A stretch of 64,000 bases of DNA, taken from Utricularia gibba (taxonomy: Eukaryota > Streptophyta > Magnoliopsida > Lamiales > Lentibulariaceae). The DNA lies in NCBI GenBank assembly GCA_002189035.1, contig NEEC01000009.1, positions 868,001 through 932,000 on the forward strand. The letters run 5' to 3'. This document shows, in pieces, positions 1 through 64,000 of the stretch. The stretch's first letter is position 1; the number at the start of each line of letters is the position of its first letter. The notes beneath the pieces are model-generated. The model searched no databases. It worked only from the letters and a program-made list of their open reading frames with translations, and was not told the origin of the DNA. The position numbers were made by a program, and so were the translations under genes.

Positions 1-177
1 TGCCGCATTTCTATTCTTGTAACTGAATGCTGCTTCTCACTCCCCCTGCAAAAGCTCTCTGTCGTTTCTTCAGAAACCCAAACCAGAAGAATCTTCATTC
101 TTCTTCTCCTCTCTCTTTCTTCTCCCAATAAATCCCCCCGAGAGAGCGTTTGTTTTCTTCAAGCTTATCTCAGCAAA

Positions 178-858
178 ATGGCTACCGAGTCCGTTGAGAG
201 AAAACCCATGAAGCATTCGCAGCCGCCGGAGCCAGAGCATCTCCCCTGCCCCCGCTGCGATTCCACCAACACCAAGTTCTGTTACTACAACAACTATAAC
301 TTCTCGCAGCCACGCCATTTCTGCAAATCGTGCCGCCGGTACTGGACGCATGGGGGCACTCTCCGGGATATTCCGATTGGTGGGGGTAGCCGGAAAAACG
401 CGAAACGCTCGAGGAACGGGAGTGTTTCGTCTGTGTCTGCCTCTTCTTCTTCTTGCTCGTCGAGCGCCGCTGCCGTAGCCCATTTTGGGATCCCCGCCGA
501 GGTCGCGTCGCAGTTCATCGCGCCTTTCGCGGCGGATCACACGCCGTGTTTCCGGGATACCTTTACGTCTTTGCTGAATACCCAGGGCGCAGGGATGTGG
601 GCACTGGGTGGATTCGGTTTTGGGTCGAGGTTCGGGTTTGAAGATATGGGGTTTGGGCATGCGAGAGGTAGCTGGCCCATCACAGATGTTGCTGCGCCTG
701 CTGTTTTCACGACGACGTCTCCCGCCGGAGTAACTTCTGGGCCGTACACGTGGCAGGTGGAGGGCGGCGACGGTGCATTTTCAGGGGTAGGCGGTGACTG
801 TTTCACCCTCCCGGAACTGGCAATCTCGTCCACATACTGCGGAAGCGTGTGCAAGTGA
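178..858 (+). CDS. Dof-type zinc finger transcription factor
   Basis: A single-exon 226-residue reading frame starting at the ATG at 178. Residues about 24-75 form a complete Dof domain: the CPRC pair, then FCYYNNYN, then the second Cys pair in CKSCRRYW, and the conserved IPIGGG with a basic tail. This C2-C2 finger binds AAAG-type DNA sites in the nucleus. The rest is a Ser-rich linker (residues about 86-100) and a Gly/Phe-rich middle (about 140-160), typical of the unconserved Dof C-terminal part. A CT-rich leader precedes the start. The family and domain are clear; the exact subfamily and target genes cannot be told from sequence alone. Confidence 0.95.
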
Positions 859-1091
859 AATAACGCATTTGCCCTTTTGTGTTCTGGGGAGTATTCTCGA
901 CTTTTAGCCTTGTTGATTTATTAGGTGCTAATTACCGTTTAAAAGACAATTATGCCTGTTTTGTTAACCTCTTACTATCTTTCAAATAAATTAATTACTT
1001 TGAAAAAAATGCGTAATTAATTTAATTACGTCATTATAATCCTCAAAAGCTTGGGTAGAAATGTAAAATTGGCATTTTTACAGCCAAAGAA

Positions 1092-1480
1092 ACTGGGCTT
1101 CTATGTAATGAAAAAGGTGGCCCCAGAGTGGGTGGAAGTGGGGTTTCAAAATTTTGCATTTTTCACCAAGGGTAACTGGGCCTCCATGTAATAAAAAGAA
1201 AATGTGTCCCAAGGATAGAGGAAGTAGGGTTACAAGAATTTTGCATGACTGGGGCCTCTATGTAATAAAAAGAAAGTGTGTCCCAGAGTGGAAGCAGGGT
1301 TTCATTTTTCATCAAGGAAAACTGGGGCTTCTATGTAATAAAAAGAAGGTGTGTCCCAAACTGGAAGCAGGGATTCAAGAATTTTGCAATTTTCGTCAGG
1401 GGAAACTGGGGCTTCTATGTAATAAAAAGAAAGTGGTCCCAGGGTGGAGGTGGGGTTTCAATGTAAAATCAGGAAAGTGG
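1092..1480. repeat. Degenerate minisatellite, five recognisable copies
   Basis: The core ACTGGGGCTTCTATGTAAT followed by AAAAAGAAAGTGT recurs with small changes at about 1092, 1175, 1248, 1321 and 1405. The steps are about 83, 73, 73 and 84 bases, so the unit comes in two lengths. Degraded half-copies continue to about 1520. The copies share the trailing text GAAGCAGGGTTTCAA. They create a spurious repetitive reading frame of 123 codons, which I do not call a gene. No spacer regularity or flanking genes suggest anything but a local tandem repeat. Confidence 0.85.
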
Positions 1481-1525
1481 TCCGAGGGTTCTGCAAAGCT
1501 TAAAAGTGGTCCGGGGTCAAAGTAA

Positions 1526-2072
1526 TATAAAGAAAAACAGCTCTCATTAATACCCTTTGGTGCTTACTCTAGTTTCAGTTAAATCACTTGAACTCCAGCT
1601 TCAGTACCCGCTATGTGTTCGCCGAAATCCCGCCGTGGGCGTATGCAATGGGAAATCACGATGACGAAGAGTGGGAATCAGGGGATGTTGTTGAGTGTGA
1701 TGATATGGGTTCATCTCGTTCTTTTACTACTTACTATCAACAGTTTCAGGTTCAAATTGGACACGCAGATGGTACAGATGACATGAGAGTGGCTGGGATT
1801 TGTCGTGTTTGAAGGAGTGGTTGAGATATTGCCTCACTTTTTTAGTGGGTATGGATAAATCCATGGAGATAAGTAGTGTTCATGTGATGGTGGAAGAAGA
1901 TCCAAAATCCGTGACTTTCAGAGAGAGGGAAGAGCGAACAACACCATTGGTTTTCATGGTTTGCACCAGAATAAGTGAGTGGTCTTCTTATGGGACAAAG
2001 CTCATGAATTTATTGCACGATCACCGGAATTGCACTGATGGGGATGACATCTGAAGATACATTGAAAGAGGG
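1526..2072. other. Intergenic, no gene recognised
   Basis: Only two short open frames (1588-1812 and 1800-2054) lie here. Neither shows a motif or composition I recognise, and they do not join through a credible intron. The stretch sits between the minisatellite and the 3' end of the methylesterase gene. Confidence 0.5.
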
Positions 2073-3017
2073 TCAAGCGTATTTGTCTGCGATCTCGGAC
2101 AAGGCCTTGGCGAGAGCATCAGGCTGAGTGAACATGGGCATATGGTCAGCACCTTTGATCTCTTTCACCTCCACCACCGGATAATTCTCGATCTGCCACC
2201 GCTGGAAATCCGCCGGGATCGTCTTGTCGTCGGCTGCAATAACGTAGACACGTGGGACGGACCCGTATTTCTCATCGGAGAAGTTGGGGAGAGTGGCCAG
2301 GTCCTCCAGGAATAGCGATCCCGGCCGCACGGACAAATGTCCCAGTGCTTGATCCTGTCCAATTTGCACGATCAGTAGTCTGTTCGCTTTGTTCAGTACT
2401 GATTGTAATGAAATGTGACAACCTCAGCGGGAGACAGATTGTATAGCGACTCAGAGATGAACTTGGGGCCGACGACCAGTGCGGTGATCGGAGGGTCTCC
2501 GTAGCTCGGAAATTGAGTGTCCAGCCATGCTTCCATCGGAGTCCTCTTCATATACTGTGAAGAACAGTCAAATGAAAGGCAGCAAGCTGATGAAGATGAA
2601 ATACAAGGGCCAAACAGAAAGTTCCAAGTAGTCAACATTTTAACTAAGTACCTCGTCAATGACAAACGACGGCCTATTCTTAGTATCAGGCATCAGGGCG
2701 TTGAGAAAAACGGCGACGGCGATCTTCTCCGGGTACTGCTCAATTGCATACGCCGCCGCGTAGCCTCCTCCACTATGCCCGATGAGAACCACTTTCTCTC
2801 CCTCCGGCACAGCAGCTAGTGCCTCCAGCAACGGCGTGGTGTAATCATGCAATGATCGAACCTCCTCCAATTTCTTCCCATTGTTACCCGCCGCCGCGAG
2901 GCTAATCGGCGAGAACCGGTAACCGGCGGCCTCCATTCGGGGCTTCAGCTTGTAGTACACCCAGGCCCCGTGGCCGACGCCGTGCACGGCGAGGAAATGC
3001 TTCGGTTCCCCCGCCAT
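2073..3017 (-). CDS. Methylesterase / hydroxynitrile-lyase-like alpha/beta hydrolase
   Basis: Three exons join in frame on the minus strand: 3017-2652, 2554-2423 and 2354-2073, giving 259 residues, the usual length of the plant MES family (SABP2, PNAE and relatives). Each junction has GT-AG ends (GAG|GTACTT, CACAG|TATATG, GAG|GTTGTC, GACAG|GATCAA). The proposed triad is Ser82 in GHSGGG, Asp208 in AADDK and His237 in GADHM. The HG(x)GHGAW oxyanion region is at residues 12-20, and RPGSLFLEDL marks the family. Such enzymes hydrolyse methyl esters of small hormones or related metabolites in the cytosol. The elbow GHSGGG differs from the GHSLGG I know from SABP2-type members, so the substrate is open. 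The gene is divergent from the P450 at 3648. Confidence 0.9.
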
Positions 3018-3647
3018 AGTTGATCTGAACTGATTTAGTGAGGAATTGGGTGCGACTACATTCTCCCATGAAGCCCGAATTTATAACGGGAACGTCGAAC
3101 GTGAAACCAGAATATATTTTCCAATTTAAGCATCCTTTATTTATAAATATTGCAAGTTAAATATTCTTCGAAAATCTTCACGTGAGTTTATTAATAATAT
3201 AATTAATTACATTATATTATTTAAATCTTTTAAACCATATTTATTTATTATTTAATATAATTTAAATAATAATGTGACAAATAATTTTGGTCGTACAACA
3301 ACCCTAATTCCCCTCGAGGAGCACGAGACGAAGGAAATACTATTATTTTTTTGCTCCAAATAAATTAATAAAATAATATTTGAAAAAAAAAAGGTCTAAT
3401 GTTGTAATTGTGGCCATACACCCACTCCTCCGTTGTCCCTTCCGTTGCCACGATTATCGTTTGACCTAATTTCCGATAGACGGTGGCCACCGACTCCCCG
3501 TCTGTGAGGTAGTAGAGAAAAGACCAGAAAGGGATGCTGCCAAAATCTGCATTTTATAATAAGGCTCTCGCGTGCCACGAGTTTGAGTTTGTCTGGTATT
3601 TAAGATCACCGCCGGGGTGAACAGAGGGATCCCTATCCGACGCCGGT
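3018..3647. promoter_or_regulatory. Divergent promoter region, methylesterase / P450
   Basis: About 630 bases lie between the two start codons. The centre (about 3120-3400) is AT-rich. A TATA-like TATTTAAG lies at 3597-3604, about 45 bases before the P450 start codon. No reading frame of interest is present. Confidence 0.5.
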
Positions 3648-5207
3648 ATGGATTTCCTCACGGTTGTGCTCGGAATCCTCTTCGTTGTCACCCTTGTTCA
3701 CGCGCTCCAAGCGCTTCCCACTAGAGGGAAGAAGCTGCCTCCTGGGCCGACTCCTTTACCGCTGATAGGAAGCCTCCACCTGCTGGGAGATCAACCCCAT
3801 CAGTCTCTGGCGAGGCTGGCCAAGATCCATGGACCTTTGATGTGCATCCGTCTTGGATTCATCAACACGGTGGTGGCAACGTCGAATGAAATGGCCAGAG
3901 AGCTGCTGCAGAAGCAGGACTTGGTGTTTTCAAGTCGGACAGTACCGAATGCCATCCATGCGCACGACCAGTTTAAGTACTCCGTTGTGTGGTTACCGGT
4001 GGCGGCGCGGTGGAGAGGTCTCCGGAAGGCGTTGAACTCGAATATCTTTGCGGGGAGCCGGCTGGATGCGAATCAGCATCTTAGGGTGAGGAAGGTGCAG
4101 GAGCTGATTGCGTACTGTAAAAAGAGTAGTCAGAGCGGGACCCCGGTGGATGTCGGAAGAGCGGCGTTCCGGACGTCGTTGAATCTGCTTTCCAACACCA
4201 TCTTCTCCAAGGACTTGACGGACCCATTTTCCGATTCGGCCAAGGAGTTCAAGGAGCTGGTGTGGGGCGTCATGGTGGAAGCTGGGAAACCCAATCTTGT
4301 GGATTTTTTCCCCTTACTTGAAAAAGTTGACCCACAGGGAATCAGAAAGCGCATGACGCAGCATTTCTCCAAAATCATCGATCTTTTCCATGGATTGATC
4401 GATGAGAGGATGAAGAAGAAAGCCCAGAGTGATGAGGATTTTGGCGATGTCATCGACGGCTTGCTTGCGGTCAGTAAAGAAAGCCCTGATGAAATGGATC
4501 GGACTCACATAGAGCGCATGTGTCTGGTAAAGGAAAATGAATTCTCACAGAAGTTGGGGTACGAATTTAGTCGAATACCTGATGAGCGTCGTTTCCTGCA
4601 GGATCTGTTCGTCGCCGGGACCGACACAACCTCGAGCACGCTCGAGTGGGCGATGGCGGAGATGCTCAAGAATCCTGAAGCAATGAAGAAAGCGAAGGAA
4701 GAGCTCGCGAATGTCATCGGAAAAGGGAAAGCCCTCGAGGAAGCAGACATCCCGCGACTACCTTACATCCGGAGCATCATCAAGGAGACTCTCCGTATCC
4801 ATCCGCCGGTGCCGTTCTTGATCCCCCGCCGCGTGGAACAGGACGTGGAAGTCTCCGGCTACACTGTACCTAAAGACTCGCAAGTGTTCGTGAACGTGTG
4901 GGCAATCGGGAGAGACCCCACTATCTGGCCAAATCCGCTGGAATTCAAACCGGAAAGGTTTCTCGAATCCGCGATCGACATGCGCGGCCGCGACTTCGAG
5001 CTGATCCCGTTCGGCGCGGGCCGGAGAATCTGCCCAGGGTTGCCGCTTGCGATCAGAATGGTGCCGGTGATGTTGGGCTCCCTGCTGAACTCGTTCGACT
5101 GGAAACTAGAAAACGGAATGACGAGTAATGATTTAGATATGGAGGAGAAGTTCGGAATCACCCTGCAGAAAGCTCACCCTCTCCGCGCCATTCCCATCCC
5201 CCTGTAA
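3648..5207 (+). CDS. Cytochrome P450, CYP76-like, with a hidden in-frame intron
   Basis: The frame is open for 519 codons, but I read it as two exons, 3648-4526 and 4602-5207, giving 494 residues. The segment 4527-4601 is 75 nt, begins GTAAAG, ends CCTGCAG, keeps the frame and has no stop. Removing it joins a helix directly to DLFVAGTDTT, the I-helix motif, where A-type P450s commonly carry their conserved intron. Features in spliced numbering: N-terminal membrane anchor (residues 2-20), PPGP hinge, KETLR (ExxR, about 354-358), FKPERF, and the haem loop PFGAGRRICPG with its Cys near 437. It is an ER-bound haem monooxygenase. The CYP76 clan includes geraniol 8-hydroxylases and other terpenoid or herbicide hydroxylases; the substrate is unknown. 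Confidence 0.92.
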   Translation: MDFLTVVLGILFVVTLVHALQALPTRGKKLPPGPTPLPLIGSLHLLGDQPHQSLARLAKIHGPLMCIRLGFINTVVATSNEMARELLQKQDLVFSSRTVPNAIHAHDQFKYSVVWLPVAARWRGLRKALNSNIFAGSRLDANQHLRVRKVQELIAYCKKSSQSGTPVDVGRAAFRTSLNLLSNTIFSKDLTDPFSDSAKEFKELVWGVMVEAGKPNLVDFFPLLEKVDPQGIRKRMTQHFSKIIDLFHGLIDERMKKKAQSDEDFGDVIDGLLAVSKESPDEMDRTHIERMCLVKENEFSQKLGYEFSRIPDERRFLQDLFVAGTDTTSSTLEWAMAEMLKNPEAMKKAKEELANVIGKGKALEEADIPRLPYIRSIIKETLRIHPPVPFLIPRRVEQDVEVSGYTVPKDSQVFVNVWAIGRDPTIWPNPLEFKPERFLESAIDMRGRDFELIPFGAGRRICPGLPLAIRMVPVMLGSLLNSFDWKLENGMTSNDLDMEEKFGITLQKAHPLRAIPIPL

Positions 5208-5268
5208 CCGCCATACCCAAAGAAATAAACACACGCAGCACAACGTGAATTCCCGGCCCCCAGCATCT

Positions 5269-5371
5269 GCGTTATGCTTCACGTTGTTGAACTGCTTGCT
5301 TCATGAATGGGAGTTTCCGCTTACTTTTTCAATCACGCGACCTTATCGCAGCACAACGTGAAGCATAACGC
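5269..5371. repeat. 19-bp perfect inverted repeat, 65-base loop
   Basis: GCGTTATGCTTCACGTTGT at 5269-5287 is the exact reverse complement of 5353-5371. Part of the right arm (CGCAGCACAACGTGAA) is also repeated directly near 5235. It lies just downstream of the P450 stop, between two converging genes. Confidence 0.8.
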
Positions 5372-5558
5372 CGATGAATGTGCCAAAGGAAACATGATCG
5401 GAAAAACTACGTCACCGTTTTAAGGATGGTGTACGGAGGAAAAAGGCAACCAGTGAAAAATCAATTCTGGTATCACAGTTTACAAAATCGCAAGGTTATC
5501 CCATTTGAGAGACAACCATGAAGAAACCACTGTATCTCTTTAAGGTCAGATGATCGGT

Positions 5559-7844
5559 CTATGGATGATTCCGTCCCGCAGCTTTTCCGCAGAGAAGCAC
5601 ATTCGTCGGAATATCGTATTCGTTGGCAAGACTGGGCGTCGGATTGTAGACCCTGAGGTAGAGCTCTTGCCCCAGGTATCGTCTTCCCCACATTGCTGAT
5701 CTTAAATTCCACATGCCCTGATTGTCTAGAGAGACCAGGATCGTGGTCCATGAATTGGGGTATACCTGCAGAGCAAGATGAAAGTGGCGTGGGTGAATCA
5801 TTCATTCACTGTCTGAAACTGATCAGCGGTTGCAGAAGGTTAGAAGCTCAAGAGTTACCTGAGCGGTATGCCTTGTCAATGCATCAACAAGATTGTAAGA
5901 CTTTCTGCTGTCTGTTGTCCACTGCCCTGCTCCGTATCTGCTCAACAAGCAGGAACCAGATTAGCGCACATTGGCAGGATTTTGGAAGAGAGAAAGGAGA
6001 TGATGATGTAATCGTGGCTCCTACCCGACAACCCAGAAATCGTAGCCATCAAGATGCCATGACTGAACGCTGTCCTCGTTGTTCTGGAAGACAACTTCAA
6101 GAAACTCATGAAGAGAAGCCCCAAGGACAGATGTGCCAAAGCCTGCACCATTTCCATTGGGAGAACTCTGGATGGAGTTTACACTAAAAACACCAGGAAT
6201 GTTGAAGTAGTCTGCGAGCTTTAATGGAGTATCCGGATTGATATATGAGATCCCATTAACTGCATATCTCTGCTTGCCACCAAGGACAGGTGCTGAGTTC
6301 GCCAGCACAATGGTCCTCGATGGTGTTATTGTTCCGTAATGGAACGAGCCCTGTGGATTCGGCCTTGCAGCATTTGAGGTAAGATTCCATCTGAGATGCA
6401 ACCAGACATAAACTTAGAAGAACCCCATGTCTGAAAACTGAGGATGCATGAGCATCACGGGAGCTAGATAAGAACCTCCATCTAGTTCATACCTGAGGGA
6501 TCTGGCTTGGTCGATTGACCAATCAATTTCCGTTGTCGGACCGGCGGGAGAGGACCAGACACAGGAACCGTTGATTGGGAGTAGTGCAGGATTCCAGAAC
6601 CAGAGAGGACGGTAGGGGTGAACCTTGAGGATGCAACAATGTAGTAGTCGCGAGCAGGCTGATCCATGGTGACTAAAATTGTTGCAGTTTGGCCAACATG
6701 AATATCTAGAGAATCATAGACATTCTGGAGAACATTAGATCCTTCCACCTCAACGAGCTTCAGTTTATGCCCCTGAATTCTGAAGTTGAACGATGTGGAC
6801 AAGCCGACATTCGAAACCCTGAACATGTAAGTTCTCCCTGCAAAACCATGACAAGATTTGAGCATGAGGCCAAGAAATAAAAGAAAATCTGGAACTGGAA
6901 TTTGTTCAATGCAGCAAAAACGCATGTGTTGTAAGAAACACAGAACCTTGATTACAAGTGAACGTAGACCCCCGTTGGCCGTTGATAAGAATTCCATCAG
7001 GGAAGGGCAGTGGGCGCCCTGAATCCAAAGCTTGCTGCAACATCTGTCAGAGCAAATATGCATGATCACCCATCAAGCTTTTCTGCAAGTTTTCATCACA
7101 AGGTGCAACTAGCAAGTTGTTACCTTATGAGTAGAACTGTGCCAATCACCAATGAGCAAGCTAAAGTCTCCATCAGGCTTCGCGTACGGAACCGGAATGA
7201 CAGACCGTGCATAGATATTCAGAGCTCCAAAACCTCCAGCTGCTCTATGCATCTGAGTTGATGGGAAGTATGTGTAGCTCCCAATTTGATCCTTTGTTTG
7301 GAACTTATACGTGTAGTTTGAATTTGGTGGTACAGGACAGTTAGTTCCCAAAACACCATCTTGCCAGCTATTTTTCCTCTGCTTGATTCCATTCCTATCA
7401 TAGAACACAAATACAAATAAAAACAACTATTGGAGACATGACAGCAGCAATTTCAGACAAAGATCCTGTCTTTCCTCAAACAGCTTGAATCCAAATGTGT
7501 GGAAAATCGACTCACCAAGTTAAAAGAAAAGGCTGGTCTAATTTGTTCACTAAATTGAGAATTATGTTGTCATTGGTTACAGTATCAAGAGTAGGACCAG
7601 GGAACCGCCCGTTGATAAGAATGACCTGCAGATGATCCAACAACCAAACACTTTTCAGTACAAAAACTACTGAAAACACACAAAATAACTGAACATTGCA
7701 AACCTGCTGAGGAGTACCGAGTGGATAAGCAAATCCGTAGGTTACTGTCCAAGTATAGTACTTGTAAGCATCTTCAGCTCGGGCATCAGGGATACCCCAG
7801 AGAGCTAGAAGCGTGAGGAAAGACAGCAGCGTCCCCTGCTTCAT
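5559..7844 (-). CDS. SKU5-similar multicopper-oxidase-like protein, with one frame break
   Basis: Eight exons: 7844-7704, 7625-7516, 7394-7124, 7043-6947, 6837-6493, 6390-6025, 5937-5859 and 5765-5559, all with GT-AG ends. Restored length is about 538 residues, normal for the SKS / pollen NTP303-like group. A signal peptide (residues 1-23) is followed by three cupredoxin domains with family blocks such as NGIKQRKNSWQDG, FRVSNVGL and NVLLCGKAAGR. The type-1 copper motif HCHxxxH of ascorbate oxidase is replaced by GMWNLRS, so the protein is probably non-catalytic and extracellular or wall-associated. In exon 5 the frame slips by one base at 6546-6548: the upstream frame ends in SGPLP and the next frame gives AGPTTEIDW. 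The exon 5/6 phase also misfits by one base. A lost C explains both. Confidence 0.88.
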
Positions 7845-9357
7845 TTTCTGCAAGATTTCAACTTTATTCAGTAATCGAACTGTGGAACAGATTTAGGAAA
7901 ATGGGAGTTGCAAGCAAACATTTTTAAGCTACTGACAGATCTGATGAGGAGCACACACCCAGATCTGAACCGGCCGTCTATTAGCCAAGGAGACGGGAAC
8001 CCAATGAGGAACTAATGCTCAACCACAAAGGCAAGAAAATGGTGAGAACGCGGACAAGCGTGTTGCTTCAACACAGCTTGCATTAAATAGACAGGGATTC
8101 CCACTGCCCAATAGTGGTGGCCAAAAACTTCAACTAATTTAGCAAAGCAGCACAAGAAAGAAAAGACGAAAAAGAAAAGCAATTCTTTGAATACACTCCG
8201 CCGCTTCACTGATCCACGCGTTTCCGCGTTGCCTTGAACTTAATGGCTACACTTTTCGCACCGCTAGTCTCCTTCACTGTCGCCATGCCCGGTTCCTACT
8301 ACACTTATTTTAGAACACGAGACCCCACAGAATGGAACAACCGCTCACAGCTAAAAAAAACATTGTAGGACAAAATTATCAAAGCATGTAATAGTATCCT
8401 CGCAATTCATCTTCATTGGGATCCAAAGATTGCTCCTTTTAATCATGTTGTCTCTTTTCTCCACAAAACTTCATCAGACTAACTGCCCTATACACTCAAT
8501 GGATCTAACCCAAGTCAGAAAAAATGGTAACAGTTGGTAATGATGCAAACTCCATGATCGGAATCAGTCCTACACTAACACACTAGAGCTGCTCATTAAC
8601 TTCCCAATTCCCCAACTCTCCAGAAATAAATGAATCCCACCATAACGAAAATCAGTGTTGTAAAGATGAGTTTGAAAAAATACTATGTTATTTTTAAAAT
8701 ATTTGAAAAAAAATAAAAATTATTACATATATATATTGAATGTATTATTTGATTTATGTATAGATTTATTTTAATAAAAAGATGCCGCGTGAACGAATTA
8801 TTCGTCGCCAGCTGGGGATACGTGGTCCCACTTTTTGTTATTTTCTTTATGGATTTTTTTTCTTCCATATTTACGTTTCTGTAAATTGGGGTTTTTGATG
8901 CCTTCGAAGGCCGGGAAATTGGATCACCTGAACTCCATGGCGTGGGAGAGCGTTTTTCCTTAGGAATGGGGCGGGAGAGAGTGGCAAACGGTCAGGTGGT
9001 CGGAGAAACGGCTAACTTGGGATATGATGATTTCCCGATAGTTCAACTGGAAATGCCAATTATGGAGTGGACTAGGCTTTCCTGTAATTCAGGTGCGCCG
9101 GAATATGTTTTTGTGCTTATTTGATTTGAGGGTTGGATGCTAAAAATAGAAAGTCAAAGCGAAGCTTCCTTCCCTGGGTAGGAATGGAGGGAAAAGGTGT
9201 CTTGGAGGGAGTGTTATCAGAATTCGTCGGCCGTATTTTCCGGTGACAACCGGGCTCCGGCCGTCGGGGTTCTCTTTCTCCGTTCGCCATGTCTTTATTG
9301 AATCTATACTCTTGAATGGAAACAAAGATCACAGCTTGGTGGGGGTGTATGTAAACC
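7845..9357. other. Intergenic, SKS upstream and MAPKKK upstream
   Basis: This holds the 5' region of the minus-strand SKS gene and the leader of the plus-strand MAPKKK. An AT-rich block lies at about 8680-8790. A short upstream reading frame starts with ATG at 8898 and ends within 25 codons, before the MAPKKK start. No other gene is recognised. Confidence 0.5.
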
Positions 9358-11802
9358 ATGCCTTGGTGGCAGGGTGGGTCGAAATTGCATTCCTCCGATG
9401 ACAGCATCATCGTAGGAAAACCGGGTTTCATTGCCTCGCGGCGAAATCAATTCTTCAATAGGGCTAAGAAGTTGAGGCAATGTAACGGGAATGAGCCGGA
9501 ATTGTGGCGGTTAACGGGAATTGTTCAGGGTTCTCCGGGAAGGAGTGCGCCTGCGTCGCCTCAGCCTCTGCCGCACCCAGAATTGTTGCGTGATCCGAAA
9601 TTTTCCGACTCAGGATCATCGTTGCCTCTTCCATCTCCTGATAATCTTCAGAATCTGAGAGGCGATGGGGATAACAGAGAGGCGGCTGAGGCTGTTGAAG
9701 TCACTGACATGAGCAACAGCCTTGAGAGGTAAAAAGGGCTTACTCCAGTTTCTCCGTTGTCCCGATTCCCTGGGGAGTTTGATAGTATCTAGGTATTTTT
9801 TTTGTACATGGAAGCTCTTTATGTGCTACTTTATTTGTGTTCTCATGAGCAGACCCGTAAGGCAAGATGGAAGGACCAATTTAGATCATTTCGAAGAACG
9901 GATATCTCGGAAAGTGCCTGAGAGGCAAAAGGAAAAGGAGAAGGTCTCTAGCGACATTAATATTTCACTTGGTTTTCCAAATGCTCATCTTTCTAGCTTT
10001 GGGCTGAGCCCCCCAAGGAATACTATTTGGCCAAGTTATTACCTGGATCCACGAGGTGCTTTACAAGTCTTGTCTGCTCCAGGCTTCGGTTAGGAATCGA
10101 TGTCCAAGTTTATGCTGCCAAGTGCCTTTTGAGAAAAGCTCTAGTATTGATGTTTCTATTGAAATAAGTCCCAGAAATGTTGCCTATATATCTTCCACAA
10201 GTCCTCCACTGCCTGCATCTCCATTGACCTACAAGGTGTCTTCTGATTCTCCACTGGCACGGTGGGATAATGTTACTTCTCAGGCTGCAGTTCATCCCCT
10301 GCCTTTGCCACCAGTGCTTGCTGCTTCGCCTCAGCCCCCTCTGATGTCCAAAGTGGGATGTAAATCCGAGACTTCGGGAATTAGCAATCCCTCACAGACG
10401 TATCCAATTTCTATGGCGAGATTTCAACCTGGAAAAAATGAATGGCAGAAGGGAAAACTTATAGGAAGGGGAACTTTTGGAAATGTTTATGTAGCTACCA
10501 ACAGGTATCTGCTGTCAACTATTAAATTTGAAACTTGTTTTGTCCATAAACACATTTATATCATTAGGGTGACAGGAGCATTGTGTGCTATGAAAGAAGC
10601 TGATATTTTACAAGATGATCCTAAATCTGCAGAATGTATTCGACAATTGCAGCAGGTTGTTTATTTACCTCACCTTCTTTTCATAATGCATTTTCACAAA
10701 AAGGTGTTCGTCACTTCTGTTTCTTTCGTCTCAGGAGATTAAGGTCCTTAGCCATCTAAAGCATCCCAACATTGTGCAGTATTATGGTAGTGAAATCGTA
10801 TGTAGTTCTCTTTGGCTGAGATTAACTCTATCTTGCATCATGATACCGTATAAAGAATCTTGTTGTTCCATGATGATGCAGGTTGGTGATAAGTTTCATA
10901 TATATTTGGAATATTTGCATCCTGGTTCAATCAACAAGTTCGTCCAAGACCACTTTGGAGCAATTACGGAGTCTGTTGTTCAAAGTTTTACCCGCCATAT
11001 TCTTTCTGGGCTGGCTTATTTGCACAGTAAAAAGACAATACACAGGTGATAACAACCTCTTAATGTCTGTTTTGAATTTCTGGTACCAGCTGACATGTTT
11101 TAGCCATCTCTGCTGAAAGGGACATCAAAGGCGCTAACTTGCTTGTCAATGCTTCCGGTGTAGTCAAATTAGCTGATTTTGGAATGGCAAAGCATGTAAT
11201 GATGTTGAGCCTTCTTTGGTTGAAAGTGCATTTCTTATCACAAGAGCTTACATTCTTTGATTTACAGCTGACAAGCCAAACGGCATGCTTGTCAATGAAG
11301 GGAAGTCCATACTGGATGGCACCCGAAGTAAGAGACCATTACAGAAATGTTTTCTACCTTTTAACTATTCACCAAACGAAATCCTGATGACCGGATTTAT
11401 CCAATCAGCTGTTGCAGTCACCAGCTCAGACAGATAATACTTCAGATGTTGCTTTAGCAGTTGATATATGGAGCCTGGGATGCACAATTATTGAGATGAT
11501 GAACGGGAAGCCCCCTTGGAGTGAGTACGAAGGCGTAAGTAGCCATGTGTTCACTTGTACACTGTTCGGTTGGTTTGCTGTGTATCATCAGTTCTTGACC
11601 CTTTGGATTCCAGGCCGCTGCCATGTTCAAGGTTCTACAAGAGACTCCACCATTTCCTGAAACCATGTCGCCCAATGGCAAAGATTTCCTGCGATGTTGC
11701 TTTCAGAGAAATCCCAAGGACCGGCCAAGTGCAAGTCAGCTACTAGATCACCCATTTCTGAGCCATTCCCACCAGCCAGAACCTTCAAAAAATTCTTGGT
11801 AG
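9358..11802 (+). CDS. MAPKKK (MEKK group, MAPKKK3/5-YODA-like)
   Basis: Ten exons: 9358-9728, 9853-10055, 10123-10504, 10568-10655, 10735-10797, 10882-11045, 11120-11195, 11268-11327, 11409-11534 and 11614-11802, giving about 573 residues. The start MPWW is the one I know from YODA-type MAPKKKs. A Ser/Pro-rich regulatory half precedes the kinase domain. Motifs: [11 protein letters not shown] glycine loop, CAMKE with the catalytic Lys, HRDIKGAN catalytic loop split by an intron, [17 protein letters not shown] activation segment and [12 protein letters not shown]. It phosphorylates MAPKKs in the cytoplasm, in immunity or development. The intron 10056-10122 is only 67 nt and is inferred from frame compatibility; that junction is the weakest part of the model. 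Confidence 0.88.
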
Positions 11803-13925
<2,123 letters not shown>

Positions 13926-14716
13926 GAAGGTTCATAACCGTAATCGGAGTCACTCAGAATAGTGTATTCCGCTTAGCTTGCAGACCGAAAGATGGTGATA
14001 AAATGGGACGTGTGCTTGTATTACCTTATGTTCAGCATGTTGCATGGAGTACAGCCACGGCGTTTCCGTTCATCGGAAAAGCTAAGACTTCGGCCGGAAC
14101 CGACTCCGGCTGGCCGGAATCATCGACTTCATCCTCAAAAAGGAGCTAACATCCAAATTAACTAAGTAAATCCACTACATAATTACAATTCCGGAGTGCC
14201 ACGTAGGCTTCAGCAGTTGGAGAAAGGACCACCGGTTGCTTGCTTGCTTACATTCATGATCTTTAATTATTGCTCTGAAGTCTGAACTTTCTTTCTGGAA
14301 GTTTTCTTTTTCTTTTCCTTTTCTTTTTTAGACTGGTCTGGTCTTGGCGACAGCATCCCATCGTCAAATTGTCAATTGCTTTTTATTACCTTCGACGTGG
14401 ATTCCTGCTCTCCCGGCCCTCCCTCCCTCTTTCACTTTCTCTCCTTTCTCAACCCAGGAATTCGATTTTGAAGAGGGAGCCCACTGAGGGCTCTTCTGAA
14501 GCTCTTCTGAAGCTGGCAGATTTGGGGGGCTTGGCATCCGGTGCTGTGAGTAGGTTAGTGGGTTGATTGTTATTGAGGAGGAGGGGGAAGAGAAGGTTAG
14601 CGGTTGATTGTTGGGGTTGGCTTCCTGCTCAGATGTATTGATTGATTCTTGGTTTCCGGTGCGAGGAGCAGTGGTGTGTTCAGAAGGTGTACGGACTGAT
14701 CCGTGGTGAGACGAGA
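13926..14716. other. Intergenic, leader of the CDPK-related kinase
   Basis: Peroxidase 3' region, then a CT-rich stretch (about 14300-14450) that probably lies in the promoter or 5' leader of the kinase. A minimal upstream frame (ATG TAT TGA) starts at 14633. No gene is seen. Confidence 0.45.
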
Positions 14717-17509
14717 ATGGGTGCTTGTACTTCGAAACCCAAGGCCAAAGAAAGATCTTCTCTTGAGCCCGTTTCTCGGTTATCAGGCGAGATCGCAGTT
14801 CGATCGCAGGTGGAGCAGGAGGACAGTTCTTTCGCTTCGGAGAATGAAGATGCTAATGGGAGGAAGACTCCGCGTAATTTTGAATCGAAGAAGAGAATTG
14901 GGGAGCATCCTGAATCGGGTAAAAAGTCGCCGTTTTTCCCCTTCTACAGCCCCAGCCCAGCTCACTATCTTTTCTCAATAAAATCACCGGCAAGATCTCC
15001 TTTTGGTACGCCGAAGAAACTTTTCAAGCTTCCGCCGCCGTCTCCGGCGAAGCATATAAAGGCGCTGTTGGCACGGCGCCACGGCTCCGTGAAGCCGAAT
15101 GAAGCGGCTATACCTGAGGGAAAGGAGGTCAACGAGGGGGCCGGATTGGATAAAAGCTTTGGGTTCTCAAAGAAGTTTTACGATAAGTATGATTTGGGAG
15201 AGGAAGTTGGGAGGGGGCATTTTGGTTATACGTGTAAGGCGAAATTCAAGAAGGGGGAGCTTAAGGGGCAAGAAGTTGCAGTCAAAGTCATTCCAAAAGC
15301 GAAGGTGTGAATGATGGTTATGCGCCTCTTTTCTGCAGCAACTCATTGTTTCTAAATGGACTGATGCTTAGCTCTGATCTTTTACTTTTCCTCAGATCTG
15401 ATCTTTATTCATTTCTCTGTGATTTACTTGTCAGATGACCACTGCTATTGCAATTGAAGATGTAAGGAAGGAGGTGAAAATATTGAGAGCTTTGACTGGT
15501 CACATCAATCTTATACAGTTCTATGATGCTTATGAAGACCATGAAAATGTCTACATTGTTATGGAGTAAGCTTTGATTCTGGCTTTCTTGCCTTTGCGTT
15601 CAATATATTATCAGGAATCATGAAGGCTTCGTACAATGATAAACCTCAATCATGTGCATCTTGTGTGAAATGATTCAGAGACTTGCTCCTGATACCATTT
15701 TTCTTTTTTAATATTTCAGGTTATGCATTGGAGGAGAGCTTCTAGATAGGATTCTTTCTCGGTAATTATTCGATGCTTTACAAGATCTAAATAAATTGGG
15801 CTGATTCTATGAATTAAGTATAGTGACATTAGAGCACTCTCTTTCATGTTATGCCAGTGGAGGGAAATACATGGAAGAAGATGCCAAGAGTGTGATGATA
15901 CAAATTCTGAATGTCGTGTCATTTTGCCATCTCCAAGGTGTTGTGCACCGTGATCTCAAACCTGAGGTAAGGTTTCATAGGGAGAGATTCTATTTGTGAA
16001 TTTGAATTGCATCACTGTGAAGAGATTGGATATTCCATAACGCTCTCCCTAACACTCATCTTTGATTGTTAATGGATCAGAATTTCTTGTTCACATCCAA
16101 AGAAGACACCTCATTATTGAAAGCTATAGATTTTGGTTTATCAGATTTCGTGAAACCAGGTTTGATTTATTGCTCATTGGTTGACTTCAGCCAACACAGC
16201 TTCTTACCCTGAACTACTTGCAGATGAAAGACTCAATGATATAGTTGGAAGTGCCTATTATGTAGCTCCAGAAGTTTTGCATAGAGCATATAGTACAGAG
16301 GCTGATGTTTGGAGTATTGGGGTGATATCATATATCCTTCTTTGTGGAAGTCGTCCATTTTGGGCTCGAACAGAGTCCGGCATCTTTCGAGCTGTTGTAA
16401 AAGCTGAGCCAAGTTACAATGAAGACCCATGGCCTACTTTGTCTGCTGAGGCAAAAGACTTTGTAAGGCGGCTTCTAAATAAGGATCCAAGGAAAAGAAT
16501 GACTGCAGCGCAGGCTATGTGTAAGTGTGTTTGTGCACCAAGGGAAGTAATTCTTTTACCTGAAAATCCTTCTCAATTTTTATTGCAGGCCATCCATGGA
16601 TTAAAGACACTCATGACATAAAAGTGCCATTGGACATTCTTATTTTTAAGCTTATGAAAGTTTACTTGCGGTCATCCCCTCTGCGCAAGGCGGCATTAAG
16701 GGTACTGATTTTTCTTTTGTTTTGGCTCCTCTTTGCTCTTCACATTTCTTCCCTCCTTGAACTGCTGCCATTGGTACCACACAGGCTTTGTCAAAAACTC
16801 TCACGGTTGATGAGCTCTACTATTTGAAGCAACAGTTTGCTCACTTGGAGCCAAACAACAATGGCACCATAAATTTGGATAGTATCAAAGCGGTTTGTTT
16901 TTGCTGTATTACTAGTATCAGCAAAAAAAAGTTGAAAGTTAATAACAGACTGGTTTTTTGGCCAGGCCTTGAAGAAGAATGCGACTGATGCAATGAAGGA
17001 GGCTCGCATATTTGATTTCGTCAGTTCAGTAAGTTTCCATTTGTTGGCCAGTGACAGCAAATATTCTGCTGTTTGCAGTATCTTAAGGATGCCAACTTTA
17101 TTTTTTTCTCTCATTGCAGCTGAGTGCACTCCAGTACAGAAGGATGGATTTTGAAGAATTTTGTGCTGCAGCATTAAGCGTTTATCAGCTAGAGGCTCTT
17201 GACAGATGGGAGCAACATGCTCGTTGTGCGTATGAACTCTTTGAGAAAGAGGGCAATCGAACCATCATGATTGAGGAGTTGGCATCCGTAAGAATGTCCA
17301 ATCTACATTTCCTTTATGCTTATCAGCGAGAGGATTCCTTCTCACCATATTTTTTTTTCTTTCATTAGGAGCTTGGACTTGGCCCTTCTCTCCCTGTTCA
17401 TGCAGTCCTCCATGACTGGATCCGGCATACTGATGGAAAACTCAGCTTCCTTGGATTTGTAAAACTGCTACATGGTGTCTCCAGCCGATCTCTAGCTAAA
17501 GCCCATTGA
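14717..17509 (+). CDS. CDPK-related protein kinase (CRK)
   Basis: Eleven exons: 14717-15304, 15435-15565, 15720-15761, 15858-15966, 16081-16159, 16224-16520, 16589-16701, 16785-16892, 16966-17028, 17120-17287 and 17369-17509, giving 612 residues. All phases match. The protein starts MGACTSKPK, with Gly2 suited to N-myristoylation and Cys4 to palmitoylation, so plasma-membrane attachment is likely. A basic Pro/Ser-rich N-terminal region leads to the kinase domain ([34 protein letters not shown]). The C-terminal third keeps the CRK layout with degenerate EF-hands lacking full calcium-binding loops, so calcium-independent activity is expected from the family. Confidence 0.95.
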
Positions 17510-17932
17510 TGCTCCTCAAATGGGATCAAACTTCAACACCCCTTGTCCTCACGTGTGATGAAAACCAAGATCGGTACCAACTCAGAATACATGGAGAACT
17601 GCCAAGATGCTGAAATACAAGCTCCCATCTGCAACATTTTCAAATCAAAATCTTCCGGGGTGGGGTGATTTCTTATAGAGAATCTGAGCTTGTGTCGGTT
17701 TTCCAATGCTGGCTACAGCAGTTTAAACCGATGGCTGAGCTTGGATTCTAGAGAGGATAGCATTCTTTTAAGGTCATCTCTGGCAATGGTCCTTGTATCA
17801 TTACTGTATACATGTGTAATCCCCACCTTCTAAATGTAACGACATTTGTGATGAAGTATATTATAATTTTCCCCTACTAGTACGATTGAGTGTAGACAGC
17901 AGAAGCGATTGTGCAAGAATTGCTAACCGTGG
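17510..17932. other. Convergent 3' regions of CRK and MAP1D-like genes
   Basis: No coding features. It must contain the 3' UTRs of both genes. Confidence 0.5.
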
Positions 17933-20173
17933 TTAACACTGAGTTAGTATTTGAGCACCATCGTTGGTTATCAAAATGGTATGTTCAAACTGCGCCGAGA
18001 GGCTGCCATCCTCGGTAAGCACAGTCCAGTTATCGCTCCATACTACAGGGTGGATGCTGCCCATCGTCAACATTGGCTCTGCAGAAAAATGAATTTGAAA
18101 ACTCTTCAATATTTTGATGGAGGTAACATGGAGAGCACATGCAGGAGCGACTTCAGGTTTGGGAAGGATGATTACCAATGGTGAAAGTTTGGTTAAGGAC
18201 CATTCTTCCACGTCCATTGTTTCCTGAAAGAAAAGTATTCTTATGAACTAGAGATCGAAAAGGAATGTGATTCCCACGTAGGTGCAGTCAGCAGATGTGT
18301 TAAAAAGTTTGAGCCAAAAGAATTACTGTAATGAAGGATCACAGGATCACTGTGGAATAGTTGCCCGACTCCATGTCCAACGAAATGCTGCACGACTCCA
18401 TACCTGTATTTATCTGCATGATCACTACACACAGAGATCAGTTTTTACAAGGCATACTCTCAGTAGTGGTGAATGGTGCCTGGTACAAGGTTCTGAACAA
18501 AAAAAAAAAAAAGAGCACGAGATGCGGTAAATGGCTCACTGTATTGTCCGGCCAATCTTGTTAAATTCGACTCCAGGTGCACATATTGCAATTGCTTTAT
18601 CAAGGCATTCTTTGGTGACCTAAAGCAAGGAGCAAGTCTTGATGAGAAAACCATCCTGGCCATGGTTTGATAAACAGGTGGCTCGGATCATGCTGAAAGT
18701 TTGTCTTTTAGATGCACAGAAACTGCAACAGCGAAGGAATACCTTTACTAAGTTTCTGGAATCCTCATCGACATCCCGACAAAAAACGTTGCTGATGTGT
18801 CACCATGGTAACCCTGTAGGCCATATATGCCAGTTTACTGAAGCTAAGCGATTAGGGAATGGCTGCTAAGGTTTCAATAAGCACAACAGATGCCTCGTTA
18901 AAAGAATCAAAAAATGCTTCAGAGAACAAGAATTTTCATGGAGCATGTGCACTGAAAGATAGATCACTTACATTCAGATAAACTGTAACATCAATGTTGA
19001 TGATATCACCGTCCTGAAATGAGAGAGAGCTCATGAACCAGAAAGATGAATCCATGCAATCACAGAAAGTGAAGTGCCAACCTCGAGGGAACGGGAATCT
19101 GGAATTCCATGGCAAATACACTCATTCACTGATGTACACACACTCTTTGGAAATCCTCCATAACCAAGTGGAGATGGATATGCTCCATTGTCGATAATCA
19201 TTTGATGCACTGCCTCATCGATTTCATCAGTTGTGATGCCTGGCTGAACAAGAAAATGGAATTTCTATCTACATCAACTTCTCAATGCTAGCAGCCAAGA
19301 ACAAGATTTAAATAAGCCAAGCAGAAAAGAAAATTCATTAATGCATGAGAAGAATCAGTCCATTTGCATAGACGAAACAGAGCTGCTTTGAGAATCACCT
19401 TTACTAAAGTTCCAGCATACTGAAGAACCTGGGCAGCAAGATATCCCGAAGCTCTCATGAGCTCCACCCCTTTCTCGTCATGTATTTCAGGCTTAGTTGC
19501 AATTCCAGGTAGCTTCTTGGTTTTGACATACGGAGGCCTCTGTATGTGTAATGGCACGGGCCGTGGTGGAGATACTTTACCAGGCTTTAGTGGCTTCCTT
19601 TTACTCCCTACCGTGTTATCCATACTTCTTAAAAAACAATTACAGAGAGTTGAGGACAAGAATAAAAGAGCAATCAGACACTCATTCACAAGTAATAAAA
19701 CGAGTTAAATATCCAAATTTCCTGAAAAATGCAACATGGCATACCTTCTGTTGAATAATGAATTAGCTAACCCCGACAAATTCCTGGGCAGCTGCATATA
19801 CACAAGGCCTCTTCCTAATCAGAAAAATACAGCATTAAGCCTTAGAAAGAGTGTTTGGAGCAACTGCCATGAATTTAAAAAATCTATCACCAATGCCATC
19901 ATTGTGATTCAATGAACTTTTTTCACACACATAAAGCCAGCAAATTCTCGATCCTTTTTTCCAAACCAGAGATTCCCATATTCCACACAACGAATATAAA
20001 TAAAGAAAACATTCATACGGGCACAACAGCATCCGGGGCTGAGAAAAAGGGAACCAACCGTGGCTGACTTTGATGTAACGATTAAGTGAATTGCGGGAAA
20101 CGGAGGGAAGAAATCGGCAGTCCCCCATAAAAGTGGAGATCAAACGAGGATGAATTGAACCAGCGGCCACCAT
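17933..20173 (-). CDS. MAP1D: Organellar methionine aminopeptidase 1 (MAP1D-like), with one frame break
   Basis: Ten exons: 20173-20059, 19814-19745, 19627-19399, 19243-19082, 19013-18972, 18813-18743, 18619-18540, 18424-18327, 18223-18176 and 18078-17933. Restored length is 353 residues. The basic, Ser-rich N-terminus looks like an organelle transit peptide, and the zinc-finger extension of cytosolic MAP1A is absent. All five metal ligands are visible: two Asp in the NIDVTVYLN...GYHGDTSATF region, His in GHGVGQLFHSDP, Glu in TIEPML and Glu in QFEHTIL. It removes initiator Met from plastid or mitochondrial proteins. Exon 6 is 71 nt where 72 are needed: the T6 run at 18781-18786 should be T7 to read FFC...DVDE; as written it meets a stop. 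Confidence 0.9.
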
Positions 20174-20725
20174 TTTCTTCCCGCCTCACTTCCACACCAC
20201 TCCCAGACCTTCCACTGCAACCTGACTCAAACAATGGATACCCAGAAGCTACACCTTGTCAGCTTCAATTCCAAGGTCCTCCCTATCTTCAGGAACTGGT
20301 GGCTGCTGATTTTGGTGGTGGCGGCCATGGGTGTAAAGTCAAATCTATCCCTTCACCGTTCACATTGGTTGGAAGGTTCCCGACGCTGGGGGGTGGCATT
20401 TTCGGAACTACACACCAAACTGCGCCTGCAATAAAAGTTCCGGTCCGTGGTGTGAATTACGGTTAAATTTCAAGAGACGATTTTGGAAAAAAAAAAGAAA
20501 AAAATGCAAAACGACGCCATGCGTTGTCGTTTTAACCCCAGCGCCAAACCCGTCGGGCGTGTGCTCCCCGATTCCTGAAATTCTCGCCCTTTGGTTCCCC
20601 TGTTTCTTCTCAGCTGCTTCAATTCGCTGCTCTTTCTTTGCTTTTTCTGGAGTGCTTAGAGCTAGCTAACAGACCCTGTCCCGGTGTAACTCTACTGGAT
20701 CATTTACGGGTGACTGAATTCCCAA
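20174..20725. promoter_or_regulatory. Divergent promoter region, MAP1D-like / B3 protein
   Basis: The two start codons are 552 bases apart. Near the middle, just after an A-rich run, AAAACGAC at about 20509-20516 and its reverse complement GTCGTTTT at about 20525-20532 form a palindrome-like element. Confidence 0.45.
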
Positions 20726-23198
20726 ATGAAGCTGAAATTTGTACACCAGCATCCGGAAACTCGCCCTGGCGACGACCAGGAGGCTGCGCCGGAGGAATTG
20801 GAAGTGAAGGAAATGGAAGTGGCTCAGATTCCCGTTCCTTCCGAGGATGATCCCGTCAAAGAGAGCTCTTCGCCCCTGGATGCGACTCCTGTTTCCGCTT
20901 CTGACTCCCTGCTTGTCTCCGTGAGTTATCGGTTTTGATTTGATGCTTGTGTTGCTGTTTATGGCCGTGTTGGAGAGGTATCAGATCTGGGTTTTGGGTT
21001 ATAGGGGAAGAGAAAGAGGAAGCCGAAAGAGGTTGTCGACGAGTTTCCGCCTGTTTTTCGGAAAAAGAAGAAAAAACCATCTTCCTCCAAGCAACGAGTT
21101 AGTTCCTTCGCTTCTTTCGATTGGTTAATGTCTCTGGTAACTTCGATACTGTTTCCCAAGGATCTGGTTTTCCCAGATCGCGATCATTTCCGGCGGTGAT
21201 CGCCATGACTTCTCTTTTTCTGTTTGCTTACTTCCAACTTCCAAGACTTTGACTTTCCCTTCTCCAGTTTGGGTAGACGAATATTTTCCGATTCCTGTTG
21301 CATGCATGCCCATCTTCTCAGGTTTTGCTTGCTTCAGATTCCTCTAGCTTGCAGTTTTCTAAGAAAATAGGGCATGCTGTTAGGTTTACTGCGGAACGTG
21401 CTGTTTGACATGCAACACAACTTCCCAAGTTACTTCAGTTCAGCTTCATCTTGTGAAGCAAATAATCTAATTTCATTGTAATTGGGATGAACAATTTTGG
21501 TGTAACCTTGCTGTTTCAGTAATATCTTTTCTTGAGCAATAATGTGAAGTCTTTCTGAACAGGGTATGCATGACAGTGGAGGATCATGGACGAGGTTAGT
21601 TTGTCAGATCGAACTCTATGACCACAATGACAAAGAAGCCATATCCATAATGAGAATTTTCTAATTTTATGGACAGTTCTATGGGCGGGTCAAGCGTTTC
21701 TGCTCAGTTCAAGTCACCAACTGTGGTTCGAGCGGAGGAAGTCCAATCAAGCTTAGGCAATGGTCAGCCCACATTTTTGAAACCATTGGTTAGATCACAC
21801 GTTGGCAGTTGTTTCTGGATGGTATGTCCTTATGATTTCTTGAAATTTTCTCATCACTGTGGTCATTTGAGTTTTTCTCACTGTCTGTTATGCAGGGTCT
21901 TCCGGTGCCCTTCTGCCGGCTTCATTTGCCCAGCAAGGACACCACCGTCATTCTTGAAAATGAAAGTGGTGAAGAATTTCCGATTAAGTATATTGCACAT
22001 AAGACAGGCCTAAGCGCTGGATGGAGGAAATTTGTTGCTGGAAACAAACTGCTTGAAGGGGATGTTCTGATCTTTCAATTAACTAAACCTTGCAGGCTTA
22101 AGGTGACTAATTTCATCTTCCAGCAATGTAAACTGTTCATATGGGGCATTCATTGACAGAGAGAGCCATAGCTGTTTGCAGATAACACATTTTTCACTTC
22201 ATATTGCATGCACGGCTTTGTTCATTTGCAGTACAAGTTTTCCTCACTGTGGTTCATCTCTAGGTGTACATAATAAGAGCGAATGATTTGAATGAAGTCG
22301 ATGGCGCCCTTAGCCTTCTAAATCTGGATTCTCGTATAAAGAAAAATGAAGCTGGTTAGTTTTCTGGGTAACTTTTTTCTTTTCTTCATGATGTCAACGA
22401 TCAATTGCAGTCCACTGATTTATTTTCTTGTACTTGCTATACTCAAACCATGTTACAGAAGCAAACCTGGATGCAGTTAGTGAGGAGAGGAAGCATAAAA
22501 AACCCCTTACCTTGGCAGCTGCAGAGAGAAAAAATCATACAGGCTCAGTTGACCCCCAACACTTGCATGTAGATGAGCAGCTCGGAAATGACAGCGATGA
22601 GGTTGCTTCTGAAGTCCTAGAGTCCATCAAAGCCCCGGGATCCTCTTGTAATCTGAAGGATATCAAAAGCTTTGAGGAATTCCACATAGTGGTGAACGGA
22701 GTGTGCATTGACTCTGATCTCCCAGAACAAATTCGAAAGCAGTATTACGATCTGTGCTACAGCAGGAACGCGCTTCTTCATGACCGTCTTCTTCCCGGGC
22801 TGTACAGGAAGCTAGCTTCTAGTATGATCGTTGAGACTGTTAACATTGCTGATTCCATACGGGGTTGTACACTCATGACCCCAAGGAAGGATTTTGAGGT
22901 GTGGGAGAAATCTCTGAGGTCTTTCGAACTTCTGGGACTTGATGTTGGCTTTCTACGAGCTCGTCTGCATCAGCTAGTAAAACTGGCATTCGATTCAGAA
23001 GGTGCGTCCTATATCAGAGGCTACTTTGAAGCTCGGGATGAGCAAAGACGTGTTGAAGATGAAATCCACCATCTTGAAGAAAAGCTTGCTGCACTGAAAG
23101 AATTGTCTCTTAAATACGAGCGAGAGACAGAAAGTTCAAAGACAACGGTGGACAGGTTATCCATGAAGTTCAAAGAAGCTGTGAGTGATCCATGGTGA
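20726..23198 (+). CDS. B3-domain protein of the At3g19184 / Os01g0234100 type
   Basis: Seven exons: 20726-20920, 21005-21097, 21563-21594, 21677-21821, 21896-22102, 22264-22354 and 22459-23198, giving 500 residues. A basic KRKRKPK block (about residues 66-72) could be a nuclear signal. The B3 DNA-binding fold spans about 141-232, containing VRSHVGSCFW, LPVPFCRLHLPSKD, the GLSAGWRKFVAGNKL block and VYIIRAND. The long last exon encodes a conserved C-terminal region ending in a charged coiled coil (about 440-495). The 32-base exon 3 is inferred from phase and splice signals and is less sure than the rest. It is a likely nuclear regulator with unknown targets. Confidence 0.88.
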
Positions 23199-23691
23199 AG
23201 CTCTCCTTAAAAACGGGTATGATTTCTGCTTGAGTTTCTAGATAGAACAAGTACAGAGAATACTTTCACTGAGTTCGTACTAAACATAGGAATTCTACTA
23301 CTCTTCAACTGATTTACATCATTTGCTTCGGTTTTCGCGCTCCAATGGAGATATCATTAGTGTTTTGTCGAGAACTGTGCAACCAGTTGATATTCTTCCT
23401 TCCCTTTAAGGGAGTCTTTAGAGTAAAGAGACTTGATGCAAAAAATACAATGGTGCTAAGTACAGAAATTAAAATTTGAAACCACTTCTTGGCAGCTTCA
23501 AGACCATCAATTTCATAGCATTCAAGATCAGGTTTCATACACCTCAGTTCTCAGACACTAAGGGCCCTCATCTTCACATCATCTCGAAAATCTACACCAG
23601 TAGACAATTCATCAGCTTGAGAACATTGCGAGGCATTTCATCTATTAAGCAGCAATGGCAATGTAACAATGTATGTCACTGTGAACCAGAC
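23199..23691. other. Convergent 3' region, B3 protein / helicase-like gene
   Basis: No gene is called. A minus-strand stretch at about 23615-23633 partly repeats the text around the end of helicase-like exon 5 (ATAGATGAAATGCCT), so a further terminal exon of that gene could lie here. Confidence 0.4.
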
Positions 23692-24996
23692 TCATTCAAT
23701 TGCAACAAATCCCCCAACAAAATGGAGAAGACTTGGGAGTAATAAGCTTACATGCATAGGCATTTCATCTATGATGAGACCACTGGATTCTTCGAGGCTT
23801 TTGAGGGTAACCACTTCTCCCCAACAACCATGTTAATGACTAGTCCATCTTTAAACAACAAGAGAAAATAGAATAATGACATTAGACATCAAATGCAAAT
23901 CATAAGAAGGTGAAGAAAGACTAATGTCATTTCCTTTTACTTCTTAGTGTACTACTACCAATAGAAGCCAAACCATTTTCAAGGCAATATAGGTCTCCAT
24001 AAAGTGAGTATTATACTTCATGAAGGGCGAGTATATAATTTTCAATCTTCTTGCAAAAAAACATGCCTGCTGATAAGCATGTTGACATACGCCTCATGTA
24101 CGTTTCCTAAATAAGAAAGTGAATCATCAGTAAAAGATGCCCCAACAACAACAAACATAAGTCTAAGAGCCATGAGATCAAGCCTTCCTGCATCTGATGT
24201 TCAAAAATGAAGAGAATCATTCCTATGAGAAACAAGATTCAGTAACATTTGTTCCACTTGGCATCTCTTGAGAGTTTCTTGTAATACCTTCTTTGCAGGG
24301 AGTTCATAATTGATTAGAAGCCGAGCACCAAGAGGGAGTTCCCCTGAGCCCACGAGAGGGAGGCAGGCATCCGTGACAACAACCAAATGCGACTTTAGTT
24401 TATCCTCCGTATCTGAGTCTCCATTTGTTTCCATTCCTCCATGCCTATTCCATCTCTGAGTTGCCTGCCTAAATTTCCCAACAACCTGGGCTCTATCTCC
24501 TTCCGAAAGGTCGCTATACTAGAACATCATCGTTGAAATTACACAGCCGCATATGCACAGGATATGTACTTCAGTGATGTAGCTAAAGGGCAGTAGATAC
24601 CAATGATGAAACACAAATGCATGAAGACAGATTTGATAAATTTAAGTACACAGCATCAAGCTCGTCCCTTGAGTTGCAACAAACAACCATCGGCAGGGAA
24701 GGGCGCCGACCGGCCATTCCCAAAAGATCCACTAGCGTCTCCTGTTTTCCATTTCCATCAGTTTCAGTGCTAAAAACAGCGTACAAAATCGATCAACAAA
24801 CCATTTTGAACTGGAGTCTATCCACAGCGAGGTAAAAATGGCGTTGCGGGCTGGAAAAAAAACAAATGAACGCTAAATTCATTCATGACAAATAAAACGT
24901 GAAATTCGGGATCAATACAATCAAGGGAAGAAAAGGCAACCTGAAAGAAGCGGACTGCGAGGGAGAAGTTGAGAGAGTAGATTCGCTGGCGTCCAT
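23692..24996 (-). CDS. Helicase-C-like protein related to DEAD-box helicases, with one frame break
   Basis: Five exons: 24996-24941, 24769-24601, 24518-24288, 24106-24067 and 23848-about 23692. The product resembles a small plant protein keeping only the second RecA-like domain of eIF4A/DEAD-box helicases: VVCCNSRDELDAV, then YSDLSEGDR, VVVTDACLPL (equivalent to the helicase TD segment), LINYELPAKK and ETYMRRM. The first RecA domain with Walker A and DEAD is absent, so it is unlikely to be an active helicase. The intron after exon 4 starts with GC (CAG|GCATGT); no GT alternative keeps the frame. In exon 5, GGGG at 23819-23822 should be GGGGG to read VVGGEVVTLKS. The final stop assumes no further splicing. 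Confidence 0.72.
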
Positions 24997-25336
24997 TTTT
25001 TCCTGGGAGATTTGCTGTCAAAAGTTTCCGATTTTATACATGTTTGGAACACGACGGATGGAAAAATAAATAAGAGCTGCAGAATCTTCGAATGTGCCAT
25101 TGAATCCCTCCCTCAACGGACTTGTGAAAATTCGGAGTTGCCCATCTGGAACTCACCAGCTAAACCATGACCCGAAAATGGGTTGTGCCACTGTGCTGCA
25201 GTTGCAGTTTCTTGGTTGCGCTACGGAGAAGAAACGCTATTGATTTCGAAAAGTGAACATTTTTAACTTCAGCAGACTCATCTCTCCTCAACCAGTCTCA
25301 AGCTGTTTCTTCCCAGATTCATAAGCGGAAGCCGGC
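24997..25336. promoter_or_regulatory. Short shared divergent promoter, helicase-like / PPR
   Basis: Only 340 bases separate the two ATGs, so both genes probably use one bidirectional promoter. No TATA box is evident. Confidence 0.5.
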
Positions 25337-28300
25337 ATGGCTTCACGCTTCGGTTCCAGAGGAAGCTCATATTGTTATATTTCACGAAGGAAATTTTCAA
25401 AAACGAGAGCTACTCCTAGTTTTGTTATTTGTAGAGATTTGCGGCAAAAACCCAGAAATACTGAGGATTTGGCAGGCCCGAGTGGTTCACGATCAGAAGG
25501 TAAGCATCTATCTTTTCTTCAGGATAGCCTATGTTCTTTGACCCTCGACAGGAAAGATTATTTTTTTTATCTGCTGGTGGGCAGATGAAATGGTTAACAG
25601 TGTCTTTGCAATTCTCACTATTGACCGGTGGGATTCGTTGAACGGGATGAAGTATAAAACTGCATCACTGAGGCCTGTGCACGGGGGTTGGCTATGAAGT
25701 TCTTAAAGTGGGTTTTGAAGCACCCAGGTTTGGATCCTACTCATATAATATACTTGTACTGCATTACAACTCACATTCTTGTGAGAGCAAGAATGAATGA
25801 TTGTGCGAGTTTAAATTTGAAGCGATTATGTGAAATTGGTAGCGGATCAAGCTCCATTTTACAAGTACTTATGGATACATATCGTCTCTGTAATTCAAAC
25901 CCTGCTGTTTTTGACCTGTTGATACGGGTTTATTTAAGAAAGGGAGCAACTAAAGAAGCTTCTGAGGCTTTCCGTTTTATGTGTAGTAGGGGATTTTTGC
26001 CGTCGGTTGGTACCTGCAATATGATCCTAGGGACACTAGCAAAGAAAGGAGAGTTTGAGTTACTATGGTTGGTTTTTGGAGAAATGCTGGACAATGGCGT
26101 AAGTGTAAATGTTGGAACATTTAACATACTATTGAATGTACTTTGCCGAGGAGGTGAATTGAGCAAGGCAAGATATTTGCTTAGGAAAATGGAGGAGAGT
26201 GGCTATGCTCCTACCTTGGTTAGTTACAATACTGTACTCAATTGGTACTGCAAGAAGGGGATGTATAGAGCGGCTTTTCAGCTGGTGGATCACATGTGTT
26301 GCAAGGGTGTCAAGGCAGATGTATGTACGTATAATGTTCTTATAGATGATTTGTGCAAGAGTAACAGAAGTTCTAAAGGATATTTACTCTTGAAAAAAAT
26401 GAGAAGTAGGTTGGTGATTCCTAATGAAGTCACCTATAATACTCTCATCTGGGGATTTGCTAAAGAGGGCAAAATTGCAGCTGCAAAAAAACTTTTTGAT
26501 GAGATGAGCAGGGTTAATGTTTCACAAAACGCTGTCACTTATAATGGTCTAATTGATGGCCACTGCCAGGCAGGAAATTTTGTTGACGCTTTTACGGTTC
26601 TTAGAGAGATGGAAACCATGGGAATATTACCCAATGAAGTTACTTATGGAGTCATTTTGAATGGACTATGTAAACACTGCAATCTAGAATCTGCTAAAAT
26701 TCTACTTGATAGGATGAAGCTCGATGGATGCAACATTAATCATGTAATGTATACTATGCTCATTGATGGACACTGTAGAAGTGGTGCACTAACAGATACT
26801 TTACATTTGCTAGATCAAATGAGGAATGATAATGTATATCCTGATCTTATTACATTTTCTGTTCTTGTCAATGGTTTTTGTAGACTTGGGAAGCTTGATT
26901 CTGTGAAAGAAATAATTTGTAAGATGTTCAGACATGAACTCAGACTGAACAAGATTGTGTATTCAACTTTAGTTTACAATTTATGTAGACTTGGAGATAT
27001 TGATAAAGCAATAAATATGTACATTTTCATGCTTAGAGATGGTCATTTTCCCGATCATTTCATCTTTAACGTTCTTATATCTAGTCTCTGCAAAAGGGGA
27101 GATGTTGAAGAGGCAATGGCTTTGTTGAATGATATGATTAGAATTGGCCTTACTCCAAATTCTGTTACATTTGATGCTGTTATCAGTGGCTATGGAAATG
27201 CTGGACATGTATCAAAGGCATGTGAGCTATTGGATGAAATGGTTGCATTTGGTTTTCAACCTACCTTCTACACATATGGAAGTCTGCTTAAAGGGTTGTG
27301 CAATGGAGGAAATCTTGGGGCAGCAGTAGAAATTTTTAATAAACTTCGAAAAGTTCATGGTGCTTTGGATGTCTTTTTCTACAACATAATGATATCTGAG
27401 ATGTGTAAGCAAGGCCATTTTACGTCAGCTCTGTCACTTGCATCTGAGATGGTGCATAGTAATGTTATTCCGGACAGTCATACTTATGGAGGCCTTATCT
27501 CTGGTTTATGTCGAACTGGGAGGGTTGTAGCAGCTATTCTCTTGCTGGAGAGGGGCCTGCAAAGAGGAACTTTTACCCCAAACCAGTTCATGTATTCCAG
27601 TATCATTAGTGGGCTTACAAGGATCGGGCGGCCGCAAGATGCGATTTTTTTCTTTGGTGATATCATGAAACATTGTCCAGATCCTGATATAGTGACACTG
27701 AATGCAGTCATAGATGCATGTTCTAGAGCAGGTAAACTGGAGAAGTTATATCAGATTATTGAATTCATTGACGCCAAGGGCTTGTCTCCCAATTTGGCTA
27801 CATACAACATTCTGTTACATGGACAATCAGCAAGAAGAAATATTTCAGGGTGCTTTGCTTCATACAGAGCTCTCCTGAGCAAAGGCTTTGTTCCTGATAA
27901 ATATACATGTCATTCTCTGATCCTTGGCGTCTGTAACTCTGATATGCGGGATATTGCCATTAAGTTTCTGAAAATGATGATAATCAAAGGGGCTCTTCCA
28001 GACGAGTTAACATTTGATATGCTGATCAGTTGTTATTGTCACAGAGGTGATATCCTGAAAGCCTGGGATGCGTTCAATATCATGGAGTCCGTAGGCTTCT
28101 TACCAACAGAAGAAACCTTCTGCTCTCTTTTCTATGGACTTAAGAGGATATCTCGTTTTCGAGAGTGCCATGGACTACTTCATGTAATGATGAAACATGG
28201 TGTCGTTCCTACAACCAGACAGTGCAGCGATTTAGTAACAAGCATGTGCAAAAATGGTGATGTAAGAGGTGCAATGCAGGTAAGGGATGAGATCGTGGAA

Positions 28301-28861
28301 CTTGGAATTACCTCCGGTGATGTGGTCGATAGCGCACTGGTTAGAGGGTTTGTGAAGCAGGGGAAAACAGACAAGGCCTCGCTGTTACTGGAGTTCATGC
28401 TTCGGACCAGAATAACTCCGACGCGTCCAACTTTTACAACACTGATTCATGGGTTTTGCAAAGAATCTAACCTGTCTGCTGCGTTGGACTGTAAGCATTT
28501 GATGGAACGGAATGGAACAAACCCTGATGTGATCACTTATAATGTTATCATAACTGGGCTGTGCAGAGTTGGTGATCTTGATACTGCCTTCTCACTTTAT
28601 GAGGAAATGAAGGAGAGGCTTGTTTCCCCGAATGCTACCACCTTTGCCGTTCTGATCAATGCGATTCTGTCGACGCCTGACAACCAGAAGGGTTCTAACA
28701 TTGTGGCTGACTTGGAGAAGAGAGGATTTGTGAGTGAAAACTCCAAGGGTCAAGATTGGCATGGGAAGTTGGCTGAAGCTGTAGCAAATATAGACCTCAT
28801 AAGGCATAAAACTAAGAAACATGGCTACAGAAAGCCCAGGGAAATACCTGGTGCGCGCTAG
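25337..28861 (+). CDS. Long P-class pentatricopeptide repeat protein (At5g55840-like), with one frame break
   Basis: Exon 1 is 25337-25499 and exon 2 is 25585-28861. Restored length is about 1146 residues, close to the Arabidopsis relative as I recall it. The N-terminus has an organelle-targeting look (Ser/Arg-rich, few acids). Then come about two dozen 35-residue P-type PPR motifs of the pattern VTYNxLIxGxCKxG, with no E or DYW tail, so RNA binding for processing or stability in an organelle is expected rather than editing. The frame shifts in the run GGGGG at 25683-25687: upstream it reads LTIDRWDSLN...VH, downstream LAMKFLKWV. One extra G joins them. Without it, only the part from about 25688 appears open and the targeting region is lost. 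Confidence 0.93.
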
Positions 28862-30794
28862 AACTGGCTTCTGTGGCTTCATCAGAGGTCAAAGATGTGC
28901 GCGTCCAACTCTTATCAGGATCATGGTAAAACTCTTCGATGCTGTTGACACCGGGAGTAGCCAGAGGCCTCATATGCAGGCTTAAAACCTGTGTAGGTTA
29001 TCAGGATCTGGAGTTCAGTTATTATGGAGGGGTTGCTCATGTGCTCTGGTCTTGAATGCACATGATGCTTTCCATGCAAATTCCAAGGACAAGTTAGCTT
29101 CTAGGAAATTGCTCACCACTCATTCAAGGCCTCTGTGGCTCCATTCGCCACTTTACCTTGGGAAGCACTAAAAAGCTCATCATCGACCGTGCTCTTCCTA
29201 AGCATGATCCATATACACTCTTTCGGCCTCGTCAGTGTTCCCATCGGCAGAGGCGAAGGTCTCCATCCAAATATCAGCATCTCCTAAGTATAGAATAGGC
29301 TCAACATCCACAGGAAGTATCGCATTCATACTGTCTTATCTCCCCAGTTCCAGCATCAATGTTGTGGCCAGGACTCAGGAATACAGACGGAGAAATGTAC
29401 GGCTTTACACTCAAATGAGCCTGAAGTTGTTGCCTATACTTACCCAGGTTCGTTTCTTCGCTGTAAGCTTTGACGGTATTATGTTGAGGACTCCATAGAT
29501 GAAATTTTGCAATGAATCAAATCAATCTGAACTTCAATATAACTTGCAATCAGTACATCACAAGAAAGATACCAGCCTTGGTCTCCTCATTCAACATCCC
29601 CAGAACCAAATTCACTTTGAAACTCATGCAGATTCCACCACGTAACTTACAGGAGTAAAAATTCTTGGGGAACAACAAAATTGCTTTCAAAACACGCTCA
29701 TCACTTCAAACGCTGAATCAAATCAACACGAAGAACTTCCCACAAGAAACAAATGCGTATTCGAAACGAGAGAGATCAAGAGCACCTAAGAAGAGGGAGC
29801 TCCATGTCTCAATCGAAAGGAAGCCATGGCAGTGAAATACGCGGGAAAACATTCAACCAAAAGACTAGCCCCAAGTCATGTTTCTCCGAGCGGCAGACGC
29901 GTGGGAGTATTTTTTTTATTAGATTTATTCAAAAACATTTTTAATTAAAATAAAAATTAAAATTTATAATTATTATAAATAATAAATATTTTTTAAACCA
30001 GGTTATTTTAAAAATAAAAATCAGTCGTATTTAATAACAACATTATTTATTAAACATTTTTCCGTAACCATAAAAATTGTTACAAAAAGAATTTTAATTT
30101 TATTAAAAATTAGTTTTGGAATTAATTCTTATCCACCTAATTAGTTTTATAAGGAAAATATGAAATAAGCTAATTATATATCTTTACTCTGCTCAAGAAA
30201 ACCAACAAAATGAGGCTTAAATCACTCTCATTTATATGCAAAACAATCCTACTCAAATTTTTAACACAACTAAATTAAAATATTTAAACTACCTATGACA
30301 GTTTAATAGAATCGGGATCATTTACAAATTTGATCATACTTTATTTCTATTTTAGGTAAGAATATTTTTTCACATTCATATCATTACCAAATTTTTAGAT
30401 ATCCCTAGGTGAGCTTCAAACATAACGCGTATGCTCCGAGTTCAGATGAATGCAAGCGTGTGCTTCTACATGGCACGCCTGAATAAAAGTAAACATGGAC
30501 TCCAGCACGGAGCAATGGTGAGGCAAGAAGAGGTGTCGAGCAGATGAAGTGAAATGAAGGGAATCAATCTTATGATCACAATGGGAACGATGTATTATCA
30601 TACAGAGAAGATACTTGACATATTTGTAGGCATTCAATAGGTGTAGAGGAGAAGGATACCATATCAGACATCGGACTGGGGAGTAGGTAACTGGGTAACC
30701 AACCTTGTGATCCACGGCGCCGCACACCCTGTGACAATGGAGAATTGAGAATTTGCTCTGTTTTCAAGGGATAAATGATGATCGCGAACCTGGA
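28862..30794. other. Intergenic, 1.9 kb, no gene recognised
   Basis: The first kilobase after the PPR gene has mixed composition and only short unrelated frames. About 29900-30410 is very AT-rich. The right end is probably the 3' region of the DUF1685 gene. No terminal repeats or transposase traces were seen. Confidence 0.5.
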
Positions 30795-31390
30795 TCAGCT
30801 TGGGGATTGCCGCACGGCGCAGGCGACCACTTGCGCCCATTGCTTCAATCTCGTCTTCGCCGCCTGTGGATTTTCGCCTGAAGGCATCAAAACAAGTGTA
30901 CCAAAACATTTCGATCAGGAGGAGAAATGGATGAACCATACACGGATTTGTAATTTGGAAGGATTGTTCTAGAACAGACTGTAGGGTTTTGGATTGGGAT
31001 GAAAGGATAATTACCGGAAGCGAAAATTGTGAGGGGTGACGGAGTCTCGCAGTCGGATAAGGTAGGCGAGATCGGCAGCGGAGGCTTGGACGCGGTGTCG
31101 CTGTGGTGTTTATTCACAGCGTAGTACAGGCCATACGCTGGCACAGTGTCGGAGAGACGCGGATCCATTTCCGGCGAGTCGAATCCGAATCCGAGCTCGA
31201 TGCAGGCCTTCAACTCCTCTATGTCGTCCTCTGTGACGCTTTTAGTACGCCGGTTACGACGGTCACGCCGCCGCTGCCAAGCCTCGTCACGGTATAGATC
31301 CGGAGACCATGATTTGTGCTTGTAGAGCGAGGGAACCGCCGGCAGGTGTGCATCCAACTTCTTCAGCGGATTCGGCGGTGGAAGTGACAT
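30795..31390 (-). CDS. DUF1685 family protein
   Basis: Two exons, 31390-31015 and 30877-30795, give 152 residues. I use the ATG at 31390, because the open frame upstream begins with a non-ATG codon. Family blocks are KHKSWSPDLYRDEAW, EDDIEELKACIELGFGF, DPRLSDTVPA and, in the last exon, NPQAAKTRLKQWAQVVACAV. These match the plant DUF1685 domain. Molecular function is not known. The gene is divergent from the CLASRP-type gene, with about 700 bases between start codons. Confidence 0.88.
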
Positions 31391-32093
31391 CAACCGGCGG
31401 CCGACCCCTGCGGCAGGGGGTAGACGGCTCGTGAAAATAATTGAGATGCCTCTCACACAGATCCCGTCCTTAGGCGGATCATTCCCCTTTGTCTGCGGTC
31501 TTCATTTTACTTGATTTGTATTCGTGGGCCCGACACGGGGCAACGGGACGCGGTGTCCCCGATTCTTCGCCGCAGCTTCTCCATCGCTGACTCCACCGAG
31601 TCTTCAAATAGTTACCGTTCCGATCAGTTTCGAATTATCGGTTCGAAATCCAACGATTTTTTTGAACCGTTGATTCATAAATTGTGGTTCAGTGTCGATT
31701 TCGAATCCTAGACCTGATTTTTAAGTATAATTTTGATTTAAAATCATAATTAAAAATATTGAATCCAATTGGAATCAAAACCATACGAACACTTATATTC
31801 TCGAATCAAATCGGAATTGCAATCGTGGTTTCGGTTCAAACTGATTACAAATCTAAAAATATTATATTCTTATTTATCGAGAAAAAAATATATTAGGGAT
31901 CGAATAATTACAATTCTACGCTTGAATTTTTTTAAAAATATTTTACGGGGAATTCAAATTGAATTCAGTGGTGCTCATCTCCATTGCTTATTAAAATTTT
32001 GTTTTAAAAAGGAATTGCGTGAAGGGGGCTCTAGGGTTTTCGTTTGGGGAATTGGGAATCAGTCAATCGCAGGTTTTGCGAAATCGGAGAAAA
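31391..32093. promoter_or_regulatory. Divergent intergenic region, DUF1685 / CLASRP
   Basis: About 31600-31990 is AT-rich with repeated TCGAATT/AATTGAA-like words that also occur near 35560-35680; this may be dispersed repeat remnant. Promoters of both neighbours must lie here. Confidence 0.4.
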
Positions 32094-35015
32094 ATGTGGC
32101 ACGAGGCTCGTCGGTCGGAGAGGAAGGTGCACGATATGATGGACGCAGCACGGAAACGGGCGCAGCGCCGGGCCATTTACCTGGCGAAGCGACGTGGCGA
32201 TCCTCAGCAATCAATTCAGGCGGTTGGATCTCGCTGCCGTATCCAGCGAGATGATGCCCTGTACCAAGCGACTCAGGATCAGGAGACCTTGTAAATTTGA
32301 GCTTGCACTAATCTTGATTTTTGTTATGGAGACTACTATAGCAACCTCAGCCAATCTGATCGTTTCATACTTCGTTTGAATCCTTTCAGGATACCTTGGA
32401 ACGGGAAAGAAGATGTTTTGATTGACAGGTATTTCAGTTCCAAGGTTTTCTTGCCATGTATATGGAAGACAAGGATGGTCATTTATTGATATAATCTTAA
32501 CCGCAGATTTGATGGCCGAGCCCTTCTTGATTTCATTCGTGACACTAGCTCTCGTCGTGTCCGAGCTCCTAAAAAGACCGAGGAAGAGGAAGAGTTAGAG
32601 GAGTTTGTTAATTTTGAGCGTTACCGGGATTTAATTAAGCATCGCCGTAGAGGATGTCGGTACTTCTTTGTTTTTTGCATGCCATTATTTTCCTTCATTA
32701 TATTGTGGAAGCTTCAATTGTGCTCACAGTTATTCGAAAATGTCTTTATGTTTTTAATATTGCTGAACTGGTTTGCAGTTACTGATGAGGATGGTCTACA
32801 TCATGTTAACCAAGAAATAGAAGCTAAGATCACTGCTGCCATTGGATCAGACAGGTTCATGAATATTAAATTTTCAAAACATTCAATCCATTCTTTTGTG
32901 TTGGATTCAGGAGTAAGTTCAAACTGGGCTTATTTACTCCTTTGCACCTCTCGAATGCCCTGCTTCTATTGTTCTTTTTTCCAGTCATTGAGTGCGCAAC
33001 CCATTTTTTTGAATTTTGCACATGTGATGTTAGGTCACATGCTACTACTCCTGCAGTCAAGGGAACCTATTCACAAGTAGGTTTTTCATATGATGGTGGA
33101 CAAGATACTTTGCAGTATTCAGATGGCGATGAGGATGAGGAGGATGCCGATGAGGAAGAATTTAATAGTGATGACAGTAATGATGAAGCAATGGAGTCAA
33201 TCGCCAAAGAGTTTGGAGTAAAGAGGTATGGATGGCTCGTATATATGGACAAGAAGGCTAAGGAGGAGGCAAGAAGGCAGAAAGAAATCATCAAGGGAGA
33301 TCCTTCAATTGTAAGCTTGAATAGTGCTTTAAAGGTGCTTCTGTAGAACCATGTTAGAGCGCTGAACATCCTCCAATGTGATAACATTTTCAGAGGAAAC
33401 TTAGTCGAAAGGAGAGAAGAAAAGCATCTCAAATTGAAAGAGAGCGAGAAAGAGAGGCTGGCAGGTTTACTGGAAGTCGAGTACATCATGATCCATATCG
33501 GTAACTATTTGATTTCTTCTTTTACTTTCGAAATTTTACATTGCACATAATTTTTAGCGCGTCTCTCATCAGGGATTCTCGGAGAAGTCCTACTTATGAA
33601 GCTTATGCACGTCACAAAAGGTAGTTTCTTTCATTACCATGCCACAATTTAAACTGGTCTATCTAACAGGTATCATAGGTTCAGGTCAAGGTCCAGGTCT
33701 CCATCTTGCTCTCCCTCTCGATCAATGAGATATTCGTATGGACGTGATAATGATGACAAGACTCGAAGCAAAGACAGTATTCCCAAAATAGAGTACATTA
33801 CTGAGTTTGGAGGCCCAATCAATGGGGAAGGGCCCACTCTTGAAGGATATTCTCCGCCACCCTCTCCCCCATCGCAGGCTGATGTGGTGAATCGGTCGGA
33901 GCACTTGACCTTTAATACTTGCACGATTGATTGGACAGTTTTTACTCTGATGCAGCATCACCATTTTGTTACCTGGCCAAGCCTTTGTGGTTAATACTAA
34001 ATTAAGTCCTAAGTTTCAAGCTCCTTGTTATATTACAAGGGAGGTGAAGAAGGGAGGGAGCTTCTTAGGCGATTTATTCTTGATTCGCCATTTACAAGTT
34101 CATCCGAGCCTGCTGTGAGCATAGCAAGCATGCTTCTAATACTTCTTGTTTCGTGCAGGCCACCCTCAGGCCAGATACTTGAGGCTCTCTATGTGGATCC
34201 TGCATCTGGTGTACCCCTTGATAAGGATAGAGAGAAGCTATTGAAGACATCAACAAGGTTTTTTTTTTTCTTTTCTGCATCAGTCGATGATCTTCTCCCT
34301 GTTTGCATTCATGACTTCTGCTTTTCCAACAGTACCTCGTCTGCACGGGCAAAGCTGAGTAAGACAGCTGTCAGCAAGAATCTCCCCAAGCAACCTGGGA
34401 GAAGAAGGAAACGCCCCAGGAACGTCTTAAGCGGATCATGGAAAAACAACTAAACAAACAAAGTATAATTGCTGATTTTGGCAACGAAGCACTGATTCTA
34501 CTCTGATGTGGCCGCATTTTGCAGAATGCTTACCTGATTTCTTCCTGCTGTTCTTTTACTACCAGCTTTTGTATTTGATGTTTCCTACAATGACGTGCAG
34601 TTAAAAAGGACACGGCAATAGAAATGGCGAAGAAACGAGAACAGGAGCGTCAGAGACAGGAGAAGCTGGCCGAAACCAGTCGCATGAGTCGACACCAGCA
34701 CCGAAGCAGAAGCAGAAGCAGAAGCAGAAGCCGAAGCCGAAGCAGAAGTAGAAGCCGCAGCCCCAGTAGCAGTCGGTCTCCCAGGTACTATTGGTTTAAC
34801 AGTGAGAGGATCACTCCACGCCCACCCTCCTAGATGTTGCTCATTGTCCGTCCGTCCGACCTGTCAGCAGATACAGGCGCAGCCGGAGCCCAGGCAGGAG
34901 AAGCTCCCGAGCATACGCATCACGATCTCCGTCAAGATCCCATTCTCGCTCTCGTTCTTCTCGGAGGTCCCGCCCCTCGCGTCGCTCCTACTCCAGTTCT
35001 CGGTCCCCCAGGTAG
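32094..35015 (+). CDS. CLASRP: CLASRP/SWAP-type SR-related splicing protein, with one frame break
   Basis: Twelve exons: 32094-32290, 32390-32428, 32507-32655, 32779-32854, 33034-33310, 33394-33500, 33573-33620, 33679-33894, 34159-34257, 34333-34462, 34601-34784 and 34871-35015. Restored length is about 555 residues. The N-terminus MWHEARRSERKVHDMM and the block FDGRALLDFI match CLK4-associating SR-rich proteins (alternative splicing regulator, suppressor-of-white-apricot N-terminal type). An acidic stretch, a region with ITEFGG, and a C-terminal RS domain with (RS)n follow. It is a probable nuclear speckle splicing factor. In exon 10, GGG at 34397-34399 should be GGGG: the corrected frame reads EKKETPQERLKRIM and joins exon 11 (KKDTAIEMAKKREQ) in phase; as written it stops early. 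Confidence 0.9.
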
Positions 35016-36904
35016 CACACCACACTCGCCATTGGTTTGCTGCTGGAGATACTATGGTTTGGTTTGTACCTACCCTGATCGACCACATTCTCCAGGCACT
35101 GAAAGCTGGCGCCCTGATCACAGTCTACCGATGCACTCAGTAGCTACCTACCTCCCTACTGCTCCAGAAGACCAATGTTTTGTGGACGATAGAACCTCGC
35201 GTTTTTTTATTATCTATTTTATGGTCAAAGAACCGACAAGAAAAGAACCAGTGCTTTAAATGGTAAAAACTGGGCTCAAAACATAACTCAATTTTATGGT
35301 CGAAATATGATTTTTAAATAGTTTTTAAAATGAATAAATTGATAGCCCGCGCCTAATTGGACCTCCCCCATATCTCGATTTATTATTGATTTTACACATC
35401 TATAACAACCATTATAAAAGTTTAGAAAAACTTTGAAAAAAAAGGTGTGTTTTATATATACCCACAATTGCTTATCTTGGTCTCACTTTGGGTGACTCAG
35501 ATAAATTTTCTATTTTTCAGTATCGTTTCTGACAATCACAACAATTATTCAATTCGATTTCGGTTTCAATTTGGTTTAATATTTTTTGCTTTGGTTTTGA
35601 ACTGAAACTATGTGGGTTTACTCTGGTTTCGCTTCAATTCAAAATTTACCATTCCAATTTCAATTGAAATGGAAATTGAATTTGACATTCAACCATAATT
35701 CATTAACTGCATGGGATACACTACTTTCTACATGGGATATTTTATTAAAATATAATTTAAATTAAAATTTTGGTTTTATGTCAAACTGGAAATGGGGTGG
35801 GAAATGGAACGCACGTGGTGGTTAATTCTGAGTTGGTCGGACAATCTCGGTTGTCCCGTGCGGTGGCTTTTGCTTTTTGTGACTTATTACCGAAGCATGC
35901 ACAGCCGCCGGCCGACAGCATCATCCACTTCGAGCTGTGTGGTGGGGCCCACTCCCCTCGCTCGCCGCCGTAACAAAAAAAAACCTTTTTTGATTTTCTA
36001 CAAGAATAAAAAAAGGGGGTAAAGTGGGCGGGCAGGGCAGTAAAATGATAATGATGAAGTCGCGATGGGGGACACGCATGGTGGGGGGACACGTCCCGTG
36101 GCGGTCGTTGGCTCGGTGGTTCCCCGACAAGCACACGGTGGTTGTCGTCTGGCGCCGTATCGCCGACAACGCATTTATGATTCGTGCCGCCCTCACGTGT
36201 CCATTGCTTAGCAGCACCCTACAAAAAGAAAAAAAAAGGAAACGCCAACGCGAAGACGGATGGCGTGTCGGAGTCGGAGTCGGAGTCGGATCAAGACCGA
36301 TCAATCAATCCCCCGCCCCGAATCCTCCAATCACCCCCTCATCATTAGCCGCCCCCTTGATACTTTCAGACCTCCATTTAATTCATTTCATTTCACCATG
36401 TCATTTTTAAAATTAACCATATTGTCTTTATTTCGTACGAAAATCAATTTTTATACATATAATATTCATTTTTATTACATATTAAAATAAGGATGATTAC
36501 TTTTCAAATTGATATCGAGCATGGGTGATGTGACAAGCAGACCACCCCATCCTGGATCATCCTTTTTCACCAAATTATTCAATAAATACAAAAAACCATG
36601 CATTATTTGCAGGCAGTGCGTGCAATATTCTGTATTATTCTCTTTTTTTAAAAAAAAAGTCACAAATAATTCGGTTTTTTAATATATTGAGTTAATTAAG
36701 TGGAGGTTAATATCACTGAGTTTGACGTCAGTGGATAGATACGATGAAGGAGACGCTCGTTCACAAAATTAACTGTTTAATAACTGCCACCATTTTAATT
36801 AATGTGGGCCCCAGTCCAAAATGGCCGGCTTATAAATAGAAGATACCTTCGGATTGCTTCTGTCTCATCTGTGAAGTTTCTTCTCCCTCCACTTTGGGCC
36901 GAAG
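35016..36904. other. Intergenic, 1.9 kb, no gene recognised
   Basis: About 35220-35790 is AT-rich with low-complexity AATT/TTTCAATT text. Several open frames around 35770-36410 overlap on both strands and match nothing known. A TATA box (36831) for the next gene lies at the right end. Confidence 0.5.
36831..36838 (+). promoter_or_regulatory. TATA box of the SMI1/KNR4-like gene
   Basis: TATAAATA lies 74 bases before the ATG at 36905, within a normal plant core-promoter spacing. Confidence 0.6.
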
Positions 36905-38065
36905 ATGGTGGACGTGGACCGGAGGATGGCCGGAATGAATCCAGCGCACGTGGCAGGACTGCGGCGGTTATCGGCGAGGGCGTCGGCGTCCGTGCCGTCG
37001 ACTCCGAGGAACAGTCAGTTTTCGTTTGCTTCTCTCGCGGATGGAGTGATCACCCATCTGAAACAGTGTGGCATTACGGTGCAACAGGGGCTGACGGAGG
37101 CGGAGTTCGCGGTGGCGGAGGCCGTTTTCGGATTCGACTTCCCACCGGATCTGCGGGCGGTTTTATCCGCGGGTTTGCCCATCGGAGCGGGTTTCCCCGA
37201 CTGGCGTTCGCGGTTTCACCTACGTGCTCTGATCGACCTTCCGATGGCTTCGGTTTCGTTACAAATCGCTCGGAATTCGTTCTGGGCGAAGTCGTGGGGG
37301 CCAAAGCCGATGGATCCGGAGAGAGCTCTGAAGATTGCGCGGAATGCACTGAAAAGGGCTCCAATTTTGATACCTATTTTCGATCGATTTTACATCCCCT
37401 GCAACCCTTGTCTCGCCGGGAACCCCATCTTCTACGTTGATGAGGAGAAGGTGTACTGCTGTGGCTTCGATTTGTCCAGCTTTTTCGACGGAGAGTTTCG
37501 CAGCCACGGCAAGGACCAATCCCGAAGCTCCGGCGCCTCCCGGGGAAGCCTCGATTCGCACTCCGGCAGAAGCACGACGCGGTGGGTGGAGTTCTGGAGC
37601 GACGCAGCCGTGGATAGCCGCCGGAGAAACTCAAACTCTTCATCCTCAACCTCTACCTCAACCTCCTCCTCTTCCTCCCCTGACCGAGTCGACTACAGAT
37701 CCCACCGTCCCAAATGGGTCGACGACTACGTGGGCCGGATCGGGTCGTTTCTAAGAGAAGGCGGGTGGGCGGAATCCGACGTTTCGGAGATGGTCGACGT
37801 GGCAGCATCTGGACTGTTCAACGACGAGATGGTGATGTTCGACAATCGAACGGCTCTCGACGCTCTTCTCTTGAAAGCGGGTCGGTTATCCGACACGCTC
37901 CGGAAAGCAGGGTGGAGCTCCGAGGAAGTGTCGGACACGCTGGGATTCGATTTCCGCCCCCGGAAAACGAAAACGAAGCCGGCGAAGAAAGTGCCGCCGG
38001 AGCTCGCGGAGAAGCTCGAGAGACTGGCCCAGATCGTAAACGGGTCCGGCATCCCACGTTACTGA
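36905..38065 (+). CDS. Single-exon SMI1/KNR4-like plant protein (At3g50340-like)
   Basis: An intronless 386-residue frame starting at the ATG at 36905. Residues about 60-110 contain [22 protein letters not shown], split here as [13 protein letters not shown] then [13 protein letters not shown], the SMI1/KNR4 signature, with GFPDWR after it. A Ser-rich linker (about 220-260) leads to a conserved C-terminal half with [15 protein letters not shown] and a basic tail. The coding GC content is clearly higher than its flanks. This plant group is uncharacterised; SMI1/KNR4 folds elsewhere act as binding scaffolds, and I do not infer more. Confidence 0.85.
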
Positions 38066-38767
38066 AACGCGGACCTGTTCAGCACACCGCATCCTGTAAA
38101 GGGCCCCGCTGTATACTCACAATGTTCCCTTGTCTTCTTCCTGAGGATAACATCACACGACGCGCTCTTCTTACCCTCCCTCCCCTGCAAGCTCTAAGAA
38201 ACAACGTTAAGCAATGTCGGATGGTTAAAAACCGTTTACCAGGTCCCCATTCCCGTGTCTTAATCAGACACGGATCCAATTCCAGGCTCGACTAGCTGGA
38301 GTCCATAATTGGTGAATCTTCTCGTCCCGTGACCCAAACTCTACTGCTCCTACCGCCAAGGCGGCTGGGTGTTTCCAGCTTCTTACCATGGTTCACTTCA
38401 AGAGTGCCACCATGGGCAGATCGCCCTGTACATCACATACAAGAAATGCAAGTTACTTAAAAAATATGCTTATCATCGGGTCACATGGGATTATTGACAA
38501 GACCTGCCAACTCCATCTAGACCCCAGTTTCCTCTGGAATTATTCCTTCCCTGGAGTCCTCCTTGTCATCATCTCTCGAGCTATGGCCTCCAGGAGTGTA
38601 ACTCGCAGGGCTTCACCGTAGAATAATCTATAAATGCATTTTGTTGAGGTTGAAGATTAGGTAGGAAACCTGAAAAGTATGGATGAGTGAGGAGAACAGA
38701 GCCTGGCATGCAGCTACCGCAGATATTCCTGGTGCATCAGTCTCGCCAGTGAATCCATTTTCCTCAG
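38066..38767. other. Region upstream of the remorin exon; 5' exon not resolved
   Basis: 3' region of the SMI1-like gene, then sequence that should hold the first exon or exons and promoter of the remorin gene. I could not find a convincing start exon. Confidence 0.4.
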
Positions 38768-40094
38768 ACGATGAGGACTTCTGGTTTGCCTTTACATTCC
38801 TGTCCGGGAGCGCAAGATTGTGGGGATAGCAGTGTCTGTGATTCTGCGGTAAAGATGACGAACTGGAGCTCAGATCCAGCGTCATTGCCTGGGAGCAATA
38901 ACAAGAGACACATAAGTGCTGCGGCTTTGATGCCCTTCAGCAGTGGTAGAAGAACATTACCCTCAAAATGGGATGATGCTGAGAGGTGGATTACCAGCCC
39001 TGCTTCCAGTCATGGAGGTTACCGGAAACCGTTGGATCATACACAGAGAAAGGCCAAGTCAAAGAGCGGACCTGTAGGACAGACGGGCTCGTGTACTTCC
39101 CATATTTTTTGGCCCCGGCACTTGCCACCAGTGGGCGCGTATTGAAGAACTCACCTCTTGCCGCTGGCGTTCTGCTGCCTGATCCAAGCTTGGGTCTTCA
39201 TTTCGGGGCTGGCAATGCCACGAATGTCGTCTCGAAGAGTGGGGATTTGCCTGGTTTATTATCCTATTTGGACACTGGAAGCCCAGAATCAGGTAACTCT
39301 TTGCTATCAGATTCATGCCCTGCTTCCTTCTGTAACACCAATGCTGTCACAGATCCACTAAATGGCAAGTTGGTGGAGGAAGAGATTCCTCAACAAGAAA
39401 AGCAGGTTGCCACTCAAATGTGCCCGCATTCACCTTCCAAGGATCAAGTATTGACCTCTATTCAACATTCGTCACCAGCGCCCACAATGGAAGCCACTGT
39501 AAGTGAAGTAATTCGAGATGTTCAAATAAACAAGGACGCAGAAAATACAAGCAAGCAGTCCGATAGGCGAGGTATAAAGAAGAAGATTATGGTAACCAAT
39601 AAAAAAGAGCACTTGCCTTCAAAGTGGAATAGCTCAGAAGTATCACAGAAATTGTCAAAGTACGCTTTTGTTGACTTTGAAGCTGTTGAGATTATGAAGC
39701 ATCACATCTAAGGGTTCGCATCTGATTCATTCCTACAGGTTGCAAAGGGAGGAAGCCAAGATCTCTGCATGGGAAAGCTTGCAGAAGGCAAAAGCAGAGA
39801 CAGCAATGCGCAAACTTGAGGTTTGTACAAAACCTGTATTACATGAAGCAACAGACACAGAAAAAAGCAAGCTCTGAAAAAGTACAACAAAATTGCGTTT
39901 TACAGATGCAGTTGGAGAAGAAGAGGTCTGCATCCATGGACAGAATATCGTTCAAGCTCCGACAGGCACAGACAAAGGCTGAAGCCAAGAGAAACATGCT
40001 TTCAATGGAAGATCCAGCAATGTCTTGGAGGGGCTGTAAACATTTCGCCATTTGTTTCTCTGGGTCGGCTTCTGCAACAAGGGGCAGCCCCTAG
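38768..40094 (+). CDS. Remorin C-domain protein, 5' end unresolved, with one frame break
   Basis: Three exons are supported: about 38768-39659 (acceptor TTTTCCTCAG), 39739-39820 and 39906-40094. The first holds a region I associate with plant remorin-family proteins (NKRHISAAALMPFSSGRR, LPSKWDDAERWI, KSKSGP). The last two give the remorin C-terminal coiled coil, with LQREEAKISAWESLQKAKAE and LEKKRSASMDRI. Remorins are plasma-membrane-associated scaffold proteins. The frame slips at GGG 39085-39087: adding one G joins KSGPVGQTG to LVYFPYFLAP and restores phase with the next exon. The start codon probably lies in an unrecognised upstream exon. The last 25 residues differ from the Cys-rich end known in some relatives. 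Confidence 0.75.
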
Positions 40095-40551
40095 GATGGA
40101 ACATGGAAGGTTAGAGCATTATGCATCAAAATTTTGTTGTTCCATGCCATTTATCAAATCCAGCCCAGGAATCGGAGATTAAAAATACACCACCACAGGC
40201 ATGAAGAGAAGCATTGTGATGTCAAGTGGCCTTGCTCATTCCATGTTTATTAATTTCGAATGTAAAAGGTCCTCTGGTTTTTGGTTACTCAGCAACAAAA
40301 AGAAACTGTAATTTCAAGAGACCATGTCCTTTAAGGTAAATATTGAAGGTCATCAATGAGTAATTTGGCATCTCCAGATAAGGTATACATATGCAGGTTT
40401 ACTACATAATAAGCAACAGCTCATTCCATCAGAACTTTTATGAGCAGGGATATATCTTGTTCAATAGTCCATGAATGATCAATATCTAATTTCAATTCTA
40501 AAAAAAGCCCTACAGCCAAATAGAACCAGACCCGTGAGCCATCAATCACAC
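40095..40551. other. Remorin 3' region
   Basis: No coding features recognised between the remorin stop and the end of the minus-strand unidentified gene. Confidence 0.5.
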
Positions 40552-41597
40552 TCAGGAAGGCCTATACCTGAAATCTGCACGTGAAGGTCTGCCACCAACC
40601 ATACTTCCCCCAACAATATAACCCCACTGCCAACAAAATACCAAATCGCTAAGATGCCATTCAATTACAAGCTGCATGGTATTATCCTGAGTATTAAATG
40701 ATATTAAATGAGAGTAAACACTAGTGAACGCAATCGACCTTAACACCATATCCTGTAATAATGGCACGCAGTGGTCCTTTCGAAAAGCAAAATTGTTCAG
40801 GTTGATTCCTCATGAGATTCCCACTTGGCAGAGGATCATCTAGTGGTGCATCTGAATCAATAGCAACCTGAAGGACACGACAAAAAGAAAATATACAGTT
40901 AGCTCTCAGGATGAATTCAAAATCTCAATGCGGCATCCTAAAAAATAATTTCTTATTCTGGAAGTATACATATTTTCGTATGTAGAATGAATAAATTTCA
41001 GATATCAGCAGACAATCTGCTGCTCACATATTTCATGCGATTCTCGAGCCACACGATCTGCAACATCTCCATCAGTAAAAAGCACCTTATCACACCTACA
41101 TATTTACACTCACAAAGTATGATATTTACACCTGCTGACTTGCATATCGTTATCAAATTAGTAAAACCGCAACGCCTAACTTCAATACAACACAGTCGTC
41201 CAGCCCCCCAAATATGCTCATGTATTCTCGAAGCTCATCGTCTCCACTTCCCAAAGTATTCCTAGAACCATAAAAGAGATATTCAACAAAATTCATCACG
41301 ATTTACAAGAAAACCCCAGAACAGCAAAGGAACTTAAAAAAAATCTTGCAACAAGCTTCCGTTCCGACTTACGATGCAGAAAACAATCGAAAAGCACCAT
41401 GTCTTCACTGTGCCCTCCCTCTCTCTCCCCTCCACCTCGCGACTCGCTAATCACTCATAGCACTCATCCTGCACACCAAAACAATAGGGACACCTCTGTC
41501 TCACAACAAACGCTTACCATCGGCGTAATCCATAACATCTTTGATCAAAACGACAGCATTCTTCCGAAGAATCACACGCATAAACTCACAAAAGAAT
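40552..41597 (-). CDS. Unidentified spliced gene, partial model
   Basis: I do not recognise this protein. The best-supported part is the last two exons, 40867-40739 (43 codons, starting VAIDSDAPLDDPLPSG) and 40626-40552 (24 codons, WGYIVGGSMVGGR... to a stop). They are phase 0, and the 112-nt intron between them has good GT-AG ends. Upstream on the same strand, two more coding-like pieces have splice signals: one ending at 41518 (ILRKNAVVLIKDVMDYAD|GTAAGC) and one from about 41264 to 41185 (after TTCTAG; GSGDDELREYMSIFGGLDD). These two do not join in frame as written; a one-base loss next to the acceptor would explain it. A third piece near 41085-41030 (FTDGDVADRVARESHE) is possible. Confidence 0.45.
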
Positions 41598-43903
41598 ATA
41601 AAAGGAAGCAGATGCGTCTCATAACCGACCTTACGTTTCGTATCAAACTGTGGATTTCAAAACCTTGATCGCTCTCCACGCATCCTACCACAACTCACTC
41701 CTATCCCCGCTGGGTTACCTTATCGCGGTCAGATCACAACTGCCAATCGCTGCAATATCGTCGGCGAAAATAGCCGCGCCGATGCACGCTATATTTCATA
41801 TTACAAAATAATATTAAACAATTTATTTTCAATAAAATCTAAAAAAATTACTGTGACATTCTTATATCAATATTTTTTAAATATATATATTTTTAAATGG
41901 TGTTGTATCCACAAAAGTTTACGTGATCATTTTTCAAAACTGCCCTTCCGCCATGGAATTCCTCTTTTGGAAGAACCGGTCGGATGGGTTCGGGTTTCAT
42001 GGGAGCGATTGCCGGTCCGGCCTGAGAAAACTAAGCCGAAAAAGAGGCATGGCGTGTTCGTGTGGACACATATGGTCCATGTAACACCGACCCTAAGAGA
42101 AAGCACATTGCTTGGTTTTCGTTTTCGATGAAAAGGGTGCCGGGTGGGTGTGCGAGCAGCCGCATGTGGCGCTGCTGGTGGAGCCGCATCGCGTGTACTG
42201 CCTGGGAATGTGAGAAGGAAATGGCTTGTTCCTCAATGATGAGGAGGGCACATGGCTGCGCACCCTCTATCTTAACCCCACTCACCGCTCATTACTAGAC
42301 AGATACGCAGTGATTTTTCAAGAACCAGACATATCAGATCCTTAATCCTGCTATCTTGAGCACTCACAGTCCAGAAATCCAAACTCCTCATACACAACTG
42401 AAACATTTTGATTTTACTATTGAAACTAAGTATTTAATGGGTTAAACGAGAATACATGAAATTCAAATGCATAAAAAATTTAAATCATATTAAAAAAGAT
42501 TAGATTCAATTAATTATTAAAAATTTGTAATTTTTTATTACTTGATTATTTTAATTTCAAATCACAATATGTGATTTTTTATTTCTAATATCCATTCTTA
42601 ATCCAACTAATTTTGTCATCTAAGTCTAATATGTTTATTTTCTTTAAAGCAATATAAAATTCATCTTGATCAATCAAACAGTGAAGTAAATTAAATGTTC
42701 TAATATCATGTTAAAATTAAGGATACAATAGATACGACAAATATATGTAAAATCTAAGTATATAATAAACATGAATTATATTAAAAAAATTAGATTAAAC
42801 TAATTACTAAATTTATAATTTGTTATATATATATTTATTTTAATTTAAAAGTTCAAATATGAGATTATTTGTTCTCATATTTACAGCATCATCAATGTGA
42901 ACCGTCTGTGTTACAGATCAATGATGCTTTAGAAATGAGAAAGGAGATGCTGGTGCGGCATCACCACATGGCTCATGGAGTGTTGGGTGCAGAATCCTGT
43001 TCTTGTGTGTTTTTAGGCGGAGAAGTAGAAAAAGAGATACTGTAAATCTATGGGTGTTGGTTCAATTTGGCCCACTTGGGCTGACGTGCAGATACGCTAT
43101 TGGGATATGCTGTTTCTGCCGGGACCGGCCGCCCGCAACAACTGTACCGACAATTTGTCCCCATCTGACTTGGGAGGCGTCGTTACCGGAGAAGCTGCTT
43201 CCCTCCCTACTTCACCTAAGCTTAGAAAACTCCGATCGTGCAGACGGCGTCGTTAATTTTGATGCTAATTCCCCTTGATACCATCGCGCACACAGCAGCT
43301 GCAGTGAATCTAATCTAATTGCTGTATTACATGGGGCTTTGACTCTGACTCTGAGGGAGAAGAAGAAGAGAAGATCAAAATAGGTTACTTGCTGCATGTG
43401 GACTTATGACGTGGGAACTGACATCATCCGCCATGGGCACTGGCCGAGGGAAGCTTCGTTGCGGCTTGCGGGGGCGGAGGCGGCGGCGTGCTGGTGCCGC
43501 CAACGTCCTACTGCGCGCCCACTTGCGGGTCTGAGGACCTGGGGGTGGCCGGACCCTCACCTAGGGGGGAGCCACGCGCGAGCCCCAAAATAATTAGGTT
43601 AAATACGGTAATTATTATTTTTCGAAGGAAGGGGGATGTAATTAATATTTATTTAGGAATATAAAAAATGTAAATTCATGTCATTTACTACATGGTGACA
43701 AATGAACACGTTTCTTTCAAGTTGCCCAATTGAAATACCCGGATAGCATACACGTGATTGTCGGAAAAATCTTTATACCCACGTTTCCTGTTTCTACAGG
43801 ATGCAGTGAACCGATTCGGGTCCTGATTCTGATCCCCCTTTAAATTACGCACACTGCACTTGATTTTTCTCAGTCGTTGAAGAGATTGGTCTTGTTTGCG
43901 GGA
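41598..43903. other. Intergenic, 2.3 kb, no gene recognised
   Basis: About 42400-42880 is strongly AT-rich. Short frames at 41853-42298 and 43003-43278 have no family features. The right end is the promoter of the next kinase gene. Confidence 0.5.
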
Positions 43904-44930
43904 ATGGAGGCGTGGGTTAGGGGACAGAGATTGGGACAGGGGAGTTTCGCCACCGTCGACTTGGCGGTGGGGATTGGCGGGAGTGCCTTTCTTCCGCCAT
44001 TGATGGCGGTGAAGTCGTGCTCCGCTTCTAGGTTGGAGGCGCTGGGGAACGAGAGGGTCGCGTTGGAGGAATTGAGGGATTGCCCACATGTTATTCGTTG
44101 CTTTGGGGAGAGTTTTTCTTGGGAGAATGGGGAAAGGGTGTATAACTTGTTGTTGGAGTTCGCCGCCGGGGGTCGTTGGTGGAGAAATTGCACAAATCTG
44201 AGGGTCGAAGATTGCCGGAGCCTGAAGTGCGCCGTTACACGAAGGGGTTAGTTGAAGGGATTGGGTATATTCACCGGCAGGGGTATGTTCACTGTGACAT
44301 TAAGCCGCACAACATCCTCCTGTGCCCAGAAAACGGCGTGAAAATCGCCGATTTCGGGCTGGCGAAGCGGGCCGGCAGCGCTGGGGGGAGCTACGGGGGA
44401 CGCCCATGTATATGTCGCCGGAGATGATCTGTGACGGGGAACAGGAAACACCGGCGGACATATGGGCTTTAGGATGCGTGGTAGCCGAGATGGCGTCGGG
44501 ATCCCCAGCGTGGCGGTGCTCCGATGTGGCCACTCTCCTCCCGAGAATCGGCCGCGGCACCGCAGTACCAGAGATCCCCGCCTCCCTCTCCGAACAAGGG
44601 AAAGATTTCGTCCGAAAATGCTTCATCAGAGATCCCGCCGCCAGATGGACGGCTGCGATGCTGTTGAATCACCCGTTCGTGCGAGAAATCGCCGCCGTTG
44701 AAAAACCCACGGCCTCTACTTCTTCCCCTAGGTGCCCCTTCGACATACAGAACTGGTGTTCAATTACATCTTTGCCCTCCTCCCCGGACTCCTCCGACCC
44801 GAATCCACTTTTCTTTCCATCACAAAACGAGTCGTCGGGCTCCCTCTCAGCTTCCAACCGGATCCAACCGCTGGCCGTTGATAAATTGCCCGATTGGTCA
44901 AACTCCACCCGGTGGACCCACATCAGATGA
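43904..44930 (+). CDS. Intronless MAPKKK (MAPKKK15-21 type), with two frame breaks
   Basis: Restored length is 342 residues from the ATG at 43904. The glycine loop is [11 protein letters not shown], followed by MAVKS with the catalytic Lys, [11 protein letters not shown] (catalytic loop), [18 protein letters not shown] and [12 protein letters not shown]. This matches the small, usually intronless MAPKKK17/18 subgroup, which acts in ABA and stress MAPK cascades. The Ser-rich tail after about residue 265 is typical. The coding sequence lies in three frames: one G is missing from the run at 44168-44172 (AAGG, then [10 protein letters not shown]) and one from the run at 44383-44388 (KRAGSAGG, then ELRGTPMY). 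With two added G bases a single frame spans the gene. Confidence 0.9.
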
Positions 44931-46944
44931 TATATTTATTTCGAGTATCTTTTTCAACGCGCCCGCACAGCCGTTGGATGATGCGAGATTAGTCTCCTTG
45001 TAGGACCCCCATTTTTGTAATTTGTTAACATTTTTCAATTTTTTTCCAAATTTAGACCTCAATTAAAAACAATCAAGAATCCTTATTATAAGCTTGGATC
45101 AAAGCAAATTCGTCAATTTTAACTCGAATCAATTGCGTTTTTTAAACATGGGTAGCATCAACCATGTTATAACCATATAATACTTATATTTTATTAATTA
45201 AAATAATGAGGCAATTACTTTTAAAAAGAAGGGGAATGGCGGGAGGCAGGCAACAAAGCAACAAGGTCGGTCACATGCGCCCGCATCTCAGGGCTGTAAA
45301 ACTGTGCGGCACGAAGCACCGCGCTGGGCTGTAAGAACTCAGACCAGAGTCATGTGCATCTGTCTCTCTGTCTCTCTATCTGTCTTCCCCTTTCGCTTTG
45401 CAATGAACCGCCGGTCAGCACAGCAGCAGAGCTAAAAAGCAAGCTGGTGCTTGTGCTGGGCTGGAGAAGCATCCCAAAGCGAGTAGGATTCGATATGGTC
45501 CACGCAGCATTTACTGTGCACCAGGGGAGGGTTACCCCCCATCCCCCATTTGAGCTCAGCAAGTCAAGCCTGCGATTAATGCGATTCAGATCAGGAGCAT
45601 GAACCCCAACCCAACTTGCGCCACTAACCCCTACTTTCTAACGCACCTCATGTAATAAAAAAGGCATCAATCAGATCCCATCGCACGATCTCAACATAAA
45701 TGTGAAAGATTGGGCATCCATCGCATCGGATTTCGGGTATATGGAGCAGGTCACCGGAAACATGATTCGATAGATACGGGGATGTACATCGTAATTGATG
45801 TGTTTTGTATGGATTTTTAGGGTTTCGAAATTGAGGTTATTTTGTCTTTTTATAGCAGTATGGAGGATATTTATGGTGCGTTGACCTGCTAATATTGAAT
45901 TCGCGTTGACCTGGCATTAGATGTGTAGATTCTTTGAAATTTGTGGTGGGGGTGATGGATTCTGAACAGTTTTGAATTTAAATATAAGCAATTTATGTTC
46001 TAAAAAACTTGAAAATTCAGAGTCATCTCTTATTTTTAAAAAAGTATATAAAAAAACCTTAGCAATTTGTCTTTTTTGTGATTAGTGATGTTATAACGAA
46101 AGAACAATTGATGTTTGAATTATATTCGATTCAATTAACATCGTTTATTTGCATTTAAATACTGTACACAAGCGAATACAAATAAAATCCATACTCAATT
46201 AATTTAATGAATGAATATCAATAAGATTAATGTTCGATTATACTCGATTAGTTTGATTAAATATTAATATCAAATAAGATTTTCAGTTGATATAAAATAA
46301 AAATTGCGGCCTTAATATTCATTTTTTTAGTGTGTTTAGAGATAAAATGAGGATGATGAAATTTGTAATTGACTACATGATTGGATTTATTTTAGTTAAT
46401 TTATTAATGAAATGTGAGGTAAGCATGCATTTCCATTGATGGGCCAGAAGTGGCCCATAGAGTGTTGGGCTTGATATTTGGGCCCTGGAGTGAAACTGAA
46501 AGTGTAAGATATTTGTTTGCCTTCTGCCACCCAACCACCAGATTTGACCCCAAGTTGAAGTAACTAAATGGGGTAAAAAAAACATCAAATCAGAGCAAAC
46601 ATTTAAACCTCTGAAGAGGCAGAAGTGATGGGATTACACACTCCCACGTCTTTTTTACCTTTTTCCTTTTTCTCTCCATTCACCACGGTGAATCCAATAA
46701 TGTGCAAGCTTGTTTGTCCTTGTGGTTTTCACTTTTCCAGTCAGACATTCCGTAGAGGCGTGGGGAGAGAGAGTTAGTTGACTGAAACAAAACTCAGTAA
46801 CATACAGGGAGAAAAGGGAGGGGAAATGGATCAAATGCGCTCTCCATTGGCTCTTGTCTTGTTCTGATTATTTGGGAAAAAGGGGGAGTCTATCTGTCTA
46901 ATCTCCAAGGGAAGGATGGGTTGAAGATGGTGGATCCCATTTTC
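44931..46944. other. Intergenic, 2 kb, no gene recognised
   Basis: Mostly AT-rich. A short (TCTC)n-like stretch lies at about 45357-45387. The right end, from about 46630, should contain the 3' UTR of the AP2-type gene. No gene is seen. Confidence 0.5.
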
Positions 46945-49023
46945 CTACAGCCAATTCTGAGGTGGTCTTATCACAAAAGGGAATCCTGATGATGCTGCAG
47001 CCTTTGCAAAAAATGGGGTTTGATTACTCATTTGATGGTGATGCTGTTGTTGTTGAAGGTGATAGTGTTGCTGTTGCTGTTGTTGTCCATTTATGGGCAT
47101 GGAAATCGGAATCTCTCCCACCTTCCTGTGCTGATGGTGATGACCCTGTGGGAGAGGACAGCACACCGGGATTGCACATCATTTCCTTGTATTGCTTTAG
47201 AATATGCAAAATGCTGCTTACATACATTGTAGCCTTGGAGTGTGAATGGTGGAGATTGCACCATCTGAGCCGTATGGGGCTGGGGCTCAGAACCAGGCTC
47301 AGGCTCAGCTGTTCTCCCATATCTCTGAGCTTCTTTGCTGCTGTTAGTCTTCTCTGAGCTCGGGGACTTCAAGCTGGTTTGGCTCAGAAGCTGCAAGGTT
47401 TCCATTTCCCCGTATCCTTCCCTCAACCGGCGGCCATCTCCACCACCAGGAGAACCAAGATGCTGAAACATGGGAAACTTGATTCAGTTTTGATGATATC
47501 AGAACGAGAACCAGGAACCAGCTTATGTACTCACCCCCTGCCGGAATTCGGATTCTCCTGTGCCATGTTTTGCTACTGAGTTCCCCAAGCTCAGATCCAG
47601 ATTATGATCTGCTACACTGTTTGAAGATTCTGATGCATACAAACACATCATTTGTGTATCAGGATCGTCCCCTTTTTACATGTTTGCTGATGATGGTAAA
47701 AATCCCAGTTACAGCAGTTACCTCCTGTTTTCATCTCCTCATCGTAGATGCTGGGGTCAAAGTTCGTAACAGCTTCTTTCCCATTGCATTTAAGTACAGC
47801 TTTATCATAAGCCCTGAAAAGTACATCGCACGAACAGAAAAGTAATTACTCAGATCATTCATCTCTTTGACAACAAAAGCTAAGCTTGAAACCTACCTCG
47901 CAGCTTCGATTTCTGTATCGAACAGACCCAAGTAGACGTACCTGTTTTCGTAAGAAGATGCAGAGATTTTAGATATGAATCAAAGATTCAAGCTTTCTGA
48001 ATGGGAAATTTGTGGGGATCGTTAGCTCACTTTCTGCCCAGAAACTGACCCATTCGAGCTTCCCATCTCCCGCACTTGTGCAACGTGACTCCTCTGTACT
48101 TGGAGGTTCCTCTGGGGAAAACGCTGCTTTGTCTTCTGAGTGCGTGCACGAATTCTTCTTTGCTCAAATTCGCCATCTGGGAAGAAGGAAATTAAGATCA
48201 AGAAGGTAACAGAAAGGACGAGAAGAGAAAGGGGTAAAAAGATACATGTTTCATATCTTCTGCATAATCTTCAATGCTGAAATTTATATCAGCATCTAGT
48301 CCTCGGAACTTCATGGCAGCTCTATCGTATGCTCTGCAAATTTGGCAGAAAGGAAAGGAAGGAGTCAGGGCATTTGATTGGTTTTGAAGGATATGAACTC
48401 CGGTGCCCGGGGAAATTACCGCGCCGCCGCGTGGGCGGTGTCGAAACCGCCTAAATAAACTTGCTTTCCACAGTCCCTGAGAAAAAGAAGGAGATGAAAC
48501 GGGTGCATGTGAAGGAGATGAAAAGTGGAAAGGGGACCGACGAATTGGACCGTTTGGTTTATGATGATAATTACCATATGTGAGATTCCCACCGGCCGGT
48601 TCTCCGGTAGAACGTGACGCCACGATATTGTGAGCTCCGGGAACGTGGCCCACGGCGGCTCTTCTTCAACGGCTGCGCTACCGGGGTAATTTCGCCACCG
48701 ACAGCTTGGCCGAATTTTGCTCCCATCCAATTTGCTCTCGGGAAGCTGCTGGGCGTTGCTGTCTCTTCCCTGCTGCCGACTGGAAAGAACTGCCGCGTCA
48801 CCGGCGGCGCGTGGTAATCATGATCGACAGGAAACCCAAAGATTTTGTCGGCGCTGCTCCTCTTTCTCCCCCACGCCTTATCCACATCCTCCTCCTCCTC
48901 CTCCGACGCATCCAAAACGACAACCGCCGACGAGCTCGAATTCGAACCAGAGTCAACGCCAACTCCCTTCCTCCTATCATCCCCTGATTCTTCCCCCACC
49001 GGAGAGCCGTTCAGATTCCACAT
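46945..49023 (-). CDS. AP2: APETALA2-type (euAP2) transcription factor
   Basis: Nine exons: 49023-48575, 48476-48420, 48333-48246, 48176-48031, 47941-47897, 47813-47722, 47629-47535, 47462-47226 and 47145-46945, giving 469 residues with every phase matching. The start MWNLNGSP is the euAP2 N-terminal motif; an in-frame ATG farther upstream (49134) is less likely. [13 protein letters not shown] precedes two AP2 domains (about 132-192 and 224-287) with [18 protein letters not shown] and [26 protein letters not shown] motif (EAR-like) follows. The last exon is His/Gln-rich and contains the miR172 site. Predicted roles are floral organ identity and flowering time. Dense acidic and Ser stretches fill residues 10-60. 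No frame breaks. Confidence 0.96.
46980..47000 (-). promoter_or_regulatory. miR172 target site in the AP2-type mRNA
   Basis: The minus strand reads CTGCAGCATCATCAGGATTC plus a further C, the miR172-complementary sequence of euAP2 genes, here encoding A-A-S-S-G-F. It lies 33 bases before the stop codon, the usual position in the last exon. Regulation by miR172 through cleavage or translational repression is expected from the family. Confidence 0.93.
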
Positions 49024-51856
49024 TATTTCTAAAACAAAAACAGAAACACAGCAAACTACCCGAAACAAACCAGATCCATCTCTCTTCACACCAATCACCA
49101 CCCCTGAAAAAAAAACCACCGGAATGTTTCTCAAAGAACCTAATCAAACCAAAAAAGAATCTTGATCAGATCCCTCACTCGGGAGCTGCTCAGGTCTCCA
49201 TTTTTTCACACAAATTCTACATCCCACACCCCAAAAGCTCCTTCTGAGACAGCCAGCCAGTTAAAGAAGCGATCCCCCACACCCAGAAAGCTATTTCTTT
49301 CGTTGCGCCCGTTGCGGTGAGCTCAGTATTTATGGATGTGGATGTACCCTGCAGCTAACCCATTCATCACTTCGCTTTCAAAAATCTATTTCGGTTCACT
49401 GTTTCTAGGCCACAGTGCATGTTTAAAGTTCCCCCATTTGTTTCTAGTGACTCCTTATCACCCCCTTTTTCAATCATTCAACCACTACTTATTTTACCCC
49501 CTTTTTCTCCCCCACATATCCATATTTTTCTTCATCCTAAATAAAACAAATTCGAAAAATTTCAAACCCATGAATTTAAGAGGTGGTTTAATACTACAGC
49601 TATTAGTATATTTAAATATAATAAATATATATATATTCAATTGTAAAGTATATAACAAATTATATGTTTGATATTCGAGAATAGAGTTATCAGGCATAAC
49701 AATCTAAGATTCACAAGAAAAACACAACTGTACTTGAGAGGAGAAATAATTTTTGAATGATTATAAATGATAAAACATGCGCTAGTACAAATATAATTGA
49801 GTTCAATCTCTTTATACTTCATTTGTATATATCATTCATATATTCAAAAAATGAGAATATAAATAATATAAATATATAAGATTGATATACATAAAATCGT
49901 TAAATCTTGTATATAATATTATCAAATACCCTATAATACGTTTGAATAATTTTTTTTATTCTTTAAAAAATGTAATTAAAAATTATTAAACTCGATGGTT
50001 AAAACCTCGTCTATCCCGCCCAGCCTCCCCCCGGTGATGTTGAAATTTGGGCGATGGTCTACGCCGTGGCGCCGCCGTCAAAAGGCCTCTTATTCAACGA
50101 CACTTTTTACCGTACAAACCTTGACATAAGAAGCAAGTCCAGAAACTGGACTCCAAAAATAGAACAAGAATCAACATAAACCACTTGGTGGCACCCTTCA
50201 TCACACCCTTTGAAATGATTTTTTACTTCCGAAATCATAGAAATTTAGTTCGAATTTGATAACAAAATTATTTCATTTTGTCACACATAGTAGCTAATGT
50301 GTCTGTGTGTCTTTTATTTTATTTTTTTTACATGGGGGAAGAAGGGGGTTGCCCATGAATACCAAAAAAGGAATCTGGCTTCCACATAAAATATTAACAT
50401 TGGACACGAACATGTGGTGTACGAGGTTTCACTTTGAAAGGCGGCGAGGGAGGCCACGTCGCTCCCCAACAATTAAACAAAAAAAAAACAGGTTTTCACA
50501 CACAAACACGTACGGGTGGGTGTGCGTGTCTTTGACTCCGAACCTGATTGGCTCGGAGCCCAAGTTCGGGAATTGCAAATAGGCCACGTGGTCACGCTAC
50601 GGTCAGCATCCCCCCTACCGAATAAAATATCATATCCCTTTTTATTATTTTGTACAACATAATTAATAACGACATCATTATAAAAACATCAACTGTCACA
50701 ATATTTTTATTATTTTCGGTACAATTATTGTCACCACCACCATCCAAAAAATAAAAAATAAAAAATATTCGAGGTAGGGGAGTGCCTACGTGCTTTTATT
50801 TATTCATTTGTTTATTTCAAAAAATAAGACTTTCCATTGAGTTTGATTGTCCAACCGACGTGTTATTCACCATATTTAAAAATCACGATTCACTCATAAA
50901 TTATTAATTATTAAAAAATTCAATTCAATTCGAATCTTTCTAAAATAAAAAAATAATTATAATTTAATAATACTATTGTTGGAAATCAATCTTTAGTGAT
51001 AGTAAGATGTAGTAAGTTGAATATGCTCTTAGTATCAATCAAACTCAGAGAATTGTTTGTGAAATGGTAGAGACAAAAACCTTGCAGTACTTGGGTTAGT
51101 ATGAGTAACAAAATTTTTACTCAAAAATCTCACATATTGGCCTAGTTTATTTTCAGCCCCATTAATTAATATAAGAATAAGCCCAAACTAAAGATTCTGC
51201 AACTTCATGAGAAGATATATTTATTGTTCAATTGCAATCTGTCACATCCTAATGATCATATTTACAAAGATCTATCTTTATGTATTGTATAATTACATTA
51301 ATAGAAATGTAAACAAGTGATAGAAAAACAAGAACTCTTTCTTCAAACCTCAAGCCTCCTTCCCACACCAGAATCTACAAACATACAACCATATCTTCCA
51401 TTAAATATAATTTAATGAGAAAATATGCATATTTTTTCAAAATGAAATTAAGATTTCAACTAGGGGGGAAGCGTTGAAAACGCGAATTATTTATATAAAT
51501 GATTTATTATTTTCTTGGTCATTTAAAAAAATAATTATTTTTTGAAATAATTGGGCTTGACCTGTTTGGAGACAGTAGTGAAGGGCCGGCCCAACATAAT
51601 TAAATTTCACCGGCATTTCACTTTGAGCATCTCTGAAGGCGGATGTGCATGAATATTATCTGTTGGAGCAGCCGGGGGACCCTGGAAACGCATCTCTGCA
51701 ACTGATGCTGAAAGGCATTCACAGTAGGGCTGGAAGCTAGAAACCGACTGGGGCCGACGAATACTGCTGTGCCTGGCGACGGACGCTCCTCTGGTATTCG
51801 ACTGGATCCTGCGTTGTTGAGGAATCGTCAGGTGAGGGAACAAGATATGGAGATTT
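49024..51856. other. AP2 promoter and AT-rich intergenic, 2.8 kb
   Basis: The left part is the leader and promoter of the AP2-type gene on the minus strand. About 49530-50000 and 50640-51560 are very AT-rich with long A/T runs. No reading frame, terminal repeat or RNA gene is recognised. Confidence 0.5.
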
Positions 51857-52354
51857 TTACACAGAGGGTATTGAGGAAAGGAAGAGGACATGTAGGAAAA
51901 GACGGCATGCGAATTCTTGGGCAGGACTGTTCGGATTAGGCTGGTCCAACATGTCCTGAATCCCGCGTAAGATTTGCTTTATGGTGATGGCGGGGCGCCA
52001 TCCCTGCGTCAAGGGTGAAGAGAGGGCATTACTGAAATGAATTGCAGAGCAGATAGTTCAGAGGTGGGTGATGGGGTGTGGACTTACTTCTGAGTTGATT
52101 ATGGAAAGGCATACACTGAAAAAGGAACATTTACCCCTGGTTTACCCGGAATGACGCAATTCCAGACCATTAAGTCCACCGTTCCATCCGGCAGAGACTC
52201 CGGTTTCGCCACAAAACCCTACAAAGGAAAAAAAAACCCAATAAACAAACACATAAAACCCAAAAACGAAAACAAAGGATCCAACATGTGGATGAGTCTT
52301 CCTCCAAGACTTGCGCTCCTCCGCCAGTCGTCCCCGCGCAATTCCTCCAGACAT
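51857..52354 (-). pseudogene. SUMO-conjugating enzyme E2 (SCE1/UBC9) pseudogene lacking exon 3
   Basis: Pieces in SCE1 exon order on the minus strand: exon 1 at 52354-52286 (MSGGIARGRLAEERKSWRK), exon 2 at 52218-52135 (GFVAKPE...[11 protein letters not shown]), an exon-4 piece at 52115-52088 (VCLSIINSE, with the catalytic Cys) and an exon-5 piece from 52003 ([19 protein letters not shown]). The exon encoding the TDWEGGFFPLT to HPNVYPSG core of the E2 fold is absent. Between exons 2 and 4 only 19 bases remain, GTAAATG...TTTTTCAG, apparently the 5' end of intron 2 fused to the 3' end of intron 3, too short to splice. The C-terminus also diverges after PAQ. Introns are kept, so it is not a retrocopy. 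Confidence 0.8.
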
Positions 52355-53182
52355 CTCATGTCCAAAAAAATCAACGCAGTCGACAGTTCCTTAAAGACAA
52401 TCAACACGACCTTCTACCTTCCAAATTTTGAAAAGTAACAAGTTCATCCACATGATATTCCGCACCTCATTCACTGTATCTGGAAATCCCTTCCTTGTCT
52501 CTTCCTTCCTCCATGCGCCTTTCAAATTTTCCCAATTCGACTGTTTTTTTATTCAGAAAAAACAAATTCTACGTGACGGCCCAATAAAATATGGGCCGGT
52601 CTCGCCTGTTAACCCAAACATATAACTACAGTTCGGCCCAATTTATCTGTACACGTGATGGGCCCACTTCCGGTGTAACGGGTAGTTCAGCATTGATTAC
52701 AGCTGGGCCCGGGAGATCTCCTTTTGAAAAAGGAAGAAGGACATTTGACCTTTGGCTTTACATGGTGTAGTCATGACTCAGAATACATGGCGAAGAGCAT
52801 CTCCATTTTCAACCAAACGGATGTCTTTTGGGAAAGCTTGCTTATCCCTGTCCTCCAAATTGAAAAAAAGAGACGCATTTGGGAAGATGAAGATGGGGAA
52901 AACCAAGTTATAGCACATGACAGACGCAAATACAGATTACTGGTATGATATGGACAGGTGATCAATCACCTTGAATTGCATTCCACAAAACCAAAACTAA
53001 CACAAACAATCACTTCCATATTGGACCTAGGAGTTCAGACTGGGGGGATTACATGGGATGGGACAACAGAGAGAAGTGGCAATCACAATGGTACGGGGAG
53101 AGGATGATGAGATGTACAAAACGAACCTGATCAACCTCTCCTCAGCTTCCCTTCCACCAAAAGAGGACCTCCAACTCCGCAG
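52355..53182. other. Upstream of the SUMO E2 copy and 3' of WRKY
   Basis: No gene is seen. The right end should include the WRKY 3' UTR. Confidence 0.5.
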
Positions 53183-54345
<1,163 letters not shown>

Positions 54346-55805
54346 CGCCGCAGAAGAACCCCTAAAACGCTGCGTTTAAAGACCACCGGACGGGTTGGGG
54401 CAAAGCAGCAAACAGTCGTAGGCGTCCGATGCCACACTTTAATGATACGTCCTCGGCCCGTCAAAAAGGAGGCTTGGGCCCACTAATTCAACGCCTCTGT
54501 TGACCAATCACTTTTTTATTAACACATTATAATAATCATATTATTTCCCGCCGGTCACCCACAAACTTCCATAATTAGCAACATTTCATCATCCCACCCC
54601 ATTTTCAACATGCTTTTAATTTCTCTATTTCCATATATTAATTAAATATTCATCTTTTCTTATTGGTCCGTGGGCTTTTACACAACAGTGTATTGGCCCA
54701 AGTCCAATGCCCTCCTAAGCCCAATGTTCTGATTTGATGGGCCCAACACGAGAAAAAAGGCTTCGGATGCCTGACGTCTTCTCAGTTCTCACTTCTGTTT
54801 GCAGTATTCGGACCGGGTTGGCTGATCAAACCGATGTTCGGACCGTACGATCGGAGATCGGTAGTTAAAAGTGTAGTAATGTGGAGTTAGTTTTGTAACA
54901 GTTTTAAAAGTTGAAGCTGGAGGAATTCCTTTTTTTAGAAAACTGCCATGTTCTTAACCCAAGCTCTATGAAGAAGGGTGTTTCCCAAAAGGGCATTGGG
55001 CTAGCTATGGAGCTTGAAACTCCTGAGTTAGTTGGTTGTAATGGAAGGAGGCAGTTTGGAGCTAAATGGAGTTCACATGAGATGAGCAGAAAAAAATTTA
55101 GGGAATCAAAGGAGGGAGACAGTCAATTTATTAGAGGATGGACAAGGAAAAAACATGAGTTCCCAAGGCACTTTCCACTGTGGTGTTGGGAGTTGACATC
55201 CCTTCCCCTCAGTGGAGAAGGAGGTCTATCAATGGGAAAACATGACTTGGAAATCCCTCCAAGCTCACATCTCCATACAATCCAATGCCCCCTTTTCGAC
55301 TCTACACAGAACCCCAGACGAAGCTTAGTATGATGTCAAATCTGAACATAAATGCTGTTGTCCGGGCTCGCAGCTCTTCCAGTATCTAAAAGAAAAAGTT
55401 TTCCTGTGTGTTCTCCATACCTGCACCAAGGAAGACATCAACTGGGGTCTATTTCACTTCCTCACGCACTATTTCCTCTTACACATTTGTGTGAAAAAGA
55501 GCTTTCAGTTTGTGTGTTTACTGATGCACATCAGTTTGAGTGTTGGGATGTGAGCATTGCTGGTTTTGCGAAAGGGGTGGTAGTAGGCTTGTTTCGTTGG
55601 AGAACATCATTGTGCACAGTTGCCGAGAGAACCCCATGTGTAGAAGCACTGCTTAGGGTTCGAATGCTGGATGACGCTACAAGATTGTGTGTGCAACAGA
55701 AACAAAGAAAGAAAGAAAGAAAGCACTATTTTTTCAGTGTAAGCACACACATACCGACATGGGTGTGTGGAAACGTTGCAGAAGAATTCGTGCGAATGGT
55801 GGATG
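54346..55805. other. WRKY promoter and region 3' of the MIR166 cluster
   Basis: The AAAACGCTGCGTTTA element at about 54362-54376 lies just upstream of the WRKY ATG. The open frames at 54911-55333 and 55352-55972 have no recognisable features; the second runs across a MIR166 hairpin on the other strand. No gene is called. Confidence 0.5.
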
Positions 55806-55892
55806 GGGGAATGAAGCCTGGTCCGAGAAGCGTGCTTGCTTTTCATTCATTCTCTGTGATACAGAAGCGCCTCTCGAGCCAGACAACGTTCC
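55806..55892 (-). ncRNA. MIR166: MIR166 precursor hairpin, copy 1
   Basis: On the minus strand, mature miR166 is complementary to 55806-55826 (the plus strand reads GGGGAATGAAGCCTGGTCCG plus A). The star strand is complementary to 55872-55892 and begins GGAACGTTGTCTGGCTCGAG. The star is on the 5' arm and the mature RNA on the 3' arm, as in known MIR166 genes, with a 45-base loop region between. The mature RNA targets class III HD-ZIP mRNAs that control leaf polarity and vascular pattern. The hairpin stem probably extends a few bases beyond the given limits. Confidence 0.93.
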
Positions 55893-55979
55893 TCTCAGCC
55901 TCAAACACTCGCGGTATGTGTAATAATCGGGATAAAAGGGACTACCATTCATCCAAAGAACGGAAAGGGTGATTGTTGA

Positions 55980-56074
55980 GGGGAATGAAGCCTGGTCCGA
56001 AGCAATTACCAGCTTGAACAACAAGAAGAAAAAGGGCTAGCTCCAGAGCAGCTTCGAGCCAGACAACATTCCCC
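55980..56074 (-). ncRNA. MIR166: MIR166 precursor hairpin, copy 2
   Basis: The same 21-base mature miR166 is complementary to 55980-56000, and the star, starting GGGGAATGTTGTCTGGCTCG, is complementary to 56054-56074. The star differs from copy 1 at a few bases and the loop differs in sequence, so the copies have diverged. On the minus strand this copy comes first; only about 87 bases separate the two hairpins, so one primary transcript probably carries both. Confidence 0.93.
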
Positions 56075-56198
56075 ACAACGCCATTTTCCTCACAAATGGA
56101 GATTGGAGAAGAAGAAACCAAAGAAAAAGTGAGAGAGAAAGAGAGAGGGGAAATGAATTCATTTGATTCAGAGGTGAAAAGGGCTTTTGGGGGTTGTC

Positions 56199-56210
56199 GG
56201 ATTATATAGA
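56199..56210 (-). promoter_or_regulatory. Putative TATA box of the MIR166 primary transcript
   Basis: The minus strand reads TCTATATAATCC, about 125-135 bases upstream of the first hairpin. A CT-rich leader (GAGA repeats on the plus strand, about 56120-56160) follows it, as expected near a plant MIR transcription start. Confidence 0.55.
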
Positions 56211-58735
56211 CAAACAGCTACGCCTCTTCTCTATCTTCACTCAGACTCCAAGAGAGAAAGAGAGATTCACGCATACCAATACACCACCACTGACTTCCTT
56301 CTCAAAACAAAATAATTTGCTTATGATTCAGATGTTGTTTCATCTTCAATTAATCCCCTGACAAATTCCACTTTTTAACATAAACCACATTCCCTAATTC
56401 CCATGCCCCACCCCATTCATCACCTTGCTCTTATCTCATGAAAAGTCTACCCCAACCCCAAATCCTCTCTTGCTTGGATTGAGCTTGCAGCAAGAGTTGT
56501 ATTATCTCTCATCTCGAGAATAGTTGCAGAGATGGAGCACCGATTTTGCTGTGAAAACAGTAACATAGCATAGCATGTGGAAGAACATTGGATCAAAGAA
56601 GACAAGATGTGTTGTATTGTATTGTATTGATTTGATGGAGAAGGAGGGGAGGAGTTGAATGTGTTAATGTTTTCTCACATTCCCAAGGACATGACAAGAA
56701 GAGTGATGAACGTTGTCCCCAGTCAACACAGCCAGCCCTCTCTTTTCCTTCTGGGGTTTTGCCATTCTACGGGTTTGGGTTTTTAGGGAACTGCAAACTT
56801 GCTAATAGTTTAATACTTTTTCAACTGTTAAAAAGAAGACAGGGGTCGACTGTAAAATCCAGCAAGAGAAGAGAAGACAGTGCCTGGAATGAATTTATTC
56901 ATTTTCTAAAGCAATAACGAAGGGCGATATCTCCCTACCCACATAAATGCGACAGTGTTTTCTCCATCATTACCTTATTATTTCCCACCTTCCCTCTCCT
57001 TAACTTTAATGCCCCCTGTCAGACTCATTCTCCCTCCCCACCGCCTCCTCCTTCAGACCCCCTTGTAATAAAACAATCCAAGGATAGCTCGTCCTGAGTT
57101 GTTTTACAGAGTTGAAAATGCGTATTACAGCAAGCTGTGCAAGAACGCCGTTAAGCAGAAGGAGCCATGCTGTCAAAGCTTGCTCGCTTTTCCCACACTT
57201 TCGGACAATCCCCGTTTCACATCGCACACATCGAAACCTTTTACATGAACATGCAATCAATCATCCAGGCTCCTTTAGTTGCAATAAACATTGTTATTAA
57301 TAACACGGGAGTTGAAAACGAGGCCGGGGACGAGGAACCTTTGCATTTGCAGGGAGCTGCTGCGAGGAACAACAGTGGCTTCCGCAAAACACGTCTCGTA
57401 GAAAGACGGCGATTCCGGAAACGGGACATCTGGGGCGTCGAATTGTTTAATCCGAGGGCCAGAAAACGGTGCCCCCCCTGTCAGCATAGTGTAGCGGGAG
57501 CGGAGGGATCGGGAACCGAGGAGATGAGATGGTGGAGGAGTCGGCCCGCGCAACGAGGGGGAAGACGAACAAGAAGAGGAAAAATTTACTTGCGGTAACA
57601 AAACTGTTTACCCCCACCGCCCCCCTGTAACCTCCTCAAGAATTTCAGGCAACGAAATTAAAAATTCTCTCCTCCGGTAGGCAGCCATGGCAGCAATTAT
57701 TTAATGCCGCAGAACAAAGGTTCAATTTCCTGCATCCTGATTGGATCGTATACTTCCCCACTGTCCAACATTTTTCTTTATTTTTTCCCTTTTTTTTCCT
57801 AATTTTCTTCAATCACAAATTAACCGCGGTAGAAATAAAAAAGGTAATAAACACCGTCCACGTGCTGCTGCTTTTACCCTTCCTAACCACGTGATGGTTA
57901 AGTTAATGCCCCTAATTTTTTTGAAATTGAAAATTGAAACCGGTTCGAGTTACGAAAAATAATAAATAAATAAAATTAGCAAATGTTGCTGTCGCATCAG
58001 CTTTTGCATTTATTATTACATGAGTCACGAGTTTGACCGGCCCTAGTAAATGCACACCATCCATCATCTTATGTTCAAATGCTATGGTGGATTTTGCATT
58101 CCAGATTAAATTCCCCATAAATAATAATTATTAATTAATTAATAAATTGATAAAATAATTATGAATAATGAGAATTTGACTTGGTGAGATTTGAAATTGT
58201 TGTGAAGGGTACAAGAGCACGTGATGGCGGTAAAATGTATTCAGAGGGGAGGGGAGGGACAGCTGGCGCACGTGTCAGTTGGCTATTGCTCACCTGCCTA
58301 GAGAGAAATCATATGGTAATGATGCCATGATGATGATGATGCTGCTGCTTCTGCATGCATGCATGCATCCCGGAAGACTGTAACATACATACCTCATAGT
58401 CGACCGACGGACGCTTTGGGTAATAATAATGACAATAGTAATAATAATAAATTATTTTTTTTTAAAAAAAGGTGATCGGAAATGTGGATTTTGGGCTTGT
58501 TACAAGCGTTTTATTCGTGGGCTACGTGGATTGGGCCGGCCCAGGATTCTTTCCACACTGGAGAGAGGACGTTGTGCATCATGAACCAAATCCTGTGTCG
58601 TGTGGTGGAAGATTGAGTAGAAAGTGATGGAGATGAAGCAGATTGAAGTTTCGGCGTATTGTACACATCTCAATTCATTGGAATGTATCAAGAATGGAAT
58701 CAAACATAAAGGAAAGAAACATGCGTTTGGTGACC
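56211..58735. other. Intergenic, 2.5 kb; one unassigned minus-strand coding-like segment
   Basis: A minus-strand open frame at about 57275-57601 includes SRSLRSRYTMLTGGAPFSGP and IKQFDAPDVPFPESPSF. It looks like protein but has no ATG in frame before an upstream stop and no family I can name. The remainder is non-coding. Simple repeats lie near 58327-58378 and 58421-58452. Confidence 0.4.
58363..58378. repeat. (GCAT)4 microsatellite
   Basis: Four GCAT units, adjoining a (GAT)n/(GCT)n stretch at 58327-58350. The unit also spells overlapping CATGCATG (RY-like) words. A (TAA)n-type stretch follows at 58421-58452. Confidence 0.8.
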
Positions 58736-59350
58736 TCATCGCCAGTGCTCGTCCGTGTCTGGCTTAGGCAACGGAGAAGGTTGGGAGAAAGGCAAGGGGA
58801 AGAGGTGATGATCGTTCGCCATGAAAGAGGACGGATGCGAAACGGAAGAAGAAGAGTAGACACCGCCAGCGCCGCTGCCGCCGAATCCCAAGGTCTGATG
58901 GTTCTGTTGTTGATCGATTTGCTGTTGTTTCGGTGCGTTAAGCTTCTGCCCTTCCATGTCTCTGTATTTGGTGAGATAGATTTTGAGGGGATCGACGTAT
59001 GCTTCAAACCCTAGGGTTATGATCGCCCACAGAATGTCGTCGCCGTTGATCGTCTTCCTCTTTTCTCTTTGGCATTTATCGGATGCTTCGCCGGTGACGA
59101 AGCTGATGAACTCCGATACGCATTCCTGAACGGTTTCTTTCGCTTCCTTGGAGATTTTCCCGTTTCCCGGTATCACTTTCTTCATGATTCTGCCCACGTT
59201 TGCGATTGGCAGGAATCTGTCCTGTTCTTTGTTGTTGTTATTCGTATCGTTGTTGTTGTTAAGGGAGCTGGTGGTGTTGGAGGAGGATGTCTCTGGGCAG
59301 GTGCCGCCATGATCGTCTTCTGCTCTGATATTTTCTCGCTTTCGCTTCAT
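58736..59350 (-). CDS. NF-YB (HAP3/CBF-A) histone-fold subunit, non-LEC1 type
   Basis: A single-exon frame of 204 residues starting at 59350. Residues about 45-134 form the complete NF-YB histone fold: [55 protein letters not shown] and [14 protein letters not shown]. Lys replaces the Asp that defines LEC1-type members (GKISKEAKE), so it is the non-LEC1 class, nearest to NF-YB3-like proteins. It pairs with NF-YC and NF-YA to bind CCAAT boxes; relatives promote flowering. An Asn-rich N-terminus and Gln/Ser-rich C-terminus flank the domain. No frame break. Confidence 0.95.
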
Positions 59351-60406
59351 GTTTCAGGGGAAATGGGAGAACAGGAATTTTTTATGTTTTAATTTTGTTC
59401 TGTTTTTTTGTTCGTTTTTATTACGTTTCGGGTCTTCCGGCCAAATAGGCGGTTAAATAGAAAGGCTTTCTCCATGTATGAACCGGCAAGTACAAGTCAT
59501 GCCCATGTTTCGTTAACTAATTCCTCCTATTAACCGCATTATCGGAGATTAGGTGACTAAATCTGATCACACATATAGCACAGCATGCATTTCTTACTGT
59601 TCTTTGAAAATCCTTCTTCGTCTATTTCTGCAGCAGACTGGGCTGGATTGTGATCCCAACGGGCAGAGAAGGGGAGGAGAGGGAATCATTTCACTTGTAT
59701 AAAATGCGACTCAAGGCTTACCTATAGAGCTGGATATCGGAGATGTCTAGCACCCGTTTCGGATGTAGTAAGGACAGGAATCAAGAGTAGGGCAACAGAG
59801 AGAGGTGACAAGATCTCTTAGTCTTCCACTTAGTTTTCTCAATTGGAAATTGGGTGCACTTGAATTCTTTAGCTCTGAATTCAATTGTTCAATATGAATT
59901 TCTTAATTATGTTATCTTTTCGTAGCACACGATTTCTCTCTGCATTGAAGGATATTGGCTTTGCTAGCAATCGTAAAATGTTTCTTTTACAGGGGGTAGA
60001 AGATAAAAATTCTTTCCTTATATGGGAGCAGAAATGAAGGATCCAACCCAAGTCGCGGGAGCATGGTGGTGCCCGTAGATGAATCTGGACTTCCTTGAGT
60101 CAGCGGCTACCCCAGTAACTCCGTACCATACGAAAGGGATAGCGGAAAGAAGGGAAGGTGCGCGACGGCAATTTCGGTAGAAGCTTGGAACTTTGTGAGA
60201 TTTTTTTCATGGGCTTCCGAATTAGGGTTAGAAATTTCTTTTTTATCGGAAACAAGAATGGGTCAATTGTGGTTGGTCTAATGGGCAGCATATGGGACGT
60301 GTAAGCGAAGTGAAAAATCAGGTCTTGGCTTCGCGGTATAGCTCATCTTTTATATAACTAGGCTGGATTCTGAAGTATTGCGGTGGTTTTTATAAAAAAT
60401 GATGGA
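59351..60406. other. NF-YB promoter and PPR leader
   Basis: No gene is seen. A TATATAA element at 60351-60357 lies about 50 bases upstream of the PPR start codon. An out-of-frame ATG at 60399 overlaps the start. Confidence 0.5.
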
Positions 60407-62470
60407 ATGGCAGGAATTGCATCCTTCATGCTCAGTCAGTCATCTTCCTTTTTTTCCAAACTCTTGGAAAGATGCATCAGATCCAAGTTGTCTGTTGATG
60501 TCCAAGCCATACATGCTTGCATTGTTAAATCACGGTTCTCTTGTGAAATCTTTATCAACAACAGGCTCATTGATGTGTACGGGAAATGTGGGCATGCTGA
60601 CTACTCGTGCAAGGTTTTCAATACAATGCCCAGTAAAAATACGTTCAGTTATAATGCGATTCTCAGCTCATGGATGGTATCGGGTTCGATGGATGAATGT
60701 GAAAGAATTTTCCATTTAATGCATGAGCCTGATCAATGTTCGTGGAATCTAATGGTTTCTGGTTTTGCTAAGCTAGAGATGTTTGATAGGTCATTGGATT
60801 ATTTTACTGAAATGCATAGAGAAGATTTCTTTTTGAATGAGTACAGCTATGGGAGCGCACTGAGCGCTTGTGCTGGATTGCGAGATAGTATAATGGGAAC
60901 CCAGATTCATGGTCTGTTGTCCAAGTCAAGGTGTGGATTGGATGTTTTCGTGGGTTCTGCTCTTATTGATGCATACTCAAAATGTGGGGAAGTGGCCGAT
61001 GCTAAAAGTGTTTTTGATCAGATGACAGAACGGAATATTGTATCATGGAATAGCATGATAGCTTGCTACGAACAAAATGGACCATCTAGTGAAGCACTTC
61101 AGTTATTTCTTAAGATGATGGTTTGTAACGTTGAGCCAGATGAGATGACACTTTCTAGTGTCATTAGTGCTTGTGCAAGCTCTTGTGCCTCTAAGGAAGG
61201 CCGGGCAATTCATGCCCGAGTCGTGAAACTTGAAAGGTTATGCCAAGATGTTGTAATATCTAACTCACTAGTGGATATGTATGCCAAGTGCAACATGATA
61301 AACACGGCTAGGTACATTTTTGATAGTATGCCTTTAAGAAATGTGGTGTCTGAGACATCCATGGTAAGTGGTTATGCCAAGGCAGCTAATGTAAGTACTG
61401 CTAGAACTTTGTTCTCCAACATGATGGAGAGGAACGTTGTTTCCTGGAATGCACTTATTGCTGGATACACACAGACTGCACAGAACGAAGATGCAATTAA
61501 GCTCTTTCTTCTGTTGAAGAAAGAATCAGTATGTCCTACACACTACACATTTGGTAACCTTCTCAATGCATGTGCTAATCTGGCGGATTTGAAGCTTGGC
61601 AGGCAGGCTCATACACATGTTTTGAAGCATGGATTTAAGTTTCAGCATGGGCCAGAATCTGATGTTTTTGTTGGAAATGCTCTTATAGACATGTACATGA
61701 AGTGTGGTTCAGTTGAAGATGGGTGCTCCGTGTTCAAGAACATGCTCGAGAGGGACTGTGTTTCTTTTAATGCCATGATAGTTGGGTTTGCCCAAAATGG
61801 GCAAGCATCTGAAGCTCTTCAGTTATTTCAAGAAATTTTGAACTCTGGGTTGAAGCCTGATCATGTTACTATGATTGGAGTTCTTTGTGCTTGTAGTCAT
61901 GCAGGATTAGTTGAGGAAGGACGTCTACATTTCAATTCTATGAGCAAAAGCCACGGGTTGTCTCCTTTGAAAGATCATTATACATGTATGGTTGACATAT
62001 TAGGTCGAGCTGGTCTACTTACCGAAGCAAAAAATTTGATTCTCTCAATGCCCATGCCTCCTGATAGTGTTGTTTGGGGATCTCTACTCAGTGCTTGTAA
62101 AGTTCATCACGACATCGGCTTGGCAAATTTTGTTGCTGATAAACTCTTTCAGATTGATCCAGAAAACTCTGGACCCTATGTCTTGCTCTCAAACATGTAT
62201 TCGGAGGTTGGAAGATGGAGAGATGCAACACGAGTTCGCAAACTTATGAAGAAAAATGGGGTCATCAAGCAGCCTGGTTGTAGTTGGATTGAGATAGGGA
62301 GCCAGACGCACACATTCATGGCTAAAGATACCAGTCATTCACAGAAAAGGGATATTTATTCGCTTCTGAAAACACTCTCCAAAACGATGGAACTCCTTGG
62401 AGCTGGTGATATTGAGGCTGATTCTGAGCACAACATCTCTCTGTTTATTTTGTTTCAGGAGCTTAGCTAA
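60407..62470 (+). CDS. SLO2: PPR protein, PLS class with E/E+ tail (SLO2-like, At2g13600-like)
   Basis: An intronless 687-residue protein. I start at the ATG at 60407, because the open frame upstream of it begins with a non-ATG codon. PLS-type PPR motifs run through most of the protein, with blocks such as FVGNALIDMYMKCGSVEDG and RNVVSWNALIAGYTQ, then the E region (VVWGSLLSACKVHHDIGLA, PENSGPYVLLSNMYSEVG, KQPGCSWIEIGSQTHTFMAKD). No DYW domain follows, and the end diverges from SLO2 after about residue 660. In Arabidopsis SLO2 is needed for C-to-U editing of mitochondrial transcripts; the same role is likely. The assignment rests on close residue-level similarity in my memory of the relative. 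Confidence 0.9.
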   Translation: MAGIASFMLSQSSSFFSKLLERCIRSKLSVDVQAIHACIVKSRFSCEIFINNRLIDVYGKCGHADYSCKVFNTMPSKNTFSYNAILSSWMVSGSMDECERIFHLMHEPDQCSWNLMVSGFAKLEMFDRSLDYFTEMHREDFFLNEYSYGSALSACAGLRDSIMGTQIHGLLSKSRCGLDVFVGSALIDAYSKCGEVADAKSVFDQMTERNIVSWNSMIACYEQNGPSSEALQLFLKMMVCNVEPDEMTLSSVISACASSCASKEGRAIHARVVKLERLCQDVVISNSLVDMYAKCNMINTARYIFDSMPLRNVVSETSMVSGYAKAANVSTARTLFSNMMERNVVSWNALIAGYTQTAQNEDAIKLFLLLKKESVCPTHYTFGNLLNACANLADLKLGRQAHTHVLKHGFKFQHGPESDVFVGNALIDMYMKCGSVEDGCSVFKNMLERDCVSFNAMIVGFAQNGQASEALQLFQEILNSGLKPDHVTMIGVLCACSHAGLVEEGRLHFNSMSKSHGLSPLKDHYTCMVDILGRAGLLTEAKNLILSMPMPPDSVVWGSLLSACKVHHDIGLANFVADKLFQIDPENSGPYVLLSNMYSEVGRWRDATRVRKLMKKNGVIKQPGCSWIEIGSQTHTFMAKDTSHSQKRDIYSLLKTLSKTMELLGAGDIEADSEHNISLFILFQELS

Positions 62471-62665
62471 CTTATTTTTCACTCATCTGTGGTTCCTTTT
62501 GAAATTGCTGCACATCAAATATTTGGGTTTTCCTTGGAGCTTCTTGACTGCATGTCAGTTTTGGCAAGATTCTGATCCAGGGAGAAGGAAAACAGAATAT
62601 GCACCTCACTTCACATTTTAATACATACATGATGTTGCATCAGTTTTAAGCTATTACATTGAGAT
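62471..62665. other. Convergent 3' ends, PPR / ABCG
   Basis: Only 195 bases separate the two stop codons; the 3' UTRs probably overlap or abut. Confidence 0.5.
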
Positions 62666-64000
62666 TCAGGGCGTAGGTGGGATTAAGAAAATCCCTCTGA
62701 TTCCAGAGCCAGAGCACTTGCACCTGAGAACGATGTAACCCATGAATCTGTAGACCAAGATGAAGCAAACCATGATCACGTAATTCCTCCATCTTTTGTT
62801 GTCATCTCTAATGAATCCTTGTTCTCTCAGCACATCATCCCCTGTGAAGACGCAATTTCCCATCATGAAATCCAGGCACTTCTTGCCGGCGAACTCATTT
62901 ATCACCAATCCTTCGAATGGGTACTTGAACAGGGATATGTAATGCATGAATATCCAGTAGTCTGGGATGGCCTTCTGGGACACGAAGTAGCCGGAGAAAA
63001 GGAAGAAGCCGCCCATCACTGCTGATATTACTGAGTTTCCAATGATGAAGTTTGGGACTAATGAGCTGAAGCAGATCACCAGAGAGTTAGCTGTGTAGAG
63101 AATGATCCAGATGAGGAGTAGGAAATGCCCGAACGCTGCGAGGCTCGGGTTCAGTCCGACCAGCCAATACAATGGGATGGAGAACAAGGCCGCTTGAATG
63201 AACAAGAAGGGCAGGTAAACGATCCCATTTGCTATTGCATAAGATGACACTCTGTAGCTTCCATTTGATGTTTCCTTCATTAGAATCTCCTTTTCTTGCA
63301 GGAAGATCGGAAGAGCGTCTATGGTACTTGTGAGCAAGAATGTCAAGATGAATGCGAATAGCCCAATTCGCTCTTGAGTTCCTGCTATCCCATCCTTGAG
63401 ATGGTAGAAGATTGAGCCAAGAACTAGCCCAGAAACCAGCATTGCGATCGATCTGCCAGCGAAGAGCTCTTTCGTTCTGCTGATGTTCCTCCAGAACCTG
63501 TGAGTCAGAATAGCGGTTTCACGGATCCTTGAATTGGCGAATGTTTGAGGGGAATCAGGTACGAGTCTAATGGCTCCCTCGTCCACCACTTTAGACTGCT
63601 GAAAGAGTTGTTGCAGAGTGGATCTCCCTGCTCTGTTCAGGCCTTCTTTCTTGTGTGAATATGGCGGACTTTCCCCATCCGTTTGCTGTTGCTGCTTTAT
63701 CGCATCGATTGATTCGATGGCGTGCTCAAGGACATTGACATGATGTGGGATTTCGAGCCCCATCATCGTCATGTTGATGGAGAGAAGATCGACTCCGCCG
63801 TGGTGGAGTACAGCGCCGTCAGCAAGGAGGAGAACCGAGTTGAACAGCTTCACGATTCTGAAACCAGGCTGATGAATACTCAGGACTACAGTCCGGCCCT
63901 TTGTTTCCGCCATTGTTTTCAGCATGTCGATGATCTGAAGGGCGGAGCAGCTATCCAGCCCTGAGGTGGGCTCGTCGAGAATCACCACCTCCGGTGAATG
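62666..64000 (-). CDS. ABCG half-transporter (WBC type), C-terminal part, cut by the window edge
   Basis: The frame runs from the right edge to the stop at 62666-62668, about 444 residues. It enters just before Walker B: VVILDEPTSGLDS with D-loop, then the switch His in SIHQP. A Gln-rich linker leads to the membrane domain with six predicted helices (for example AMLVSGLVLGSIF, LFAFILTFLLTS, NSVISAVMGGFFLFSGYF). The C-terminus RFMGYIVLRCKCSG fits the plant ABCG4/8/10-like subgroup. Walker A and the signature motif lie beyond 64000. It exports lipids, hormones or other metabolites at the plasma membrane; the substrate is unknown. Confidence 0.9.
   Translation of the reverse strand, partial: HSPEVVILDEPTSGLDSCSALQIIDMLKTMAETKGRTVVLSIHQPGFRIVKLFNSVLLLADGAVLHHGGVDLLSINMTMMGLEIPHHVNVLEHAIESIDAIKQQQQTDGESPPYSHKKEGLNRAGRSTLQQLFQQSKVVDEGAIRLVPDSPQTFANSRIRETAILTHRFWRNISRTKELFAGRSIAMLVSGLVLGSIFYHLKDGIAGTQERIGLFAFILTFLLTSTIDALPIFLQEKEILMKETSNGSYRVSSYAIANGIVYLPFLFIQAALFSIPLYWLVGLNPSLAAFGHFLLLIWIILYTANSLVICFSSLVPNFIIGNSVISAVMGGFFLFSGYFVSQKAIPDYWIFMHYISLFKYPFEGLVINEFAGKKCLDFMMGNCVFTGDDVLREQGFIRDDNKRWRNYVIMVCFILVYRFMGYIVLRCKCSGSGIRGIFLIPPTP

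Follow-up and report, generated by a model that had tools for sequence, protein, structure and literature searches.

Short insertions and deletions left by consensus calling have been described in several long-read assemblies, and the closest case is that of Streptomyces albus SM254, in which an HGAP + Quiver assembly at 262x retained 205 indels, of which almost every one lay in a G or C homopolymer (PMC4832174). An uncorrected HGAP/Quiver assembly of Plasmodium falciparum carried 25,352 indels against 1,798 single-base differences (PMC5964635). In continuous-long-read (CLR) vertebrate assemblies prior to short-read polishing, short indels gave rise to frameshifts (PMC8081667). For Utricularia gibba, a review gives a PacBio assembly at 88x made with HGAP, with a contig N50 of 3.4 Mb and 581 contigs (PMC5793159). 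The assembly considered here (100.09 Mb, 516 contigs) is probably a PacBio-only HGAP/Quiver assembly of this species. It resembles that of S. albus SM254 in its PacBio-only pipeline, its indels in G/C homopolymers and the danger to gene frames, but the latter is a bacterium, sequenced more deeply and then Illumina-corrected, whereas the U. gibba assembly, at 88x, shows no sign of such correction (PMC4832174). With P. falciparum it shares indels that far exceed substitutions; that genome, however, is AT-rich, and its errors lie chiefly in long homopolymers and TA repeats (PMC5964635). The vertebrate assemblies are alike in that consensus calling produced short indels that shift frames, but they come from another assembler and other organisms, and a run-specific bias is not described in the available part of the source (PMC8081667).

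The window, meaning the whole stretch of 64,000 nucleotides that was analysed, is C505:868001-932000. Each site was examined by translation in all frames over 300 bases on each side of the run. The sites are as follows:

Site 1, 6546..6548, minus strand: SKS-like multicopper oxidase, GPLP / AGPTTEIDW; C3 (gene strand) or an adjacent T
Site 2, 18781..18786, minus strand: MAP1D-like methionine aminopeptidase, HGDTSATFF / RDVDE; T6 on the gene strand
Site 3, 23819..23822, minus strand: eIF4A/DEAD-helicase C-terminal-like gene, INMVVG / EVVTLKSLEES; G4 on the gene strand
Site 4, 25683..25687, plus strand: start of a 1,067-codon PPR open frame; G5
Site 5, 34397..34399, plus strand: CLASRP-like splicing factor gene, LPKQPG / EKKETPQERLKRI; G3
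Site 6, 39085..39087, plus strand: plant gene running on into a 242-codon frame, GPVGQTG / LVYFPYF; G3
Site 7, 44168..44172, plus strand: intronless MAPKKK-like kinase; G5; the C402 homeolog is one base short at the same run
Site 8, 44383..44388, plus strand: second break in the same kinase as site 7; G6; the homeolog reads GGGAGGG, in frame
Whole kinase gene, 43904..44930, plus strand: contains sites 7 and 8; its pieces lie in three frames

At all eight sites the translations place a frame break at or adjoining the run, spread over seven genes, and at all eight one base is missing. A family-like open frame stops near the run each time and resumes in the frame expected for one missing base. 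No stop codons were found in the frames flanking the breaks, either in the window or in the frameshift-aware GRAS and KCS alignments described below. A sequence-only reading of the window had claimed eight one-base losses in seven genes. Its count and sign stand, but the run that it named at site 1 is not fixed: at GGTCCTCTCCCGCC the missing base may be either C (CTC CCC GCC) or T (CTT CCC GCC), and the SKS homeolog reads CTT CCG GCC at this position. The break therefore cannot be assigned to the C3 run specifically.

The same reading held that conserved family blocks lie on both sides of every break. This holds for sites 1, 2, 7 and 8, where support from Pfam, the structure 8khm or the homeolog is strong, and less well for sites 3–6, where it is weaker. 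At site 1, a PF00394 (Cu-oxidase) match precedes the break and a PF07731 (Cu-oxidase_2) match lies farther along the continuation, while the SKS homeolog (C402:1382-1384 kb) runs in a single frame through the same point. The MAP1D-like gene at site 2 matches PF00557 and, queried with an X at the break, aligns gaplessly with human MAP1D (8khm) before and after it (E 1.9e-20). The kinase falls into three pieces in three frames, covering positions 3-82, 91-149 and 158-263 of the Pkinase profile, the first of them a weak match (E 0.029). At site 3 the eIF4A C-terminus aligns in register, again weakly (E 0.06). The PPR frame at site 4 has its own ATG just past the break, where the gene could begin, and the break depends on an upstream block that we take to be conserved. 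Open frames lie on both sides of sites 5 and 6, for whose flanks no Pfam or PDB relative was found, and presumed family blocks occur there. For the flanks of sites 4–6 no database support was found, and the breaks there are read from these family blocks.

A collinear duplicate of the window lies at C402:1382070-1423462, in which a second copy is detectable for only some of the window genes. The kinase homeolog in this block is likewise one base short in the G run of site 7, and at site 8 its run is interrupted by an A (GGGAGGG) and the frame is intact. A more distant kinase paralog (C402:623 kb) is in frame throughout. Among the window genes, Ka/Ks was calculated for the kinase alone, and the comparison with its homeolog gave 0.12 for the segment that precedes site 7, 0.23 from there to site 8 and 0.43 for the remainder, the last value being inflated by an out-of-register stretch near the segment end; wrong-frame controls for the pair gave 0.97 to 1.6. 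These values show that the codons past the breaks have been kept under purifying selection in a frame that such breaks would abolish.

The same one-base shortfall is found throughout the assembly, in other gene families and on other contigs. GRAS genes mostly have no introns. Six-frame profile matches to PF03514 in the whole assembly gave ~26 intact GRAS domains against ~18 genes in pieces. By their coordinates, a one-base shortfall is seen at 15 of the 21 GRAS frame junctions, while the other six are ambiguous (one base long or two short); more than 50 bases separate the pieces at four junctions, where introns are possible. Frameshift-aware alignment resolves one of the ambiguous six (L029) as two losses. 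Coordinate arithmetic likewise gave a one-base-short junction in three of seven HSP70-type single-intron genes. Many of the GRAS genes and all of the HSP70 genes were judged by coordinates alone.

For 59 GRAS and KCS loci, intact relatives were aligned with a frameshift-aware aligner, and frame changes adjoining inserts of at least 45 bases were taken as introns and discarded. Twenty calls remained once filters on flanks and introns had been applied. A curated tally of coding sequence in these loci comes to about 15 losses against one gain, a figure that depends on curation, as it excludes intron junctions and mirror calls, drops events located at the start codon or upstream of it, and adds the two close losses of L029. 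Losses in L042, L044 and L022 were left out as possibly upstream of the start codon, as was one of two called gains in L058, positioned before its start codon; the gains in L016 and L020 were excluded as mirror images of the losses in L015 and L021. The sole remaining gain is in L058, with TTCC for TTC. Window and loci together give losses to gains of ~23:1 (P 0.009 even with losses three times as common as gains). The sequence-only reading had found no opposite-sign break. None was seen in the window here either, but elsewhere in the assembly the L058 gain makes such errors rare rather than absent.

The breaks also favour homopolymers. In break zones the homopolymers are longer, with a mean of 3.9 against 2.9 in random zones of the same genes, and the fraction of at least 4 is 0.55 against 0.23 (0/20,000 resamplings as extreme). 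The run consists of G or C in 15 of 20 break zones, a preference that fits the HGAP + Quiver precedent (PMC4832174). A census of runs found seven G/C runs of 7–8 bases where 17.5 were expected (0.4) and an excess of A/T runs; this pattern agrees with consensus error but is confounded by composition and selection. As a very rough estimate, a break occurs every 2.5 to 5 kb of coding sequence, and the density inside the window resembles that outside it. L030 and L031, two GRAS paralogs that each share about 63 percent identity with one common reference, are interrupted at the same C run, and the breaks of L029 and L032 fall near the same motif. Loss at one run in separate genes is predicted by base-calling error that depends on run length.

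Some loci were assembled twice. The same GRAS locus is contained in C316 (38 kb) and in C412, and over 4.1 kb the two differ by one substitution and ten gaps, with all the missing bases absent from C316. Seven gaps are of one base and the others of 2, 4 and 7; some of those longer than one base lie outside homopolymers, and one of the ten breaks the GRAS frame. These gaps are unlikely to be real divergence, because real divergence consists mostly of substitutions. By local alignment, C338 and C328 are identical over 2,236 bases, with no gaps or substitutions, so errors are unevenly distributed. An HSP70 break on C304 recurs at identical coordinates in the duplicate C241. Taken together, the perfect C338/C328 match and the break shared by C304 and C241 imply that the error must recur reproducibly at some runs. 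The small contigs C316, C338 and C241 seem to be second copies of regions in C412, C328 and C304, and could be used for measuring assembly error.

A bias towards deletion is not by itself peculiar to sequencing error, and real frameshift mutations, in genes that have recently become pseudogenes as the plant genome loses DNA, have to be weighed. The U. gibba genome is shrinking, and the block that contains the window is duplicated, with no second copy detectable for several of its genes. Against this, the affected genes are conserved ones, their flanking frames are free of stops and their lesions are of one base only, not mixed. Codons past the breaks are still constrained, as the kinase Ka/Ks values indicate, and at least a third of GRAS genes would have to be dead. 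A truly decayed gene looks different: the plastid psaA copy in C515 has many in-frame stops. Real mutation is very improbable as the general cause. The psaA/psaB pair had been considered as a plastid control and was dropped, as C515 is apparently mitochondrial, so the decayed psaA serves for contrast only. This contig (267.5 kb) also carries cox1, and C515:66000-75999 (L069) appears to be a plastid-derived insert, with psaB intact and psaA decayed, in a contig that is probably mitochondrial.

Missed start codons or intron edges could mimic breaks at sites 4, 5 and 6, a reading favoured by the usable ATG past the break at site 4 and by the want of database relatives at sites 5 and 6. Sites 1, 2, 7 and 8, within or between conserved domains, are not so explainable, and the weaker sites share their sign and have a run at the break; wrong gene models at some of the three are a minor possibility. 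Since the same run is one base short in both homeologs, site 7 might instead be one old mutation, inherited by both and overcome by frameshifting at the ribosome or by slippage during transcription. Yet this kind of lesion is also present in unrelated genes and at unrelated runs, the only copy broken at site 8 is the one with an uninterrupted run, and the distant paralog is wholly in frame, so that an old mutation here is scarcely credible. Scarcely more can be said for short runs that are real throughout, with many genes expressed through slippage or frameshifting at G/C runs; we know of no plant system that bypasses frameshifts in dozens of genes.

The breaks are almost certainly errors that remained in the consensus of a PacBio continuous-long-read assembly whose polishing used only its own reads. 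In the proposed course of events, the reads would undercount homopolymer bases, most often in G or C runs, the consensus step would fix the run at one base too few, and the genes would be intact in the plant itself. Counterpoints are that several breaks sit in runs of just 3, that one gain occurs, that some of the C316/C412 gaps are longer and outside homopolymers, and that the C338/C328 match and the break common to C304 and C241 call for a reproducible error. We infer the sequencing chemistry and polishing as the cause, and likewise the status of each single site as an error. Base-calling or consensus error, which the sequence-only reading had put first, is backed by the genome-wide sampling, the doubly assembled locus, the recurrence at runs and the selection beyond the breaks. 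What was observed belongs to an already known kind of assembly artefact, and that reading had diagnosed it rightly.

Two features of the assembly were noted in passing. The P450 open frame at 3621-5207 contains a 75-base stretch (4527-4601) with GT...AG bounds that resembles a short intron; being in frame and stop-free, it would be read through by ORF callers. Six contigs have lengths in bases that divide exactly by 2,500 (C1 8,500,000; C2 6,192,500; C409 2,492,500; C505 3,452,500; C507 642,500; C515 267,500), perhaps an effect of trimming or windowing.

A truncation of DCL3 has been published for U. gibba, with 5' RACE by its authors (PMC8333044). The idea that it is a homopolymer artefact was considered and is unsupported, given that RACE and the finding of only three Dicer dimerisation domains in the present assembly, which fits truncation.

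The value of these observations is as a warning on this assembly, and their effect is practical rather than conceptual. At least a third of GRAS genes appear broken in it and, should it be the reference for U. gibba, short reads would be needed to check the gene counts, the seeming losses of genes and the claims of truncated proteins that are based on it.
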